Assembly: GCA_021732525.1 (NCBI GenBank)
Contig: JAKFUU010000018.1
Span: forward strand, 62,001-126,000
Direction: 5' to 3'
DNA: 64,000 nucleotides
Source of the DNA: Sphingomonadaceae bacterium
GTDB taxonomy: Bacteria > Pseudomonadota > Alphaproteobacteria > Sphingomonadales > Sphingomonadaceae
The notes under the pieces are model-generated. The model was not told the origin of the DNA, made no database searches, and saw nothing but the letters and a program-made list of their open reading frames with translations. The position numbers and the translations under genes are program-made. Every line of letters begins with the position of its first letter. The first letter of the stretch is position 1. Of this stretch, positions 1 to 64,000 are shown one piece after another.

Positions 1-113
1 GCTTTTTCATCCCCCCGCCCGATCAGCCGTGCGGCGGATAAAGCGGCGGCTTCGGTGACGCGGACCATTTCCAAAACGAGGATACGGTCGAGAATTTGGC
101 TTGCTAATGTCAA
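1..113 (-). CDS. glpX: Class II fructose-1,6-bisphosphatase, 5' end only
   Basis: This is the N-terminal 37 codons of a gene that leaves the window on the left. The start is TTG (complement of 111-113), because an in-frame TAG lies four codons upstream and no ATG falls between. An AGGA ribosome-binding site precedes it at suitable spacing. The translation contains ILDRILVLEMVRVTEAAA and then ARLIGRGDEKA, which is the characteristic beginning of GlpX-type fructose-1,6-bisphosphatases. These are metal-dependent gluconeogenic enzymes that hydrolyse fructose-1,6-bisphosphate to fructose-6-phosphate in the cytosol. The fragment is too short to show catalytic residues, so the assignment rests on the N-terminal signature alone. 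Confidence 0.85.
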   Translation of the reverse strand, partial: MTLASQILDRILVLEMVRVTEAAALSAARLIGRGDEK

Positions 114-234
114 TGTTGGTTCCTAACCTTTATCGGCAAAATCAGCGGCTTGGGGAAGCTTTTGAGTTGGCTCGGGGCATGATCAATCACGATAACGACG
201 CTACGCGCCGTATCGATAAGGGAGACGGCGTGCG

Positions 235-720
235 ATGTCGAGGCTGCTTTTGTGGTTTTTTGTGATGACATTGGGGCAAATATCACTGGCCAGCGCCGCC
301 GCCGCACTGCAATTGAGCGAGGAAGAAGTGGCAGATTTGATCGCCGCGCAAAAGAAGCTGGTTACCATCGATCGCAACGGTTGTATCGTAGATCCCAATG
401 ATGACGGAACAACGATCGTCGTTTGCGGGGATAGCGAGGAAGACCAACGAAACCGCATTCCCGGGTCCGGCCCGGTCGACAACGACCGTATCCGGCGCGG
501 GGAGGCGATTTCGACGCGGCGCGCCGGACAAAAAGACAACCGCGCCTGCGGCGTCATTGGCACCGGATTGGGATGCACAGAGCTGCCCCAAAATTGGATC
601 AAGGGGAATTATAGTCCGCCCTATCCGCCCGATTTCAAGGATGTGATCGCGGGCCTGCCCGAACCCGATCAAGTGGTGGCGGAAGGCAGCAATCAAGACC
701 CAAAAGCACCGCCCGAATGA
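235..720 (+). CDS. Secreted hypothetical protein with VVCG motif
   Basis: This 161-residue protein begins with a signal peptide (hydrophobic stretch about residues 4-22, ending in Ala-rich SLASAAAA). The mature part has IVVCGD around residue 62, followed by a charged segment with NRIP and a Pro-rich tail (PPYPPDF). I recall proteins of this pattern, a secretion signal plus an 'IVVCG...R(Y)RIP' segment, as common uncharacterised proteins of sphingomonads. Four cysteines in the mature chain would allow disulfides in the periplasm. A purine-rich GGGAGA lies upstream of the ATG. It is divergent from glpX and has no operon partner. Function is unknown. Confidence 0.7.
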   Translation: MSRLLLWFFVMTLGQISLASAAAALQLSEEEVADLIAAQKKLVTIDRNGCIVDPNDDGTTIVVCGDSEEDQRNRIPGSGPVDNDRIRRGEAISTRRAGQKDNRACGVIGTGLGCTELPQNWIKGNYSPPYPPDFKDVIAGLPEPDQVVAEGSNQDPKAPPE

Positions 721-787
721 CGGTATCGGACAAAAGATGATGCCAAATAGCCTATGACCGTTCGGCTGCAAATGCCGTGGGTATTGA

Positions 788-1636
788 TTATATTTCCAGC
801 GCGGCGGAAATTTGCGTCAACAGCCAGGATTTGGCGTTTGCGTCGGCGAAACTATGCGACGCGCTATCCACACTGCTCAACGCGATATTTGGGCTTTTGC
901 GCACAGTGTTAAAGGCCGCGTCATGCCAAGCAGACTTGAACGTTAATGCCGTATTGTCCCGCTCGGCCAGCATGATATGCACCGGTATCTTGGTATTTTC
1001 GAGCGCGGACGCTATTTTGCGGGCGAGGGGGGATGTATTCTCTTTTGCCGCTGCTTTGGCTATACCTACTGCCAATTTATACAAGTTTATTTTGCCCGTA
1101 AGCAGATCGATAATGCTGCGCGGATTTTTGATTCGCGCCCAATAACGGGCGCGAATGGCGGCCGTGCCGAGTGACGATGATGCCGCGTCGGCACCACGCT
1201 GCGTTGTTACGGCCGGTTCAATGACCCAGGGATTGGCGAGCAGAATAGCATCAAACTGATCCGCATGAAACAGCGCCAATGCGCTTGCTGCATCGCAATT
1301 GCCAAATGCGATGATGCGGGAAATTCCGCGCGTATGCTGGCGAAAGGCCTGCGCTGCGGCCGCGATATCGTCCTTCGAACCCGGGAAACCCCGGTTATCG
1401 CCCGCGCTGTCGCCAATGCCGCGCCGGTCATATCGGAATACCGGAACATTACGCGCGGCGAAATATTGGGCGATCGCCGCTTGCCCGCCATGCGCGCCGC
1501 TACGAATTTCGTTACCTCCGCTGACAATCAGCAGGCCTGTATCACCATTCTTACCATCGGCATTGTCCAGCGTCGCGGCGCAGCGATCACCGCCAATGTC
1601 AAACCACAAATGCTGGCGTTTCACGCCGCGCTCCAA
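788..1636 (-). CDS. Exosortase A system-associated hydrolase 1 (alpha/beta hydrolase)
   Basis: This 282-residue alpha/beta-hydrolase-fold protein matches the exosortase-A-associated hydrolase 1 type (TIGR03100-like). Recognisable parts are the oxyanion/early-strand segment LLIVSGG (about 35-41), FRYDRRGIGDSAG (about 67-79) and the nucleophile elbow FGNCDAAS at 111-118. The elbow residue is Cys114 where classical esterases have Ser. It is the last gene of a four-gene minus-strand operon and overlaps hydrolase 2 by 16 bp. The family co-occurs with exosortase A, PEP-CTERM and EPS genes, and its substrate is unknown. Action on an acyl or thioester intermediate made by the neighbouring ligase and ACP is inference. 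Confidence 0.85.
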   Translation of the reverse strand: MERGVKRQHLWFDIGGDRCAATLDNADGKNGDTGLLIVSGGNEIRSGAHGGQAAIAQYFAARNVPVFRYDRRGIGDSAGDNRGFPGSKDDIAAAAQAFRQHTRGISRIIAFGNCDAASALALFHADQFDAILLANPWVIEPAVTTQRGADAASSSLGTAAIRARYWARIKNPRSIIDLLTGKINLYKLAVGIAKAAAKENTSPLARKIASALENTKIPVHIMLAERDNTALTFKSAWHDAAFNTVRKSPNIALSSVDSASHSFADANAKSWLLTQISAALEI

Positions 1637-2307
1637 CAGTCGATTTCATGCGCCAGCGCGCTCGCTATTTCGGGGTCATATTGCGGTTCAGCGCGGCGCC
1701 ATAGGGCCCAGCTTTTGTCGCCATCCGGTATGAATTCATGACCGCGACCGAACAAATCGGCGGGGACCGCATCCAAAAGATCGTGCCAAAGCGCCGCGCC
1801 GATGCTGTGTCCAGCAAGAAGGATCGGGCTATTTTGCACATCCCTTTCCAAGCTTTCCGCGCTGCTGATCATGCCTGCTTCTTTGTCGCCAGCAATCCGC
1901 GTGCGGATCATTGCTTTGAGGATCGAGGCACCTGCGACGGGCGCCAGCCGCATAACGGGCAAGTGGGCGGCATCGTCGATCAAACAGCCGCCGCGCACCG
2001 AAAATAAATGTGTCGCAGCAAAGCTATCTGCGGCGGCGGTAATGGCGCCGCGCCAAGCGGTGAGATCCTGTTCCGACAAGACTGCGTCGCTTTCGTTGCA
2101 TCCGGGAAGGTCGGGCAGCGCGCTTGCAATATTTCGCGCCGTCAGCGCGCGCATCGCCTGCACCCAGGTTCGCCGCAGCCGGTTCATCTCATCAAACAGC
2201 GGCGGCACAAACAATATTCGCCGCGGGCTGAGTGGATTGCCCGCGCGTAAGCAATATTCGCTGCATCCAGAAAATTGGTAGGTGATATGGTCCAAATGCG
2301 CGCTCAA
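1621..2307 (-). CDS. Exosortase A system-associated hydrolase 2
   Basis: This 228-residue protein is of the exosortase-A-associated hydrolase 2 type (TIGR03101-like). It has the family-typical start FVPPLFDEMNRLRR (about 33-46) and PDLPGCNES (about 65-73). The position where an alpha/beta hydrolase nucleophile is expected reads SVRGGCL (about 103-109), not G-x-S-x-G. A GHSIG string occurs later (166-170), out of the usual place, so I see no convincing catalytic triad. It starts with ATGA overlapping the ACP stop and overlaps hydrolase 1 by 16 bp, so the operon is translationally coupled. It is likely cytosolic. The reaction is unknown. Confidence 0.82.
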   Translation of the reverse strand: MSAHLDHITYQFSGCSEYCLRAGNPLSPRRILFVPPLFDEMNRLRRTWVQAMRALTARNIASALPDLPGCNESDAVLSEQDLTAWRGAITAAADSFAATHLFSVRGGCLIDDAAHLPVMRLAPVAGASILKAMIRTRIAGDKEAGMISSAESLERDVQNSPILLAGHSIGAALWHDLLDAVPADLFGRGHEFIPDGDKSWALWRRAEPQYDPEIASALAHEIDCWSAA

Positions 2308-2609
2308 TCGTCAAGCTTATTTTTCGCAAATTGCAGTAAACTACCAAAGCTTTCAAATAATTCCGCATCAATGTCTTCATCGTTAATCTGAATATTCAAC
2401 CGGTCTTCCATTTCGGTCAGCAAGCCCGCAACCGCCAGCGAATCCAATTCGGGTATCGCGCCAAATAAGGCGGTTGTATCGGTCATCGCCGCAACCTGCG
2501 CGCGGGTCAGTCCCAAAAGATCGGACAATATCTCGCGCAATATATTATCGATTGCGGGATTTTCTGCATCCAGACTTTGTTTTGCTGAACCGGCTGTTTC
2601 ATTATTCAT
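2304..2609 (-). CDS. Acyl carrier protein (exosortase-associated)
   Basis: This 101-residue acidic protein has the ACP fold signature. The phosphopantetheine attachment motif is E-L-D-S-L at 54-58, with Ser57 as the predicted carrier residue, followed by the helical segment GLLTEMEDRL. It is a little longer than a classical ACP because of a 20-residue N-terminal extension. It sits between the acyltransferase gene (1-bp gap) and hydrolase 2 (ATGA overlap). ACPs of this type are regular members of the exosortase-A accessory cluster, together with the AMP-forming ligase encoded divergently, which probably charges the ACP or supplies its acyl group. That partnership is inferred from context. Confidence 0.88.
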   Translation of the reverse strand: MNNETAGSAKQSLDAENPAIDNILREILSDLLGLTRAQVAAMTDTTALFGAIPELDSLAVAGLLTEMEDRLNIQINDEDIDAELFESFGSLLQFAKNKLDD

Positions 2610-2610
2610 A

Positions 2611-3663
2611 TCATTTCTCTTTTTCCGACATCTGACGCAGTTTATGCCGGATAATATGCGGCCAATTCAACATATGATTGGGCCAATATATATCCAGCCG
2701 GTAGCGCGGCCGGTATTGTTCCATCCAATCCCGCTTGTAATTATCGCTGCCCGTGCCAAAGTCAATTTCTGCCACGCGGTCGATATCAATTACATGCTGG
2801 AACAGCGCAGCCGACAATAAAGTGCCGGGCGAGGCATCAAGATACCGTTCATCATGCGCGAGCTTGTGGATTAACGCGATGTTATTTTCCACCGTCCAAA
2901 ATTGTGCGGCGGCTGGTTCACCGTCGATATAGGCCAAACCCAGCCGTAAACAGCCGGCCGCCGATTCTTGCTTGGCAATGGCACGCAGGAAATCGGGACT
3001 GCCTTCGCTGGGTTTCCAGCTGCACGCATAAACCCGTTCGTAATCGGACCAGCTTTGATCGTCAAAATCTTGCGCAATGCGGATTGAAACTAGGTTTTTT
3101 TTGCCTTTACGTTTAACGGTGCTGCGCAGTTGGCCGGGCCGTGTTTGCCAATATTCGTCGAAACTGCGCCCGTTTAGGGATAGATAGTGATTTTGATCAT
3201 GCGCGCTTTTCGCCACAACCCAACCCGATTGTTCGAAGGCTATTGCCAGCAATGTCGCCGATCCATCCTCGTCGGGCAGCTGAGTCAGGCTGATTTGTCG
3301 GGCATGTCGCTGCACGGATAATGCCATTTTCCGAAGCAAAGTCAGCTTGGTTGCTTCGTTATATTGCGCCGAAAATATCGGGCGAAAGGTGAAGTTATAC
3401 CAATTAGCAAAGGCTTCGTAACGCCTTGCGCCCGTCATCATCAACGGCAACCAAACCTCATGATTATTGTCATAAGCACGCAGCAACAAAGCTTTGCGGC
3501 CGCGTAGCGCGGTGTGATGCAGCGCGTCGAGCCAATCGAGCCGGTCAAATAAATGGCGTTGTCGCTCACGATCCATGCTACCGCGCGCCGCTGTTTGTGC
3601 GGAGAGGAGATTATCGTGATATTCCCCTTTGATTGGCAATGTAAAATTTCCTATAACACCCAT
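2611..3663 (-). CDS. FemAB/GNAT-like N-acyltransferase (exosortase-associated)
   Basis: This is a GNAT-superfamily protein of the FemAB-like 'Acetyltransf_6' kind, 350 residues from the chosen ATG at 3663. The C-terminal half carries the recognisable fold elements: WSDYERVYACSWK, then RLGLAYIDGEPAAAQFWTV, then DERYLDASPGTLL and a FGTGSDNYKRDW segment near the end. A longer frame reaches 3789, but that would overlap the divergent ligase gene, so 3663 is preferred although its ribosome-binding site is weak. It is first in the minus-strand operon, followed by ACP and two hydrolases. Transfer of an acyl or aminoacyl group from the ACP product to an amine is a plausible but unproven role. Confidence 0.8.
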   Translation of the reverse strand: MGVIGNFTLPIKGEYHDNLLSAQTAARGSMDRERQRHLFDRLDWLDALHHTALRGRKALLLRAYDNNHEVWLPLMMTGARRYEAFANWYNFTFRPIFSAQYNEATKLTLLRKMALSVQRHARQISLTQLPDEDGSATLLAIAFEQSGWVVAKSAHDQNHYLSLNGRSFDEYWQTRPGQLRSTVKRKGKKNLVSIRIAQDFDDQSWSDYERVYACSWKPSEGSPDFLRAIAKQESAAGCLRLGLAYIDGEPAAAQFWTVENNIALIHKLAHDERYLDASPGTLLSAALFQHVIDIDRVAEIDFGTGSDNYKRDWMEQYRPRYRLDIYWPNHMLNWPHIIRHKLRQMSEKEK

Positions 3664-3693
3664 AATGACCCGTATTAACCCGACATCAGATAT

Positions 3694-5337
3694 ATGAATA
3701 TGATGAATGATTTGCCCGATTTTCCGCTCGATCACCTTGCTTTTTCGGGCAATCTGGATGCAACCGCACTCATCATCCGCGATAAGCATTATAGCTATCA
3801 GATGTTAAACAATCATGTTGGCAGGCTTGCCTTTTTTCTTCAAGAATCGGGCGTCAGTGAAGGCGACCGGGTGGCGACATGGACGTCCAAAGGTTTGATT
3901 GCATGCTTGATGCCGCTGGCTGCGGTGCGCGCCGGCTGTATCCATGTGCCGATTAACCCGCTGCTGAAAGCGCCGCAGACGGCTCATATCTTAAACGACA
4001 GCGGTGCGCGTCTGTTAATTGCGAATAAGGCGCGATTGGCAACATTGGACGATAGCGGCTGTGATGTTGATGTTGGCGCTGTTTTTTTGTTTGACGAGGC
4101 TGATGTTCTGGCTTTCCTTGAGGAATATGCTGCCGAGGATGGGAGCGGCAGTTTGCCTCCGCTTGCAGGCGATCTTGATCGGAACCGCCTCGCTGCTATT
4201 CTTTACACCAGCGGCAGTACAGGCCGCCCAAAAGGGGTGATGTTATCGCACCGCAATCTTGTTCTCGGCGCGATTGCGGTGGCGCAATATCTCAAGCTAA
4301 CGGCGGATGACGTAACGCTTGCGGTTTTGCCGCTATCGTTTGATTATGGGCAAAATCAACTACTTAGTAGCTGGTATGCGGGGGCCTGTGTGGTTCCGCT
4401 CGATTATCTTACCCCGCGCGATGTGGTAAAGGCTTGCGCCCGATATCAAGTGACAACGCTTGCTGCGGTGCCGCCGCTTTGGGTGCAGTTGGCCGAACAA
4501 GATTGGCCCGTGGAAGCCGCTGCGCCGCTTCGCCGGTTAACGAATAGCGGGGGCGCGCTGACCGCAACATTGGCACGCCAGCTGCGGAGTATTTTTAAGG
4601 CCAAGACAGATATTTATGCGATGTACGGCCTTACCGAGGCCTTTCGTTCAACCTATCTCAAACCAGCGTTAATCGATAATAATCCTACTAGCATGGGCAA
4701 AGCCATTCCTTTCGCTGAGATTTTGGTAGTGCGCGAAGATGGCAGCGCGGCTGCACCGGGTGAAGAAGGAGAGTTAGTGCATGCGGGCCCGTTGGTGGCA
4801 CAAGGATATTGGCGGGATGCCGAACGTAGCGCGCAGCGCTTTAAGCCGGCTCCGGGCCATTCCAATTATGGCGGAATTGCGGTTTATAGCGGCGATACAG
4901 TGAGGCGCGATGCCGACGGACTGTTCTATTTTGTCGGACGCGATGACGCGATGATAAAGAGCAGTGGCAACCGCATTTCACCCACCGAGATTGAGGAGGT
5001 GGCGGTGCAGAGCGGCGTGATTATCGAAGCCTGCGCGATTGGGCGCCGCGACGAGCGCTTGGGAGCGGCTATCGTTCTTTTCGTCCGCACTCAAGGACCA
5101 TCAAGGCACACCGATGCAAACGAAGAGGCGCTGCGTCGTTATTTGAGAAATATGTTGCCCAATTTTATGCAACCATCGGAGATTGTCTGGCTCACCGAAT
5201 TGCCCAAAAATGCCAACAGCAAGATCGATCGCAACCGTTTAGAGAATATTGTCTGGTTAACCCATCTACCCGAAAATAAGGGCGGAATGATGCGATTTGA
5301 TCTATTGGATGAACCGCAATCTATCGCCGTTGTTTGA
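3694..5337 (+). CDS. AMP-forming acyl-CoA ligase, exosortase A system-associated
   Basis: This 547-residue adenylate-forming enzyme shows the ATP-binding P-loop-like motif YTSGSTGRPKG (about 170-180), the A5-like MYGLTEAFRST (about 310), and the C-terminal GDTVRRDADG, FVGRDDAMIKSSGNRISPTEIE and KIDRN elements. It matches the exosortase-associated ligase type (TIGR03098-like). It activates a carboxylate as the acyl-adenylate and probably transfers it to CoA or to the ACP encoded 1 kb away on the other strand. ATG at 3694 or 3700 could be the start. It begins 30 bp from the divergent acyltransferase and is followed 51 bp downstream by the PLP decarboxylase, probably in one transcript. The substrate is not known. 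Confidence 0.88.
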   Translation: MNMMNDLPDFPLDHLAFSGNLDATALIIRDKHYSYQMLNNHVGRLAFFLQESGVSEGDRVATWTSKGLIACLMPLAAVRAGCIHVPINPLLKAPQTAHILNDSGARLLIANKARLATLDDSGCDVDVGAVFLFDEADVLAFLEEYAAEDGSGSLPPLAGDLDRNRLAAILYTSGSTGRPKGVMLSHRNLVLGAIAVAQYLKLTADDVTLAVLPLSFDYGQNQLLSSWYAGACVVPLDYLTPRDVVKACARYQVTTLAAVPPLWVQLAEQDWPVEAAAPLRRLTNSGGALTATLARQLRSIFKAKTDIYAMYGLTEAFRSTYLKPALIDNNPTSMGKAIPFAEILVVREDGSAAAPGEEGELVHAGPLVAQGYWRDAERSAQRFKPAPGHSNYGGIAVYSGDTVRRDADGLFYFVGRDDAMIKSSGNRISPTEIEEVAVQSGVIIEACAIGRRDERLGAAIVLFVRTQGPSRHTDANEEALRRYLRNMLPNFMQPSEIVWLTELPKNANSKIDRNRLENIVWLTHLPENKGGMMRFDLLDEPQSIAVV

Positions 5338-5388
5338 CGATATTGCGCCGTAATGCTTCTTTCACGCCTTTGCTGCTAAAGCCATCCG

Positions 5389-6642
5389 ATGGCAGGCATA
5401 GATGATACGATCAAGGCAAAGGCTACCGGACCGATTCCTGATGGATATGCGGCGTGCGGCGGGGATTTATCGGTGGGCGGCAAGAGCCTGCCGAGTTTGA
5501 TCGAGACCGAAGGAGACACACCCTTGTTTGTCTATTCGCGCGCCATGTTAACCGCGCGGATGGCCGCACTGCGCGCGGCGATGCCGCCGCGTCTGGCAAT
5601 TCATTATGCGATGAAGGCAAATCCTTATCCACCCCTGCTGGCGTTTATGCGGCCGCTTGTCGACGGTTTTGACGTGGCGTCGGGCGGGGAAGTGGAATTG
5701 GCGCTTGCAGCGGGCGTTGATCCGTCGCGAATAAGCTTTGCTGGGCCAGGTAAACGCGACCGCGAATTGGCCGTGGCAATCACCAGGGGCGTTACCATCA
5801 ATCTAGAAAGTGAAGGCGAGGCGGATCGGGTGTTGGCTATCGCTGCGCAGGCCAATGTCATTCCGCGACTGGCGGTGCGAGTGAATCCTCGCTTCGACTT
5901 GAAGGGTTCGGGCATGAAAATGGGCGGCGGTGCGCGCCAATTTGGGGTCGATGCCGACCGAGTTCCAGCATTGGTGCAGCGGATCATCAAAAGTGGCGCG
6001 GATTGGCGTGGTTTTCATATTTATGCCGGATCACAAGCCCTGTCCGCGGACGCGATTATTGCGATGCAGGCCGAAACGATCGCGCTGACCGCGCAGCTTG
6101 CCGAAGCGATTGGCGCCGCTCCGCGGCACGTAAATTTGGGCGGCGGTTTTGGCATTCCGTATTTTTCGGGGGACGTTTCGATCGATATCATCGCGGTGGG
6201 CAAAGCGCTGCAAGCTGAGTTTGACGCTTTGCCTCCGATCATTGCACAGTCCGAATTTTGTATCGAACTTGGCCGTTACCTTGTGGGTGAGGCGGGTGTT
6301 TATTTGACGCGGATATTGGACCGTAAGGTCAGCCATGGCGAAACTTTCTTGGTTACCGATGGGGGCCTGCATCATATGTTGGCGGCGAGCGGTAATTTCG
6401 GCACTGTCATTCGGCGCAACTATCCGGTGACCATTGCTTCTCGATTCGGCGCCGAACCGCAGGAGGTGGTCAACATCGTTGGCTGTCTATGCACGCCGCT
6501 TGATCTTTTGTCGCATGCTGCATATTTGCCGGCGGCCGACGTCGGCGATATTGTCGCGATATTCTGCGCGGGAGCCTATGGGGCTAGCGCCAGCCCAGCT
6601 CAATTTTTAGGACAGGGGAGCGCGCAGGAAATATTAGTTTAG
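5389..6642 (+). CDS. PLP-dependent decarboxylase, exosortase A system-associated
   Basis: This 417-residue fold-type III (alanine-racemase-like) decarboxylase belongs to the ornithine/diaminopimelate decarboxylase superfamily, exosortase-A-associated type (TIGR03099-like). The PLP lysine is in HYAMKANPYP (about 71-80). A glycine-rich phosphate loop LGGGFGIPYF lies near 246, ELGRYLVGEAG near 292, and GCLCTPLDLL near 366 supplies the Cys/Asp active-site motif contributed across the dimer. It probably decarboxylates an amino acid, giving an amine for the acyltransferase or ligase pathway. The exact amino acid is unknown. It is the downstream gene of the ligase unit, and a strong palindrome follows 23 bp after the stop. 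Confidence 0.88.
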   Translation: MAGIDDTIKAKATGPIPDGYAACGGDLSVGGKSLPSLIETEGDTPLFVYSRAMLTARMAALRAAMPPRLAIHYAMKANPYPPLLAFMRPLVDGFDVASGGEVELALAAGVDPSRISFAGPGKRDRELAVAITRGVTINLESEGEADRVLAIAAQANVIPRLAVRVNPRFDLKGSGMKMGGGARQFGVDADRVPALVQRIIKSGADWRGFHIYAGSQALSADAIIAMQAETIALTAQLAEAIGAAPRHVNLGGGFGIPYFSGDVSIDIIAVGKALQAEFDALPPIIAQSEFCIELGRYLVGEAGVYLTRILDRKVSHGETFLVTDGGLHHMLAASGNFGTVIRRNYPVTIASRFGAEPQEVVNIVGCLCTPLDLLSHAAYLPAADVGDIVAIFCAGAYGASASPAQFLGQGSAQEILV

Positions 6643-6665
6643 CGCGTTTTTTGATGGAACTGTAT

Positions 6666-6693
6666 CAATCCTCCCCGCTTCCGGGGAGGATTG
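6666..6693. repeat. Perfect 12-bp-stem palindrome, REP-like or terminator
   Basis: The arm CAATCCTCCCCG (6666-6677) is followed by the four-base loop CTTC and the exact inverted arm (6682-6693). It lies between two converging genes, the decarboxylase and the bactofilin. There is no T-run on either side, so it is not a textbook intrinsic terminator, although it could still stop both transcripts. CCTCCCC-type hairpins of this sort are, from memory, dispersed in sphingomonad genomes; the repetition cannot be tested within this window. Confidence 0.7.
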
Positions 6694-6735
6694 GAGCGAT
6701 CCACATTTAACGCAAAATGCTCTAGCAGCTGTGAT

Positions 6736-7212
6736 TTATGATCGGATAATTTGGGCGGACTTATCCAACATTATGGGGTCGTTACGGCTGATGTCGACGG
6801 TGCTTTTACCAATATTGGGGGTAGGGGATGTTCGTTGTTTGAATTTTCCGTCCACCTGTGCACCCGGAGCAATCGACAAATTTTGGTAGGTTACATCGCC
6901 GATAATCTGAGCGCTGGCGTCGATGATTAGCTCTCTCGCTTCAATCGACCCTTCAACCTTCCCCGATAGCCGGGCGTTTTCCGCGATCAGCTTGCCGATA
7001 ATCTTGCTGCTCTCGCCTTGTACCAGCGAACCGCAGGTTACGTCGCCCTGGATATTGCCGTCAATATGCAGATCGATGGTTGCATTTACATTTCCGAGAA
7101 TTTCGACGTCGGATGCAATCATCGAAAAAGTGTGGTTACCGCGCATCGTTTCACGGCCTTTCGGCGCTGGTGCTATATTTTGCTCCGGCAAGGGTTTGGC
7201 TTTTGAGAACAT
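6736..7212 (-). CDS. Bactofilin (polymer-forming cytoskeletal protein)
   Basis: This 158-residue bactofilin has the DUF583 beta-helix core from about residue 28 to 125, with typical repeats such as EILGNVNATIDLHIDGNIQGDV split over successive turns, GSLVQGESSKIIGKLIAENA and GDVTYQNLSIAPGAQVDGKF. A short Pro-rich N-terminus and a disordered C-terminus flank it. Bactofilins self-assemble into nucleotide-independent filaments that position cell-wall enzymes. The start at 7212 is supported by GGAGG nine bases upstream, even though it makes the gene overlap the 3' end of the M23 peptidase gene by 62 bp. The M23-bactofilin pair is a known functional partnership in cell-shape control. Confidence 0.92.
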   Translation of the reverse strand: MFSKAKPLPEQNIAPAPKGRETMRGNHTFSMIASDVEILGNVNATIDLHIDGNIQGDVTCGSLVQGESSKIIGKLIAENARLSGKVEGSIEARELIIDASAQIIGDVTYQNLSIAPGAQVDGKFKQRTSPTPNIGKSTVDISRNDPIMLDKSAQIIRS

Positions 7213-8308
7213 TGGAATTTGCCTCCAGAAATTTGAGTGGGTTCATGGCCCGGCTATTCAGGCGAACCTCAAAATGCAAATGGGAACCGGTCGAACGGCC
7301 CGTGCTTCCCATCCTGCCAATCTGTATACCACGCCCCACCCATTCGCCAAGCGAAACGGAATAGTCCGACAAATGCGCATAGCGGGTGATAAGGCCGTTG
7401 GCGTGGGTCACTTCTACCGTCTTGCCATAACCACCTTGATATCCGGCGTAGGTGACTTTCCCGCCCGCCGCAGCCAAAATCGCGGTGCCCAGCGGTGCCT
7501 TGAAATCTATACCGCTATGCATCGCGCCCGCGCCAGTGAATGGATCGCGGCGATAGCCATAACCGCTCGACCTGAGACCCGCCGCGGCCGGCATCGATGT
7601 GGGCACGCGGGCCAGCGCATTTTCCAGCGCATTCATCCGTTCGATGGCATCGGCCAGCCGGTCAAAACGAGGATCGGATATTTTTTTGGGTGGGCCGCTG
7701 AAAAATGGAATGAAAGGTCCACCAAGACCTGAACGCAGATGTGAGCCTGCCATGGCATCGGGATTGAGTCCAAATTGGCGGATCGCTATTTCGGCGCGCG
7801 CCGTGCGTGCTTTTGCCATTTTCGTCATCCGCTCGGCGAAAATAATCTGCCGACCTTCAATCTCGGCTAAGGCTGCGGCTTCGGGAATGGCAGCGCTAAT
7901 TTTTTTTGCGGTTTCATTTTTGACCGGGGCGTCATTTGCGGTTTCCTTGCCAAGCAACGGGGCGGTCATGCTCTCCAACATATCCTGACGCCGTTTGAGA
8001 TCGTTGGTTACTTCGTCAATGGAATCGCGATAAGCGGACACGCGCTGCGCGGCGGATTGGACTTTTGCTTCCTTTTGGACAAGCGTCATCCGTTCAAAGG
8101 AAATGCTGATTTGATTAACGGCCATTCCGGCGGTTACCATCAACCACAATCCAACGACAACGGCAAAGCCGCCGGCAACGCGCCGTTGCAGCTGCCCAGA
8201 AATTTTTATAAACCGAATTTGCCCGTTCGACCGCATGAAAAATTCGCGATCTACAAACCATCCGGCCAGCCGATTTCTATAATCGGCAAGCTTGTTGAGA
8301 ATTGGCAC
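7151..8308 (-). CDS. M23 family peptidoglycan endopeptidase, membrane-anchored
   Basis: This 385-residue protein has an N-terminal membrane segment (about 48-66), a coiled-coil-prone region with two helical blocks (about 75-180) and a C-terminal LytM/M23 domain. The zinc ligands are visible: MHSGIDFKAPLG (H-x3-D), YAHLSDY and GSHLHFEVR (H-x-H). It is therefore predicted to be an active DD-endopeptidase cutting peptidoglycan cross-links in the periplasm. The start codon is GTG at 8308 with AGGGGCGG upstream. The coding end overlaps the bactofilin start by 62 bp, so the two proteins are likely made together, with the bactofilin localising the hydrolase. Confidence 0.9.
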   Translation of the reverse strand: MPILNKLADYRNRLAGWFVDREFFMRSNGQIRFIKISGQLQRRVAGGFAVVVGLWLMVTAGMAVNQISISFERMTLVQKEAKVQSAAQRVSAYRDSIDEVTNDLKRRQDMLESMTAPLLGKETANDAPVKNETAKKISAAIPEAAALAEIEGRQIIFAERMTKMAKARTARAEIAIRQFGLNPDAMAGSHLRSGLGGPFIPFFSGPPKKISDPRFDRLADAIERMNALENALARVPTSMPAAAGLRSSGYGYRRDPFTGAGAMHSGIDFKAPLGTAILAAAGGKVTYAGYQGGYGKTVEVTHANGLITRYAHLSDYSVSLGEWVGRGIQIGRMGSTGRSTGSHLHFEVRLNSRAMNPLKFLEANSNVLKSQTLAGAKYSTSAERP

Positions 8309-8540
8309 GACCCGCCCCTACTATTATGTCGCGCGCCCTATCAGTCACGGATGCTTCTGGCGAATCAAGTTGAGCGCACTCGTGATGAAGCGAGCGAGTC
8401 AAGCGGCGAGTTGCTATTTTGGTTAACAATTTGGCCTGCGAGGCGGATGCGCGGTTGAAGCGAATCGAAGATAAGACAATCGCAGCGTATTTTTAATCGT
8501 CTCTTTCCCAAAGCCTCACAAGCAACTAATAAACGGCGGC

Positions 8541-9794
8541 ATGGATGATATAGAAGCTTTGATGAGCGATTATACAAGCCGCGCGCGCGCAGCCTCGCGG
8601 ATATTGGCGGCGGCGGGTGATGCGGCGAAAGCGCAGGCGCTGCGCGGCGCGGCGGCGGCGCTGCGATCGGCGCAAGCGGACATCCTCTCCGCCAATGATG
8701 CTGATATGATCGCTGGTGAAGCGCGCGGGCTGACGGGCGCGATGCTTGACCGGTTAAAGCTTGATGCGGCGCGGCTTTCGGGCATAGCGCAGGCGGTGGA
8801 GCAAGTCGCTGCGCTCGAAGATATTGTTGGTTTAGAGATCGATAGGCGCACGCAGCCCAACGGCTTGGTGATGCGCCGCGTGCGCGTGCCCATCGGTGTG
8901 CTGGGTATCATCTACGAAAGCCGCCCCAATGTAACGGCGGATGCCGCTGCGTTGGCGCTTCGGTCTGGCAATGCCGTCATTTTGCGCGGGGGCAGCGAAG
9001 CGGTGTATAGCAACCAGGCGATCCACCAGGCGATGGTTTGCGGCATAACCGAGGCTGGATTGCCTGCGGATGCGATCCAGTTGCTGCCAACGCAGGACCG
9101 CGCGGCGGTGGGCGCGATGCTGCGCGCGCAAGGGCGGATTGATATGATTATTCCGCGCGGCGGAAAATCGCTGGTTCAACGCGTGCAGGATGAAGCGCGC
9201 GTTCCCGTGCTCGCGCATCTGGACGGGATTTGTCACATTTATGTTCATGCCGATGCCGACCCAGCAATGGCCAAAGCGATCGTCGTCAATGCCAAGATGC
9301 GGCGCACCGGCATTTGCGGCGCAATGGAGACCTTGCTAATCGATCAGGATTATCCGGGTGCCGCAGCGTTAGTGAGCGCGTTGATTGATGCCGGGTGTGA
9401 GCTTCGCGCCGATGATATGCTGATGGAGCTGGACCCACGCACGGTTTCGGCATCCGCCGAAGATTGGGACACCGAATATCTCGATAGCATCGTCTCCGCC
9501 CGGATGGTTGCAGGGGTGGATGAGGCCATGGCGCATATCGCGCGGCATGGCTCCAATCATACCGAATCGATCATTACCAGTGATGCGGCGGTGGCGGCGC
9601 GGTTTCAGGCGGAGGTGGATAGCGCCATCGTGATGCATAATGCATCGACGCAATTTGCCGACGGCGGCGAATTTGGCCTGGGCGCGGAGATTGGGATTGC
9701 CACCGGGCGGCTGCATGCGCGCGGGCCGGTGGCGCTGGAGGGACTGACCACCTATAAATGGCTGGTGCATGGCACAGGGCAGGTTCGGCCTTGA
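8541..9794 (+). CDS. proA: Glutamate-5-semialdehyde dehydrogenase
   Basis: This is gamma-glutamyl phosphate reductase, the second step of proline synthesis: NADPH-dependent reduction of glutamyl-5-phosphate to the semialdehyde. It is 417 residues, the normal length. Family signatures include LGIIYESRPNVTADAAAL, ILRGGSEA, IPRGGKSL and the catalytic cysteine in RRTGICGAMETL (about 254-265). ATG at 8541 is used; a second ATG at 8562 (MSDYTSR) is an equally plausible start, and neither has a strong Shine-Dalgarno. It leads a tight five-gene run, proA-nadD-rsfS-rlmH-envC. The partner proB is not in the window. Confidence 0.96.
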   Translation: MDDIEALMSDYTSRARAASRILAAAGDAAKAQALRGAAAALRSAQADILSANDADMIAGEARGLTGAMLDRLKLDAARLSGIAQAVEQVAALEDIVGLEIDRRTQPNGLVMRRVRVPIGVLGIIYESRPNVTADAAALALRSGNAVILRGGSEAVYSNQAIHQAMVCGITEAGLPADAIQLLPTQDRAAVGAMLRAQGRIDMIIPRGGKSLVQRVQDEARVPVLAHLDGICHIYVHADADPAMAKAIVVNAKMRRTGICGAMETLLIDQDYPGAAALVSALIDAGCELRADDMLMELDPRTVSASAEDWDTEYLDSIVSARMVAGVDEAMAHIARHGSNHTESIITSDAAVAARFQAEVDSAIVMHNASTQFADGGEFGLGAEIGIATGRLHARGPVALEGLTTYKWLVHGTGQVRP

Positions 9795-10462
9795 GGGAAT
9801 GCGGAACTCCAACCGGTTTGCCGACTGGGTTACTCGGCGGATCATTCAATCCCGCGCATGGCGGCCACCGCGCGATCAGCCTGTTTGCGGCCACCGCACT
9901 GGAGCTGGAGGAGCTTTGGTGGCTGGTGTCGCCGGGCAATCCGCTAAAGCCGAAGGAAGATATGGCGCCGCTGCCCGCAAGGCTCGCTTCTGCAAAGAAA
10001 CAGGCGCGGCGCAGCCGGATAAGAGCGACGGCGATCGAGCGCGCGCTGGACACGCGCTATACCATCGATACATTGCGCGCCATTACCAAGCGCTATCCCA
10101 AGCGGCGGTTTATTTGGATCATGGGTGCGGATAATTTGGCGAGCTTTGTTCGGTGGAGGCGCTGGCGCGATATTGCGCGGATGATGCCGATTGCAGTTGT
10201 CGCCAGACCCGGCTATGATGATGTTGCGATGGCGGCGCCCGCCATGGCTTGGTTCAGGCGATATGTCCGCCGCCCCGGCCAACGGAAAAACTGGACAAGA
10301 TGGAGCACGCCAGCGCTTGTATATTTGCGCTTTCGTCCCGATCTCCGTTCGGCAACGGCCATTCGCCGCGCCGATCCCCATTGGTTTAAGGTCTATGCCG
10401 ATCTCCATTCGGCGCGCGGCATACGCGATGCCGTGACCCATAAAATTATCTATAAGGAATAA
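9791..10462 (+). CDS. nadD: Nicotinate-nucleotide adenylyltransferase
   Basis: NadD forms deamido-NAD from nicotinate mononucleotide and ATP in NAD biosynthesis. The protein shows the nucleotidyltransferase motif GGSFNPAHGGH near its N-terminus, WIMGADNLASF in the middle and SATAIR near the C-terminus, equivalent to the ISxTxxR signature. The frame is open back to an ATG at 9758 inside proA. I prefer TTG at 9791, which overlaps the proA stop (TTGA) and gives 223 residues, because the 9758 start adds an unusual 11-residue leader. The true start should be regarded as unresolved. Conserved order with rsfS and rlmH supports the call. Confidence 0.93.
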   Translation: MRECGTPTGLPTGLLGGSFNPAHGGHRAISLFAATALELEELWWLVSPGNPLKPKEDMAPLPARLASAKKQARRSRIRATAIERALDTRYTIDTLRAITKRYPKRRFIWIMGADNLASFVRWRRWRDIARMMPIAVVARPGYDDVAMAAPAMAWFRRYVRRPGQRKNWTRWSTPALVYLRFRPDLRSATAIRRADPHWFKVYADLHSARGIRDAVTHKIIYKE

Positions 10463-10464
10463 AA

Positions 10465-10863
10465 TTGATCGATCCCGCAACCGCCCCCGCCAGCAACAGG
10501 GCCGCTTCCAAAGATAAAGATGAAGCCGCTGAAATGCTCCACGCCCTTGTGATGCAATCGCTCGACGATGATCAGGCGCAAGAGGTGATCAGCATTCCCT
10601 TGGAAGGCAAGAGCAATATCGCCGATTATATGATCGTCGCCAGTGGCCGGTCGAGCCGCCAAGTGGCATCAATGGCGCAAAAGCTGGCCGAGCGCATCAA
10701 GAAAGCCGGGCGCAACGCGCGGATCGAAGGCTTGCCCAGCGCCGATTGGGTGCTGATCGATGCCGAAGATGTGATCGTCCATCTGTTTCGGCCCGAGGTT
10801 CGCAGCTTCTATAATTTGGAACGCATGTGGGCCTTTGGCGATGACGATGGCGTCGCCCATTAA
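10465..10863 (+). CDS. rsfS: Ribosome silencing factor
   Basis: This is a 132-residue RsfS/YbeB/Iojap protein. The conserved core is present: ADYMIVASGRSSRQVASMA (split across the central strand), EGLPSADWVLIDAEDVIVHLF and the C-terminal RSFYNLERMW. It binds L14 on the large ribosomal subunit and blocks joining with the small subunit during starvation. The start is TTG at 10465, two bases after the nadD stop, with AAGGA seven bases upstream. An N-terminal extension of about 25 Ala/Lys/Glu-rich residues precedes the domain. The nadD-rsfS-rlmH order is widely conserved. Confidence 0.95.
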   Translation: MIDPATAPASNRAASKDKDEAAEMLHALVMQSLDDDQAQEVISIPLEGKSNIADYMIVASGRSSRQVASMAQKLAERIKKAGRNARIEGLPSADWVLIDAEDVIVHLFRPEVRSFYNLERMWAFGDDDGVAH

Positions 10864-10877
10864 GCGATAGCGCCAGC

Positions 10878-11303
10878 ATGCGGCTCCATATCATAGCCCG
10901 CGGCAAGATGGGCCGTAGCGCGGAGGCTGAGCTGGTTGACCGCTATCTAAAACGGATCAAATGGGACACCAAGCTTAGCGAATTGCCCGATGTCGGCGGC
11001 GATGCGCCTCCCGCTAAAGACACACCCGTGCGCAGTATCATGCTTGATGAAAAAGGCAGACAGATGGGATCGGTGGAATTTGCCAGATTGCTCGAACGCT
11101 GGCGCGATGATGGCGTCAGGGAAGCGCGGTTTTTTATCGGCGCGGCGGATGGCTTTGGCGATGCGGAGCGGGCGGGCGCGGACGAGCTGATCGCATTTGG
11201 CAAGGCAACATGGCCGCATATGATGGCGCGCGCGATGCTGGCCGAACAATTGTTCCGCGCGACATCGATCCTTGCAGGCCACCCCTATCACCGGGAAGGG
11301 TAG
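10878..11303 (+). CDS. rlmH: 23S rRNA pseudouridine-1915 N3-methyltransferase
   Basis: This is a 141-residue SPOUT methyltransferase of the RlmH (YbeA) family, which methylates pseudouridine 1915 in helix 69 of 23S rRNA using S-adenosylmethionine. It begins MRLHIIARGK and has LDEKGRQMGSVEFA, FFIGAADGFG (the SAM-binding knot region) and the conserved tail EQLFRATSILAGHPYHREG. The length is slightly below the usual 150-155 residues. It lies 14 bp after rsfS and four bases before envC, so it is part of the proA operon. Confidence 0.96.
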   Translation: MRLHIIARGKMGRSAEAELVDRYLKRIKWDTKLSELPDVGGDAPPAKDTPVRSIMLDEKGRQMGSVEFARLLERWRDDGVREARFFIGAADGFGDAERAGADELIAFGKATWPHMMARAMLAEQLFRATSILAGHPYHREG

Positions 11304-11307
11304 GGCG

Positions 11308-12465
11308 ATGCGATTTTTGCTCTATTCATTCCTCGTTACGGCTATTTTGGCGCTTTCAACCGTAGGCCTTGTTGCGCAAAATAACGCCGATGAAGTTCAA
11401 GCGCTTAGTAGCGCCAAAGCCCGGGCGGCGGCGGCGGAGCAACGCAGTGAGATTTTGCGGCAAGAAGCATCTAATGCATCGCGTGCTGCCGATCGGTTGG
11501 TGGCGCAGCGCGCAGTATTGAATGCGGATATCGCGGCGGCTGGCGCGCAGATTGAGGCAGCGAATGCGCGCGTTGCGATTATCAACCGTAAGCAGCGTGA
11601 GCAGCGTTTGCGGCTTGGTGCTGCCAGCGAGCCGTTATTGAGATTAAATTCCGCGTTACAAGCGATAACCCGGCGACCATCGGCTTTGGTAATCATGCAG
11701 CCTGACGAGCGCCGTGATTATGTACATCTGCGCGCGGTTATGGCGACAGTGGAGCCAGAAATATTAAGGCGTACGGCGGCTTTGCGGCAACAAATTGCAA
11801 TTCAAAGGGATCTTGGATCGCAGGAGAAATTGGCGCTGAAATCGCTTGGAGATGCTAAAATTCGGTTGGCGAACCGCCGTGATGCGATTGCTCGGCTGGA
11901 AGGTGACAACCGCAATCGCGCGGTCAATTTGTCCGCAGATGCGGCTGCTGAATTTGAACGGGCGATTGCACAAGGCGAACGCGCGCGCGACATTGTTGAG
12001 CGGATTGACGTGTTACGACTGAGCAGTGAAAGGGCATCGGCTTTGGCCGAGCTGGCGGGTCCAATTTTGCGAAAGAATGGGGATCGGCCTGTTCGGCAGA
12101 AGCCAGCCGCGCTTTATTTGTTGCCTGAAAATATCGAGCTATTGTCGGGATATAGTGAGCTGAACGCCACCGGCTATCGCGAGCGGGGTATTAAGCTTAT
12201 CCTTAAGCCGGCCGCACCGATATTGGCACCTGCCGCTGGAAAAATTGTCTTCGCTGGGCAGTATCGCAGCTACGGAAATATTATCATCATCGCACATGGC
12301 AGCGGTTGGACCAGCTTGATCACGAATTTGGATGCGCCTCTGGTTGGTCAAGGCGCAACGGTGGCGCAGGGCACATTGCTTGGCCGGGCGCCCGTGAATA
12401 ACCCGCAAATACTGATTGAGCTGCGGCGTAGCGGCCGCCCAATGGACATTGCCGCGCTGATTTGA
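11308..12465 (+). CDS. EnvC-like murein hydrolase activator (degenerate LytM)
   Basis: This is a 385-residue secreted protein. The ATG at 11308 has GGGAAGGG upstream and begins a clear signal peptide (MRFLLYSFLVTAILALSTVG...). Residues about 30-110 form an Ala/Glu/Arg-rich coiled coil, followed by a helical region and a C-terminal LytM-like domain (about 290-385) with ILAPAAGKIVFAG and YGNIIIIAHG. The zinc ligands of active M23 peptidases are missing: no H-x3-D, and the H-x-H position reads ILIELRR. As with EnvC and NlpD, it is expected to activate an amidase rather than cut peptidoglycan. A ctpA-type S41 protease, which I would expect downstream in related genomes, is absent. Confidence 0.85.
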   Translation: MRFLLYSFLVTAILALSTVGLVAQNNADEVQALSSAKARAAAAEQRSEILRQEASNASRAADRLVAQRAVLNADIAAAGAQIEAANARVAIINRKQREQRLRLGAASEPLLRLNSALQAITRRPSALVIMQPDERRDYVHLRAVMATVEPEILRRTAALRQQIAIQRDLGSQEKLALKSLGDAKIRLANRRDAIARLEGDNRNRAVNLSADAAAEFERAIAQGERARDIVERIDVLRLSSERASALAELAGPILRKNGDRPVRQKPAALYLLPENIELLSGYSELNATGYRERGIKLILKPAAPILAPAAGKIVFAGQYRSYGNIIIIAHGSGWTSLITNLDAPLVGQGATVAQGTLLGRAPVNNPQILIELRRSGRPMDIAALI

Positions 12466-12522
12466 TCAAAGATCCTGCAACGCGCCTCCGGGCGATAGCG
12501 CAACGCACAGACAATATCAAAT

Positions 12523-12598
12523 TGGTGGAGCCTAGGGGAGTCGAACCCCTGACCTCTACACTGCCAGTGTAGCGCTCTACCAGCTGAGCTAAGGCCCC
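12523..12598 (-). tRNA. tRNA-Ala (anticodon GGC)
   Basis: A complete 76-nt cloverleaf is read on the minus strand, including an encoded CCA end (12523-12525). The anticodon loop is CUGGCAG, giving GGC, on a 5-bp CUACA/UGUAG stem. The acceptor stem is GGGGCCU paired with AGGCUCC and contains the G3-U70 wobble pair that identifies alanine tRNAs. The T loop UUCGACU and the D-arm AGCUCAGCUGGUAGAGC are standard. Confidence 0.98.
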
Positions 12599-12716
12599 AT
12601 CACATCCGGTCCAGCATTGGAGCGACAGATGAAGGCGGGCCTTTAGCGTGAGGATGGCCAGCGATGCAAGTAAGAAATTTTGGTTGCGACCGGTGCGCTA
12701 TCTCATTTCTGCTGCG

Positions 12717-14057
12717 TTAACCGGGTTTGGATGCCTCGCTTGCTATCTCCTCCGCAAGATCGAGCCCGCGCGCGCCGTGATGCGCGGTATGCGCGGGGGC
12801 GTGCGGATGTTCGACAAATTCGGGTTCTTCGGCCTCCAACATCCCTTCCCATTTGGTGATGACCGAAGTTGCCACCGCATTGCCGACCACGTTGGTGGCG
12901 GTGCGGCCCATATCGAGAAATTGATCGATGGCGAGGATGATGGCAACGCCCTCCACCGGCAATCCAAACATCGCCAGCGTGCCCGTGATCACCACAAGCG
13001 ATGCACGCGGCACCGCGGCAATGCCTTTGGAAGAAATCATCAAGGTGAGCAGGATAAGAATTTGCGTCCCAACCGACAAATCAATTCCATAGGCCTGCGT
13101 GATGAAGAGCGTCGCAAAACTCATATACATCATCGATCCGTCGAGGTTAAAACTGTAACCCAGCGGCAGCATGAATCCCGATATCCGCCGGGGCACGCCG
13201 AACCGGTCGAGCTGCTCAAACATTTTGGGCAGCGCGGCTTCGGATGATGCGGTTGAAAAAGCGATCATCAATGGCTGGCGAATATAGCGGATCAACGTCC
13301 ATATACGCCGCCGCAGGAATAGCGCACCGATGGAAAGCAGGATGATCCAAAGCAGGAGCAACGAGAAATAAAATTCAACAAGCAATTCCACATAAGTGCT
13401 CAGGATACCCAGGCCGTTGGTCGCCACCACATTGGCGATGGCACCAAACACCGCGACCGGCGCATAACGCATGACATAGCCGGTAATTTGCAACATCATT
13501 TCGGCCAGCGCATCGGCACCGCGCACCAGCACCGCGCCTTTTTCGCCAATCGCCGAAAGCGCCACGCCCGCAAAAATCGAAAAGACCAAAATTTGCAGGA
13601 TATTGTTGGTGGCCATCGCTTCAAAGGCATTTTTGGGAAAGATCGATAGAATAAATTCCCAAAAATCAATCTTTTTAACCTCGCCGACTTTGGCGGCGGC
13701 ATCGGCAGCATCCAATATCGGCGCACCAACCCCCGGTTGGAGCAGGTTAACCATCAACAATCCCAAGCCAATGGAAATGAAGCTGGCGACGATAAACCAG
13801 GTGATCGCGCGAAAACCAATGCGGCCCAGCGCGCTGCTATCGCCCATATGCGCGATGCCGACGACGATGGTGGAGAGGATAAGCGGCGCAACCAGCAGCT
13901 TAATGAGGTTGAGAAAAATATCCGACAGCAGCTTCAATGTCTTGGTGATATATCCAAACCAAACATGATCGGCGGGAAGCGAGATATGCACCAAATAGCC
14001 GAAAATCACACCGAGCAGCATGCCGCCAAAAATAAACCATGTAAGGCGCTTATCCAT
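12717..14057 (-). CDS. Dicarboxylate/amino acid:cation symporter (DAACS family)
   Basis: This is a 446-residue inner-membrane transporter of the GltP/DctA (SLC1-like) family. Hydrophobic helices occur throughout. Family motifs include LLSDIFLNLIKLLVAPLI split over helix 2, the serine-rich AFSTASSEAALP of hairpin 1, MPLGYSFNLDGSMMY in TM7 and the GIAAVPRASLVV loop of hairpin 2. It couples uptake of a C4-dicarboxylate or acidic amino acid to protons or sodium. ATG at 14057 (MDKRLTW) is preferred over 14072. The next gene is the divergent NAD-glutamate dehydrogenase, so glutamate import feeding catabolism is an attractive guess from context. The substrate cannot be read from the sequence. Confidence 0.92.
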   Translation of the reverse strand: MDKRLTWFIFGGMLLGVIFGYLVHISLPADHVWFGYITKTLKLLSDIFLNLIKLLVAPLILSTIVVGIAHMGDSSALGRIGFRAITWFIVASFISIGLGLLMVNLLQPGVGAPILDAADAAAKVGEVKKIDFWEFILSIFPKNAFEAMATNNILQILVFSIFAGVALSAIGEKGAVLVRGADALAEMMLQITGYVMRYAPVAVFGAIANVVATNGLGILSTYVELLVEFYFSLLLLWIILLSIGALFLRRRIWTLIRYIRQPLMIAFSTASSEAALPKMFEQLDRFGVPRRISGFMLPLGYSFNLDGSMMYMSFATLFITQAYGIDLSVGTQILILLTLMISSKGIAAVPRASLVVITGTLAMFGLPVEGVAIILAIDQFLDMGRTATNVVGNAVATSVITKWEGMLEAEEPEFVEHPHAPAHTAHHGARGLDLAEEIASEASKPG

Positions 14058-14259
14058 CACTTCCCTCTCCAATCCGCCTCAATTCAGCTATTCCGGCCAG
14101 TTATTCCAAGACGCTACACAGCGGAGTGAATTGCGGCAAGATGTTAAACCAATCTTGTGTTGCCGGATAAAGGAATGCATAAGCCGCGTAATAAAATTAC
14201 AATGTTTTGCCGTTGCCAATCCGGCGGATATCGGCGCTTTATGAACCGGGAGAGAGGCC

Positions 14260-17200
14260 ATGGCCGCGGATACAAAGGCGAAACTGGCAAAAATGGATAA
14301 TCAAGCTTTGGCGGCGGCATTGGGAGAGGCATTTACGGCCAATGCCTTGCCGGGCGAAAATGAAGGTTTTGGTGCGCAGGCCTGCGCCGAAGCGGTCGAT
14401 TTTGTCTTGCAGGTTATAATGCGCCGCCGACCCAATGAAGCGGTTGTCTCGGTTGCCAGCTTTACGGATCAGGCCGGGCGTCTTGCCACCCGAATTGCGA
14501 TTTGTAACGACGATATGCCATTTTTGGTCGATTCGGTGGCGACGGCGTTGACCGCGGATGGCGTGAATATACAGCGGGTCATTCATCCGATCGTAACGGC
14601 GCAGCGGAGCAAGGGCGGCGATTTGCAATGGATCAATATCAAGCGCGCGGATGACCGGCCCCGCGAATCGGTTATCTATATCGAAACCGGACGGGTCGAA
14701 GCCAAGCGCCGGCGGGATATTGAACGGCTATTGACCGACATATTGCATGAAGTGCGCTGCGCAGTGACCGACTGGCCTGCGATGCTGGCGCAGATGGATA
14801 AGGATGTCCAATTGTTGCCGCCCGGCGAGGGAGCGGCGTTAATCCAATGGTTTAGAGACGGTAATATGACCGTGCTGGGCCATGAATATTTGGCGCGGGG
14901 CGGCGCACGCGAACAACGGTTGGGCTTGTCGCGGGCCAGCGATGCGCCGCTGCTTTCCCAGGCCAGCGTCTTGGCGGCGCTCAAATGGTTTGAAGATGGC
15001 GGGCAGAAACCGTTGCTTTTGAAAGCAAACCGGTTGTCGCGCATTCACCGGAATGTGTTGCTGGAATTGCTGATTGTGCCGGTGATGGCTGGGAAAACCA
15101 TCTCGCATTTATCGGTGACTGCGGGTCTATGGACCAGCGAAGCAAGCGCAGCATCGCCAACGGATGTCCCGGTTTTGCGTGCCCAAATGCGCGCGTTAAT
15201 GGAAAAATTCGGTTTCGATCGTGGGGGGCATTCGGGCAAAGCGATGGCGCATGTGTTGACGGCATTGCCGCATGACCTGCTGGTGTCGATGAACGCAGCG
15301 GATCTGGAGCGCGTAGCCTTGACCGCGATGTCGCTGACCGATCGGCCAAGACCGAAGTTGATCGCGGTAAGCGCGCCGCTCGGCCGGCATTTGTTTGTTT
15401 TTGTCTGGCTGTCGCGCGACGATGTCTCAACGGGTATGCGGCAGGCGATATCCGATATGTTATCGGATGCAGCCGGCGCAAATTTACTCGGTTGGTCGAT
15501 TACCTTGGAGGATGCCGGCATTGCGCTGATCCGCTATACGCTTGACTTGCCCGATCGGTCGGTTCGCATTGATGAGGCGGAACTGGACCGCCGTTTGCTA
15601 TTGATGGTTCGCGGCTGGGAACCGGCGGTCGAAGCCGCGCTGGTGCAGGCGATGGATGAAAAACGGGCCGCTGCGGTGATGGTGCGTTATGCAAATGCCT
15701 TTCCCGCCAGCCACCGGACCGCTTATTCGACCGATCAAGCGGCGCAGGATATGCTCGCGTTGCTGCAAATGGAGCGGGAAAATAGCAAGATTGTTCGATT
15801 GCAGCTTAGATCGGGTGATGACAACCGCTTGGGTTTGCGGGTTTACAATGCGGGCGGCGCTTTGCCGCTGAGTGATATTGTTCCGGCGCTGGAAAATTTT
15901 GGTTTTCATGTTTTGGAAGAATCGCCAACCGCGCTTGATGGCGGCACCCTTGCCTATATTCACAATTTCATCTTGTCGATGAAGGGGACCGGCGATGCGC
16001 AGGCTTTGCAGGAGCGGGCCGCGATATTGGAAGCCGCGTTATCGCAAGTGCTCGACGGCAAGGCCGAAAATGATGCGTTTAACCAATTGATGATAACCGC
16101 GGCGCTCGGTCCGCAGGCGGTGGTTTGGCTGCGCGCCTGGTTCCGTTATTTGCGGCAAACCGGATTGACCTATGGCTTGGTCAATGTGGTGGAGGCGCTA
16201 TCCAAAAATCCGCTATTGGTGCAGGCCATTGTTGCTTTATTCGCAGCGCAGCATGACCCGAAATTTAAAGGCGACCGGGCCAAAGAAATTACCAAGCAAC
16301 AACGCGCCATTGACACAGGCCTTGCCGGGGTGAGTGCGATTGATGAAGACCGCGTGCTGCGGTTGTTTCGCGCCGTTGTCGGCGCAACTTTGCGGACCAA
16401 TGCTTTTGTGCCTGGGCTTGATGCGCTTGCTTTCAAATTGGATAGCGCAAAAATTCCGGGGCTGCCCGATCCCAAGCCATGGCGGGAAATTTGGGTCTAT
16501 TCACCGCGCGTCGAAGGTATCCATTTGCGGGCGGGGCCGGTTGCGCGTGGCGGCCTGCGCTGGTCCGATCGGCGGGATGATTTTCGCACCGAAATACTCG
16601 GCTTGATGAAGGCACAAAGGGTAAAAAATGCGGTGATTGTGCCAACCGGAGCGAAGGGCGGATTTTTCCCCAAACGTTTGCCCGATCCGCGCGAACAGCG
16701 TGATGCGTGGCTGGAGGAAGGAAAAGAGAGCTACCGTCTGTTTATCCGAACTTTGTTATCGGTGACCGACAATATCGTCGGCGGCAAGGTTGTCCATCCG
16801 GCGCATGTGATGATCCATGACGGCGATGATCCCTATTTTGTGGTGGCGGCGGACAAGGGCACCGCGACATTTTCCGACACCGCCAACGCGATTGCCACCG
16901 AACATAATTTCTGGCTGGGGGACGCCTTTGCCAGCGGCGGGTCGGTGGGTTATGATCATAAAGCCATGGGTATAACCGCGAAAGGCGGCTGGGTTTCGGT
17001 GCAGCGCCATTTTGCCGAAATGGGCATCGACGTGCAAAAGCAAACTGTAACGGCGGTTGGCGTGGGCGATATGTCGGGTGATGTTTTTGGCAATGGCATG
17101 CTCTTGTCAAAAGCGATCAAGCTCGTTGCGGCTTTTGATCACCGGGATATTTTTATCGATCCCGATCCCGATCCTGCAAAAAGTTGGAAGGAACGCGAAC

Positions 17201-18924
17201 GGATGTTCGCGCTGCCCCGTTCAAGCTGGCAAGATTATGATAGAAAGATAATTTCAAAAGGCGGCGGTGTGTTCTCTCGCGCGGAAAAAAGCCTGAAATT
17301 AAGTAAAGAAATCCGCAAATTGCTCGATCTGGAAGCGAGCGAGTTGGAACCCGTGCAGTTGATCCAGGCGATCTTGAAAAGCAACGCCCAATTGCTATGG
17401 TTTGGCGGTATTGGAACTTACATAAAGGACGATAGCGAGAGCAACAGCGACGTGGGCGATCCCGCCAGCGATGCGCTGCGCATCAATGCGTCCGAACTGC
17501 GCGCCCGGGTGATTGGGGAGGGGGCCAATCTGGGCGTTACGCAGGCGGCGCGGATTGGCTTTGCCATGCGCGGCGGGCGAATAAATACCGATTTTATCGA
17601 CAATAGCGCTGGCGTCGATTGTTCGGACAATGAAGTGAATATCAAAATTGCACTCAACGGCGAAATGGCATCGGGCAAGTTAAAGAATGACGACCGGGTA
17701 AAATTGCTCGCCAGCATGACCGGCCGGGTGGCCGAGCTGGTGCTGGAGAATAATCGCCTGCAGACGCTTGCCTTGTCGGTGGCACAATCGGGCGGGGCCA
17801 GCGATCTACCGGCCTATGTGCGCTTGATCGATATATTTGAGGCGGCGCAGCGGTTGGACCGCAAAGTGGAGGGCATCGCCGCCAACGAAATGCTGCTGCG
17901 CCGTCCCATTGATGATGCGGGCATGACGCGGCCGGAGCTTGCCATTTTGCTATCCACGGCGAAGTTGATGATGCAAGATGCCATCGAAGCATCACGGTTT
18001 GCCCATGACCCGGCGATGGAAGGCGAGTTGCTGGCGGCCTTTCCCGAAGCGATGACCGGGCAGCATAAGGCCGCGCTGCACAGCCATCCGCTGCGCGCGC
18101 AGATTATCGCCACCAAGCTCGCCAACCGGATGATTAACCGATTGGGCATGCTGCATCCGTTTGAGCTTGCCGAAGAAGAAGGTTGCGGATTGGATGATGT
18201 GGCGCATGCTTTTGCGCTCGCGGACCGTTTGTTCAATGCCAGCGCGTTGTGGGATGATATTGATAACGCCCGGATGGAGGAGGCCGTTCGATTGACTCTG
18301 TTCCGAGAGGTCGCAACCGAAATTCGCGCGCAAATGGCCGATATCATTCGCAGCGGCATTATCGCGCGGCCATTTGAAGCGATGTTGGCGCTCTATCATC
18401 CGGCTATTCAGCAATTGTCGCAAAGGCGGCATGAATTGCTGGCGAATTATGCCAAGAGCCAAACCGAGGCCTTTGGCGATCGTTTAATCGGGGCGGGCGC
18501 ACCCCAAAAAATTGTCGCGCAGATTGTCGAATTGGCGCAATTGGACGGCGCACTCGGCCTTTCCGCCTTGGCCAGCGAGCAGAAACGCGATGTTAAGGAC
18601 ATTGTACGGGCCTTTGCCGCGCTGGGCGATGCGCTTGGCCTGGGCTGGGCGCAGGGAGCGGCGATGCAAATGGATCCAAAAGACCCTTGGGAGCGGTTGT
18701 TGGTTGCGGGGCTGGCACGCGATTTTCAAACATTACGGCTTGATTTTTTGCGGCGGGGTAAGGCAGCGGATCCGCATGCCAAAGTGGAAAAATGGCTGCA
18801 AAGCAATCAGGATAGCGTGGCGAATTTCCGCAATATGATTGACCGCGCAAGGGTCGATATTTTGCCGTCCCCAGCAATGTTGGCGCAGATTGCCGGGCAA
18901 GCCCGTAATTTGCTGTCGAAATAA
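14260..18924 (+). CDS. gdhB: NAD-specific glutamate dehydrogenase, large (180-kDa) type
   Basis: This 1554-residue protein matches the L-GDH-180 class (Bac_GDH), which converts glutamate to 2-oxoglutarate plus ammonia with NAD. The length is normal for the class. An N-terminal regulatory region of about 700 residues with ACT-like segments is followed by the catalytic domain: VARGGLRWSDRRDDFRTEI, IVPTGAKGGF (substrate lysine region), a dinucleotide-binding segment with VGVGDMSGDVFGNGML, and GEGANLGVTQAARI. A C-terminal helical region ends in RNLLSK. It is a single gene, divergent from the DAACS transporter. A hairpin terminator follows 24 bp after the stop. Its role is glutamate catabolism and nitrogen balance. 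Confidence 0.95.
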   Translation: MAADTKAKLAKMDNQALAAALGEAFTANALPGENEGFGAQACAEAVDFVLQVIMRRRPNEAVVSVASFTDQAGRLATRIAICNDDMPFLVDSVATALTADGVNIQRVIHPIVTAQRSKGGDLQWINIKRADDRPRESVIYIETGRVEAKRRRDIERLLTDILHEVRCAVTDWPAMLAQMDKDVQLLPPGEGAALIQWFRDGNMTVLGHEYLARGGAREQRLGLSRASDAPLLSQASVLAALKWFEDGGQKPLLLKANRLSRIHRNVLLELLIVPVMAGKTISHLSVTAGLWTSEASAASPTDVPVLRAQMRALMEKFGFDRGGHSGKAMAHVLTALPHDLLVSMNAADLERVALTAMSLTDRPRPKLIAVSAPLGRHLFVFVWLSRDDVSTGMRQAISDMLSDAAGANLLGWSITLEDAGIALIRYTLDLPDRSVRIDEAELDRRLLLMVRGWEPAVEAALVQAMDEKRAAAVMVRYANAFPASHRTAYSTDQAAQDMLALLQMERENSKIVRLQLRSGDDNRLGLRVYNAGGALPLSDIVPALENFGFHVLEESPTALDGGTLAYIHNFILSMKGTGDAQALQERAAILEAALSQVLDGKAENDAFNQLMITAALGPQAVVWLRAWFRYLRQTGLTYGLVNVVEALSKNPLLVQAIVALFAAQHDPKFKGDRAKEITKQQRAIDTGLAGVSAIDEDRVLRLFRAVVGATLRTNAFVPGLDALAFKLDSAKIPGLPDPKPWREIWVYSPRVEGIHLRAGPVARGGLRWSDRRDDFRTEILGLMKAQRVKNAVIVPTGAKGGFFPKRLPDPREQRDAWLEEGKESYRLFIRTLLSVTDNIVGGKVVHPAHVMIHDGDDPYFVVAADKGTATFSDTANAIATEHNFWLGDAFASGGSVGYDHKAMGITAKGGWVSVQRHFAEMGIDVQKQTVTAVGVGDMSGDVFGNGMLLSKAIKLVAAFDHRDIFIDPDPDPAKSWKERERMFALPRSSWQDYDRKIISKGGGVFSRAEKSLKLSKEIRKLLDLEASELEPVQLIQAILKSNAQLLWFGGIGTYIKDDSESNSDVGDPASDALRINASELRARVIGEGANLGVTQAARIGFAMRGGRINTDFIDNSAGVDCSDNEVNIKIALNGEMASGKLKNDDRVKLLASMTGRVAELVLENNRLQTLALSVAQSGGASDLPAYVRLIDIFEAAQRLDRKVEGIAANEMLLRRPIDDAGMTRPELAILLSTAKLMMQDAIEASRFAHDPAMEGELLAAFPEAMTGQHKAALHSHPLRAQIIATKLANRMINRLGMLHPFELAEEEGCGLDDVAHAFALADRLFNASALWDDIDNARMEEAVRLTLFREVATEIRAQMADIIRSGIIARPFEAMLALYHPAIQQLSQRRHELLANYAKSQTEAFGDRLIGAGAPQKIVAQIVELAQLDGALGLSALASEQKRDVKDIVRAFAALGDALGLGWAQGAAMQMDPKDPWERLLVAGLARDFQTLRLDFLRRGKAADPHAKVEKWLQSNQDSVANFRNMIDRARVDILPSPAMLAQIAGQARNLLSK

Positions 18925-18947
18925 AATGGCGAAATAGGAGCGGTTTT

Positions 18948-18980
18948 GAGGATCACCGGCTATTCGGCTTATCCTCTTTT
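18948..18980. terminator. Intrinsic terminator between gdhB and the HD protein
   Basis: The outer stem is GAGGAT (18948-18953) paired with ATCCTC (18971-18976), with an inner CCG/CGG helix, followed by TTTT on the plus strand. The hairpin lies exactly between the converging gdhB and HD-domain genes and abuts the latter's stop codon. Confidence 0.6.
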
Positions 18981-19577
18981 CTATCCGGCGGTATCCATCG
19001 CCTTTTTATAGATGCTGTTTGTTGGCCGTTCGAATAGCTTCATCACCATTGGCTCAAAAAAGGCGAGCGGCAACGTGTCATAATCGGGATCAAACGCCGG
19101 GCAATCATATTTTTCGATAAATTCTTCCGTCGCGGTAAAATGGGGATGGCTGCGGAATTTTTCGCGCATATCGCGGTCCAAGCCGATATGGTGGAAGAAA
19201 TTTACCCCTTGAAATATCCCGTGATTTTGCACGATCCAATGCAGCTCTTCGGATACAAAGGGTTTGATGATCGCGGCAGCAATATCGGGGTGGTTATAAG
19301 CGCCCAGCGTATCACCAATATCATGGATCAGCGCCATCACCACATAATCATCGCTGCGCCCATCGCGCTGCGCGCGCGTGGCGGTTTGTAGGCAATGGGT
19401 TAGCCGGTCCACCGGAAAGCCGCCATAATCGCCTTCTAATAAACGCAGATGGTCGAGCACTCTTTTGCCGCCATTGGCCGCAAAAGGCCGCTGCTCTTCC
19501 ATGATGATGGCCCAATCTTCGGCGGTGCTTTGCGCCATATCGCTAAAGCTGGCATGTTTGCGGTTTTGATGATCCAT
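18981..19577 (-). CDS. HD-domain protein (putative phosphohydrolase)
   Basis: This 198-residue cytosolic protein has an HD-type metal site: HCLQTATRA (first His), ALIHDIGD (the HD pair) and a later QNHGIFQG plus HHIGLDRD. The arrangement resembles predicted HD phosphohydrolases and the distantly related inositol oxygenase fold, in which a di-metal centre is held by His and Asp. The C-terminal part is rich in Phe and Pro (CPAFDPDYDTLPLAFFEPM) and is probably lineage-specific. It stands alone, converging with gdhB and divergent from the sensor kinase. The substrate is unknown. Confidence 0.75.
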   Translation of the reverse strand: MDHQNRKHASFSDMAQSTAEDWAIIMEEQRPFAANGGKRVLDHLRLLEGDYGGFPVDRLTHCLQTATRAQRDGRSDDYVVMALIHDIGDTLGAYNHPDIAAAIIKPFVSEELHWIVQNHGIFQGVNFFHHIGLDRDMREKFRSHPHFTATEEFIEKYDCPAFDPDYDTLPLAFFEPMVMKLFERPTNSIYKKAMDTAG

Positions 19578-19671
19578 TTCATATTCTCCGATCTTGCTGA
19601 AAATAAGCTATCATGGTTATTGCCGAAAACAAGGGCTTCTAGCGGAGCAATATTGGCGCTAAGATGCGGGC

Positions 19672-20862
19672 ATGGCGGTAATCGAGCTCACCGATCAACC
19701 CTTTTTCTCCAACAAGAATAGGGCCTTTTGGAATTTGCACAGCGCGGGCTGGGCCGGGGCGATTGCTATGCGCGGTGCGGTTGCCCTCGCCAATGGTCAG
19801 TCGCTGAGTTTCCTTTTTATCATCCTGTTATCGGCGGTAACCGGCTATTCCATCTCTTTGCTGCTTTCGGTGGTATACCGCGCGGTGATTGAGCGGCGAC
19901 CGGTGGTGATGTGGAGTACCACCTTGCTTGCGGTTACGCTGGGGTCTGTGCTTTATGCCTATATTGATGCTTGGGTAGCGCAAACGATGCGCCCCACTAT
20001 TGATGGTTCGCCCTTTGCACAGCTTTGGTTGGGCGCGTTATATATTGACGGCATTTTGCTGGGCGCTTGGTCCGCGCTTTATTATGCGATCAACTTCTTC
20101 GTCCGCGCTGAAGAACAGCAAGATCAGATGTTGCGGTTGGAGGCGCAGGCAACCAGCGCGCAGCTCACCATGCTGCGGTATCAGCTCAATCCGCATTTCC
20201 TGTTCAACACGCTCAACAGTATTTCGACTTTGGTGCTGCTTAAACAGACCGAGCAGGCCAATGCCATGCTGTCGCGCCTATCCTCATTCTTGCGCTTCAC
20301 ATTGATCAATGAGGCTGAAGCCAAGGTGCCGTTGACTCAGGAAATTGAAACGCTGAAGCTCTATCTGGATATTGAAAAAATGCGTTTTGAGGAGCGTCTG
20401 CGCCCCAAATTCGAAATTGATCCCGCCGTTAGCGAAGGGCTGGTGCCCTCCTTATTGCTGCAGCCATTGGTGGAAAATGCGATCAAATATGCGGTGACAC
20501 CCAAGGAAGAGGGTGCGGACATCATTGTGGCGGCGCAGCTGGTCGGTCATAAAATACGGATCACCGTGTCTGATACCGGGCCGGGATTGCCGGTGGGACA
20601 ACAGAATCCCATGCTATCCATTGGCGTAGGCATGGCAAATACGCGGGAACGATTGATGCAGGCTTACGGCGATGAGCAACGTTTCAAACATCGGATCAAA
20701 TCGACCGGTGGTTTTGAAGTCATATTGGAATTGCCCTATCAAACCAAGAAATCGCTTGCCGCACTTGAAGAGCAGGCGGCGGGCGGCGGGCCAAAAGATA
20801 CGGGGCCAAAAGATACAGGGGTTAAAAATGGGGCAAATGTGCAAGGAGCTGTAACCATATGA
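19672..20862 (+). CDS. LytS/YehU-type sensor histidine kinase
   Basis: This is a 396-residue membrane kinase. The N-terminal half contains about four hydrophobic segments (roughly 38-150). It is followed by a linker helix and a His_kinase domain (PF06580 type) with the phosphoacceptor in YQLNPHFLFNTLNSIS (His near residue 176). The HATPase part has LLQPLVENAIKYAV (N box) and VSDTGPGLP (G1 box). The tail (about 368-396) is low-complexity, with a tandem GPKDT repeat encoded by a 15-bp duplication. Its last bases overlap the LytTR regulator gene by ATGA, so the two form a two-component system. The signal sensed is not evident. Confidence 0.92.
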   Translation: MAVIELTDQPFFSNKNRAFWNLHSAGWAGAIAMRGAVALANGQSLSFLFIILLSAVTGYSISLLLSVVYRAVIERRPVVMWSTTLLAVTLGSVLYAYIDAWVAQTMRPTIDGSPFAQLWLGALYIDGILLGAWSALYYAINFFVRAEEQQDQMLRLEAQATSAQLTMLRYQLNPHFLFNTLNSISTLVLLKQTEQANAMLSRLSSFLRFTLINEAEAKVPLTQEIETLKLYLDIEKMRFEERLRPKFEIDPAVSEGLVPSLLLQPLVENAIKYAVTPKEEGADIIVAAQLVGHKIRITVSDTGPGLPVGQQNPMLSIGVGMANTRERLMQAYGDEQRFKHRIKSTGGFEVILELPYQTKKSLAALEEQAAGGGPKDTGPKDTGVKNGANVQGAVTI

Positions 20863-21659
20863 CCATTCGCACCATACTTGTTGACGATGAAAAATTGGCC
20901 ATTCAAGGGATGGAGCTTCGGCTTGCACCCTTTGATGATATTGAAATTGTTGCCACCTGCCACAATGGCCGCGAAGCCATTCGCAAAATAAAAACCTTGA
21001 AACCCGATTTGGTGTTTCTCGACATCCAAATGCCGGGTTTTGATGGATTTTCGGTGGTCCAAGGCGTGATGGACATCGATCCGCCGCTGTTTGTTTTCGT
21101 CACCGCCTATAGCGAACATGCGATCAAAGCCTTTGAGGCCGAGGCGATTGATTATCTGATGAAGCCGGTTGACCCGGACCGGCTCGCCGACACGATCGAC
21201 CGGATACGCGGGCGCCTGTCCGAACGGCGCAGCACCGAAGAGATTGAACATTTGCGCAATGTGATCAATGAATTTGCGCCCGAAGCCGCCGAAAATCTGC
21301 CCCCCGCCGATGACGAAATGGTCACCAGCCGCTTTGAAAAGCTGATTAATGTCAAAGATCGCGGCCAGATTTTCCGCGTTGACGTTGACAGTATCGAACG
21401 GATCGACGCGGCGGGCGATTATATGTGCATCTATACCGCCGAAACCAGCCTGATCCTGCGCGAGACGATGAAGGATTTGGAAAAACGGCTCGACCCGCGC
21501 ACATTCCAGCGCGTGCATCGCAGCACCATCGTCAATCTCGATCAGGTGCGGCAGGTAAAGCCGCATACCAATGGCGAATGTTTCCTCGTCCTCGAATCGG
21601 GCGCGCAAGTGAAAGTCAGCCGCAGCTACCGCGACGTGGTCGCGCGCTTTGTCCATTGA
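20859..21659 (+). CDS. LytTR-family response regulator
   Basis: This 266-residue regulator has a receiver domain (about 1-120) with the phosphoacceptor aspartate in LVFLDIQMPGFDG (near residue 54), DDE acidic residues at the N-terminus and LMKPVDPDRL holding the conserved Lys. After an acidic linker there is a LytTR DNA-binding domain (about 160-266) with IDAAGDYMCIYT, FQRVHRSTIVNL and VKVSRSYRDVV. It overlaps the upstream kinase by ATGA, and AAGGAG for its start lies within the kinase gene. It binds DNA as a phosphorylation-dependent regulator. Targets are unknown. Confidence 0.95.
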   Translation: MTIRTILVDDEKLAIQGMELRLAPFDDIEIVATCHNGREAIRKIKTLKPDLVFLDIQMPGFDGFSVVQGVMDIDPPLFVFVTAYSEHAIKAFEAEAIDYLMKPVDPDRLADTIDRIRGRLSERRSTEEIEHLRNVINEFAPEAAENLPPADDEMVTSRFEKLINVKDRGQIFRVDVDSIERIDAAGDYMCIYTAETSLILRETMKDLEKRLDPRTFQRVHRSTIVNLDQVRQVKPHTNGECFLVLESGAQVKVSRSYRDVVARFVH

Positions 21660-21744
21660 GCGCGTGATATCATGTAACAAGTCCCGATAATTTGCGAATT
21701 GATTTAGCGTTATTGCCGCCATTGTAACATCAAAGGAACCTGCC

Positions 21745-22617
21745 ATGACCGACTCCGTTTACATACCGCCAAAAATCTGGACCTGGGATAAGGAGAGCGG
21801 CGGGCGTTTCGCGGCGATCAACCGTCCGATTGGCGGGGCGACGCATGATAAGACGCTGCCCACCGGCAAACATCCGTTTCAGCTATATTCGCTGGGCACG
21901 CCCAACGGCGTGAAAGTGACCATTATGTTTGAAGAGCTGCTCGCGGCGGGCCATGCGGGCGCAGAATATGACGCCTGGCTGATCAACATCGGTGAAGGCG
22001 ATCAATTTAGCAGCGGTTTTATTGATATTAATCCGAATAACAAAATCCCGGCGTTGATGGATCATAGCAGCAATCCGCCAACGCGGCTGTTTGAATCGGG
22101 ATCGATGCTGGTCTATCTCGCCGAAAAATTTGAAGCATTTTTATCCAAAGAACCCGCCAAACGCGCTGAAACGATCAATTGGCTCATGTGGCAAATGGGC
22201 AGCGCGCCATTTTTGGGCGGTGGTTTTGGTCATTTTTATGCCTATGCACCCGAAAAATACGAATATCCAATCAACCGCTATGCGATGGAGGTGAAGCGGC
22301 AAATGGATGTGCTCGACCGGCATCTGGCGGAACATGAGTATTTTGCTGGTGACGAATATAGCATCGCCGATATCGCGATTTACCCTTGGTACGGCGCGCT
22401 GGCACGTGGGATTTTATATGAAGCAGCGGAATTTTTGCAGGTGCAGGAATATACCAACGTGCTGCGCTGGACCCAATTGCTGGGGGATCGCCCTGCGGTA
22501 AAACGCGGCACCATGGTCAACCGGACCTTTGGCGAACCCGCAAGCCAACTACGCGAACGTCATGACGCCAGCGATTTTGACACTAAGACGCAGGACAGGT
22601 TGGAGGCGGCGGGTTAG
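21745..22617 (+). CDS. yghU: Glutathione-dependent disulfide-bond oxidoreductase
   Basis: This 290-residue glutathione transferase-family protein is of the YghU type, a nu-class GST with disulfide-bond reductase activity. The long N-terminal arm before the thioredoxin domain (YIPPKIWTWDKESGGRFA) is characteristic. It continues with YSLGTPNGVKVTIMFEEL, then INPNNKIPALMD and FESGSMLVYLAEKF in the GSH-binding domain, and DEYSIADIAIYPWYG in the helical domain. AAGGA precedes the ATG. It is monocistronic and converges on a lipoprotein gene, with a GC-rich hairpin (22605-22632) at the junction. Confidence 0.95.
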   Translation: MTDSVYIPPKIWTWDKESGGRFAAINRPIGGATHDKTLPTGKHPFQLYSLGTPNGVKVTIMFEELLAAGHAGAEYDAWLINIGEGDQFSSGFIDINPNNKIPALMDHSSNPPTRLFESGSMLVYLAEKFEAFLSKEPAKRAETINWLMWQMGSAPFLGGGFGHFYAYAPEKYEYPINRYAMEVKRQMDVLDRHLAEHEYFAGDEYSIADIAIYPWYGALARGILYEAAEFLQVQEYTNVLRWTQLLGDRPAVKRGTMVNRTFGEPASQLRERHDASDFDTKTQDRLEAAG

Positions 22618-22645
22618 TTTTCCCCCGCTGCCGGGCGACCGCCGG

Positions 22646-23035
22646 TTAAGGCAATGGCGGCCCGCGCGTTACGGTGACCGGGCCTTTGGTGGGTTCATGG
22701 GCGGCGATGATGGCGGCCACCTCTTGCACCAGCCGGTCAGCGGCGGAGGCGTTTGCTATGTCGGCGCAGATGGCTCTTTCGCCTTCGCGGCCCCACGGCT
22801 TTTCTTTGGTCGTTAGCTGGCCGCCGCGCGCCGAAAGCAAATTTTTGATTTCGCCATAGCTTTTGTTATCAATGCCGCCGGCATAGCTGCCGAACAAAAT
22901 TTCAGCGCTGCAGCGTTTGCCAAATAATTCGGCAAAGAAGCTGCCGGTTACATTGCCCTCGCTCACGGGGCGCTGCGGAATATCACAGCCCGCGGCGGCG
23001 ATGAAGGCCAGCATGGCGAAGCGAATAATTTTCAT
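22646..23035 (-). CDS. Hypothetical lipoprotein
   Basis: This is a 129-residue protein with a short N-terminal signal ending in a lipobox-like FIAAAGC (Cys17), so it is probably a lipoprotein. The mature part has two further cysteines (KRCSAE and RAICAD), YAGGIDNKSYGEI and a Pro/Thr-rich end. No family is recognised. It follows tadA with an ATGA overlap (23032-23035) and so is translationally coupled to it, which supports it being a real gene. No functional link with tRNA editing is implied. Confidence 0.65.
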   Translation of the reverse strand: MKIIRFAMLAFIAAAGCDIPQRPVSEGNVTGSFFAELFGKRCSAEILFGSYAGGIDNKSYGEIKNLLSARGGQLTTKEKPWGREGERAICADIANASAADRLVQEVAAIIAAHEPTKGPVTVTRGPPLP

Positions 23036-23487
23036 CGCTTTTCCTTAAAAAACTCTGTCAGCAGTAAGGCCGATTCTTCGGCGCCTAGCCCCGAATAAAC
23101 CTCCGGCCGGTGGTGGATCGTGGGTTGTTCAAATAATCGTGGCCCATGCGCCACCGCGCCGCCCTTTGGATCGCTTGCTGCATAGTAAAGCCGGGCGATC
23201 CGCGCATGCGCGATTGCGCCCGCGCACATGGCGCATGGCTCCAGCGTGACCCAAAGGTCGCATCCAGCCAGCCGGTCGTTGCCAATCGCCCGCGCCGCCG
23301 CGCGCATCGCGATAATTTCGGCATGCGCGGTGGGATCATGGTCGGTCAAGGGGCGATTGCGGCCGCGCCCCATTATCACCCCGTCCTTCACGACGATCGC
23401 GCCCACCGGAACCTCGCCATTTTGTGCGGCCTCGCGCGCGAGCAGCAAGGCCTGATCCATAAATTTGCGCGCATGATCAAGGGGCAT
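23032..23487 (-). CDS. tadA: tRNA adenosine(34) deaminase
   Basis: This 151-residue zinc deaminase converts A34 to inosine in tRNA-Arg(ACG). The catalytic motifs are HAEIIAMR (zinc His and proton-shuttle Glu) and EPCAMCAGAIAHARI (two zinc cysteines). The DPKGGAV and LTEFFKEKR segments also fit TadA. The length is normal. It starts at ATG 23487 (MPLDHARKFMDQAL) and overlaps the downstream lipoprotein start by four bases. Confidence 0.96.
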   Translation of the reverse strand: MPLDHARKFMDQALLLAREAAQNGEVPVGAIVVKDGVIMGRGRNRPLTDHDPTAHAEIIAMRAAARAIGNDRLAGCDLWVTLEPCAMCAGAIAHARIARLYYAASDPKGGAVAHGPRLFEQPTIHHRPEVYSGLGAEESALLLTEFFKEKR

Positions 23488-23620
23488 GATGCGGCCTTAA
23501 GCGTTTCTTGCGCCTTTTGCCACATCCGATACTTGACCTTTTGTGTCAGCAAGGTTAGTGGCAGCGACTTTCCGGGGATCGCCGATTCCCGCCATATGAA
23601 CAAAATATAGGATTTTCATC

Positions 23621-23911
23621 ATGTCGCGTATTTGCGAACTGACCGGTAAAGGCCGCCTTGTGGGCCATAATGTGAGCCACGCCAACAATAAGACGAAGCG
23701 CACATTTCTGCCGAATTTGCAGCATGTAACGTTGCTGTCGGACGCCTTGGAACAAGGGTTTAAATTGCGCGTGTCAATGTCGGGCCTGCGCTCGGTTGAG
23801 CATGTCGGCGGACTTGATAATTGGCTTTTGAAGACCAAGGATGAAAAGTTGAGCGATAATGCGCGCAAAATTAAGAAAGCCATTACCAAAAAACAGGCGG
23901 TTGCCGCTTAA
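23621..23911 (+). CDS. rpmB: 50S ribosomal protein L28
   Basis: L28 is 96 residues, longer than the 78-residue E. coli protein but typical for alphaproteobacteria. It begins [27 protein letters not shown], here named in parts: the CELTGK and [14 protein letters not shown] signature of L28, then FLPNLQ and the basic tail. It belongs to the large ribosomal subunit. AGGA lies upstream of the ATG. It is a single gene, and its terminator overlaps the last codons. Confidence 0.98.
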
Positions 23912-23917
23912 TTTTTT
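23895..23917 (+). terminator. Intrinsic terminator of rpmB
   Basis: A stem AGGCGG/CCGCTT (one G-U pair) with a three-base TTG loop is followed by AA and six T residues (23912-23917). It overlaps the last codons and stop codon of rpmB. Confidence 0.75.
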
Positions 23918-23966
23918 GCGAGCAGTTGGTGGTTGCGCGCGACCGCGCCGCTCACTCGCACTGCGC

Positions 23967-25016
23967 TTATAATGATTCGAAACCGGGGGCGCTCGCCGTT
24001 TCCGGTTTTTTCTTGTCTTTTTCGGGCGGCAGGTTGAGCGCGAATTTCATCAATATTGTCCGTTGCCAAATGTTGAAATTATTGTCGCTGATCATCCAGA
24101 TGATCGTGCGGTCCTCTTCTTGTGTGATCGCGATCCCTTCCATATTATCCACCAGCAGCGGCGCGGCAAGCACAGCGATCACGCGGCCTTGTATTGCTTC
24201 ATCCTTTTTGATCTGAGATGGGTTGAGGACCACCAATTTCGCGGAAAAACCATCGGGAAAAGCGATCCGGCGGGTCAGCAGCAACAGCCTGCCATCGGGT
24301 AGCATCGCCGCATCGGTTGGCTTATATCCTGCGGGCGGACGGTAACCAAAGGTGAAATGGCGCGTTCCAGGTTCTACTGGATCGCCGGAGAAAAACAGCG
24401 CTTCATAGCTGCCATCTGCGCGGTCCTTGCCTTCGGAAAATAAGATGAAGCGGCCATCGGCAAGGCGAATGAGCGCTTCGCCGCCGCTGTTGCTGCCCCA
24501 TTTTTTCATTTCGACGGTCGTTATTTTGCCATCGATACGCACGAAAGATGGGCTGAAGCGGCGCACGGCGTGTTTGCCTTCATAGCTGACCCAGAAACGG
24601 CGGGTAGCAGGATCAAAGGCCAGGCTCTCGCTGTCGCGGTCCCCATAATCGACACCGGGGCCAACTGCGCCGGGCAGGCCAGCGATAAAGGGTCGGTCGA
24701 TGCGGTTATTTCGGGTCAGGCCAAAACCGATCAATGCGCCGGCATCGCTGACCCCCATAAACCGGCCACCGGGCAGTGCGAGCAGCGCGGAAATGCCGCC
24801 AAAATCATTATTATCGCTGCGCAATTCCCAAGCCCCGCGAAATATAAGCGCACCGACATTTTTTTGGAACTTATTATTCGGGTTTAACGCCAGCGGCTTG
24901 ATGGCGATCGCTTGACTATTATTGCGGTGGATCATTCGCATGCCCGCCGCAGAAAACAGGAAAAGCGCAGCCAATAAGGCAAAACGGATGGGCCGGGAGA
25001 ACATGGACCCAGCCAT
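23967..25016 (-). CDS. Esterase-like activity of phytase family protein
   Basis: This is a secreted or membrane-anchored protein of the PF13449 (phytase-like esterase) type, 349 residues from the ATG at 25016. The N-terminal hydrophobic stretch FALLAALFLFSAAG serves as a signal anchor. The domain shows FGGISALLALPGGRFMGVSD, DSESLAFDP, FWVSYEGKH, GGEALIRLADGRF and NMEGIAITQEEDRTIIWMIS (each quoted only in part), typical of the beta-propeller-like fold. The frame extends upstream to a TTG at 25073, and a further ATG at 25004 is possible. Family members are annotated as periplasmic phosphatase/esterase-like without firm biochemistry. Confidence 0.82.
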   Translation of the reverse strand: MAGSMFSRPIRFALLAALFLFSAAGMRMIHRNNSQAIAIKPLALNPNNKFQKNVGALIFRGAWELRSDNNDFGGISALLALPGGRFMGVSDAGALIGFGLTRNNRIDRPFIAGLPGAVGPGVDYGDRDSESLAFDPATRRFWVSYEGKHAVRRFSPSFVRIDGKITTVEMKKWGSNSGGEALIRLADGRFILFSEGKDRADGSYEALFFSGDPVEPGTRHFTFGYRPPAGYKPTDAAMLPDGRLLLLTRRIAFPDGFSAKLVVLNPSQIKKDEAIQGRVIAVLAAPLLVDNMEGIAITQEEDRTIIWMISDNNFNIWQRTILMKFALNLPPEKDKKKPETASAPGFESL

Positions 25017-25136
25017 AGCGGCGGATGGCCCGCAACCCAAGTGTGAACAACAGATAACAAGCGCGTTCAGCAAAAAGTCAATTTAGATGAACTATGCCGT
25101 GATTGTGGGGCGCAAACGGATATTTGGAGCAAGGTC

Positions 25137-25547
25137 ATGAAAATTAGTCGGAGCATCGCAGCATTATTATTGATGGCAACCACGGCAATCGGCTTTGCCG
25201 CCACACCTGCCTTGGCCAATGATGACAATCGGCATTATTCGGAGGGTCGGTATGACGATCATGATGATAGATATGACGATGACCGATATGATGATCGCCG
25301 GGGCGCGCGCGAATATCGCCGGGATCGTCACTATGACCAACGCCGCGATTATCGCAGTGACCGGCGCAATTATCGCGGCAAATGCAGCAATGGCGCCGGC
25401 GGGACGATTATCGGCGGTGTTGCGGGCGCAGCGATTGGCGACCGGATTGCGCGCCGGGGCAGCCGCACGGAGGGCGCGATTTTGGGTGCGGTCATCGGTG
25501 CGCTTGGCGGCCGCGCCATCGACAAGGCAAGCAGTCGCTGCCGCTGA
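25137..25547 (+). CDS. Glycine-zipper 2TM domain envelope protein
   Basis: This 136-residue protein has a signal peptide (MKISRSIAALLLMATTAIG, cleavage near ATPALA-ND). It is followed by an extremely polar Asp/Arg/Tyr-rich stretch (about 28-82) and a C-terminal glycine zipper (GGTIIGGVAGAAIGDRIA and GAILGAVIGALGGRAID) of the 'Rick_17kDa_Anti' 17-kDa surface-antigen type. Such proteins insert glycine-zipper helices in the outer membrane or periplasm. GGAGCAAGG precedes the ATG. The polar segment comes from repeated GATGATC-type codons and is likely a fast-evolving linker. Confidence 0.85.
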   Translation: MKISRSIAALLLMATTAIGFAATPALANDDNRHYSEGRYDDHDDRYDDDRYDDRRGAREYRRDRHYDQRRDYRSDRRNYRGKCSNGAGGTIIGGVAGAAIGDRIARRGSRTEGAILGAVIGALGGRAIDKASSRCR

Positions 25548-25561
25548 CCCTTATTCTGCCG

Positions 25562-25594
25562 AAATGGCGGGTTCCTGAACCCTTCTCGCCATTT
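25562..25594. terminator. Bidirectional hairpin, first of two
   Basis: AAATGGCG (25562-25569) pairs with CGCCATTT (25587-25594). An inner GGGTTC/GAACCC helix makes an extended stem ending in TTTT on the plus strand. It lies between the converging glycine-zipper and PH-domain genes. Confidence 0.55.
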
Positions 25595-25622
25595 TGTCAG
25601 CTTCCCGTAAATGGGGTATTGG

Positions 25623-25648
25623 GGGCCAATGTAGCGATGCATTGGCCC
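25623..25648. terminator. Bidirectional hairpin, second of two
   Basis: GGGCCAATG (25623-25631) and CATTGGCCC (25640-25648) form a perfect 9-bp stem with an eight-base loop. It stands 28 bp after the first hairpin and 14 bp before the end of the minus-strand PH-domain gene. It lacks a T-run toward the minus strand, so its role as a terminator is uncertain. Confidence 0.45.
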
Positions 25649-25661
25649 TTGTTACGCCGGG

Positions 25662-27212
25662 TTAAATTTTCGGGGCCGATATTTTGGAATAATCCAACGC
25701 GGCAACTTGCTCGATCACTTGGGCGGCGATCAACCGGGCTTCGGATATGCAGAGCGCGGATATGGAGAGCGTTCCGCCCGCGATCCCAAAATGAATTTTG
25801 CACAGGCCAAAAAAGCGCGCCACCGGCCCTTGGGAAATTTCGGCGGTCTGTATTTTGATCTGCGGCGCGATGGTCATCCGCTGTTGCCACCAACCGCCGC
25901 ACACCAGCAGATTGTCGCCGTCCACCGCATAAAGGCTGAAGCGCCATTGCAAAAATGCGCTGCCCAAGGCGAGCGGCAGTAGCGCCAAGAGCAGCATCGC
26001 TTTCCACCCGGCATCGGCGGCCACGATAAGCGCGATTATCCCGGCGATAATCACCAATCCGGCGGCCATCAATTGCACCAGCCACCAAGCGGGCCGCCCG
26101 CGCAAGAAGATCACATCGGGGCCCGCCGGATCAATCTTTGCCGCGGTCAATATCCGTTCGATCTCCGCCAAATTGGCCAGCGGTGCGACAATATGATTGC
26201 TGTCGCCTTTTTGGGCTTTGTCGCTATCGCCTGCCAAGCTGATGAATTTCAACCCATGCCAACCGCGCCGCTTGCGGATGGGGCCGGTATAAATGGTCGC
26301 CGCTTGCACCCGGTGAATCGGCATGACCACGTCGGTTAAGGTAAGCAAACCGCGCCGCCGCCGAAATCCGCGAGGGCTTACATCCAGCCGAAAGCCATAT
26401 TCGCGCAAAAATGTCCGGATGATCCCGGTTGCAAAGCCGATGACGATCAAGCCAAACAGCGCCGCAACGCCGGCAAAAATCCGCGCGCACCGGCTGACGG
26501 CGTCTATCACATAGCCGTTATTCTTGGCCGAATCCCGCCAAGCGTCAATATCGTAAAGATCGAAGGATAATAGGAAATCAAACTGCTGCGCCAGGCCGCC
26601 CAAAATTGCGAGAATTACCAGCGAGAAAGAATAAAAACCCAGCGTTAACACGCGCGCTATGTTCATTGCAAAGATCGGCGGGGCCGCATCGTCCCTTTCG
26701 GTCTCGGCTGCCGCATTGGCCGGTGAAGGAACCACAATGACGCCCGATTTATGTGCGCGGACCAAAGCGCGCAGCCGTTCCGCCTCGATCATGGTGACAT
26801 AGCTTAATTTCGCTTCGTCGCCGCTGCCGCTGCCGGTTTCCAATTTCACTTCACTAAGGCCGAACAACCGAGCCAATGGCTTTTGTTCGATGCCCACATC
26901 CTGAATGCGCTCATAAGGGATCGAGCGCGCGCTGCGGTTTAGCAGGCCGCTTTCGATGCGGATATCTTCATGGCCAACATAATAAGCAAAGCGCATCCAG
27001 CTGATCCAGCGAAATAGCAACGAAGCCGCCAGCAAGCCGAAGATTAGGACAGGCATTAATAGCAAGCCGCGATCGCTATTACCCGCGCCATATAGCACCG
27101 CCAATATCGGGAAAAATAATTGCGGCAAACCCGCGATGAAGCCCACAAGCAGGCCGGTCAAGCTCAGCTTGCGGCCTGCTTCTGTTTCCATAATGCCCGC
27201 CGGTTCGCTCAA
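25662..27212 (-). CDS. Bacterial PH-domain membrane protein (YdbT-like)
   Basis: This 516-residue inner-membrane protein has hydrophobic pairs near residues 18-62, 190-260 and 375-410. Between them are repeated bPH2 (bacterial pleckstrin-homology) domains: SGLLNRSARSIPYERIQDV, then GLLTLTDVVMPIHRVQAATIY, then CGGWWQQRMTIAPQIKIQTAEI (each quoted as fragments). This is the YdbT pattern. The gene overlaps the upstream single-PH gene by ATGA (27209-27212), the usual ydbS-ydbT arrangement. Homologues from Bacillus are linked to resistance to antimicrobial compounds, but a role here is not shown. Confidence 0.85.
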   Translation of the reverse strand: MSEPAGIMETEAGRKLSLTGLLVGFIAGLPQLFFPILAVLYGAGNSDRGLLLMPVLIFGLLAASLLFRWISWMRFAYYVGHEDIRIESGLLNRSARSIPYERIQDVGIEQKPLARLFGLSEVKLETGSGSGDEAKLSYVTMIEAERLRALVRAHKSGVIVVPSPANAAAETERDDAAPPIFAMNIARVLTLGFYSFSLVILAILGGLAQQFDFLLSFDLYDIDAWRDSAKNNGYVIDAVSRCARIFAGVAALFGLIVIGFATGIIRTFLREYGFRLDVSPRGFRRRRGLLTLTDVVMPIHRVQAATIYTGPIRKRRGWHGLKFISLAGDSDKAQKGDSNHIVAPLANLAEIERILTAAKIDPAGPDVIFLRGRPAWWLVQLMAAGLVIIAGIIALIVAADAGWKAMLLLALLPLALGSAFLQWRFSLYAVDGDNLLVCGGWWQQRMTIAPQIKIQTAEISQGPVARFFGLCKIHFGIAGGTLSISALCISEARLIAAQVIEQVAALDYSKISAPKI

Positions 27213-27718
27213 TGCAAATCCCGCTTGATATGCGCGCGGATTGCCTCACGCATGGCAAGCGCATCTTCATGCGACAAGCAGGGCAGGCTAACGGCGCTGT
27301 TATGATTGCCCGCGGTATACACGGTCAGCGTGGCGAGGCCGTAGGGCCGCTGGACCGGGCCTTGTTCGACATCAATATGCTGGATACGGCCAAAGGGCAC
27401 AATCGTGTCGCTGTGGAACAAATAACCGCTGATAATACGCAGCCGGTCTGCGCCCATATGATAGCCCCAGCGGCGATATTTGCGCGCGGGCACCGCAAAG
27501 ACAAAATAAGCGGCGATGAGCAATATCGGCAGAATGAAAATTCCGGGTATCGGCGAAATCGTAAATTCCAACACGCCCGCGCCGACGATCGGAAAAAGCA
27601 TCATGATCGCGCTCGTAATGCGTGTAACAGGAATATAGCGCGGATCGATCGGGTTAAGCGCGTGATCATCGTAATATGCGTCGATATTTTCAGGGTTGGT
27701 CATTGTTGGGTCGGTCAT
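27209..27718 (-). CDS. Bacterial PH-domain protein (YdbS-like)
   Basis: This is a 169-residue protein with two membrane segments (about 32-50 and 54-74) followed by one bPH2 domain: YHMGADRLRIISGYLFHSDT, VPFGRIQHIDVEQGPVQR and the closing REAIRAHIKRDL. It is the smaller partner of the YdbS/YdbT pair and is translated just upstream of, and overlapping, the larger protein. It probably forms a membrane complex with it. No enzymatic residues are seen. Confidence 0.85.
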   Translation of the reverse strand: MTDPTMTNPENIDAYYDDHALNPIDPRYIPVTRITSAIMMLFPIVGAGVLEFTISPIPGIFILPILLIAAYFVFAVPARKYRRWGYHMGADRLRIISGYLFHSDTIVPFGRIQHIDVEQGPVQRPYGLATLTVYTAGNHNSAVSLPCLSHEDALAMREAIRAHIKRDLH

Positions 27719-27776
27719 GGCGCATGATATGATTCATGCGCGCCATGTTGGCAAGATGCTTTAGCGGATGGAAGCG

Positions 27777-28775
27777 TTAACGCGACAGCGCAACCTCAGC
27801 TTCACCGATCAGCTTGGCAATAATGTCTTTCACCGGGCGCTCCACCTGCACCATGCCGACCGATTGGCCGGCCATAACCGAGCCATTTTCGACATCACCA
27901 TCAATCACCGCGCGGCGCAGAGCCCCGGCCCAATAATGCTCAATTTGCATTTGCGCCTCATGCATATCGATCTCGCCCGCATTCAACTTGGCCGCAACCT
28001 CGATTTGCTTGGCGGTGAAGGCCTCGGTTCCTTTATTTTTGAGCGCACGCACGGGGATAACCGGCAGGCGCGGGTCGATCTGCACGCTGGCCACCGCATC
28101 GCGGGCATTGGCGCGCAGGAATGCGGCTTTGAAATGGGGATGCGCGATGGATTCGGTTGCGCACACAAAGCGCGTGCCAAGTTGAACCCCCGATGCGCCC
28201 ATTTCGAGATAGCTCGCCATCGCGCAGCCGCGGGCAATGCCGCCCGCCACAAATACCGGCACGACCTCCGCCATGTCGGGCAAAATCTCCTGCGCGAGCA
28301 CCGATGTTGCCACGGGGCCGATATGCCCGCCCGCTTCATTGCCCTCGATAATCAACGCATCGACCCCCGATCGGACGAGTTTTTTGGCAAGCGAAAGGGC
28401 AGGGGAAAAACATATTAATTTTGCGCCCTGTTCCTTGATCGCATCAATGCTGCCTTTGGGCGGCAACCCGCCCGCGAGCACGATATGGCTGACCCGATGC
28501 CGCGCGCAAATATCGATCAGCGCAAACAGATCGGGATGCATGGTGATCAGGTTGACGCCAAAGGGCTTATCGGTCATCGCCTTGGTTGCCGCAATTTCGG
28601 CATCAAGCAAGGCGGGCGTCATCGCCCCGCAAGCAATCACCCCAAACCCGCCCGCATTGCTGATCGCGGACACCAGATTACGCTCCGAAACCCAAGACAT
28701 CGCCCCGCACATTATGGCGACATCGCAGCCCAGAAATGCGGTGCCGCGCTGCATGAGATGGGTGAGTTTGGTCAT
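27777..28775 (-). CDS. Nitronate monooxygenase family protein (FMN-dependent)
   Basis: This 332-residue TIM-barrel flavoprotein belongs to the 2-nitropropane dioxygenase/nitronate monooxygenase family. Typical elements are GAMSWVSERNLVSAISNAGGFG near the start (quoted in part), FGVNLITMHP, the phosphate-binding EGNEAGGHIGP (about 148-158), FVAGGIARG and the late GASGVQLGTRFV. It is predicted to bind FMN and oxidise a nitronate or act as an enoyl reductase-like enzyme. The start ATG overlaps the vapC stop as ATGA, which places this metabolic gene in the toxin-antitoxin transcript, an unusual association. Confidence 0.88.
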   Translation of the reverse strand: MTKLTHLMQRGTAFLGCDVAIMCGAMSWVSERNLVSAISNAGGFGVIACGAMTPALLDAEIAATKAMTDKPFGVNLITMHPDLFALIDICARHRVSHIVLAGGLPPKGSIDAIKEQGAKLICFSPALSLAKKLVRSGVDALIIEGNEAGGHIGPVATSVLAQEILPDMAEVVPVFVAGGIARGCAMASYLEMGASGVQLGTRFVCATESIAHPHFKAAFLRANARDAVASVQIDPRLPVIPVRALKNKGTEAFTAKQIEVAAKLNAGEIDMHEAQMQIEHYWAGALRRAVIDGDVENGSVMAGQSVGMVQVERPVKDIIAKLIGEAEVALSR

Positions 28776-29164
28776 GTTATCCAGATTTCCAGTTTGAGGC
28801 CGTCGATGTCGGCGAAATCTGCGCCGTTTGCGGTGATAAGAGTGAGATTGTTGGCAAGGGCAGTTGCTGCGATCATACGATCGATAATTTTTCGGCGGTT
28901 AAAGGCTGACTGCGACACAATCTGGCCGTAAATCGACGCCATTTCCGAATTGAAATCGATGACTTCGATATGTTGCAGCATGGCATCAACGGCTTGCCTG
29001 CGTTTATCGACCAAATCGGCCATTGCATATACTCCGCCCTCAAGTTCAACTCTTGTGACGGCTGATATTTGCAGCTGAGAGGATAATGCAGCAAGGCGCG
29101 TTTTGACCTGACCTCGGCTGTCGCGGAGGTCGATAGCAACGTTTGTATCGAGGAGATAGCCCAA
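28772..29164 (-). CDS. vapC: PIN-domain ribonuclease toxin, VapC family
   Basis: This 130-residue PIN domain shows the acidic active-site residues in LLDTNVAIDL (Asp6), TRVELEGG (Glu) and DRMIAATALANN (Asp). It ends with the usual LITANGADF. VapC toxins cut specific RNAs, commonly initiator tRNA or the sarcin-ricin loop, and are held inactive by VapB. The start is TTG at 29164, two bases after the vapB stop, so vapB and vapC are tightly coupled. The stop overlaps the nitronate monooxygenase start. Confidence 0.9.
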   Translation of the reverse strand: MGYLLDTNVAIDLRDSRGQVKTRLAALSSQLQISAVTRVELEGGVYAMADLVDKRRQAVDAMLQHIEVIDFNSEMASIYGQIVSQSAFNRRKIIDRMIAATALANNLTLITANGADFADIDGLKLEIWIT

Positions 29165-29166
29165 GC

Positions 29167-29433
29167 CTAGTACAGACCAGGCCGATCAGGAAATTCGATC
29201 CGGCCATCATTGGGATCGCCCCCTTCGATTGGACCGATTTCATCCAATTTGCGGATCAACTCGGCAATCTGAGCACGTTCATATTCCGGGTCTCTGCCAG
29301 TTCGAATCTCTATGTTCATGCCGTTGCGCACCAGTTCAACCGGCTCACCAGGCTTGACTCCAAAACCCTTTGGCAAGCGCACAGCAACGCTGTTGCCGCT
29401 TTTGAAAGCATTGGTTTTCGCGGTAGAGTTCAT
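29167..29433 (-). CDS. vapB: Antitoxin, VapB/AbrB type
   Basis: This is an 88-residue antitoxin with an N-terminal SpoVT/AbrB-like swapped-hairpin DNA-binding domain (TNAFKSGNSVAVRLPKGF, VKPGEPVELVRNG) and an acidic C-terminus (EIGPIEGGDPND) that would fill the VapC active site. The frame stays open to 29502, but the ATG at 29433 fits the family start and a promoter whose predicted transcription start coincides with this ATG. No Shine-Dalgarno is present upstream, which points to a leaderless message. Confidence 0.88.
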   Translation of the reverse strand: MNSTAKTNAFKSGNSVAVRLPKGFGVKPGEPVELVRNGMNIEIRTGRDPEYERAQIAELIRKLDEIGPIEGGDPNDGRIEFPDRPGLY

Positions 29434-29438
29434 AATAT

Positions 29439-29468
29439 GTATATACAGAATATACGGATATCCGTCAA
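29439..29468 (-). promoter_or_regulatory. vapBC promoter with overlapping VapB operator
   Basis: On the minus strand, TTGACG (29463-29468), a 17-bp spacer and TATATA (29440-29445) make a near-consensus sigma-70 promoter. An inverted repeat GTATAT-N5-ATATAC (29439-29455) covers the -10 box and part of the spacer, the expected place for autorepression by the VapBC complex. Only six bases separate the -10 box from the vapB ATG. Confidence 0.75.
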
Positions 29469-29482
29469 CTAAGCTTCTCTGC

Positions 29483-30739
29483 TCACTCCGCATCCAACCC
29501 ATAGGCCGTGTGCAGCACCCGCACGGCCAACTCAGTCTCGTCTTCGTCGATTAGCACGCTCACTTTAATCTCGCTCGTGCTGATCGCCTGAATGTTGATT
29601 TTGCGGTCGGCGAGTGCGCTGAACATCGCGCTGGCGACCCCGGCATGGCTTTTCATGCCGACGCCAACCACGCTGATTTTGGCAATTTTAGTATCGGATA
29701 TCAAACGGTTATAGCCAATTTTCTCGCGCCGGTTTTCCAATATATCGGTGCAGCGGGCCAAATCGGCCATCGGGCAAGTGAAGGTCACATCGGTTTCGCC
29801 TTTATCGCGGCCGACATTTTGAATGATCATATCGACATTGATATTCGCCTGCGCCAGCGGTTCAAAAATATTCGCCACCGCGCCGGGCCGGTCGGGCACG
29901 CGGGTCAGGATGACTTTCGCCTCATTCTTGTCATGCGCAACGCCGGTTATTAATTGTCGTTCCACGTCCATTTTCTCCAATTCTTCATCGCTGACGATCA
30001 TTGTGCCGGGTATATTATTCGCGTTCGCTGCGGTTTCATCGGTGAAGGATGACAGCACCTGCACCCGCACTTTTTCTTTCATGGCAAGGCCGACCGAACG
30101 GGTTTGCAGCACCTTTGCGCCCACGCTCGCCAGCTCCAGCATTTCTTCATAAGTGACGGCTTTTAGTTTCCGCGCGCGCGCCACGATGCGCGGGTCGGTG
30201 GTGTAAACGCCGTCCACATCGGTATAGATATCGCAGCGATCGGCTTTCACCGCGGCCGCAATTGCCACCGCCGAGGTATCCGATCCGCCGCGGCCCAGTG
30301 TTGTGATGCGGTTGCCTTCGGTTAACCCTTGAAAGCCGGGAATAACCGCGATGCTGCCTTGCGTCATCGAGGCCAGCAATGCCGCGCTGTCGATATTGCC
30401 GATCCGCGCTTTGGCATGGGCACCGTCGGTATGGATCGGCATTTGCCAGCCAAGCCAGCTGCGCGATTTGCACCCCAATGCTTGCAGCGTTATCGCCAAT
30501 AATCCGGCGGTCACTTGTTCGCCGCTCGATACCACCACGTCATATTCGGCCGGATCATAAAGCGCGTTGGCTTCGCGGCAAAAACCCACCAGCCGGTCGG
30601 TATCGCCCGCCATAGCGGAGACGACCACGGCCACCTCGTCGCCTTGTTCGGCCTGCGCCTTCACAATCTGCGCAACGCGGCGAATACGCTCGGTGCCCGC
30701 CATCGACGTGCCGCCGAATTTCATTACGATACGGGCCAT
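29483..30739 (-). CDS. lysC: Aspartate kinase
   Basis: This is a 418-residue aspartokinase, first step of the lysine, threonine and methionine pathway. It has the ATP/aspartate-binding KFGGTSMAG at the N-terminus, GRGGSDTSAVA (about 162), YTDVDGVYTTDPRIV, and two C-terminal ACT domains (VILTRVPDRPGAVANIF and ISVVGVGMKSHAG) that bind the feedback inhibitor. ATG at 30739 (MARIVMKF) is the family start, although the frame extends to 30877 into ubiG. It is divergent from ubiG, sharing a 63-bp intergenic region. Confidence 0.97.
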   Translation of the reverse strand: MARIVMKFGGTSMAGTERIRRVAQIVKAQAEQGDEVAVVVSAMAGDTDRLVGFCREANALYDPAEYDVVVSSGEQVTAGLLAITLQALGCKSRSWLGWQMPIHTDGAHAKARIGNIDSAALLASMTQGSIAVIPGFQGLTEGNRITTLGRGGSDTSAVAIAAAVKADRCDIYTDVDGVYTTDPRIVARARKLKAVTYEEMLELASVGAKVLQTRSVGLAMKEKVRVQVLSSFTDETAANANNIPGTMIVSDEELEKMDVERQLITGVAHDKNEAKVILTRVPDRPGAVANIFEPLAQANINVDMIIQNVGRDKGETDVTFTCPMADLARCTDILENRREKIGYNRLISDTKIAKISVVGVGMKSHAGVASAMFSALADRKINIQAISTSEIKVSVLIDEDETELAVRVLHTAYGLDAE

Positions 30740-30802
30740 ATTAGCTGCGTTTTCCTGAAGAATGGGCTGTTGAAACGAATGCCGTCCTGATAAGGAAAGG
30801 AA

Positions 30803-31567
30803 ATGACAAAGGCAAGCGCACTGACGACCGGAAATAACGCCAAAGACAATACGATCAAGGCAGACGAAGCCGCGCATTTTGGCGCGTTGGCGGCCGATTG
30901 GTGGGATCCGACAGGATCATCGGCCATGCTGCACCGGTTGAACCCCGTTCGGCTGCGCTTTATCCGTAATGCGATCGACGCGCATTATGGCACCGACCCG
31001 GCGCTACGCCGGCCGCTCGCGGGGCGCGGCTTGCTCGATGTCGGCTGCGGCGCGGGCTTGTTATGCGAGCCTATGGCCCGGCTGGGCGCGGCGGTAACGG
31101 GCGTTGATGCTGCGCCCGAAAATATTGCGGCGGCAAAGGCGCATGCGGCGGCATCGGGCCTTGATATTGATTACCGAGCGGGCGAGCTATCCGCGCAAGG
31201 GCTTGGGCAATTTGACATTGTCACATCATTGGAAGTGATCGAGCATGTCGCCGATCCCGCAGAATTTATCATGCAGTTGACCGAGCATTTGCGGCCCGGC
31301 GGATTGCTGCTCATGTCCACGCCGAACCGCACCGCGGCGTCGAAACTATTTCTGGTCGAGGCGGCGGAACGGCTGGGTCAAATTCCGCGTGGCACGCATC
31401 ATTGGGACCAATTTTTGACGCCGAGCGAATTGGAGCAGCTGCTGATGAAGGCCGGTTTGAGGGTGGCGATGATGCAGGGGATAGGCTTCACCCCAAGCAA
31501 AGGCTTGCATCTGTCCGAAAACACGGCGCTGAATTATATATTAAGCGCGACCGCGAAAACGGCTTGA
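30803..31567 (+). CDS. ubiG: Ubiquinone biosynthesis O-methyltransferase
   Basis: UbiG (254 residues) carries out both O-methylations of ubiquinone synthesis using S-adenosylmethionine. The family start AAHFGALAADWWDPTGSS is clear. The SAM-binding motif I is LLDVGCGAGLLCEPMARLGA, followed by VTGVDAA (acidic end of strand 2) and VTSLEVIEHV. AAGGAAAGG lies before the ATG. The next feature downstream is tRNA-Cys on the other strand. Confidence 0.96.
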   Translation: MTKASALTTGNNAKDNTIKADEAAHFGALAADWWDPTGSSAMLHRLNPVRLRFIRNAIDAHYGTDPALRRPLAGRGLLDVGCGAGLLCEPMARLGAAVTGVDAAPENIAAAKAHAAASGLDIDYRAGELSAQGLGQFDIVTSLEVIEHVADPAEFIMQLTEHLRPGGLLLMSTPNRTAASKLFLVEAAERLGQIPRGTHHWDQFLTPSELEQLLMKAGLRVAMMQGIGFTPSKGLHLSENTALNYILSATAKTA

Positions 31568-31666
31568 TTGCCGATTAGGGATCAATGAATTATGCAAATT
31601 GCGGCAGATCGCCTGAAATGAGCATCCCGGTCCCCGCTTTTTCGCGCGATGCTCTAGATGAAGTTT

Positions 31667-31740
31667 TGGAGGCCCGAGCCGGAATCGAACCGGCGTGCAA
31701 GGATTTGCAGTCCTCTGCGTCACCACTCCGCCATCGGGCC
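31667..31740 (-). tRNA. tRNA-Cys (anticodon GCA)
   Basis: A 74-nt cloverleaf is read on the minus strand with encoded CCA (31667-31669) and discriminator U73, the cysteine identity base. The acceptor stem is GGCCCGA/UCGGGCC. The anticodon loop CUGCAAA gives GCA on a GAGGA/UCCUU stem. The T arm GCCGG-UUCGAUU-CCGGC is perfect. Confidence 0.97.
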
Positions 31741-31885
31741 TCATGCACTGGAATGCTGCGGAGAGGCGCGCTCTAGCGGCTCATGCCATTCAATGCAATT
31801 ATCATTTTGCGTGTCGCGGCCTCCGGCTTAATTTTTTTGCAAATGCCGTTCGCGGTTCAAAATTGTGGCTTTGTCCGAATCCAGC

Positions 31886-31944
31886 TTGGACTTTGCCGTC
31901 ACTCTGTTTAATAAGACAAAGCTGTATTGCATATGCAATACGGC
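31886..31944 (+). promoter_or_regulatory. Putative promoter and 24-bp palindromic operator of pcm-tolC
   Basis: TTGGAC (31886-31891), a 17-bp spacer and TAATAA (31909-31914) form a plausible sigma-70 promoter. Seven bases further on there is a palindrome (31921-31944): an 18-bp perfect core, GTATTGCAT followed by its exact complement (31924-31941), extended by two more pairs across one G-T mismatch. It would cover the transcription start and lies 39 bp before the pcm-like ATG. Confidence 0.55.
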
Positions 31945-31982
31945 TGTGCCATCATTGGTTATAAATTTATGGAAAGTTTCCA

Positions 31983-32636
31983 ATGTTAAATGCCGAATTT
32001 GCCATTAATCGCAAGGCTATGGTTGATAGTCAGCTGCGCACAAGCGGTGTGGTGGAACCGTGGCTGATTGCGGCGATGGGCGCTGTGCCGCGCGAAAGAT
32101 TTGTGCCCGATGGCAGCGGCGATATTGCCTATATGGACCGGCAGATTTCGCTTGGATCAAGGCGGATGATGAACCCACCCATGGCGACGGGGTTGATGCT
32201 GCAGCAGGTTCAAGTCAAGCCCGATGATCACATTTTGGTTGTGGGCGGTGCAACGGGATATAGCGTCTGCCTGCTTGCGGGCCGGGCAAAAAGCGTCATC
32301 TTGCTGGAAATGGAAGATTCGTTGGTGGATGCAGCAAAAGCCAATCTGTCGGCGTTGGATAATATTTCGGTGGTAAGCGGAATATTACCGGATGGGTGGG
32401 AAGCCGATGCGCCTTATTCGTTAATTATTATCGATGGTGCCATAGAAATTTTGCCACAAGCGATCGCCGATCAATTGGCCGATGGTGGAAGGGTGGTTAC
32501 CGGATTGACGGAAAAAGGCGTTGGCCGCATCGCAATGGGCATAAAACACGGCGATGCGATTGCGCTTCGGTCATTTGTCGATTGCTCGGTTGCTGTGCTT
32601 CCAGTATTTGAACAGGCAGCGGAGTTTGTATTTTGA
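31983..32636 (+). CDS. Protein-L-isoaspartate O-methyltransferase family protein
   Basis: This 217-residue Rossmann-fold methyltransferase is of the PCMT type. It begins NRKAMVDSQLRTSGV and has VPRERFVPDG, then the SAM motif ILVVGGATGYSVCLLAG, LEMEDSLVDAAK and SGILPDGWEADAPYSLI (quoted in part). Canonical PCMT repairs isoaspartyl residues. This short alphaproteobacterial variant has GGATGY where active enzymes usually have G-(S/T)-G-x-G-Y, so its activity is uncertain. The stop overlaps the start region of the TolC gene. The pcm-tolC adjacency is one I associate with sphingomonads. Confidence 0.82.
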   Translation: MLNAEFAINRKAMVDSQLRTSGVVEPWLIAAMGAVPRERFVPDGSGDIAYMDRQISLGSRRMMNPPMATGLMLQQVQVKPDDHILVVGGATGYSVCLLAGRAKSVILLEMEDSLVDAAKANLSALDNISVVSGILPDGWEADAPYSLIIIDGAIEILPQAIADQLADGGRVVTGLTEKGVGRIAMGIKHGDAIALRSFVDCSVAVLPVFEQAAEFVF

Positions 32637-34114
32637 AAATGAACAGAATTTTATATCAAGTGCCCTTGCTGATCACCTTTGCTGCCGCACCGTTTGTGGT
32701 ATCGTCGGCGTCGGCCGAAACATTGCAAGAAGCTTTGATCGCGGCTTATGAAACCAATCCTGATTTGGCCGCGGCACGTGCGGGTCAAAAGGCCACCGAT
32801 GAGGGCGTGCCGTTGGCCAAGGCCAATGGCCGGCCCAGCGCGGATATACAGTCAACCTTTACCGAAAATGTTATCATCAGCGCGACGGCTTTTTCGCAAA
32901 AACGCAATCTTTCGACCAATGGTTCGATCACCGTTCCTTTATACCAGGGCGGCGGGGTTAAGAACGCCGTCCGCGCGGCGGAAACGCGCGTGGAGGCCGG
33001 GCGGGCCAGCCTGCGCGGTGCCGAAAGCTCGCTTTTTTCTTCGGTCGTCGGCGCTTATATGGATGTCATCCGCGACGAAGCCATTGTTGAGCTAAACCGG
33101 GCACAGGTGGGCGTGTTGCAGGTTAATTTGGAAGCGACCAAGGACCGCTTTGAAATTGGCGATTTAACCCGGACGGATGTAGCGCAATCGGAAGCCCGTT
33201 TGGCCGAGGCATTATCGCAAATGGAAGGTGCTAGGGCCAACTTAATCCAGTCAAAAGAAGTCTATATTCAACTGGTGGGCCGCGCGCCGGAAAGTTTGGA
33301 TGCGCCGCCGCCGCTGCCCAATTTGCCCGAAACGCCGGTGAAGGCGGTGGATATTGCGCTGGAAAATAATCCGGATATTCTCGCGTCAAAGGAGGCGAGT
33401 AAAGCGGCGCGGTTTGATCGGAAAGCCGCCGAAGCCGCCCGGTTACCGACCGTAGGCGCTTTCAGCCAGTCAAGCCACGTCAGCGCGCTCGGCTCGCTAT
33501 CGGCCAGCGCGCAGAATTTCCGCGACAATGCGACATTTGATAGCTCGGTGGGCCTGCGTATTACCGTTCCGGTGTATCAGGGCGGACGGCCCTCGGCGCG
33601 GATTCGGCAGGCGCAGGCACAGCTTGGCCAATCGTTGGAACAGGAAATTGCCGCCGAACGCAATGTCATCGCACAAACCCGCGCCGCCTATGCCAGTTGG
33701 AAGGCGAGCCTGGATGTTATCGCATCAACCGAGCGTGCGGTGTCTGCCAATGAATTGTCGCTTGAGGGCGTGCGCGCGGAAAATAGCGTCGGCAACCGGA
33801 CGATATTGGATATATTGAACGCCGAACAGGAATTGCTCAACAGCAAGGTTAACCTCGTCACTGCACGCCGAAACGCCTATGTCGCTGGTTTTACCTTGCT
33901 GGCGGCGATGGGGCGTGCGGAGGCGCGCGATTTGGGGCTGGAAGGTGGCACGTTGTATGACCCGGCCGAATATTATGAGCGCATTGACAATGCCTGGAAT
34001 GACTGGTCGTCGAATGAAGATCCGGCAGCACAGGCAACAAGAACCGTTGACACCGCGCCGCAAACCGCCGAAATAGAGCCGCTTGCGGACCTGTCCGCAA
34101 AACCGAAAAATTGA
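32633..34114 (+). CDS. tolC: TolC family outer-membrane channel protein
   Basis: This 493-residue outer-membrane efflux protein forms the trimeric exit duct for type I secretion and RND/MFS pumps. A signal peptide (LLITFAAAPFVVSSASA) precedes ETLQEALIAAYETNPDL. Two internally repeated OEP domains follow, with the typical YQGGGVKNAVRAAETRVEAG and YQGGRPSARIRQAQAQL blocks (each within a longer helix) and RTILDILNAEQELLNSK near the end. The start could be TTG at 32633, eight bases after GGAG and overlapping the pcm stop, or ATG at 32639. A Thr/Ala-rich C-terminal tail ends the chain. No inner-membrane pump partner is encoded nearby. Confidence 0.93.
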   Translation: MKMNRILYQVPLLITFAAAPFVVSSASAETLQEALIAAYETNPDLAAARAGQKATDEGVPLAKANGRPSADIQSTFTENVIISATAFSQKRNLSTNGSITVPLYQGGGVKNAVRAAETRVEAGRASLRGAESSLFSSVVGAYMDVIRDEAIVELNRAQVGVLQVNLEATKDRFEIGDLTRTDVAQSEARLAEALSQMEGARANLIQSKEVYIQLVGRAPESLDAPPPLPNLPETPVKAVDIALENNPDILASKEASKAARFDRKAAEAARLPTVGAFSQSSHVSALGSLSASAQNFRDNATFDSSVGLRITVPVYQGGRPSARIRQAQAQLGQSLEQEIAAERNVIAQTRAAYASWKASLDVIASTERAVSANELSLEGVRAENSVGNRTILDILNAEQELLNSKVNLVTARRNAYVAGFTLLAAMGRAEARDLGLEGGTLYDPAEYYERIDNAWNDWSSNEDPAAQATRTVDTAPQTAEIEPLADLSAKPKN

Positions 34115-34140
34115 TTTGGGCGATAGGGGGTGGATGGACA

Positions 34141-34566
34141 ATGGCCGATAGCCGCAACGAACCTTCGATGGATGAGATTTTATCTTCGATAAAGAAGATC
34201 ATTGCTGACGAAGATCGTATGAAGCCCGCTGCGCGTCGGCGGACCGCGAATAACGAACCGGCAAATCATGATGGGTTAGAAGATGATGTGTTGGAACTGA
34301 CCGAGGCTGCCTTGCCCGCTGAAGATGCAGAAAGCTTGCTCGATAACAGCAAGGCGGAAAGTTTGGCCCGCAGTTTTTCGGCCCTACAAACATTGTCTGA
34401 ACCAGGGGCCAGTCCGCAAATTATTCGGTCGGGCGAAACGTCTCTCGAAGGGTTAACCCGCGAATTGTTAAAGCCCATGCTGAAACAATGGCTCGATACA
34501 CATTTGCCTGCGGTGGTCGAAGCGATGGTGGAACGAGAGATTACAAGGATCACCAAAAAAGGGTAA
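34141..34566 (+). CDS. PopZ-like polar organizing protein (DUF2497)
   Basis: This is a 141-residue acidic protein with the two conserved ends of the PopZ/DUF2497 family: an N-terminal helix SMDEILSSIKKIIADED, an acidic low-complexity middle (about 50-90), and a C-terminal oligomerisation region LTRELLKPMLKQWLDTHLP plus VEAMVEREITRI. PopZ forms a polar matrix that anchors the centromere complex. ATG at 34141 with GGTGGA upstream is chosen over a TTG at 34111. From memory, valS commonly follows in sphingomonads, but here an integrase follows instead. Confidence 0.85.
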   Translation: MADSRNEPSMDEILSSIKKIIADEDRMKPAARRRTANNEPANHDGLEDDVLELTEAALPAEDAESLLDNSKAESLARSFSALQTLSEPGASPQIIRSGETSLEGLTRELLKPMLKQWLDTHLPAVVEAMVEREITRITKKG

Positions 34567-34752
34567 TCCAATCGATTCCGATGGTTCCCCGGTAACGAGG
34601 CCAAGTTGTGGTTTTTATGCATCCGCAGCCATCCAAAATCATCCTTGTAACCCGCATAAAACTAATGATGTTCTGCTATTGTTCTTTCCGTATCATTCCG
34701 CTATCTTTTGTCAAAATCCAGTGCAAAATGTGGGACAGAATGGTGTTGGAAT

Positions 34753-35979
34753 ATGGGATCTCTCACGGTACGAAAAGTAGAGCATGCAAGGCCTGGGCGT
34801 TATACGGACGGCCACGGACTTTTGCTGCACGTAAGACCTACTGGTAGTAAGTACTGGGTGCTGCGAATTCAAATCGACGGTCGGCGCCGTGATGTTGGAT
34901 TGGGCAGCGTCAGCGGGTACGACTCTCTTTCTGAACTGGACGAAGTTCCCCTCCTTGAAAAAAGCGTTTTGACTCTCGCCGAGGCGCGATTGAAGGCAGC
35001 GACTCTTCGTCAGATGGCAAAAGCTGGCCGCGATCCCGTCGCTGAGCTTATTCGAGACCGGTCGCCGATCCCTAATTTCACTGAGGCGGCACATAAGGCT
35101 TATGAAGCCAAGTTGCCAGAATGGTCTGCAACGACTGCAGAATCGTTCATGTCTTCGATGGAAAAACACGCATTCCCCCAGCTAGGCAAAATTCTAGTAA
35201 GTGATATTGATGCATCGACCATCGCTAAAACGCTGTCTGCGATTTGGATGACTACACCGCAGATCGCTCTAAAGGTTCGGCAACGCATCGGTTTGGTTTT
35301 GAACTATGCTGAAGCACAATCGTGGCGTGCGTCATCAATGCCAAACGACGCCATTTCGATGCTGCTACCTAAGCAGCTTGAAGGCGGACATTTTGATGCC
35401 ATGCCCTATAAAGATGTGCCTGCGTTCGTCGAATCATTGAATGTATCATTGAGCATTGGTCGACTTGCTCTCTTGTTTCTCATCTTCACTGCCGCGCGAT
35501 CAGGCGAGGTTCGAGGTGCAAAATGGAGTCAGATCGATGTGGCTGAACGCCTTTGGCACCGGCCAGCAGAATTGATGAAAGGTCGTAACGCTAAAGCCCA
35601 CACAGTTACACTAAATAAGGAAGCTCTGGCGATTATCGAAATAGCCAGCCAGTTCCGCCGTAATTCAACCGATTTGATTTTCCCCAGCAGAAGGGGAGGC
35701 GAACTCTCAGATATGGCACTTTCGTCATTCATGGATGACATATTCGGCACGCCTCATGGGTTTCGTTCGTCTTTCCGAGACTGGGCGGCAGAGAAGATGC
35801 CGCATATTCCTGACCCGGTTGCAGAGGCAGCTATTGCCCACAAGGTATCCAATAAAGTGGTCGCCGCCTATAAGCGTACGGCGTTTTTAGAAATGCGCCG
35901 GGTGCTTCTAGACGAGTGGGGCGTCTTTGCTGGAGCTGGTATATTGTTCGATCGCGCGGATGAAGGGGTAATCATTTGA
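34753..35979 (+). CDS. Tyrosine recombinase, P4-type integrase
   Basis: This 408-residue site-specific recombinase has the DUF4102-type N-terminal arm-binding domain (RKVEHARPGRYTDGHGLLLHV, WVLRIQIDGRRRDVGLGS in parts), a core-binding region, and a C-terminal catalytic domain. The catalytic residues are visible in order: Arg in TAARSGEVRGAKW, His-x2-Arg in PHGFRSSFRDW, a second His in AIAHKVSN and Tyr in AAYKRTAF. It appears intact. Base composition looks lower in GC than its left neighbours. Such enzymes integrate genomic islands, often at tRNA 3' ends. No tRNA or direct repeat is seen next to it. The 175 bp upstream back to popZ hold no gene. The start is ATG 34753; the frame is open from 34708. 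Confidence 0.88.
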   Translation: MGSLTVRKVEHARPGRYTDGHGLLLHVRPTGSKYWVLRIQIDGRRRDVGLGSVSGYDSLSELDEVPLLEKSVLTLAEARLKAATLRQMAKAGRDPVAELIRDRSPIPNFTEAAHKAYEAKLPEWSATTAESFMSSMEKHAFPQLGKILVSDIDASTIAKTLSAIWMTTPQIALKVRQRIGLVLNYAEAQSWRASSMPNDAISMLLPKQLEGGHFDAMPYKDVPAFVESLNVSLSIGRLALLFLIFTAARSGEVRGAKWSQIDVAERLWHRPAELMKGRNAKAHTVTLNKEALAIIEIASQFRRNSTDLIFPSRRGGELSDMALSSFMDDIFGTPHGFRSSFRDWAAEKMPHIPDPVAEAAIAHKVSNKVVAAYKRTAFLEMRRVLLDEWGVFAGAGILFDRADEGVII

Positions 35980-35991
35980 CGGTGAGCCAGT

Positions 35992-36239
35992 TCATAAAGA
36001 AGAATTGGTCCTAATCCCGTCAACCCTCAGCCGATCAAGCCCGGCCTGAACACGTCCAAGCACCACATTGTCGGACGAGGGTAACTCGAACCCTTCAGCA
36101 AGTTCGATAATCCATATCTCGCCCTCGTCAGTAAGAACGGCTGACCCAAGAACCAATTGCTGCAGTGCCCCCGATAAACGAATTCGCGTTTTGCGCGCGA
36201 TGATAGCTTTGCGGGTTCGCGCTGACGTGCTCCCCTGAT
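35992..36239 (-). pseudogene. 3' fragment of an unknown gene cut by the IS element
   Basis: The minus strand holds an open frame of about 80 codons ending with TGA at 35992. It reads as natural protein (RTRKAIIARKTRIRLSGAL, LVLGSAVLTDEGEIWIIEL, VQAGLDRLRVDG) but has no ATG start. It enters the IS end at 36240 without interruption. The original 5' part is not found on the far side of the IS. I infer a gene truncated by the insertion or by a later rearrangement. No family is recognised. Confidence 0.5.
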
Positions 36240-37457
36240 TGTTACCACTCAGAGGTAGAGTCCAGCTCCTTTATGACTGATGGTTGATGTTGTGCCAATG
36301 GGGATGGGGCATGCCCCCATCACCATTGGTTTGCGATCTCGGCGGGGGTCTTCCCGCCCAGTTTCGAGTGTGGCCAAACCATGCTTTAGCCCTGCCGCCA
36401 TTGCTCCAGTTCAGCGCGGGCCTGCTGCATCGAGGTGAACAGCGTTTCGTTGAGGCATTCATCGCGCAACCTGCCGTTGGGGCCGAAGGCGGGCGAAGCC
36501 CAACCTCTCCACGAAGGCATTCTGCGTAGGTTTACCCGGCGCGATATAGTGCCATTCGACGCGGCGCTCCTTCGACCAGTGCAGGATCGCCATGCCGGTG
36601 AGTTCCATTCCATTGTCGCTGACGATCAGATGCGGCTTACCGCGTTGGCCGATCAGAGCGGTCAGCGCACGTGCCACCGTGGCCCCGGACAGCGAGGTGT
36701 CAGCAGCCAGCGTCAGGCACTTCCGGCTATAGTCATCGACCACCGCCGGAATGCGGAACCTCCGCCCATCGACAAAGCTGTCGGAGACAAAGTCGCGGCT
36801 CCAGCGCTGGTTCGGCCCCTGCGGGATCGTCATCGGTGCGCGCGTACCGAGCGCCCGTTTGCGGCCACCCCGGCGGCGCACCTTTAGGCCTTCCTCGCGG
36901 TAGATTCGCAGCAACTTCTCGTGGTTTGGCGTGATGCCTTCCCTCGCGAGTAGATAGCTCAGACGGAGATAGCCGGCCCCGCCGCCAGCTCGCGCAACCG
37001 CTGCCGCAAAGGCCCGTCGTCGGGTCGGGTGGAACAATAGCGCGCCACACGCCTGCTTACCCCCACCACATCACATGCCCGACGCTGGCTGACACAGAAC
37101 CGTTCGACCAGCCCCGTCACCGCCTCCTGTTTTGCGCCGGGCGTCACCACTTTTTTCCCCGTAAGGTCTTTCAACATCGCGTTATCAAGCATAGTCTCGG
37201 CTAGCAGCTTCTTCAACTTCGCGTTCTCGTCCTCCAGCGCTTGCAACCGCTTGGCCTCAGACACATCCATTCCGCCAAACTTCGACTTCCACTTGTAGAA
37301 GGTCGCGGGGCTGATCCCGTGACGACGGCAAACTTCCGCCGTTGTCATGCCCGCCTCCTGCCCCTTTAAAATCGCGATGGCCTGTTCTTCGCTAAACCCG
37401 CTGCGCTTCATATCCGTCCGACTCCTTCGCGTCGAACTCTACTGTCAACTGGTCACA
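36240..37457 (-). mobile_element. IS3-family insertion sequence (IS407-like), decayed
   Basis: This is an element of about 1218 bp. Its ends form imperfect inverted repeats of 29 bases with about 19 identities, both beginning TGT and sharing ACCA and GTAGAGT (36240 inward, and the complement of 37457 inward). It starts with TG and ends with CA, as IS3 elements do. One transposase region on the minus strand fills it. Bases flanking the two ends (TGAT and TTCC) do not match, so no target-site duplication is evident. Confidence 0.75.
36320..37411 (-). pseudogene. IS3-family transposase, frameshifted
   Basis: The OrfA part (from ATG 37411) has the helix-turn-helix EEQAIAILKGQEAGMTTAEV and YKWKSKFGGM, then the leucine-zipper EDENAKLKKLLAE. 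An A6G slippery heptamer (complement of 37150-37156) marks the usual OrfA/OrfB shift, but here the reading continues into OrfB without a shift. OrfB (rve integrase, DDE) then changes frame at about 36990, 36500 and 36385. Its pieces are REEGLKVRRRGGRKRAL, FVSDSFVDGRRFRI, LIVSDNGMELTG, NGRLRDECLNETLF and GGKTPAEIANQW, ending with TGA at 36320-36322. With at least three frame breaks it cannot make an active transposase. Confidence 0.85.
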
Positions 37458-38357
37458 TTCCAGGGGATCACGTCAACGGCCATGACTAGCCGTTATTCGG
37501 CGAACTTCAAGCTGCATGCTCGGCAGCGGCAAGCCTGAACCCACCTTTCCGCCTTGGGCAGTTTTGCGCGTTTGGTGAGCCGAATTGCATCGCTCGGCCC
37601 GCCAAAAAGAGCCTTTTCGAAGTTAAGGCAGTTGGCCGCCGCCGTACTGCACTTTTAGCCATGGCGGACGAAAAAGCCTTAGCACGCAATATGCCGATCA
37701 CTGTCTTGTCGTTGGCGGGGATGAAACGGTGAACTCCCCATAACATTTATCGCTAGCCCTAGGCCTGTGTTAGCGAGCCCAAACAGATTGTGCTGGTGCA
37801 AATGCGCTTGGCTGCGTTGATGCGAAAATTGTTTAACCATGTATTTTCTCCCTCACCCCGCCAACAGGAGGGAGGCGGTGCAACAAGCCCGGTAAAGCCT
37901 CGGGGCAGACACCAATAAACGGCGTGGCGAACCCAACACGTGGTCCGGATTTTGCCTTCCGCAAGGTGAGTCAGGCTCCAAATGCGGGGGCGATGCCGAT
38001 AAAGATATGCGGACTGAGAAGTCCCCATGTGTAGGGGCGCTCATGCCCGCAAACACGTCGAGCGTCCAGAATCCGATCAGCTCCAGGTCGTCGAGGCGTT
38101 TGGAAACTAGATAACCTTGCACTGGAGTCGATCCTGTACTGGCGCGGACATTGGCCTGTGCGATCAAAGGTGCAGCTAAACAAAAACGAGACAACCCCCC
38201 GTGAAACGGGGTTGCATAAAGATTCGCTGTTAAACGAGTGGATAGATGCTGTTGCGGGCAGACAGCCGCGCTAACTAATGCTAAACTAGAATGAATTACT
38301 TGGTGCTGAAGCTGTAATGGCATCAGGTATGTTGGACGCGATGCGGGGAGCAATTTG
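37458..38357. other. About 0.9 kb without a recognisable gene
   Basis: Between the IS end and the flavoprotein gene there is no convincing coding sequence. A 240-bp minus-strand frame (37507-37746) and a 570-bp minus-strand frame (37853-38425) are open. The first has a weak sense of familiarity from sphingomonad genomes, but neither shows a domain, a ribosome-binding site or a partner, and the second runs into the real plus-strand gene. The stretch is probably remnant or regulatory DNA at the island junction. Confidence 0.4.
38192..38214. terminator. CAACCCC/GGGGTTG hairpin
   Basis: A perfect 7-bp stem, CAACCCC (38192-38198) with GGGGTTG (38208-38214), encloses a nine-base loop. On the minus strand it is followed by TCTCGTTTTTG, a weak T-run. 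It may end a minus-strand transcript or lie in the leader of the flavoprotein gene. Confidence 0.35.
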
Positions 38358-39599
38358 ATGTCAATGATTGTTGGTGCCGGGACCATCATTGTAGGTGGTG
38401 GCCATGCAGGGGCGCAAGCTGCCATTGCGTTACGTCAAAATGGCTATTCTGGACCTGTCACGATAATTGGACGCGAGCAATTGCTGCCCTATGAGCGACC
38501 ACCATTGTCCAAAGAATATATGTCCGGCGAAAAGGAGTTTGAGCGTCTCTACATTCGCCCGCGTGCCTTTTGGGACGAGAAGCAGGTTCAATTAGTGCTT
38601 GGGCGGACGGTCGAAGTTGTTGAACCTGTCGGCAAAACGGTCAAGCTTGATGATGGTTCATCGCGCGTCTATAATTCGCTTATTTGGGCGGCAGGCGGTG
38701 ATCCGCGAATGTTGGCTATTTCCGGCGCTGATCTGCTCGGCGTGCACCACGTCCGAACCCGATTAGACGTTGATTCGATCCTAACTGAGCTACCAAGGGT
38801 AAACAAAGTCGTCGTTATCGGCGGTGGGTACATTGGGCTTGAAGCGGCTGCCGCGTTATCCAAGATGAGCAAAGAGGTCGTCTTGTTGGAAGCGTTACCG
38901 CGCGTCCTCGCGCGCGTAGCTGGCCCAGAATTGTCCCGCTTCTTTGAGGCTGAGCACAGGGCACATGGCGTCGATTTACGAACGAGCGTCGTGGTTGATG
39001 CGTTTGAAGGCAACGACTGCCGAATGACCGGAGTCCGTTTGGGTGATGGCAGTGTTATCGAAGCGCAAATGGCGATTGTCGGTATCGGCATCAGCCCGAC
39101 GGTCGGGCCTTTAGACGTCGCGGGAGCTAAGATTGCTAACGGTGTCAAGGTCGATGAATACTGTCGCACGAGTTTGAAAGACATTTACGCTATCGGCGAT
39201 TGTGCCGCTCATGCCAATGCCTTCGCAGGCGGCGCAACAATTCGGCTAGAATCAGTGCAAAATGCTAATGATCAGGCTAATGTTGTCGCAAAAGTAATTT
39301 GCGCTTCAGATCCGAAACCATACAACATGACGCCTTGGTTTTGGTCGAGCCAATACGATCTCAAACTTCAGACGGTCGGTCTCTCAGCTGGATATGATGC
39401 GACCGTGTTACGGGGAAATCCAATAACACGCAGTTTTTCGGTGATTTACCTTAAAGAGGGAAAAGTAATCGCACTTGATTGTGTGAATATGGTCAAGGAT
39501 TATGTGCAAGGTCGTAAAATAGTCGAATTGGGAGCAGTCATTGCAAAAGAAAAACTGAGAGACACCTCTTCTGCGCTGAAAGATCTTATTGAAGTTTAA
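38358..39599 (+). CDS. NAD(P)H-dependent ferredoxin reductase (FAD)
   Basis: This is a 413-residue flavoprotein of the putidaredoxin/rhodocoxin reductase type. It has an FAD-binding [19 protein letters not shown] motif near the N-terminus and [11 protein letters not shown], then the NAD(P)H-binding [17 protein letters not shown] (about 156) and the second FAD motif [11 protein letters not shown] (about 275). The C-terminal ferredoxin reductase domain has [15 protein letters not shown]. It passes electrons from NAD(P)H to a [2Fe-2S] ferredoxin that serves a P450 or Rieske oxygenase. No ferredoxin gene is in the window, and the only P450 lies 22 kb downstream. It is a single gene between mobile-DNA remnants and the converging pnt operon. 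Confidence 0.9.
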
Positions 39600-39614
39600 T
39601 TACCTTTCCCGGAA

Positions 39615-39923
39615 TTGAATTTCAATCATTTGAAGGGCGATGACAGGTTTGATGATTGGAAATTCACCAGTAAATTACACAGTAAAAGCCTTACGTTCGA
39701 GTTCAGCATTGGCCAAATTTCAGCATGTTGGTCCATTGGCCATACTCCAACATCATATTTGTTAGGAGCTCTTGTAGGTCTCGTTAATGCACGCGAGGCG
39801 TTCGGGTTGGAGGTGTATTTCGTCATCGCATCAATTGCCACGCGGTGTTTATCAAAAGCTTTTGCCATTGGCGCTGAAAATGGACTCAAGCTGTCCGCAT
39901 GGATAGATGGCGCAAACTTATAG
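39615..39923 (+). CDS. Doubtful small ORF
   Basis: A 102-codon plus-strand frame starts with TTG, 15 bases after the ferredoxin reductase, and ends before pntB. The translation (for example LEVYFVIASIATRCLSKAF) shows no domain. A minus-strand frame of similar length (39626-39889) covers the same DNA, so coding on either strand is uncertain. AT content is higher than in the flanking genes. It could be a remnant of a transferred gene. Confidence 0.2.
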   Translation: MNFNHLKGDDRFDDWKFTSKLHSKSLTFEFSIGQISACWSIGHTPTSYLLGALVGLVNAREAFGLEVYFVIASIATRCLSKAFAIGAENGLKLSAWIDGANL

Positions 39924-39953
39924 ATAACGCGTAAATTACTTTATACTCGAGAC

Positions 39954-41342
39954 CTAATGGCCGCTGCCCAAGGCCTTGACGATGTCCTCGCACATCTTCT
40001 TGGCATCGGCGAGCAGCATCATCGTCTGGTCCATGTAAAACACGTCGTTGTCGACGCCTGCATAGCCGACGCCACCCATCGAACGCTTGATGAAGAACAC
40101 GGTCTTGGCCTTATCGACATCGAACACCGGCATCCCGTAAATCGGCGAAGTCTTGTCGGTCTTGGCCGCAGGGTTCACAACGTCATTCGCGCCGATGATG
40201 AACGCGACATCGGTTTGCGCGAATTCGCTGTTAATGTCCTCAAGCTCGAACACTTCATCGTAAGGCACCTGCGCTTCGGCCAGAAGGACGTTCATATGCC
40301 CGGGCATACGTCCGGCCACGGGGTGGATGGCATATTTGACCGATACGCCCTGCTTTTTCAGGACATCGGCCATTTCCCGCAAGATATGCTGCGCTTGGGC
40401 GACGGCCATGCCGTAACCGGGGACGATGATAACGCTTTCTGCTTGCTGCATCATATAGGCGGCGTCTTCAGCGGAGCCGCGCTTCCACGGACGTTGCTCT
40501 TTCGCCGCGCCACCAGTCGCCGCCGCCTCAGCCCCAAAGCCGCCTGCAATAACGCTGATGAAGCTGCGGTTCATCGCCTTGCACATGATATAGGACAGGA
40601 TCGCGCCCGATGAGCCCACCAGCGCGCCCGTGATGATCATCGCGGTATTGTGCAGCGTAAAGCCCATCGCCGCCGCCGCCCAGCCCGAGTAACTGTTCAG
40701 CATCGACACCACAACCGGCATATCCGCGCCGCCGATGGGGATTATGAGCAGGAAGCCGATAAGGAATGCGAGCGCAGTAATCGTCCAGAAAATCCATGGA
40801 CTTTGGTCGATGGTAAAATAGGCGATAAGTCCAAGGATCGCAGCCAGCGTGCCAAGATTGATGACATGGCGTAATGGCAACAAGATTGGCGCACCGGACA
40901 TTTTGCCCGCAAGTTTTAAGAAAGCGATGACCGAGCCGGAGAAAGTGATCGCACCGATGGCGATACCAAGACCCATTTCAACGCGGCTAACTGGATTAAT
41001 CAATCCATCCGCGCCGTTAATGCCGAAAGCTTCAGGGTTCAAAAACGCCGCCGCCGCCACCAAAACGGCCGCCATACCGACGAGCGAGTGAAACGCCGCC
41101 ACCAATTGCGGCATATCGGTCATCGCAATTTTGCGCGCCGTCACCCACCCAATGCCGCCGCCGATCGCGATTGCGCCGAGTATTTCAGGTAAAGATGCGA
41201 CATCATGCGTTACCAAAGTCGTGACCACGGCAATCAGCATCCCGGCCATACCAAAGCGATTGCCGCGCTGCGACGTTGCAGGCGACGAAAGTCCGCGCAG
41301 AGCCAAAATGAAGAACACGCCCGAAATCAAATAGGCAAGCAT
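39954..41342 (-). CDS. pntB: NAD(P) transhydrogenase subunit beta
   Basis: PntB is 462 residues: about nine hydrophobic membrane segments up to residue 260, then the NADP(H)-binding domain III. That domain has VIIVPGYGMAVAQAQH (GYGMAVAQAQ being the NADP motif), KYAIHPVAGRMPGHMNVLLAE and INSEFAQTDVAFIIGANDVVNPAA (quoted in part). Together with the alpha subunits it couples proton entry to reduction of NADP by NADH. ATG at 41342 (MLAYLISG) is used; the frame extends upstream over pntAb. It is last in the pntAa-pntAb-pntB operon. Confidence 0.96.
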   Translation of the reverse strand: MLAYLISGVFFILALRGLSSPATSQRGNRFGMAGMLIAVVTTLVTHDVASLPEILGAIAIGGGIGWVTARKIAMTDMPQLVAAFHSLVGMAAVLVAAAAFLNPEAFGINGADGLINPVSRVEMGLGIAIGAITFSGSVIAFLKLAGKMSGAPILLPLRHVINLGTLAAILGLIAYFTIDQSPWIFWTITALAFLIGFLLIIPIGGADMPVVVSMLNSYSGWAAAAMGFTLHNTAMIITGALVGSSGAILSYIMCKAMNRSFISVIAGGFGAEAAATGGAAKEQRPWKRGSAEDAAYMMQQAESVIIVPGYGMAVAQAQHILREMADVLKKQGVSVKYAIHPVAGRMPGHMNVLLAEAQVPYDEVFELEDINSEFAQTDVAFIIGANDVVNPAAKTDKTSPIYGMPVFDVDKAKTVFFIKRSMGGVGYAGVDNDVFYMDQTMMLLADAKKMCEDIVKALGSGH

Positions 41343-41373
41343 GACCCATGCAGGAGGAGCAGCATGTTCCAAC

Positions 41374-41655
41374 TCAGCGCTCCTTCTTCTTGTACATAGC
41401 CAGCATGCGTGCCGTAACTGCAAAGCCGCCGAAGATATTCACGCTGGCAAGCGCCACTGCGATCAACCCGAGCCACTTCGCCGTGGGTGACCCCGCCGCC
41501 GCCGAAGCAATCAGCGCGCCGACAACGATGACCGAAGAAATCGCATTGGTAACCGCCATTAACGGCGTGTGCAGCGCTGGGGTTACTGACCAAACGACAT
41601 AATAGCCCACGAAACAGGCCATCACGAAGATGGATAAGATTGAAATAAAGTCCAT
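41374..41655 (-). CDS. pntAb: NAD(P) transhydrogenase subunit alpha-2 (membrane part)
   Basis: This is a 93-residue small membrane subunit, equal to the C-terminal transmembrane part of E. coli PntA. It has three hydrophobic helices: ILSIFVMACFVGYYVVWSV, LMAVTNAISSVIVVGALIA and LASVNIFGGFAVTARMLAM, then a basic KKKER tail. Split alpha subunits are normal in alphaproteobacteria. ATG at 41655 (MDFISI) is preferred over 41685, which would overlap pntAa. It lies between pntAa and pntB. Confidence 0.95.
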   Translation of the reverse strand: MDFISILSIFVMACFVGYYVVWSVTPALHTPLMAVTNAISSVIVVGALIASAAAGSPTAKWLGLIAVALASVNIFGGFAVTARMLAMYKKKER

Positions 41656-41665
41656 TATGCCCCCA

Positions 41666-42805
41666 TCACGCCAGCAGGCGTTCATTCACAACCTTGCCAT
41701 CTTTGGTCAGGCGTATTGCTGCGGTAATCTCATCATCATCCGGCAAAACCGGTCTGCCTGCTTCCTTGTCCCAGAATGCGGACAGGAAGTTGAACAGGTT
41801 ACGCGAAAACAACGCCGACGTGTCCGCTGCCAGATGCGCGGGCGTGTTGGCATAACCGATGATTTTCACGCCATGTTTCACCACGGTCTCATCTGCCTTC
41901 GATCCTTCGACATTGCCGCCTTGCGCGACCGCGAGATCGAAAATGACCGAGCCTGCTTTCATGCTCGCAATCTGCGCGTCTGAAATCAGGCGCGGTGCGG
42001 GGCGGCCCGGGATGAGAGCGGTGGTTATGACGATGTCCTGCTTGGCGATATGACTGGAGACCAGTTCGGCCTGTGCAGCCTTATATTCGTCGGACATTTC
42101 GGTCGCATAGCCACCAGCACCCTCGCCTTCGATGCCGGCGACATTCTCGACGAAAATCGCCTTTGCGCCCAGGGATTCAATCTGTTCCTTGGTCGCGCTA
42201 CGGACATCCGTCGCCGACACCTGAGCGCCGAGACGCCGCGCCGTGGCAATCGCCTGCAGACCTGCAACGCCCACACCCATGATAAACGCCTTGGCCGCGC
42301 TCACCGTTCCTGCGGCAGTCATCATCATCGGAAAAGCGCGGCCATAGACCGACGCCGCTTCGATTACTGCCTTGTACCCGGCAAGGTTCGACTGCGACGA
42401 CAATATGTCCATCGATTGCGCGCGGGTGATGCGCGGCATGAATTCCATCGCCAGCGCCTCGACACCTACCTTGGCATATTCATCGACACGAGCGCGCTGT
42501 CCGAAGGGGTCAAGCCCGGCGACCAGCCATGCGCCCGCTTTCATGCCCTTCAACGCCTTGGGGTCCGGCCCCTGAACGCCGAGAATGATCTCCGCATCCT
42601 TCAAAGTGGCCGACGCAGCGCCTACTGAAGCTCCGGCAGCCACATATTCTGCATCGCTGACCGAAGCCTTTAACCCCGCGCCCGCCTCAACCGCGACGCT
42701 CGCCCCCAGGCCGATGAACTTCTTCACCGTTTCAGGCGACGCAGCAACGCGCGTCTCGCCTCTCACTCGCTCTCGAATAACCGCAATTTTGACGCCCGTT
42801 GCCAT
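41666..42805 (-). CDS. pntAa: NAD(P) transhydrogenase subunit alpha-1 (NAD-binding)
   Basis: This 379-residue soluble domain I binds NAD(H). It has AVIRERVRGETRVAASPETV at the start, SNLAGYKAVIEAA (the alanine-dehydrogenase/PNT signature), the Rossmann motif VGVAGLQAIATARRLGA (about 168), then VITTALIPGRPAPRLI and VIFDLAVAQGGNVEGS. The ATG at 42805 directly follows the TAG of the upstream small gene with no gap, so the two are co-translated. The operon lies beside thiolase, FadB and oxygenase genes, which suggests it serves as an NADPH source for the catabolic cluster. Confidence 0.96.
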   Translation of the reverse strand: MATGVKIAVIRERVRGETRVAASPETVKKFIGLGASVAVEAGAGLKASVSDAEYVAAGASVGAASATLKDAEIILGVQGPDPKALKGMKAGAWLVAGLDPFGQRARVDEYAKVGVEALAMEFMPRITRAQSMDILSSQSNLAGYKAVIEAASVYGRAFPMMMTAAGTVSAAKAFIMGVGVAGLQAIATARRLGAQVSATDVRSATKEQIESLGAKAIFVENVAGIEGEGAGGYATEMSDEYKAAQAELVSSHIAKQDIVITTALIPGRPAPRLISDAQIASMKAGSVIFDLAVAQGGNVEGSKADETVVKHGVKIIGYANTPAHLAADTSALFSRNLFNFLSAFWDKEAGRPVLPDDDEITAAIRLTKDGKVVNERLLA

Positions 42806-43129
42806 CTATAATTGTCCGCGCTTGAGGTGACGCAGTCGTAACATTTCGAGATCGATCCACGCTTCCGCCAACCGCATTTTCCCAACCAACTGGTCAGCGA
42901 GCCGCCTACTGAGAACAACACGAGCTGAAGGACGGCAAGATATCTTTTCGAGCACTCCATCTGTGAGGCTTATGATACGTACATCGAAATAGCTGCGTTT
43001 TGGTCCGCTGCGGCCTTGTAGAATTTGCTGTTTCAAGCAATCCGCATTAACTGGACGGACTCTTGCGCAGTTAAGTTCTTTTGCTCGACCTCTCCAATCG
43101 GCTTCGAGCGGTGCCAAACTGTGATCCAT
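42806..43129 (-). CDS. Small hypothetical protein coupled to pntAa
   Basis: This 107-residue Arg- and Leu-rich protein (MDHSLAPLEADWRGRAKE... LRHLKRGQL) has no recognised domain and no membrane segment. GGGGAGA precedes the ATG at 43129. Its TAG stop abuts the pntAa ATG without a gap. These two facts, plus strand and position at the head of the pnt operon, argue for a real gene. In related genomes I would expect a short cytochrome-oxidase-subunit-like gene here, but this protein does not resemble one. Function is unknown. Confidence 0.6.
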   Translation of the reverse strand: MDHSLAPLEADWRGRAKELNCARVRPVNADCLKQQILQGRSGPKRSYFDVRIISLTDGVLEKISCRPSARVVLSRRLADQLVGKMRLAEAWIDLEMLRLRHLKRGQL

Positions 43130-43339
43130 AACAATTCTCCCCAATTCTATAGCTTGGCAACATCATCCGAGCTTCATTCGAGCACTGATTGTGACGTCGT
43201 TCCACCGCGATGGCAGCGATAAACAAATGTCTCGATTGCCTTAAATATTCCATTCTCTTCGCCATCGATGGCAACTGTTGCCCCCGTAGTGTTATCTCCA
43301 AACTGCAAAAATCTTGGTCAAACCCCGGTGGAGGTTGAA

Positions 43340-44512
43340 TCAAAGCACTTCGAACAAACCGGCAGCGCCCATGCCTCCTCCCACGCACATCGTTACGACA
43401 ACATAACGCGCTCCCCGTTTTTTGCCTTCGATCAGGGCATGACCAGTCAGGCGCGCGCCGGACATGCCGTAGGGGTGACCGATAGAAATGGCACCGCCGT
43501 TTACGTTGAGGCGATCATCAGGAATGCCAAGCACATCCTGACAGTACAGCACCTGGACCGCGAACGCTTCGTTCAGTTCCCACAGGCCAATATCATCCAT
43601 GACAAGGCCGAAGCGCTTGAGTAGCTTCGGAATGGCAAAAACCGGACCGATGCCCATTTCATCCGGCTCCGTCCCCGCCACGGACATGCCACGATAGCGA
43701 CCGAGCGGGGTCAGACCGCGCTGCGCGGCCATCTTGCTAGTCATCATGACGCAGGCGCTGGCGCCGTCCGACAGCTGAGAAGCGTTGCCAGCGGTAATTA
43801 AGCCGCCTTCAACGACAGGCTTCAACGTGGCAAGGCCTTCTGCCGTGGTTTCGGGGCGATTGCCTTCATCCTTGGTCAGTGTCACCTGCTTGGTGGAAGT
43901 TTCGCCGGTGGCCTTGTCGGTTATGGACATGTTTGCCGTAACCGGGATGATCTCTTCGTCGAATGCACCGGCCTGCTGCGCCTGCGCGGTGCGCTTCTGT
44001 GATTGCAGGGCATAGGCATCCTGGCGATCGCGTGAAATGCCGTAGCGCTTGGCAACCGTTTCCGCCGTCTGGAGCATCGGCATGTAGATGTCTGGTACCA
44101 TGGCAACCAGTTCAGGATCGGGATCGGCCCGAAATGCCGGCGTCTGCACAAGCGAGATGGATTCGACACCGCCTGCAACGATAACATCCATCCGATCGAC
44201 CATGATCTGTTTTGCGCCGGTTGCGATTGTCATTAGGCCTGATGAGCACTGGCGGTCCATCGTAATGCCCGACACCGATACCGGCAATCCGGCGCGCAGC
44301 GCGGCGGTGCGGCCAACCGCCTGCTGGACGCCCTGTGGCATCGAGCATCCGATCAGCACGTCGTCCACTTCGCCTGGATCAATACCTGCGCGCTCGACTG
44401 CGGCGCGGATTGCGTGCGCGGCGAGCGTAGGCGAAGGGGTCGCGTTAAATGCACCGCGAAAGGCCCGGCCTATCGGCGTCCGGGCTGTCGAAACTATAAC
44501 CGCGTCACGCAT
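43340..44512 (-). CDS. Acetyl-CoA acyltransferase (thiolase)
   Basis: This 390-residue thiolase has all three active-site signatures: the nucleophilic cysteine in [12 protein letters not shown] (about Cys89), the His motif [11 protein letters not shown] (about 348), and the general-base cysteine in [10 protein letters not shown] (about 378). NEAFAVQ is also present. It performs thiolytic cleavage of 3-ketoacyl-CoA, the last step of beta-oxidation. ATG at 44512 ([12 protein letters not shown]) is chosen. It follows the FadB-like gene by 56 bp on the same strand and is probably co-transcribed with it. Whether it prefers long or branched chains cannot be told. Confidence 0.93.
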
Positions 44513-44568
44513 GTTCAGGTTCCTTAAAATTGTCGGCAAATTCAAGATGTGGCTTGGCCACGGAGTAG

Positions 44569-46629
44569 TCAAAAAGCATCTTGCATCTCCTGAATGACGC
44601 TTCGGTCGAGCGCGAGGTCATGCTGCGCGCAGCGAACTAGCAAGGGGGAGAGGGTAAAGTTTCGACCCATGCGCGCTGCGTAGCGAGTAAGGCCATCGAC
44701 AATTTTCTTGAGCCCGACCTGATTGGCCCAGAACATCGGGCCGCCGCGATATCGCGGCCAGCCATAGCCGTAGACCCAGACCACATCGATGTCGGACGCG
44801 CGTTGCGCGATGCCTTCTTCAAGAATTTTCGCGCCCTCGTTGACCATTGTGTAGAGTGTGCGCACGACGATTTCCTCTTCCGAAATCTCGCGCAATGCGG
44901 TGCCGGTCTTTTTGCGGAGATTCTCGACAATGTCGCATACGAGCGGGGAAGGCGTCGCTTTTCGTCGGTCGTCATAGTCGTAGAAGCCGGCCTTGGTCTT
45001 CTGGCCCCAGCGTCCCTCGGCACACAGTGCATCCTTTAGCCCTTCGATGCGGGACGGGTCGCGATGCCAGCCAATGTCGACGCCAGCAAGGTCGATCATC
45101 TCGAACGGTCCCATGGCCATTCCGAAGTGGTTATGCACCCGGTCGATCTGCGTGGGTGTCGCACCCTCAAGCAACAGCGCTTCGGCATTCGTCTGGCGCG
45201 GGTCGAGCATGCGATTGCCGATAAAGCCATAGCAGACGCGCGAAACCACCGGCACCTTGCCGATCCGGCGGGCGAGATTCATGACTGTGGCGAGGACGTC
45301 GGCTGCGGTTTCAGCGCCGCGCACCACCTCCAGCAACTTCATGACATTGGCGGGCGAGAAAAAATGTAGCCCGAGCACATCGCCAGGACGGCCGGTCGCG
45401 GCGGCGATTTCGTCGATGGACAGCAAGGATGTGTTGGACGCAAGGATCGCGCCGGGTTTCGCGACGCTGTCAAGTCGGGAAAATACTTCCTTCTTGATGT
45501 CCATGCTCTCATAGACCGCTTCAATGATAAGGTCGCAGTCGGCCAGCGCGGTGAAGTCCAGTGTCGGCGTGAGGAGGCCCATCGCGTTTTCGACCTGCTC
45601 GTTGGTCAGCCTGCCCTTGGCAGAGGAGGCATCGTAATTCTTTCGAACGACGCCCACCCCTCGATCGAGCGCATCCTGCTGCAGGTCGAGAATGACAACC
45701 GGCACTCCGGCAGACAGGAAGTTCATGGCGATTCCGCCGCCCATGGTCCCCGCGCCGACCATGCCGACCTTGGCGATTGGTCTAAGTGAAACAACCTTGG
45801 GTAGATCATAGATCTTTGCCGCTGTCCGTTCGGCAGCGAAGATGTGGCGCAAGGCAATGGATTGGTCACCCTTCAGCAACCGAAGGAACAATTCGGTTTC
45901 CTTGGCCAAGCCTTCCTTCAGCGTGAGAACCGTTGCTGCGCGCACGGATTCGATACAGGCCTTCGGAGCCCGCAGATTGGCTATTTTCCGAGCATTGTCG
46001 GCGGCGAACTTGTCGAAAATTGCCGGATCTGCCGAAACGGTGAGGTCCCCGGTGCGGCGCGGACCCGTCAGCGTTCGGGCGTAGGCAATGGCATCGGCTG
46101 CAAGCGAGGCATTGTCGCTGGCAAGTTGATCGACCAGACCAATTGCCAGTGCCTTGTCGGCCGAAACGGGCGCGCCTGACACTATCATGTCCAGAGCCGC
46201 CTCCACGCCGATTAGTCTTGGTAATCGCTGCGTACCCCCCGCGCCGGGCAGGATGCCCAGCAAGACTTCAGGCAGGCCGAGGCGGGTGCCCGGCGCCGCA
46301 ATTCGGTAATGGCAACCAAGGGCCAGTTCCAGACCGCCGCCCAGTGCATTGCCTGCTATGGCGGCAACAATTGGTTTTTGACCCGATTCGAGAATTTCGA
46401 TAATATCCTGCAATAGTGGCGGGGACAAAGGCTTGTCGAATTCTGTGATGTCGGCGCCGGCTGAGAAGGATTTTCCGCCGCGCAGAACGATCGCTGTCAC
46501 GGCTTCGTCGGCCAGCGCATCGGCCACTGCTACTGCCAGTCCGGTTCGCAGCTTGGCGGAGAGCGCATTCACGGGAGGGTTGTCAAAGACGACCTCGAAG
46601 ACGCCTTCATGGAGGTGAGTTTCGATCAT
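44569..46629 (-). CDS. 3-hydroxyacyl-CoA dehydrogenase/enoyl-CoA hydratase fusion (FadB-like)
   Basis: This 686-residue bifunctional beta-oxidation enzyme has an N-terminal crotonase domain with SAGADITEF and [18 protein letters not shown] (oxyanion hole and catalytic region). A 3-hydroxyacyl-CoA dehydrogenase domain follows, with [18 protein letters not shown] (about 290, NAD-binding) and [18 protein letters not shown], then the HCDH C-terminal domains with [22 protein letters not shown] at 46629 has GGAGGGG upstream and is preferred over 46677. It would hydrate and oxidise enoyl-CoA from the pathway, and the thiolase is the next gene. Confidence 0.93.
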
Positions 46630-46701
46630 TAATTTTGCCCCTCCGGTTTTGCCATGGCGCCCCAGGGCCGCCAGCAATTTTCAGTTCGAGAGGCCCTTAC
46701 A

Positions 46702-46724
46702 TAAAAAATAAGATGACATCAACT
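46702..46724 (+). promoter_or_regulatory. Shared operator-like element, copy 1 (SDR/FadB intergenic)
   Basis: An A-rich tract (46702-46709) is followed by TGACATCA (46714-46721) inside GATGACATC. It lies 172 bp before the SDR start on the plus strand and 85 bp from the FadB-like start on the minus strand, so it could act on both. The same core and A-rich tract recur in front of five other units of this cluster. Confidence 0.55.
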
Positions 46725-46885
46725 TTATTTGACAGGAACGTCTTTAAGCTGTAAAGACCAGCCGATGGAATGGTTCGTTGGCGAGGAAATTCCTGAGGCG
46801 GCAGCATGACCGCGGTAGCTGTTGAATTAACATCAATCTGCGCGTGTAGGGCTATTCAAAGATCGAAAAAGTGGGAGTGAATGCG

Positions 46886-47638
46886 TTGGCTAAATTGAAT
46901 GATCGCGTGAGCATCATCACCGGCGGTGTGCGGGGAATTGGCTTTGGAACCGCGCAAAGGCTTGCGCAGGATGGGAGCATCGTCGCAGTGGTCGATCTGA
47001 ACGCAGATGCTGCCGAAGCTGCCGCCCAGCGACTACGCGATCAAGGATTTACAGCGACTGGCTATGGCGCGGATGTCACGAAGGATGGTGAAATCGAGGC
47101 TGCAATACAGCAGATCGCCGATCAATATGGCCGGATTGATGCCCTGATAAACATTGCCGGTATCTGGAGTTCGGTACCCTTCGAGGATCTGAGCTTTGAG
47201 GAATGGCGCCGTGTATTTGACGTCAATGTCGACGGTGTGTTTCGCGCATGCCAGTCTGCCTATCGCGTCATGAAAGCGGCGGGATATGGCCGAATTGTCA
47301 ACATCGCCACGGGTGCGGTCGCAACCGGTCGCCCGACCATGGCCCATTACGTCGCAAGTAAGGCCGCTGTGATCGGCCTAACCCGCGTGATCGCGTCCGA
47401 GGGCGGCGCGCATGGGATCACTGCAAACGTAGTCGCGCCTGGCCTGATCGCGACCGAAGGTGTGCTAGAGACGTCTGACATCAGCGTCCTAGAGAGCGAG
47501 GTTGTCCCACTGCAAAAGGTAAAACGGGTTGGTCAGCCGTCCGATATCGCGGAAGCCATAGCCTACCTCATTAGCCCCGAAGCCAGTTTCGTCACCGGAC
47601 AGACCCTTTTTGTAGATGGAGGAATGGTGTTTAACTGA
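46886..47638 (+). CDS. SDR family NAD(P)-dependent oxidoreductase
   Basis: This is a 250-residue classical short-chain dehydrogenase. It has the cofactor motif TGGVRGIGFG (Gly-rich loop), NIAG (about 91), the catalytic Ser region NIATGAVATG and Tyr-x3-Lys in HYVASKAAVIG. VDLNAD after strand 2 suggests NAD preference. It closes with the SDR C-terminal pattern ASFVTGQTLFVDGGM. TTG at 46886 is chosen because GGGAG lies eight bases upstream and the protein then begins MAKLNDRVSIITGG; GTG codons at 46871 and 46877 are alternatives. It probably oxidises a ring or chain alcohol to the ketone used by the monooxygenase downstream. Confidence 0.9.
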   Translation: MAKLNDRVSIITGGVRGIGFGTAQRLAQDGSIVAVVDLNADAAEAAAQRLRDQGFTATGYGADVTKDGEIEAAIQQIADQYGRIDALINIAGIWSSVPFEDLSFEEWRRVFDVNVDGVFRACQSAYRVMKAAGYGRIVNIATGAVATGRPTMAHYVASKAAVIGLTRVIASEGGAHGITANVVAPGLIATEGVLETSDISVLESEVVPLQKVKRVGQPSDIAEAIAYLISPEASFVTGQTLFVDGGMVFN

Positions 47639-47714
47639 ATGGGCCAGCAACTATCAGGTGGCTCAATTTGAGCGTTGGGGAGGCGGCATTGGATCGCCCG
47701 CTTGACGCTTAAAA

Positions 47715-47736
47715 AAAGTGACGCTAGCATCACTTT
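47715..47736 (+). promoter_or_regulatory. Shared operator-like element, copy 2 (before the BVMO gene)
   Basis: A 22-bp palindrome (10 of 11 pairs) has arms AAAGTGA and TCACTTT around a GCTAGC centre, preceded by further A residues. It differs from the TGACATCA core by carrying TGACGCTA/TGATGCTA, but shares AGCGTCACT on the minus strand with copy 3. It lies 166 bp before the monooxygenase start. Confidence 0.6.
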
Positions 47737-47901
47737 ATTCTACTTTTTTGCTGCGAAGGCAGACGACGAATGTCTGAATGGGGATGTAATTTTATGATTT
47801 GGACGGCGCTTTACGGGACTCAGCATCAACCAGTGCCCTGAACGATGCACATTGGATGGGCCGCCGTCGATTAGCGAAAAGACTGACTGGAGAGACTGAG
47901 A

Positions 47902-49713
47902 ATGAACGTACAAAATTCAACATCGGCCATAGATATCGATCTGGTCGCGCTCCGGGAAAAGTACCGTGAAGAACGGGACAAGCGGAAACGGCCTGAGGGA
48001 GAAAAGCAATATCTTGAGACTGAGGCTGACCTAGCCGATTTCTATGAAACTGACCCGCACACCCCAGTTGCAGCGCGTGAACCCATCGTCGAAGAAATTG
48101 AGGTAGCGATTCTTGGTGGCGGCTTCGCCGGCCTTCTAGCAGCCGTCAATCTGCGCAAGTCAGGCGTCGAAGACTTTCGTATTATAGAAATGGCCGGAGA
48201 CTTTGGCGGCACTTGGTATTGGAACCGCTATCCGGGGGTTCAGTGCGACATTGATTCTTGTTGTTATTTTCCACTTCTCGAAGAACTTAACTACATTCCT
48301 TTGCATAAATACTCGTACGGTACAGAAATTTATGAGCACTGTCAGAGAATTGCACAGCACTTCGATCTATATGGACGTGCAATTTTCCATACGATCATAC
48401 GCTCTGTAAATTGGGATGCTGAGAGTTCAAGGTGGTTCATTGAAACAGATCGTGGCGACCTTATCAAAGCGCGGCATTTCGTACTGGCGTCTGGACCCTA
48501 CAATCGCCCCAAGCTCCCGGGTATTCCAGGTTTGCAGGAGTTTAGCGGATATGCATTTCACACATCGCGTTGGGACTATGACTATACAGGTGGAAACGCA
48601 GCTGGTGGTCTAGTTAAGCTAGCAGACAAGCGGGTCGCCATCGTCGGAACTGGGGCCACTGGGATCCAATGTATCCCGTTTGTCGGCGAATATGCTGAGA
48701 AACTTTATGTGTTCCAGCGTACGCCGTCCGCAGTCGATTTCCGCAACAACGCGTTGACGCCTCCCGATTTTAAGCAGGGTCTGAAGCCCGGATGGCAGCG
48801 AGAAAGGCAATTAAGCTTTCATATGGCAACCTTTGGACTGCATCCTCCAGGGCATATAGATCTTGTCAATGATGGCTGGTCGGCAATTAATCGGACGGTA
48901 GCGGCACAGATTGAGGCCAATCCGTCGCTAACGGAACAGGAAATTGCTGATATCCGTGAACTTGAAGACTATCGATACCAGAAATGGCTGCGCGAACGTG
49001 TCGATCAGGTTGTAAAAGATCCCGCTACCGCAGAAAAACTGAAGGCTTGGTATCGCTTTAACTGCAAACGACCCACGTTTAATGACGAATATCTACCGAC
49101 CTTTAACCGGCCAAACGTCGAACTGATCGACGTTTCAGATAGCAAAGGTGTTGAGAAGATCACCAAGAACGGCATCGTGGCCAATGGTGTTGAATATCAA
49201 GTGGATTGCATCATTTTTGCCAGCGGTTTCGAAGTGACCACGGAGATGAAGCGGCGCATCGGGATACCTGTGTTTAACGGCATTGATGGAAAGTCCTTAT
49301 ACGATCATTGGGCAAATGGGTTCCGAACGCTGCACGGCATCACAACCAGTGGCTTTCCGAACCTCTATATTACGGGCTTTATTCAGGGTGGAGCCACATC
49401 AAATGTTTCGCACTTGTACGAAGAGCAAACCAATCACATTGCATATATTATAAGCGAAGCAATGAAGCGTAACGCAACGAAGGTTGAACTATCTGTTGAA
49501 GCGGAGCAGGCTTGGATCAAAACTATGCGCGATACTGAGGTGTCAAATGCAGAGTTTTTCGCCGAATGTACGCCTGGCTACTACAACAACGAAGGCGGAA
49601 AGACTCGGCGGTCCCATATCGGTGAGGTCTACGGCCCGGGCTATCCAGCGTTCGTTGAGTTGCTGGATGACTGGCGTAAGGCTGGCACGCTGGAGGGACT
49701 GGCACTGAGGTAA
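47902..49713 (+). CDS. Type I Baeyer-Villiger monooxygenase
   Basis: This 603-residue FAD- and NADPH-dependent monooxygenase inserts oxygen next to a ketone to give an ester or lactone. It has the FAD Rossmann motif ILGGGFAG (70-77), [16 protein letters not shown] (101-116), and the type I BVMO fingerprint F-x-G-x3-H-x3-W-D at 214-225 ([12 protein letters not shown]). The NADPH motif is IVGTGATG (247-254). A 60-residue N-terminal extension before the FAD domain resembles the cyclopentadecanone/steroid-type BVMOs rather than cyclohexanone monooxygenase. It is preceded by a copy of the shared operator-like element and stands alone on its strand. Confidence 0.93.
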
Positions 49714-49799
49714 GCTATAGGGCTGATCGTTATGATCGGGCCCGAATTGACCAATGCAAATGCCCGGCGGCAGGTCGCTTTGCTAGGGACTTGCCGCCA

Positions 49800-51593
49800 T
49801 TACTTTATCGTGGACGGTGCAAGAAAACCTACAGGAACAGGGATCGGGAAATCGAGCAAAATCTGCGCGTGTCCCTTCCCTTGGGGGTCGTTCCGCAGCG
49901 ATGCGATGCCGCCACCGTCCAAAGCTTCAGTCAGCAGGAAATTCAGCCCATTGATTCCGGGCAGGTCGAAGCGCGTCACCGTTCCGCGAACATTGTAGGC
50001 GAAATAGTCTCCAATTGCTGCTTCCGTAAGGGCAGCACGAATGTAGGGAAGGAACTCTGCCTTCCGCGCAATGACGCCGATGTTGACCGAATTGCCCTTG
50101 TCGCCGCTCCTTGCCCACGCGAGCTCTATAAGGGGGACGCTGTGCGTGGCGTATGCCAACCCTTCCGGTTCAGGCATGGACAAAGCAGATGTCGTTATTT
50201 CGGCAGCGGCAATCCCAGTGGGGCGTTCGACTGCCATGGTTTTGCCTTCGACATCAATCTCCAGGGGAACATTTGCCTTGGGGATAAGGCAGCTGAACAA
50301 GCGCACAAGTGGCATCACGCGGGGTCGGTTGCCGCCGAGATTGGTGATGCCAGGGGCCATTGAGGTTCCCGATGAAGTTGCCTCCTTGACCAGCAGTTCG
50401 AGCGCGGAGGCCTCGCCATGTTTGGCCGCCAGCTTCATTATGACCTCGCGTGCGTTGCCAGCGCGCGAATGCGGCCCGTAAGCGGCTTCCGCACCGATAA
50501 TTTCGAGCGAGGTTTCGCTGTACGAAGGCAGGCCCCTGTCGTTGAGGAGGCGCTCGCAGCGGCGGAGAACAGATTCGCCCACCATGCGCGCCTTTTTCGC
50601 GGCATCGATGCCAATGACTGTCAAATATAGCCCGACCCGGAAGCCGTCGCGGAAGGTTACGCTCGCCTTGTAGCTGTCGGTTGGTGCTCGAGCCTTGGCA
50701 TTGCGGACATGGACCCGATCTTCGCCGATTTCGCTTATTTCCACTTGGGTGAAATCGCAGACTACGTCTGGCAGGATATAGGCACCCGGGTCTCCGATCT
50801 CGTAGACAAGCTGTTCGGCCACCGTCCCGTAGGAAACAACCCCGCCCGTACCCGGCACCTTCTCAACGTCAAACGAGCCGTCGGCATAGAGCGCAGCAAT
50901 CGGATAGCCGACGTCGGACCATTCTCCGCTCTTTTCCCAATCGGTGTGAATGCCGCCGCTTGCCTGGGCGCCACATTCAAGAATATGTCCCGCGAGTGAA
51001 CCTCCGGCCATTTGGTCGAGATCCGATGCCGTCCAGCCGAATTCATAGATGCATGCACCAAGAGTTACGGCGCTGTCGACACAACGCCCGGTAACCACAA
51101 TATTGGCCCCCTCATTAAGTGCCGCTGCAATCGGGAAGGCACCGAGATAGACGTTAGCGCTCTGAATGTCATCGGGCAGCGGATCGCCGTTGAACATATC
51201 CCGGATGTCGGCCTGACGCAGATCATTGAGCTGGCCCATGATATCGTCGCCGCGAACGACAGCTACCTTTAGGTCAAGTCCCTGTTGCCGGATCGCATCG
51301 CGGATCGCGTTCGCACACGCGTCGGGATTGACGCCCCCGGCATTGGAGACGATCTTGATCTTGCGCTTCGCGATTTCAGGCAAGTGCCGCGCGAGCGATG
51401 AGACAAAATCGGTGGCATAGCCGGCATCCGGATTGCTAGCGCGGGCGCGGGCCATGATCGACATGGTGATTTCAGCGAGATAGTCGAAGACGATATAGTT
51501 CAGATCGGATGCGCGCAGCAATTGCGGCAGGCCAATTGCGGAATCGCCCCAGAAGCCGGAGGCGCCACCAATTTTGATCACGCGGCTGCTCAT
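49800..51593 (-). CDS. Acyclic terpene utilisation AtuA-type protein (DUF1446)
   Basis: This 597-residue protein has a DUF1446 domain (about 1-450) beginning VIKIGGASGFWGDS, with IVSNAGGVNPDACANAIRD and VVTGRCVDSAVTLG. A C-terminal ferredoxin-like AtuA domain (about 490-590) contains IELAWARSGDKGNSVNIGVIA (quoted in part) and INGLNFLLTEALDGG. AtuA is required for citronellol/geraniol use in Pseudomonas, where its gene is clustered with geranyl-CoA carboxylase, but its chemistry is not settled. Here it is the last gene of the carboxylase operon, overlapping the biotin subunit stop by ATGA, so it is likely to act on the same acyl-CoA. Confidence 0.9.
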   Translation of the reverse strand: MSSRVIKIGGASGFWGDSAIGLPQLLRASDLNYIVFDYLAEITMSIMARARASNPDAGYATDFVSSLARHLPEIAKRKIKIVSNAGGVNPDACANAIRDAIRQQGLDLKVAVVRGDDIMGQLNDLRQADIRDMFNGDPLPDDIQSANVYLGAFPIAAALNEGANIVVTGRCVDSAVTLGACIYEFGWTASDLDQMAGGSLAGHILECGAQASGGIHTDWEKSGEWSDVGYPIAALYADGSFDVEKVPGTGGVVSYGTVAEQLVYEIGDPGAYILPDVVCDFTQVEISEIGEDRVHVRNAKARAPTDSYKASVTFRDGFRVGLYLTVIGIDAAKKARMVGESVLRRCERLLNDRGLPSYSETSLEIIGAEAAYGPHSRAGNAREVIMKLAAKHGEASALELLVKEATSSGTSMAPGITNLGGNRPRVMPLVRLFSCLIPKANVPLEIDVEGKTMAVERPTGIAAAEITTSALSMPEPEGLAYATHSVPLIELAWARSGDKGNSVNIGVIARKAEFLPYIRAALTEAAIGDYFAYNVRGTVTRFDLPGINGLNFLLTEALDGGGIASLRNDPQGKGHAQILLDFPIPVPVGFLAPSTIK

Positions 51594-53533
51594 GCCGCGT
51601 CTGCTTCGATCAGCGCCAGATGTGCCTTGTTGGCAACCTGGGTGCCGACAACGCAGGCTATTGAACTCACTACACCGTCGATTGTGGCAAGAATATTGTG
51701 CTCCATTTTCATGGCTTCAATTACCATAATGACATCGCCGCGCGTCACGCGGTCACCTTCCTGTACACGTATTGCCGAAACAGTTCCGACCATCGGCGCG
51801 CGAAGATCGCCTCCCAATGCATCGGAGTTCGACGCTGGTGGAGCATAAGTGATATCCTTCAGCAGCCAGATGGTGTCGCCAACGTCAAGCCATACAGCAT
51901 CGCTATCGACCAAATAGGGTGTCCGGCGCATGACCCCATCGGAACTCCATCGAGCGACGCCCGGTTCGCTTTGGTCTAAGATAAGGCTTACGCTTCCATT
52001 CTCAGATTTGATGCGCCAAGCCGACCCTTCACGAGCTACGTGGAGCTCGTGCTGCGTCCCCTTGCACTCGAGTTTGACAGGGTAGTTCATCCACACACTT
52101 GGCTGCCAGTCCTGATCATTCAGTTGCGCTGCGAGAATGGCGGCCAAAGCGAGCAGATCGTCCGAGGCGCGCGCGCCATCTTCTGTCTCGCCGAAGCGTC
52201 GCTGAATAAAGCCCGTTGTCGCCTCGCCATTGACGAATTCCTCATCCTCAAGGATCCTCAACAGAAAAGCCCGGTTGGTCACCACCCCCAATGCCCTGGT
52301 GTCTTTAAGGCCACGGACCAGACGGCGCCTGGCTTCCTCACGGTCATTGCCCCAAGCGATGACCTTGGCGATCATCGAATCGTAAAATGGCGATATCGTC
52401 GCCCCGGGCATTAGGCCGTGATCGGTGCGGATATCATCCGCCGGCTTCCAAGCGGCCAATGTTCCCGTCTGCGGCATGAAATTCTGATCGGGGTCCTCGG
52501 CGTAGAGGCGCACCTCGATCGAGTGACCTTTGAGCCGCACATCTTCCTGCGCAATCGGTAGCGGTTTGCCCGCTGCGACGTCCAGTTGCAAGCCGACCAG
52601 ATCAAGACCAGTGATCATCTCCGTCACTGGATGTTCGACCTGAAGACGGGTATTCATCTCCAGGAAGTAGAATTCGCCGTTTGAATCGAGAAGAAACTCG
52701 ACTGTGCCCGCTCCAACATAATCGATCGCCTGCGCGGCCTTTACCGCGGCAGCACCCATGCGCGCACGCAAAGCGGCATCGACAGCAGGCGAGGGTGCCT
52801 CCTCGACCACCTTCTGGTGGCGTCGCTGCACCGAACAGTCGCGCTCGCCCAAATGAATGATTTGACCATGGGTGTCACCGAACACTTGGATTTCGACATG
52901 GCGAGGCTCAATGACCGCCCGTTCGAGCAGCAGCCGGTCGTCACCAAAGGCATTCTTGGCTTCGGACCGGCACGAAATGATCGCTGACGCGAGATCCTCT
53001 GCTTTCGCGACTAGCCGGATGCCGCGTCCTCCGCCGCCAGCGGAGGCTTTGACCATCATCGGATAACCGATGGCGATCGCAGCCTCGATCAACCTCGCGT
53101 CGGTTTCATCTTCGCCTTCATAGCCGGGAATGCAGGGAACCCCGGCCGCAATCATCCGCCGTTTAGATTCCGATTTGTCGCCCATTGCCCGGATTGCGTC
53201 CGGGCGCGGTCCGATGAAAACGAGGCCGGCATCGATGCAGGCCTCGGCAAACTCCGCACGCTCAGAAAGGAAGCCGTAACCAGGGTGCACCGCGTCCGCG
53301 CCGCTGCGTCGCGCCGCATCGATAATCCGATTGGCATCGAGGTAGGATTGGCCGACTGGGGCCGGTCCTATCAGGACAACCTGATCAGCCATCCGGGCGT
53401 GCCGCGCCTGAGCGTCGGCTTCGCTCACGACCGCGACCGTATCGAACCCTCTGTCCTTCGCGCTCTGGATAATGCGGCAGGCGATCTCACCACGATTGGC
53501 GACCAATATCTTCTTGAAAGGACGAAACATCAT
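51590..53533 (-). CDS. Acyl-CoA carboxylase, biotin-containing alpha subunit (geranyl/methylcrotonyl type)
   Basis: This is a 647-residue subunit with a biotin carboxylase domain (KILVANRGEIACRI at the start, ASAGGGGRGIRLV, ERDCSVQRRHQKVVEEAPSP in part, FLEMNTRLQVEHPVTE), a linker domain and a C-terminal biotinyl domain with the biotin lysine in VIEAMKMEHN (Lys609). The ATG at 53533 shares its A with the preceding stop (TAATG). With the carboxyltransferase gene of the same operon it would carboxylate a beta-methyl-enoyl-CoA such as methylcrotonyl- or geranyl-CoA. The AtuA neighbour favours an isoprenoid substrate over methylcrotonyl-CoA. Confidence 0.92.
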   Translation of the reverse strand: MMFRPFKKILVANRGEIACRIIQSAKDRGFDTVAVVSEADAQARHARMADQVVLIGPAPVGQSYLDANRIIDAARRSGADAVHPGYGFLSERAEFAEACIDAGLVFIGPRPDAIRAMGDKSESKRRMIAAGVPCIPGYEGEDETDARLIEAAIAIGYPMMVKASAGGGGRGIRLVAKAEDLASAIISCRSEAKNAFGDDRLLLERAVIEPRHVEIQVFGDTHGQIIHLGERDCSVQRRHQKVVEEAPSPAVDAALRARMGAAAVKAAQAIDYVGAGTVEFLLDSNGEFYFLEMNTRLQVEHPVTEMITGLDLVGLQLDVAAGKPLPIAQEDVRLKGHSIEVRLYAEDPDQNFMPQTGTLAAWKPADDIRTDHGLMPGATISPFYDSMIAKVIAWGNDREEARRRLVRGLKDTRALGVVTNRAFLLRILEDEEFVNGEATTGFIQRRFGETEDGARASDDLLALAAILAAQLNDQDWQPSVWMNYPVKLECKGTQHELHVAREGSAWRIKSENGSVSLILDQSEPGVARWSSDGVMRRTPYLVDSDAVWLDVGDTIWLLKDITYAPPASNSDALGGDLRAPMVGTVSAIRVQEGDRVTRGDVIMVIEAMKMEHNILATIDGVVSSIACVVGTQVANKAHLALIEADAA

Positions 53534-54345
53534 TATGCCTCCGAAGCCCATTGCGGGCGGCGCTTTTCCCTGAAGGCCTGAACACCCTCCTGACCCTCTT
53601 CACTGTTCAGGCTGGTGAAGAAAGCGTCGGCCGCTTCATCAGCAAAGGAAGGCCGGTCGGCCGAGGCCGCCTTAATGAAGAGCGATTTCGTTGCCGCGTT
53701 CGCCATCGGCGCGCAGCGCGCGATGCCTGAAAATATGCTTTCCAGAAGCGGGGTCGCCTCTTCAGCGGTTGGGACAAAAAAGTCGATCAGACCAATCTGC
53801 TCAGCCCCATGTCCGTCGAGCCGTGCGCCGGTCAAAGCGAGCCGTTTTGCAACACGCAGTCCAAGGCGGCTCACGACATAAGGCGATATCTGTGCCGGAA
53901 CCAGGCCGAGGCTGGTTTCGGACAGCGAAAAGCGCGCTCGTGCAGTTCCGATGACGATGTCGGAGCAGCAGGCGAGGCCAAAGCCGCCACCGAAGGCAGG
54001 ACCGTCGACCACGGCGATCGTCACGACCGGCAGTTCCGCGACCCGCCGAAACAGCTCGCCGCCGCGCCGATTGGAGCGCCAACCACTGCTTTCCCGCATC
54101 TCCAAACCAGCATCGTCGGTACCTGTAGCCTTAAGGTCTGCACCGGCGCAGAAGAGTCCATTGGCACCCTGGATGACCACCGCACGGATGCTGCGATCAA
54201 CTTCGACAACGTCCATGATGCCCTCAAGGTCGTCGACCAGATCCGCTGTCATTGCATTGCGGGTCGCGGGATCGTCGATCGTCACGAACAAACACCAATC
54301 ATCACGGCGCAATTTGAGCGATCGGGTTTCTGGAAGTTTGCTCAT
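53533..54345 (-). CDS. Enoyl-CoA hydratase/isomerase family protein
   Basis: This is a 270-residue crotonase-fold enzyme. Oxyanion-hole segments are GLFCAGADLKATG (about 65) and GPAFGGGFGLACCSDIVIG (about 113), followed by FSLSETSLGLVPAQISPYV. It lies between the carboxyltransferase and biotin subunits, which is the position of the methylglutaconyl-CoA or isohexenylglutaconyl-CoA hydratase in liu and atu operons. It would hydrate the carboxylated intermediate. AAGGA precedes the ATG and the gene overlaps the next by one base. Function is assigned by fold and context, with the exact substrate open. Confidence 0.9.
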   Translation of the reverse strand: MSKLPETRSLKLRRDDWCLFVTIDDPATRNAMTADLVDDLEGIMDVVEVDRSIRAVVIQGANGLFCAGADLKATGTDDAGLEMRESSGWRSNRRGGELFRRVAELPVVTIAVVDGPAFGGGFGLACCSDIVIGTARARFSLSETSLGLVPAQISPYVVSRLGLRVAKRLALTGARLDGHGAEQIGLIDFFVPTAEEATPLLESIFSGIARCAPMANAATKSLFIKAASADRPSFADEAADAFFTSLNSEEGQEGVQAFREKRRPQWASEA

Positions 54346-54354
54346 CGTCAGTCC

Positions 54355-55968
54355 TTAAATCCGCGCGACCCCAAAGGTATTCGCGTTTGGAGCCTTGATG
54401 TCGGCCTCGATGCAGGTGTCGAGACAGAAGCTCAGCACAGCGCGCGTATCGCGGGGATCAATAATGCCGTCATTCCAAATCCGGGCGGTAGCAAAGAGCG
54501 CGCGACCCTCATCTTCATAGGCGGAAGTGACCTTGCCGGTCTGCGCTGCGATCGCGGCGTGATCAGGCTCCTGGCCCTTGCGGCGCGCACTTGCTTCTCC
54601 GACGATTGCAAGCACCTTGGCCGCCTGCTCCCCCCCCATAACTGACTGGCGGTTGTTGGGCCATGAAAAGACAAAGCGAGGACCGAAGCCCCGGCCACAC
54701 ATAGCGTAATAGCCCGCGCCAAACGCGGCGCCGATTTGTACCGTTATCTTGGGAACGGTTGCATTAGTGACAGCCTGGATCAGCTTGGACCCATGCTTTA
54801 CGATCCCCGCCCGTTCTGCCTCAACCCCAACGATGAAGCCGGTCGTGTTCTGAAGGAACACCAGCGGCACTCCCATCTGGCAGCTGAACTGGATGAAATG
54901 CGTTGCCTTGGCCGCGCCGGCAGCCGTGATCGGGCCGTTGTTGCCTATCATGCCGACCTTCTTGCCTTCGATGTCAGCATGGCCGCAGATTGTGTAGCTG
55001 TCCCAGTCTGCCTTGAATTCCAGAAAGTCGGAATCGTCGACGATCCGGGCGATGACTTCCCGCACATCATACGGCTTGCGATAGTCCACTGATGCAACGT
55101 CAAGCAGTTCTTCAGCCGGATAGCGCGGAGGTTTGACCGGCAGCTTCGGATGGGGCGGGATGGGGGCCGGAAAGCGACTGAACAATTCCCGTGCGATCCG
55201 GATGGCGTCGCTGTCGTCTTCGGCCAGCCATTCCCCCAAGCCTGTGACCTGAGAGTGCAGCTCCGCGCCGCCCAGACTTTCATCATCGGCGACCTCCCCC
55301 GTAGCAGCAAGCAGCAGCGGGGGGCCAGCGAGAAAGACTTTCGAACGGCCGCGCACCATGATGATGTAATCGGCTAGACCCGCCTGATAGGCGCCGCCAG
55401 CAGTGGAGGAGCCATGGACGAGCGAGACCACCGGAATACCGGCGGCCGACAGCCGCGCCATGTTCCCGAACACAGCGCCGCCCGGAACAAACAATTCCGA
55501 CTGAAGCAGCAAATTTGCACCAGCGCTCTCGACAAGCTGGACCAGCGGAAGCTTGTTCTCCATTGCGATCTCCTGGAGTCTGAGAAGCTTTTGCGTGCCC
55601 ATCGGATGGTTGGCGCCGCCCCGAATGCCTGAGTCGCTAGCTTGGATCATGCACCGAATACCGGCGATATGGCCAATGCCAGCAATAATGCCACCCCCGA
55701 ACACATGGGAATGGCCGTCATCTTCGTGCATCCCGAGGCCGGCGAGGGAGGATAGTTCGAGGAAGGTGGAGCCGCGATCAATAAGGCGGCTGATCCGTTC
55801 GCGGGGTAGCAACTGACCGCGTTCGCGGAAACGCGCCTCGACGCGCGCAGACGTCTCGACCACTTTTCGCTCAAGTGAGCGGAACTCGTCTATTAGCGCT
55901 AAGTGTGCCTTGCGATTAGAAGCAGACTGTTCGCTCTCGATGAAAACGCTAGATTCCAGTATTGGCAT
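54355..55968 (-). CDS. Acyl-CoA carboxylase, carboxyltransferase beta subunit (geranyl/methylcrotonyl type)
   Basis: This is a 537-residue carboxyltransferase with N- and C-terminal crotonase-like halves. Characteristic pieces are RERGQLLPRERISRLIDRGS near the N-terminus, ESAGANLLLQSE, HGSSTAGGAYQ, FLQNTTGFIVG, GAAKATHFIQF and FGAGYYAMCGRGF. The length matches MccB/AtuC. It transfers CO2 from biotin on the alpha subunit to the gamma carbon of the enoyl-CoA. AGAGGG lies before the ATG. It heads the four-gene operon carboxyltransferase, hydratase, biotin subunit, AtuA, and copy 3 of the shared operator-like element lies 113-130 bp upstream. An HMG-CoA lyase and an acyl-CoA dehydrogenase, usual companions, are missing. 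Confidence 0.92.
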   Translation of the reverse strand: MPILESSVFIESEQSASNRKAHLALIDEFRSLERKVVETSARVEARFRERGQLLPRERISRLIDRGSTFLELSSLAGLGMHEDDGHSHVFGGGIIAGIGHIAGIRCMIQASDSGIRGGANHPMGTQKLLRLQEIAMENKLPLVQLVESAGANLLLQSELFVPGGAVFGNMARLSAAGIPVVSLVHGSSTAGGAYQAGLADYIIMVRGRSKVFLAGPPLLLAATGEVADDESLGGAELHSQVTGLGEWLAEDDSDAIRIARELFSRFPAPIPPHPKLPVKPPRYPAEELLDVASVDYRKPYDVREVIARIVDDSDFLEFKADWDSYTICGHADIEGKKVGMIGNNGPITAAGAAKATHFIQFSCQMGVPLVFLQNTTGFIVGVEAERAGIVKHGSKLIQAVTNATVPKITVQIGAAFGAGYYAMCGRGFGPRFVFSWPNNRQSVMGGEQAAKVLAIVGEASARRKGQEPDHAAIAAQTGKVTSAYEDEGRALFATARIWNDGIIDPRDTRAVLSFCLDTCIEADIKAPNANTFGVARI

Positions 55969-56080
55969 TAACCGCCCTCTTTACTCTCCGTTAAATCGAA
56001 GTGCCGCACGATTCTTCAACCGCCCTTCGCTCGCTCAAGAGAAAGTCTCCGGACAAGAATTTCGAACTACACGCAGCAAT

Positions 56081-56098
56081 AGTGACGCTGATGTCACT
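56081..56098 (-). promoter_or_regulatory. Shared operator-like element, copy 3 (before the carboxylase operon)
   Basis: AGTGAC and GTCACT arms (6 bp each, perfect) flank a six-base centre. Read on the minus strand the site contains TGACATCA directly after an eight-base A-run and continues GCGTCACT. It is oriented toward the carboxylase operon like the other copies are toward their genes. Confidence 0.6.
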
Positions 56099-56208
56099 TT
56101 TTTTTAATGCTGTCAAACTTGCTGTTTCATGTCGCGCATTCTTGCAATGTCACGCCTGACGTTTACGTGGTCGAAAGCCACCGCATCGAATCAGTTCACA
56201 CTCACTAA

Positions 56209-56955
56209 CTACATGAAAATTGCGCGGCCGAGGCGGACGCCCCAATCTTCATCGGGGTTGGAGGTTGTGTCGCCGAGACGTTCCTGGATCACCGCCACAT
56301 ATAAATCGCGGCGCGCCGGCAGCTTGGCACGCTCAGCTGCAGCCAGCGCGGGGCCAACCTCCTCAAACGTCAAATCCGTGCAATAGGCAGGGGCACCTGG
56401 CTGCAAACGCCAGGACGTCTCCAACGGACCCGCATCGAAGGGATCAAGGCCACTGTCATTGACCAGCGCCATGGCGACTTCCCGATCACGCGCGCGATCA
56501 GCCGCTACGGGAATGGCGATACGGCCGGTCGAACCCTTCGGCGCACCCTTTTTCGCGAGGGAAGCCGATCCGATCGCGTTCCAAGCCTTGGCAATGGGAT
56601 GGCCGAGTTGCTCTTGAACCCACTCGCTTTCTATCTGTCCATTTTCAATGGCGTCTACCTGGCCGTCGCGGAACGCATAATAGTTGGACGTGTCGATCAC
56701 CACGGTGTCCTCCGGCAACGCTGAGATGAGCGGGGCGACGCCGGTGAGGCAATGGAACGGAATCGACAGAATGACGGCCTCGACATCATGCACGGCTTCC
56801 TGCGACGTGACAGCACGCGCGCCTGACGCGAGAATGTCCACATCGATCGTATCCGGCCCCCGAGAGTTGGCGATTTTTACGTCATGTCCTGCAGCGCACA
56901 GGGTGCGAACGAGCGTCTTGCCAATCTGTCCAGTACCAAGAATTCCGATTTTCAT
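56209..56955 (-). CDS. NADPH-binding reductase (F420-reductase/COG2085-like)
   Basis: This is a 248-residue protein with an N-terminal Rossmann domain KIGILGTGQIGKTLVRTL and VKIANSRGP, where the Ser-Arg after strand 2 suits NADPH. It continues with VILSIPFHC, VVIDTSNYYAFRDGQ and KAWNAIGS. It resembles the F420-dependent NADP reductase/6-phosphogluconate-like superfamily, whose bacterial members are often redox- or electrophile-linked oxidoreductases. It is transcribed divergently from an HxlR regulator across 110 bp that hold an inverted repeat. This pairing suggests control by that regulator. The substrate is unknown. Confidence 0.8.
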   Translation of the reverse strand: MKIGILGTGQIGKTLVRTLCAAGHDVKIANSRGPDTIDVDILASGARAVTSQEAVHDVEAVILSIPFHCLTGVAPLISALPEDTVVIDTSNYYAFRDGQVDAIENGQIESEWVQEQLGHPIAKAWNAIGSASLAKKGAPKGSTGRIAIPVAADRARDREVAMALVNDSGLDPFDAGPLETSWRLQPGAPAYCTDLTFEEVGPALAAAERAKLPARRDLYVAVIQERLGDTTSNPDEDWGVRLGRAIFM

Positions 56956-56972
56956 ACCCTACCCTAACCTAC

Positions 56973-57004
56973 CCATAGTTGTTGTACTGCACCCTGAACT
57001 ATGG
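56973..57004. promoter_or_regulatory. Inverted repeat in the HxlR/reductase divergent promoter region
   Basis: CCATAGTT (56973-56980) and AACTATGG (56997-57004) are perfect 8-bp arms separated by 16 bases. They lie midway in the region between the divergent reductase and HxlR genes. A TTGTAC-17-TTAAGT arrangement (56982-57010) toward the regulator overlaps the repeat. This is the likely autoregulatory operator. Confidence 0.6.
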
Positions 57005-57065
57005 TTAAGTGGTTTTTTTATCAAGAACCCACCAAATTGTTGGTAACAAACTAAAAGGTAAGTGT

Positions 57066-57446
57066 ATGGTAGATCGTGACTGGCGATGTGAGGATCCGAA
57101 GCAACAGCTCTTCTGGGCCGCCGCAACCAGTGAGGCGCTGCGTGTGCTCGAAGGCAAGTGGAAGATAGTCATCATCTTTCAGCTATTTGCGGCCAAAGGT
57201 TGCTTGCGATTTTCGGAGCTTGAGCGCCGCGTCGAAGGCGTCAATCAGAAGATGCTGATCCAGCAGCTTAAACAGCTGGAGAAGGACGGAATCGTGTCGC
57301 GCACCGTTTATCCTCACGTGCCGCCAAAGGTTGAATATGCGCTCAGCGAGATGGGGCTGGCGCTCGGGCCGTCCATCGAAGCGCTGGTTGACTGGACGTT
57401 CATGCGCCGGGCCGAGTTGGGTGATGCGCGCCAGGAACAGGCTTGA
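57066..57446 (+). CDS. HxlR-family winged-helix transcriptional regulator
   Basis: This is a 126-residue regulator of the HxlR type. It has LRVLEGKWKIVIIFQLF (helix 1 and the conserved GKW), then LRFSELERRVEGVNQKMLIQQL (recognition helix; quoted in part) and EKDGIVSRTVYPHVPPKVEY, the family wing. Cys8 near the N-terminus is at a place where redox-sensing HxlR proteins such as HypR carry their reactive cysteine. A second cysteine is in KGCLRF. ATG at 57066 follows AAAAGG. It is divergent from the NADPH reductase. It is the only dedicated DNA-binding regulator seen in the catabolic cluster. Confidence 0.9.
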   Translation: MVDRDWRCEDPKQQLFWAAATSEALRVLEGKWKIVIIFQLFAAKGCLRFSELERRVEGVNQKMLIQQLKQLEKDGIVSRTVYPHVPPKVEYALSEMGLALGPSIEALVDWTFMRRAELGDARQEQA

Positions 57447-57503
57447 CTGAAGCCAGATGGGGCATGCCGAGCCCTCGGATGCTGCACTACTGAAGACAAC
57501 ACA

Positions 57504-57536
57504 AAATATTGACATCACATTCATGACGTCTAACAT
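57504..57536 (+). promoter_or_regulatory. Promoter with shared operator-like core, copy 4 (before the second SDR)
   Basis: TTGACA (57509-57514), a 16-bp spacer and TAACAT (57531-57536) form a good sigma-70 promoter. The exact core TGACATCA (57510-57517) covers the -35 box, and a second TGACGTC half occurs at 57524-57530. This places the core at -35, a position suited to a repressor or to a class II activator. Confidence 0.6.
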
Positions 57537-57659
57537 AGCATCCCGTACCGAGTGTGGGAAATCGCGCTGATGCGCAACCAGGATCCAGTTTTTCCGCCCA
57601 GCCGGTGGGCGATCGGATGCGTACCGGAGCCGTACGTTGTCCTGAATGAGGTGTTCGGT

Positions 57660-58427
57660 ATGTCAAAACGTCTTGCGGGTAAGGTCGCCATTATCACTGG
57701 AACGGGTTCAGGCACTGGCCGGGCCGCGGCACTGTTGTTCGCCCGAGAGGGTTCGAAGATAGTGGGCTGTGACCTAAATCCGGACGCAGGCAAAACAGCT
57801 GAAGACGTCAAACGCGCGGGCGGGGAAATGATATCTCTGCAACCGGTCAACCTCTCGGAAAAGGAAGGCGCCGAAAGGCTGATCTCCTTTGCTGTGGATG
57901 CCTATGGCGGGTTCGACATCCTGTATAATAACGCAGCGATGGCCTATTATGGCTTTGTAGGCGAATTGGAGCATGAAACCTTCAGGAATACCATGCGGGA
58001 TGAGGTCGACATAATCTTCCATGTCTGCCGCGCGGCCTGGCCACACCTTATTACAAGAGGCGGAGGCTCCATCATCAATACGGCATCGACTGCGGCGTGG
58101 CGGGCTGACCCCGGCTTTCCGTTGCTGGCGCATAGTGCTGCAAAAGGTGCGGTCGTCGCTATGAGTCGTCAATATGCCGCTGAAGGCGCTGTCCATGGTG
58201 TCCGATGCAACACACTTTCCCCCGGAATGCTCCGAACGGCTCAAAGCGAAGCCAATTTGGCCGCCGATCCCGGACTTGAGGCGCGGTTGACAGAGCGCTG
58301 TCTGATCAAGCGGATCGGCAATCCCGAAGATGTCGCTTTTGCGGCCTTGTTCCTCGCCTCTGAGGAAAGTTCATACGTCACCGGTACGGACATCCTCGTT
58401 GATGGCGGGGTCTCTGCGCGATCCTAA
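57660..58427 (+). CDS. SDR family oxidoreductase
   Basis: This is a 255-residue classical short-chain dehydrogenase: [13 protein letters not shown] (cofactor loop), GCDLNPD (acidic residue after strand 2, pointing to NAD), NNAAMAYYG, and the active site [13 protein letters not shown]. The usual Tyr-x3-Lys reads [11 protein letters not shown], with His where Tyr is normally found; the Lys is kept. This substitution may alter or abolish dehydrogenase activity. The C-terminal [15 protein letters not shown] is standard. ATG at 57660 is chosen over an open frame from 57552 because of domain length. It starts the plus-strand run that continues with the medium-chain reductase. Confidence 0.88.
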
Positions 58428-58479
58428 CTCGCTGCGGGTATCATTCTGATCGCCGAGACATATTATTGGATAGAAGATA

Positions 58480-59493
58480 ATGCCCGACAACAGACAGTGG
58501 ATTTTGGTCAAGAAGCCCGCGGGCCTGGCAACCGAAGAGCATCTCGAATTGGTGACACGCCCAACCGGCGAACCAGGTCCCGGCGAAGTACTGATCGAGC
58601 AGTTCTGCCTGTCGCTTGATCCGGGTCAGAATTTCTACATGCAATCGTCGGCCGAAACCGGAGGCGGGACGATGACGATCGGCGATGTCGTACGTGGCTG
58701 GGGCGTCGGGCGCGTTGTTGCCAGCAAGTCGGAGCGCTTTCCAGTCGGATGCTATGTGCGCGATCGCTTCGGTTTTGCCGGAATGCAGGATTATGCGATG
58801 CTGCCCGAGACGTCGCTCTACCCTGTTGATCCCGGCCTGGCGCCGCTCCCGGCACAGATTGGCGTCCTCGGCATGCCTGGGCTTACCGCATATTTCGGCA
58901 TCATCGAAATTGGGAAACCGCAAGCAGGGGAGACGGTCGTTGTCTCAGGCGCGGCAGGAGCTGTTGGTTCGGCCGCAGGGCAATTGGCGAAGATCGTGGG
59001 CGCTCGCACCGTGGGAATTGCCGGCGGCCCTGACAAATGCCGATTTGTTGTTGAGGAACTCGGCTTGGATGTCTGCATCGATTATCGTGCTGCCGACTTC
59101 GAGGCACAGTTGGCGGCTGTCTGTCCTGACGGGATCGACCTCTATTTCGATAATGTTGCGGGCAAGATACTGGACGATTGCCTTGCCTTGATGGCCTATC
59201 GCGGTCGGGTCGTCTTCTGCGGCTCCGTCGCCGAGGCGAGCACTGTGGGCGAGTGGGATGGTTTGCGCAATTACGGCGCTGTTCTGTTCAACTCGCTGCA
59301 ATGGGAAGGCTTGTCGATTCACAATTATTATGACCGCTTCGACGAGGCCTATTTAGCACTCGAGGGCTGGTTCAGTGAAGGCAAGCTCCGCCATCGCGAG
59401 GACGTGATTGATGGGCTAGAGAACTTCATCCCCGCCTTCCATAGGTTGTTCCGAGGTGCCAATTTCGGAAAGCTGGTGCTAAAGATTAGATAA
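58480..59493 (+). CDS. NADP-dependent medium-chain oxidoreductase (PTGR/CurA-like)
   Basis: This is a 337-residue zinc-independent MDR enzyme of the prostaglandin-reductase/curcumin-reductase (YncB/CurA) group. It starts RQWILVKKPAGLATEEHLEL with GPGEVLIEQFCLSLDPGQ. It has LGMPGLTAYFGIIEIGKPQAGETVVVSGAAGAVGS (quoted in part), whose AAGAVGS binds NADPH, then FDNVAGKILDDCLALM and RGRVVFCGSVAEA. Members reduce alpha,beta-unsaturated ketones or aldehydes at the double bond. It follows the SDR gene by 52 bp. A role in saturating an enone intermediate before Baeyer-Villiger oxidation is plausible. Confidence 0.9.
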   Translation: MPDNRQWILVKKPAGLATEEHLELVTRPTGEPGPGEVLIEQFCLSLDPGQNFYMQSSAETGGGTMTIGDVVRGWGVGRVVASKSERFPVGCYVRDRFGFAGMQDYAMLPETSLYPVDPGLAPLPAQIGVLGMPGLTAYFGIIEIGKPQAGETVVVSGAAGAVGSAAGQLAKIVGARTVGIAGGPDKCRFVVEELGLDVCIDYRAADFEAQLAAVCPDGIDLYFDNVAGKILDDCLALMAYRGRVVFCGSVAEASTVGEWDGLRNYGAVLFNSLQWEGLSIHNYYDRFDEAYLALEGWFSEGKLRHREDVIDGLENFIPAFHRLFRGANFGKLVLKIR

Positions 59494-59515
59494 GGCGTCA
59501 ATGCCCTATCGCAGT

Positions 59516-59541
59516 AAAAAACAGTGACATCATCTTTTAAT
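59516..59541 (+). promoter_or_regulatory. Shared operator-like element, copy 5 (before the LLM monooxygenase)
   Basis: An A-run (59516-59521) is followed by CAGTGACATCATCTTTTAA, with the exact core TGACATCA at 59525-59532. It lies 172 bp before the LLM gene. The first 19 bases are almost the same as copy 6. Confidence 0.6.
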
Positions 59542-59696
59542 TAGTCTAGTTCTTAAGAATCGATTTCCAAGGATGAAGTTCGTCCGAAGCGCAGTCCTGA
59601 CCTTGCTGGCTTTCGCTAGGCGAGTGCCGAGCAGCGCAGCCTGGCCGGAGATAATCTGCGGCGCTCGCGCGTCGTAAAGTCATATGGAGGATTGTT

Positions 59697-60689
59697 ATGG
59701 GTGAGATTTGGCTGCGTTGCGACATGCGAAGTGCAGACTTCGGGATCCCGACGCCTCGGCTCGCGCAGCTTCATCTTGAGCAGGTTGCCTGGGCTGACAA
59801 GATCGGTATCCAAACCATACAACTGCCCGAACATCATGGCGTGCCGGATGGTTATAATCCTTCTCCATTCGTTCTTGGCGCGGCCATCGCGGCGCGAACC
59901 GAGAAGGTTCGGATCAATCTATTTGCCTTGATTTTGCCTTTGCACGATCCCGTTCGGGTGGCCGAGGATTCGGTTGTGCTGGATAATATCAGCAATGGCC
60001 GTCTCGATTTGACAATAGGGCTTGGCTATGTTCCCTTTGAGTTCGCAATGTTAGGCGTGTCGCTCAAAGAACGCGCGAAACGGGTCGAGGCGGGCATCGA
60101 AGTGCTGCGGCGCAGTTTCGCCGGGGAGCAATTTGAATATGAGGGGCGCCCGGTCATGGTGAGGCCGTTGCCCGCTACGCGCAATGGACCACGAATCTTT
60201 GTTGGCGGCGGCGTGCCCGCATCCGCACAGCGGGCGGCGCGGCTTGGCGACGGATTCGCACCATCCCACCCGGATCCGGCGGAGCTGGTGGCGATCTACA
60301 AAGAGGCCTGTCGCGAGTTGGGCAAAGAGCCTGGACCGGTTTATGATTTGAGCGGTCATCAGTTTCTTTTCGTCACGGAAGATCCAGATGCCGCGTGGCA
60401 CAAGATCGCGCCATTCGCGTTTCATGAGACCAATACCTATGGCAAATGGGCAGCGCAGACAGATGCATTCACGCCGTTTCATACCCTGACCGACATTGAG
60501 GCGCTCAAGGCGAGCGGCCTCTACAAGGTTGTCACGCCTGAGGAGTGCATCGCGCTCGCGAATTCGCTCTTCGAAAGGGGTCTGGCCATGACAATCAACC
60601 CAACCCTTTGCGGGATGGACGAAGATTTTTCTTGGTCCAGCCTGGACCTGTTTGTCCGCAAGGTATTGCCGCATCTGAGCTTGGATTGA
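59697..60689 (+). CDS. LLM-class flavin-dependent monooxygenase (luciferase-like)
   Basis: This is a 330-residue luciferase-like TIM-barrel enzyme that uses reduced FMN or F420. Typical segments are IQTIQLPEHHGVPDGYNPSP (early barrel; quoted as one short piece), EKVRINLFALILPLHDPVR, DNISNGRLDLTIGLGY, RVEAGIEVLRRSFAG, and GPRIFVGGGVPASAQRAARLG (in part). Flavin-dependent members include type II Baeyer-Villiger enzymes acting on bicyclic terpenoid ketones; others are alkane or sulfonate monooxygenases. GGAGG lies six bases before the ATG. No separate flavin reductase is encoded here. It heads a unit with the P450 and NTF2-like genes. Confidence 0.88.
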   Translation: MGEIWLRCDMRSADFGIPTPRLAQLHLEQVAWADKIGIQTIQLPEHHGVPDGYNPSPFVLGAAIAARTEKVRINLFALILPLHDPVRVAEDSVVLDNISNGRLDLTIGLGYVPFEFAMLGVSLKERAKRVEAGIEVLRRSFAGEQFEYEGRPVMVRPLPATRNGPRIFVGGGVPASAQRAARLGDGFAPSHPDPAELVAIYKEACRELGKEPGPVYDLSGHQFLFVTEDPDAAWHKIAPFAFHETNTYGKWAAQTDAFTPFHTLTDIEALKASGLYKVVTPEECIALANSLFERGLAMTINPTLCGMDEDFSWSSLDLFVRKVLPHLSLD

Positions 60690-60783
60690 GCAGCTATGGC
60701 CTGCTGCAGGTTTGATGGTCACCGCCTTGCTCGGCCGGAGCTTGGGTCAAAAGACTATATAATATCAAATGGAGAATGCCGCT

Positions 60784-61986
60784 ATGAGCCAATCTATCAC
60801 TCGGATTCCTGCACTAGACATCAATTTCCTCGATCCAGATATCTCCCTGGATCCGTATCCCCATTATGAAAAGATACGGGCTCTTGGTCCCGCAGTGTGG
60901 AACCCAACACTAGACGGCTGGATGGTCGTGAATTATGCCGACATCAAGCAAATACACGTGGATCTTGATAACTTCACCAGCGAAGAAGGTCGGGCTCCAA
61001 AGCAACAGGGGGAAGTCCTTTCGACCATTGACGGGCCAATGCACCGCAAGATTCGCCTCGTGTGGCATTCGTCGTTCATGCGTAGCACCGTGGAAAAGCT
61101 GTCGGGCCAGTTTGATGAGCTTGTTGACTCACTGATTGCTGAACCTGTCGCGGAGATGAAACAGGGCAAACAAGTGAATGTGCTTCCCGCGATCCGCCGG
61201 CTGCCTTCGACCGTGATCGGCCGGATGCTCGGCGTGCCGCCCCGAAAAAGCGAAGCATTCATCCGCCTGGGTGATGCGATTTCGGACATGGTGTTTTCGG
61301 GCCTTCCCGATGACCATCCCATTGAGATCCGCCGGATGCAAGCCTTCGCGGAGTTCAACGAGTTGATGCTAGATGAGGTGAAAGATCGCCGCCGCAATCT
61401 CGGTGATGATCTCATCAGTGAGCTACTAAGATCTCAGGTGGCCGAGGAGCTGACGGACGAGCAAATTGCTGTTCATTCGGGGTTTCTGCTCTTTGCGGGC
61501 AATGAAACCACCGCGCGTCTTATTTCGAGCGTCCTGCGTATCCTGGCTGACCGACCAGAAACGCTGAAGGAAGTTGTTGCTGACAGATCCCTGGTTCCAG
61601 CAGCGATCGAGGAGACGCTGAGGTTCGATTCGGTAGTTCAAGTGAATTACCGCGCTGTAAAGAGCGACGCAGCCAACATTGGAGGCGTGCACATACCCAG
61701 GGGTGATGAAGTTCTAACCTTCACAGCAGCGGCAAACCGGGACCCGGCTCGCTATGCGGATCCCGACACATTTGACATTCATCGTTCGACGCAGGGACAT
61801 TTTGGTTTTGGATTTGGCTTCCACTCCTGCCTTGGCCTGAATCTCGCTCGCGTAGAGTCGATTGCCTTCCTCAACCGGTTTCTCGATCAGGTTCCCGATT
61901 TTGAAGTCGCGGGACTGGATCAAGGCGTACCTTTTCCAATCCGAGGCTACGCGAAGTTGTTTCTGAAGGCGAAGGGCATATCCTGA
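60784..61986 (+). CDS. Cytochrome P450
   Basis: This is a 400-residue soluble bacterial P450. The I-helix oxygen-activation motif is FAGNETTAR (Gly-x-Glu-Thr-Thr, acidic residue Glu as in many bacterial P450s), the K-helix motif is EETLR, and the heme loop FGFGFHSCLGLNLAR places the thiolate ligand at Cys349. DPYPHYEKIRALGP near the N-terminus is also typical. ATG at 60784 with GGAGA eight bases upstream is preferred over 60769. It would hydroxylate a substrate carbon with electrons from a ferredoxin and ferredoxin reductase. No ferredoxin gene is in the window. It follows the LLM gene by 94 bp. Confidence 0.95.
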   Translation: MSQSITRIPALDINFLDPDISLDPYPHYEKIRALGPAVWNPTLDGWMVVNYADIKQIHVDLDNFTSEEGRAPKQQGEVLSTIDGPMHRKIRLVWHSSFMRSTVEKLSGQFDELVDSLIAEPVAEMKQGKQVNVLPAIRRLPSTVIGRMLGVPPRKSEAFIRLGDAISDMVFSGLPDDHPIEIRRMQAFAEFNELMLDEVKDRRRNLGDDLISELLRSQVAEELTDEQIAVHSGFLLFAGNETTARLISSVLRILADRPETLKEVVADRSLVPAAIEETLRFDSVVQVNYRAVKSDAANIGGVHIPRGDEVLTFTAAANRDPARYADPDTFDIHRSTQGHFGFGFGFHSCLGLNLARVESIAFLNRFLDQVPDFEVAGLDQGVPFPIRGYAKLFLKAKGIS

Positions 61987-62072
61987 AAATGGAGGCGCTT
62001 GCCGCGTACCGGGCGATGTGCATCTAAACCAAGGGGCCGCAGTTGTGCAGCGATCTGATGAGGAGAATGGTG

Positions 62073-62615
62073 ATGGCGATTGACGAAGCGGCCTTGCAGC
62101 GCCTGCTTGACAAAGAAGAAATTCGCGAAGCCGTGCTCAAATATTCGCGTGGAACGGACCGCCATGACGAAGACTTGATGCGGCAGGCCTACCACCCCGA
62201 TGCCCGGGATGATCATGGCGGATATATCGGGGGTCCTGAGGGGCTTATCCAATATGTCAATGCAGTCCACACGGACAACTGGAGGGCCCATCACCACTTT
62301 GTCACCAACATGACAATCGAGATCGAGGGTGATGTCGCCCATTGCGAGACCTATAGCCTTGTAACACTCGCCCGCCACGAGGGCGGCATGATCGATGTGG
62401 GTGCCGGTCGCTATATGGACCGCTGCGAAAAGCGCGGGGGCAAATGGGCCATAGCCGAACGGATCAACATTGTTGAATATGTCGGTCTCCTCCCCGAAGC
62501 GAGCGAAGGCTCGGTGGACTACGATATGTTCGTGCGCGGCGCGTGGGACAGGTCGGATCCGTCCTATATGCGGCCGCTAAAGCTGGGCCGGCCAGACCGC
62601 TCTCCGCAGCAATAG
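62073..62615 (+). CDS. NTF2-like/SnoaL-type protein
   Basis: This is a 180-residue alpha+beta-barrel protein of the SnoaL_4 (PF13577) kind. It begins LDKEEIREAVLKYSRGTDRHD with an Asp-Asp-His-rich loop YHPDARDDHGGYIGG. It continues AHHHFVTNMTIEIEGDVAHCETYSLV (quoted in part) and GAGRYMDRCEKRGGKWAIAERI. Related proteins act as ring-hydroxylating dioxygenase-like small subunits, dehydratases or ketosteroid-isomerase-like enzymes. They are frequent in sphingomonad aromatic and terpenoid clusters with unproved functions. ATG at 62073 follows AGGAG. It is 86 bp after the P450 gene, likely in the same transcript. Confidence 0.82.
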   Translation: MAIDEAALQRLLDKEEIREAVLKYSRGTDRHDEDLMRQAYHPDARDDHGGYIGGPEGLIQYVNAVHTDNWRAHHHFVTNMTIEIEGDVAHCETYSLVTLARHEGGMIDVGAGRYMDRCEKRGGKWAIAERINIVEYVGLLPEASEGSVDYDMFVRGAWDRSDPSYMRPLKLGRPDRSPQQ

Positions 62616-62702
62616 GTGCTGTGCGAGCAATGCGGACAGGGGAGGCGGGCTGTGGTTCACACCTGCGGGCCCTATGGGGGAGCAGGTGGTCCATCTGGCA
62701 TT

Positions 62703-62728
62703 AAAAAACAGTGACATCATGTTCAAAT
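62703..62728 (+). promoter_or_regulatory. Shared operator-like element, copy 6 (before the VOC gene)
   Basis: An A-run (62703-62708) is followed by CAGTGACATCATGTTCAAA, with the exact core TGACATCA at 62712-62719. It lies 156 bp before the VOC gene. GTATAG/TATAGA at 62731-62737 could be the -10 box. The block is identical to copy 5 from the A-run through TGACATCAT. Confidence 0.6.
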
Positions 62729-62867
62729 AGGTATAGAGCTGGGGCTGCAGGACCCGAAGTCGAAATTCGCATGTAGCGTATTTGCAGCCTTACTGTTGTG
62801 CGCCAGTCGACTGGCGGTCGGAGCAGCTTGCTAGAGCCTCACGAGGCCAATTGAGAGAGGGGATAAT

Positions 62868-63380
62868 ATGTTCGAGTCGAACCAAATATTTCAGGCCGCA
62901 TATGTCGTGGAAGATCTCGACGCAGCAATGGACAATTGGATGCGCGTCGCCCAGATCGGCCCGTTCTTCGTTTTGCCCGATTGCGCCCCCGATGTGATTT
63001 ACCGCGGCCAGCCTGGTGAACTTCTGGCAGATGTCGCCTTTTGCCAGGCCGGCTCTACAATGATCGAATTGATCAAGGTAAAGAGCGACGGCCCCAATCA
63101 TTATCGCGACACCGTTCCAAAAGGCACGGACGCATATCATCATCAAGGGTATTTTACCGATGACTTTGATGCCGAGGTCGCCCGTTTCGCGGCGATGGGC
63201 GTCGAAGCAGCATGCCTCGGGCAATTCGAGACAACGCGCTACGCCTATTTTGACACGACGCACCTTGTCGGTTGCATGACGGAGGTTCTGGAACGTGATC
63301 CGCTCATTCTCGATATGTTCAAGAAGGTCGCTGACGCTGCGGAAAACTGGGACGGCTCCGATCCGGTGCGAATGATCTGA
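62868..63380 (+). CDS. VOC (glyoxalase/bleomycin resistance) family protein
   Basis: This is a 170-residue vicinal-oxygen-chelate protein of the Glyoxalase_4 kind. It begins FQAAYVVEDLDAAMDNWM, with metal-ligand candidates in GSTMIELIKV (Glu), DAYHHQGYFTDD (His) and TTHLVGCMTEVLERDPLI (Glu). The layout recalls methylmalonyl-CoA epimerases and related isomerases. AGAGGGG lies before the ATG. It is the first gene of a new unit behind copy 6 of the shared element and is followed 31 bp later by the partial gene. It could be an epimerase or lyase for a pathway intermediate. Confidence 0.82.
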   Translation: MFESNQIFQAAYVVEDLDAAMDNWMRVAQIGPFFVLPDCAPDVIYRGQPGELLADVAFCQAGSTMIELIKVKSDGPNHYRDTVPKGTDAYHHQGYFTDDFDAEVARFAAMGVEAACLGQFETTRYAYFDTTHLVGCMTEVLERDPLILDMFKKVADAAENWDGSDPVRMI

Positions 63381-63411
63381 GACGGGTAAGGTGACATAGC
63401 AGGAGAGGCGT

Positions 63412-64000
63412 GTGAACAGGGCAATTGGAAACTGGGACGAATATGTCGATCTTTTGAAGCCTGCAGGGCAGGATCTGCTCAAGCTATTATGGAAACCGGA
63501 AGATGATCAATACAAGGCGGATTTCTATCGCCAGTTGGTGATGAATATCAGCTATGCCTATTTCCAATATTTCCAGTCGAACAGCGAACACCCGGAATTC
63601 ATGCCGTTGTGGAATTCGGTGTTCATGTTTCAGCCCAATCCAGACGATGTTTATTACTACGCGCCGCTGGACGGCACAAAGCGCTATCGCATTGTGGGTG
63701 ATCGCGGCACCATCCGCATGCTGATGTTCCAGTTTGGCAGGGGCCTGATTGGTATGGTCGACGAAGTCGGCCAGCAATTCAGCAGTTTCCTGAATGACGA
63801 CGAAATAGTGCCAGGGCCGGACGGGAAATTCGAAATTCTCTTGTCAGCTACGCCGCCCGAACCGGGTTACAAGGGCATTTGGCACGAGATCCAGGAAGAC
63901 GTGGATTATACGCTTGTGCGTATGCGTTCCTACGACTGGGGCAACGAAATCGATACCCGCATGGCAATCGAATGCCTCGACGCGCCGCTTCAAAAGCGCC
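63412..64000 (+). CDS. Partial protein, DUF1214-like, cut by the window edge
   Basis: The GTG at 63412 with AGGAGAGG upstream opens a frame that is uninterrupted to the window end (196 codons). The translation has YRQLVMNISYAYFQYF, then NPDDVYYYAPLDGTKRYRIV and GDRGTIRMLMFQFG. This resembles the start of proteins with DUF1254/DUF1214-type folds ('NPDNVY...IDGTKTYRV'). The C-terminal part is outside the window, so the family call is tentative. It follows the VOC gene by 31 bp and belongs to the same unit, showing that the cluster continues to the right. Confidence 0.6.
   Translation, partial: MNRAIGNWDEYVDLLKPAGQDLLKLLWKPEDDQYKADFYRQLVMNISYAYFQYFQSNSEHPEFMPLWNSVFMFQPNPDDVYYYAPLDGTKRYRIVGDRGTIRMLMFQFGRGLIGMVDEVGQQFSSFLNDDEIVPGPDGKFEILLSATPPEPGYKGIWHEIQEDVDYTLVRMRSYDWGNEIDTRMAIECLDAPLQKR

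Follow-up and report, generated by a model that had tools for sequence, protein, structure and literature searches.

In a Sphingomonadaceae genome, several promoters of a catabolic gene cluster carry the same 8-nt sequence, TGACATCA, within one 64-kb stretch of DNA (64,000 nucleotides; in the following called the window, with positions counted from its first letter). Is this a shared operator, how far does the set of genes behind it extend, and which protein would bind it? The initial annotation had proposed a common operator in front of six transcription units within 16 kb. Below, C2 is the contig carrying the window, G000 the own genome and G127 a genome of a second genus.

All five exact copies of the core and one palindromic variant were found where they had been placed. 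The copy at 46714-46721 (plus strand) is located between divergent units. To its left are the genes of a fadB-like multifunctional protein (44569-46677, minus strand; Pfam 3HCDH, ECH_1) and a thiolase (43340-44572, minus strand; Pfam Thiolase_N/C), whose G127 homologue (80% identity) also has an upstream site, and to its right is the gene of a short-chain dehydrogenase (SDR; 46871-47638, plus strand; Pfam adh_short). This copy may serve both neighbors and thereby add a seventh unit to the six previously counted. The long-form palindrome AGTGACGCTAGCATCACT (TGAY-N6-RTCA; 47717-47734), without a TGAYRTCA core, lies upstream of the gene of a flavin monooxygenase of the FMO and putatively Baeyer-Villiger type (47902-49713, plus strand; Pfam Pyr_redox_2, FMO-like). 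On the minus strand, another long form, AGTGACATCAGCGTCACT (56081-56098), contains the core at 56089-56096 and lies upstream of the carboxylase/AtuA operon, which encodes an AtuA family protein, a biotin carboxylase, an enoyl-CoA hydratase and a carboxyl transferase (49800-55968, minus strand). The remaining cores at 57510-57517, 59525-59532 and 62712-62719 (all plus strand) precede, respectively, an SDR and zinc-type dehydrogenase/reductase unit (57552-59493), a unit for a luciferase-like monooxygenase, a cytochrome P450 and a SnoaL_4 protein (59697-62615), and a gene of the Glyoxalase_4 superfamily (62868-63380), with more genes following to the right of the window. These three units are on the plus strand and, like the operon, were assigned by Pfam; the copy at 59525 has the best model score (21.1 bits). 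A-rich runs precede copies as described, and the distance from core to start codon is ~120-170 bp, near the claimed 120-180 bp, when the 57552 ORF is taken to start with ATG at 57660. Two additional copies of TGACATCA were detected, one at 38356 (minus strand) on the start codon of a reductase ORF (38355-39599) and one at 47476 (plus strand) within the SDR ORF. The total in the window is therefore seven, a number reached in none of 100 shuffles (mean 1.73, largest 6).

The frequency of the 8-mer, on which the operator had originally been argued, is weak evidence, as TGACATCA alone occurs 108 times across the 3.0-Mb genome and TGACGTCA at 48 places; AGTGACATCA occurs at just four, three of which are promoters of the cluster. 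The element is larger than the core first described and differently shaped. Enrichment is seen for a palindrome of the form A-N3-TGAYRTCA-N3-T, with arms rich in A/T, and its best copy is AATATTGACGTCAATATT at C2:169292-169309. Within C2:108500-189100, boundaries that were fixed after the sites were known, we counted 15 TGAYRTCA in 9,094 intergenic bp, where composition predicts 0.53 and three copies are the maximum among 127 alternative patterns of like form. In two control stretches, taken from this genome as well, there was one copy in 5,657 bp and none in 5,661 bp; all intergenic counts are approximate, as ORFs were called mechanically. This excess of 15 over 0.53 is a stronger statistic than the 8-mer count, and we consider the shared element real. 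The palindrome with its AT-rich arms supports the suggested site for a dimer. An 18-bp AGTGA...TCACT palindrome had been described as well, but it is not supported as the general form: such long forms are a minority (two in the own cluster, two in G127), and the common form is centered on TGAYRTCA.

The element continues for ~63 kb beyond the window. The whole region, C2:108.7-189 kb, comprises ~80 kb, of which the left fifth or so lies in the window, and the extent of 16 kb was thus set too small. Scanning the own genome with a model trained on these same sites, and scoring 150 of the 877 first-look candidates, we found all 24 rows at E<=10 within C2:108700-189004. The initial annotation had asked whether the core would be equally frequent elsewhere; at the sensitivity used, the model matches are confined to the cluster. 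With a matrix built from the five window cores alone (threshold 10), intergenic DNA gave 11 matches to the right of the window (7,581 bp), 18 in the G127 cluster (10,415 bp) and none in three flanking stretches (10,746 bp); in coding DNA, the numbers were four, three and two. An exact core was present in 10 of 24 promoter-type gaps of the own cluster, in 12 of the 28 of G127 and, among control gaps, in 1 of 15 and 0 of 2, a count that omits the gaps of the copies at C2:108714 and C2:124712 owing to mechanical ORF picking. Several transcription units of one pathway region are preceded by the motif, and comparable stretches of the genome outside this region have few copies. Many units of both clusters are without a site. 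An F420-biosynthesis operon also appears to belong to the regulon. The density of TGACGTCA on contig C9 had suggested another cluster there, which was discarded, as all 11 TGAYRTCA copies in the 59 kb retrieved fall in ORFs.

In G127, held out from training, all 15 rows at E<=3, corresponding to nine distinct sites, were located within C1:1169738-1226314 of 3.4 Mb (150 of 583 candidates scored). It lies inside a homologous cluster, where sequence identities reach 84.5%. Its carboxylase/AtuA operon is 72-85% identical to ours and has TGATATCA upstream. We compared 12 hand-picked homologous gene pairs, among which the members of an SDR pair (49% identity) and of a TonB pair (34%) are possibly not orthologous, and found an exact core at most 300 bp upstream in both genomes for six, only in the own genome for one, only in G127 for two and in neither for three. 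Conservation in homologous clusters had been named as a check, and this other genus does keep the sites. The upstream regions of 11 pairs aligned no better than shuffles, and the twelfth aligned over the site itself. Because the sites are kept upstream of homologous genes while the upstream DNA has otherwise diverged, we regard the motif as a genuine regulon element. Enrichment, confinement to the cluster and conservation in G127 all support a shared operator and its regulon.

That the regulator is not obvious in the window was borne out, the best candidate lying outside it. Most own-cluster ORFs with at least 100 aa were scanned, two of them over part of their length, and only two HTH-type regulators emerged, an HxlR-family and a TetR-family protein. 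The latter (C2:185851-186516; Pfam TetR_N, E 4.4e-11) is encoded ~60 kb to the right of the window and ~68 kb from the AtuA operon. Its structural model is nearly all-helical (best mean pLDDT 83.8; four other models 63-69), and a PDB search placed TetR folds on top, the closest including SaFadR-DNA, SaFadR-lauroyl-CoA, EthR and Bacillus FadR. An autoregulated TetR, GntR or MarR gene nearby to the right had been suggested as something to look for. A TetR gene is there, but autoregulation is not supported: the exact core is absent ahead of it in G000 and at both copies in G127; the nearest miss ahead of the own gene is one TGACATAA.

Among 397 genomes of the family, matches to the TetR protein at E<=1e-15 were restricted to G000, G127 (two copies, 57 and 60% identity) and G220 (one 33% match), and the only close homologues are the two copies, both inside the G127 cluster. 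TetR gene and motif co-occur in only two genomes, G000 and G127. Because these share the whole cluster, co-occurrence cannot single out the TetR protein from other shared genes or an outside regulator. A contig scan with the TetR alignment returned one distant Paenarthrobacter locus (31% identity), which was set aside, and a plasmid search returned 88 records, with every best place below 60% identity. A conjugative plasmid of Sphingobium sp. WTD-1, taken for contrast, carries genes for a thiolase (85% identical) and for a different TetR protein besides a carboxylase/AtuA operon; in 41.6 kb, one intergenic and two in-ORF TGAYRTCA were counted, none of them ahead of that operon.

From these data, it is reasonably probable that the copies serve as operators for a single local catabolic regulon of ~80 kb, bound most likely by this TetR protein as a repressor. 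A palindrome of this kind is typically bound by a dimer. The candidate would sit on the operators until a pathway intermediate, plausibly an acyl-CoA, releases it from the DNA. Uptake receptors, oxidizing enzymes, beta-oxidation enzymes and the F420-biosynthesis operon would then be induced jointly. We infer binding, repression and the nature of the ligand as the most likely arrangement.

Alternatively, the TetR protein could control something else, and the operator could belong to a regulator encoded outside the cluster, for example an XRE-cupin protein or a member of a different family. We consider this unlikely but a real possibility. The tetR promoter without an exact core is consistent with this, as is genome G212, in which a similar element lies 48 bp ahead of an XRE-cupin gene with four more intergenic copies within 16 kb. 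These five intergenic TGAYRTCA, four of which have an extra half-site, belong to a different cluster, and the 60 kb examined there gave no match to the TetR profile. Because they stand without such a match, a TGAYRTCA-type sequence alone does not identify a TetR operator. However, XRE-cupin proteins of the G212 type occur at E<=1e-12 in 80 of the 397 family genomes, and G000 and G127 are not among these 80, for which reason we rejected this protein as the regulator here. Besides G000 and G127, model matches were obtained in 11 genomes, as single rows except for G153 (two rows at one place); short loci were inspected for all 11 and longer stretches for G101, G293, G212 and G244. Laxer filters gave six rows at E<=3 in G212, four each in G101 and G293, three in G153, two each in G269 and G220, one in G228 and none in G050. 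For a cupin protein at C2:147052 of the own genome, a site is located 83 bp ahead of the gene, but the protein matched no HTH family at E<=0.01 and was likewise dismissed.

It is improbable that the sites, instead of being a separate operator, are parts of the promoters themselves, as extended sigma-70 -35 elements (TTGACR/GTGACA). TTGACA or TTGACG does overlap several copies, for example at 57509, where the core had been read as covering the -35 box. Yet, for 20 singly oriented sites, -10-like matches at 15-19 bp spacing were no better on the gene-facing than on the opposite strand (2.80 versus 2.95 of 6), and the general form of this reading is not supported. The conserved part is moreover palindromic, reaching to both sides, and general promoter elements are not expected to cluster in one region of a genome. 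Regulation by the HxlR-family protein (57009-57446), which adjoins a site-bearing promoter, is very improbable. It is the sole HTH regulator among the scanned ORFs of the window part of the cluster and is encoded between two site-bearing regions, but its own divergent promoter lacks TGAYRTCA, and the best tblastn match in the 100-kb G127 region with the homologous cluster, at E 0.52 over 49 aa, is not convincing; we therefore rejected it. Chance recurrence of an 8-mer, suggested by the genome-wide abundance of TGACATCA, is hardly credible given a 25- to 28-fold intergenic enrichment over composition in the homologous clusters of two genera, measured alongside control patterns of like form, the retention of sites ahead of homologous genes and G127 matches only inside the homologous cluster.

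The TetR-repressor reading can be extended to a wider scenario that is rather doubtful as a whole. A TetR-repressor lineage, here in only two genera, would run an ~80-kb regulon for polycyclic or isoprenoid-type degradation via dispersed TGAYRTCA palindromes, coupled to on-demand F420 synthesis in a sphingomonad. At some promoters, an extra half-site shifted by 6 bp could make room for two overlapping dimers; in another genus, an unrelated XRE-cupin protein could have converged on nearly the same operator.

The mechanism of the regulon as such is of an ordinary kind. Sequence alone defines here a catabolic regulon whose operator can be tested and for which a candidate regulator is named. Going by the operator, the pathway genes would include the putative F420 operon and those of TonB receptors, an aid in finding the substrate, and a new inducible promoter-repressor pair may result. 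Among the papers listed by our literature searches, we found no description of this operator in titles or opening lines of abstracts.

Comparable regulators are known. FadR proteins of the TetR type are the paradigm of regulators that respond to acyl-CoA and control beta-oxidation genes at several places in a genome, and SaFadR and Bacillus FadR are among the closest PDB folds of our candidate, although sequence identity is only 18-21%. KstR2 of mycobacterial steroid catabolism is a single TetR-type repressor acting on many catabolic units via a palindrome; it was weakly matched by our candidate in a PDB sequence search (E 5e-4), and its operator differs from the palindrome described here. In a sphingomonad, Sphingobium sp. 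SHPJ-2, PheR represses uptake and catabolism genes and is treated as an IclR-family regulator whose site requires GCAACG (PMC13273656). The sequence is unrelated to that found here. The acyclic terpene utilization (Atu) cluster of Pseudomonas contains, beyond AtuR and AtuA, carboxylase subunits and an enoyl-CoA hydratase, and our cluster also holds AtuA and these proteins. AtuR is the TetR-like repressor of that cluster (PMC3511530), and a reference title therein has it bind two 13-bp inverted repeats in the single atuA-atuR intergenic region. In the cluster studied here, by contrast, many copies of the operator are scattered over the region, and the tetR gene does not adjoin the AtuA operon.

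The five exact copies of TGACATCA claimed in the initial annotation, among them those at window positions 56089, 57510, 59525 and 62712, are all in place, as is the variant palindrome. Two further exact copies lie in coding DNA of the window, at 38356 (minus strand), overlapping the start codon of a reductase ORF, and at 47476 (plus strand) within an SDR gene. The resulting total of 7 exceeds every one of 100 dinucleotide shuffles (mean 1.73, largest 6). The octamer is not rare by itself, with 108 copies in the 3,009,692 bases of the genome; TGACGTCA occurs at 48 places. The ten-mer AGTGACATCA is rare (4 places), three of these being copies 56089, 59525 and 62712 and the fourth lying far off at C2:266392, on the same contig.

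In the source genome (G000), the window corresponds to C2:62001-126000. The stretch C2:42001-204000 was joined and each occurrence of the core TGAYRTCA classed by position. From this analysis, 15 intergenic copies were found between 108714 and 188983, ten of them to the right of the window. Examples among the 15 precede a TonB-receptor-like ORF, judged as such by eye rather than from a domain scan (C2:132214), an SDR gene (C2:138245), a CoA-transferase pair (C2:138393), a cupin gene (C2:146969), an HpcH/HpaI aldolase gene (C2:161814), acyl-CoA dehydrogenase genes (C2:169004 and 169297) and an F420-biosynthesis operon (C2:175107). The 169297 copy is a perfect 18-bp palindrome, AATATTGACGTCAATATT. 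When the half-sites of both strands of the 15 sites were aligned on the core, an A was present 4 positions outside in 27 of 30 and 9 positions outside in 24 of 30; the operator is therefore best written A-N4-A-N3-TGAYRTCA-N3-T-N4-T. Long forms, which carry a second half-site displaced by 6 bp, exist at window positions 47717 and 56081 and, in G127, a genome of a second genus, at 1196250 and 1220911; possibly these hold two overlapping dimers.

Chance was gauged with a set of 128 patterns built like the core, in which three bases are followed by YR or RY and then by their complement. Within C2:108500-189100, TGAYRTCA has 15 copies in 9,094 intergenic bp, where composition predicts 0.53, and 8 in ORFs, and the best of the other 127 patterns reaches 3 intergenic copies; the limits of this region were fixed after the sites had been seen, which favours the claim, and the matrix and model tests are less affected. 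One intergenic copy lies in C2:42001-108500 and none in C9:30001-89052. A matrix built from the five window cores only gave, at threshold 10, 11 intergenic matches in 7,581 bp against 4 coding matches in 55,519 bp to the right of the window, and, on the left side of the cluster, none in 5,657 bp and 2 in 60,843 bp, respectively; at threshold 8 the corresponding numbers were 13 and 5, and 1 and 7. The whole-genome scan proposed earlier, made with a model trained on the same 15 sites and scoring 150 of 877 first-look candidates, yielded 24 rows at E ≤ 10, all in C2:108700-189004.

At E ≤ 0.05 the 15-site model matched 13 of 397 family genomes, including G127 with two matches. A small search with laxer filters (E ≤ 3; 150 of 583 candidates scored) placed all 15 rows for G127, representing nine distinct sites, in C1:1169738-1226314 of 3.4 Mb. 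The window cluster has its homologue in this region: identity is 85% for the carboxyl transferase, 72% for the biotin carboxylase, 74% for AtuA, 80% for the thiolase, 79 and 84% for the subunits of the CoA transferase and 81% for the acyl-CoA dehydrogenase. The region holds 15 intergenic and 5 in-ORF copies of TGAYRTCA, with at most 4 intergenic copies of any of the other 127 patterns. Comparing the same promoters in both genomes, as had been suggested, we looked for an exact core no more than 300 bp ahead of each gene in 12 hand-chosen homologous pairs. Both members have it in 6 pairs, only the member of the source genome in one, only that of G127 in two and neither in three. The upstream alignments of 11 pairs scored no higher than the best of 50 shuffles; in the remaining pair, what aligns is the site itself. 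Under the laxer filters, two relatives from the genus of G127 had 0 (G050) and 1 (G228) model rows, and the other genomes 2 to 6 each. We conclude that the element is genuine and conserved and serves a large catabolic regulon as its operator, and that its mechanism is of an ordinary kind.

In one case, these enzymes are not accompanied by the element. In Sphingobium sp. WTD-1, a conjugative plasmid carries the carboxylase/AtuA operon (carboxyl transferase 65% identical), a thiolase gene (85%) and a different TetR gene; its 41.6 kb contain one intergenic and two in-ORF copies of TGAYRTCA, none before the carboxylase/AtuA operon. The same AAAAGTGACATTGACATCACTTTTACATT element occurs in two genera, at G101:C21:97515, in front of an ORF resembling the P450 of the cluster, and at G293:C1:754828. 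A different cluster, with penicillin amidase, beta-lactamase-like, AMP-binding and TonB-like genes, lies at G212:C39:214507-230811. It has five intergenic copies of TGAYRTCA. In four of them an additional half-site is found at a distance of six bases, and one of the five stands 48 bp ahead of the gene for an XRE-cupin regulator. This regulator type was matched in 80 of 397 family genomes, G127 not being among them, and had no match in the source genome; operators of different regulators may therefore look alike.

The cluster (C2:108.7-189 kb) encodes SDRs, a flavin monooxygenase, P450s, luciferase-like monooxygenases and SnoaL proteins, together with acyl-CoA dehydrogenases, a thiolase, CoA transferases, an acyl-CoA carboxylase with AtuA, and hydantoinase-type and TonB genes. 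From this gene content we infer that a polycyclic or isoprenoid-like compound is broken down through steps of the beta-oxidation type. The apparent F420-biosynthesis operon at C2:175495-180886 comprises genes for a CofH-type radical-SAM protein with a CofH_C domain, npdG, and CofE-, CofD- and CofC-family genes; tblastn with four of the five found none in 100 kb of G127. F420 production in Alphaproteobacteria has been reported (PMC8498797). Also in the cluster, at window 56209-57446, an F420_oxidored-domain oxidoreductase gene and an HxlR gene are divergently arranged, the shared operator being absent between them. A PQQ-type alcohol dehydrogenase frame at C2:151100-153107, whose similarity to the family begins at its first residue with profile position 71, may be interrupted or start late. 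Left of the cluster, window 34708-37411 contains one ORF for a phage-type integrase and one with a transposase-type HTH, which possibly mark the edge of an acquired island.

A dimer would probably bind each palindrome. Concerning the earlier reading of the core as a -35 box, some copies do overlap TTGACA-like letters. Over 20 singly oriented sites, however, correctly spaced -10 matches scored 2.80 on the strand facing the gene and 2.95 on the opposite strand, so that the gene-facing strand has no advantage. These matches thus do not place the sites relative to the transcription start, and activation through them is possible instead of repression.

The initial annotation had called for a regulator gene to the right of the window, and a gene for a TetR-family protein of 221 residues was found there, at C2:185851-186516, near the right edge of the cluster before IS elements. 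Together with HxlR (window 57009-57446), it is the only regulator-type gene among the scanned ORFs, which comprised most cluster ORFs of at least 100 aa, two of them in part, outside 136165-136530, 132294-134702 and 140446-142836. HxlR was rejected, its own promoter being without a site and the 100-kb G127 region without a convincing match. Two homologues of the TetR protein, 57 and 60% identical, lie within the G127 cluster; at E ≤ 1e-15 the only other match in the 397 family genomes was one of 33% in G220. Stricter limits gave matches in 2 of 396 genomes of the order sample, 1 of 13 of the genus of G127 and 1 of 373 of the class sample (the source genome itself), counts that are not independent, as the samples overlap. 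The whole cluster is common to both genomes, so co-occurrence does not single out this protein. The suggested autoregulation was not borne out, the exact core being absent before tetR in the source genome and before both G127 copies; what comes closest is a single TGACATAA at C2:186804. On balance, we regard the TetR protein as the probable regulator, with moderate confidence. TetR relatives are usually repressors that are released by a ligand. The best structural model has a TetR fold (mean pLDDT 83.8; other four models 63-69), and the closest solved structures include SaFadR-DNA, SaFadR-lauroyl-CoA, EthR and Bacillus FadR; given this likeness of the modelled fold to FadR-type proteins and EthR, an acyl-CoA is a plausible effector.
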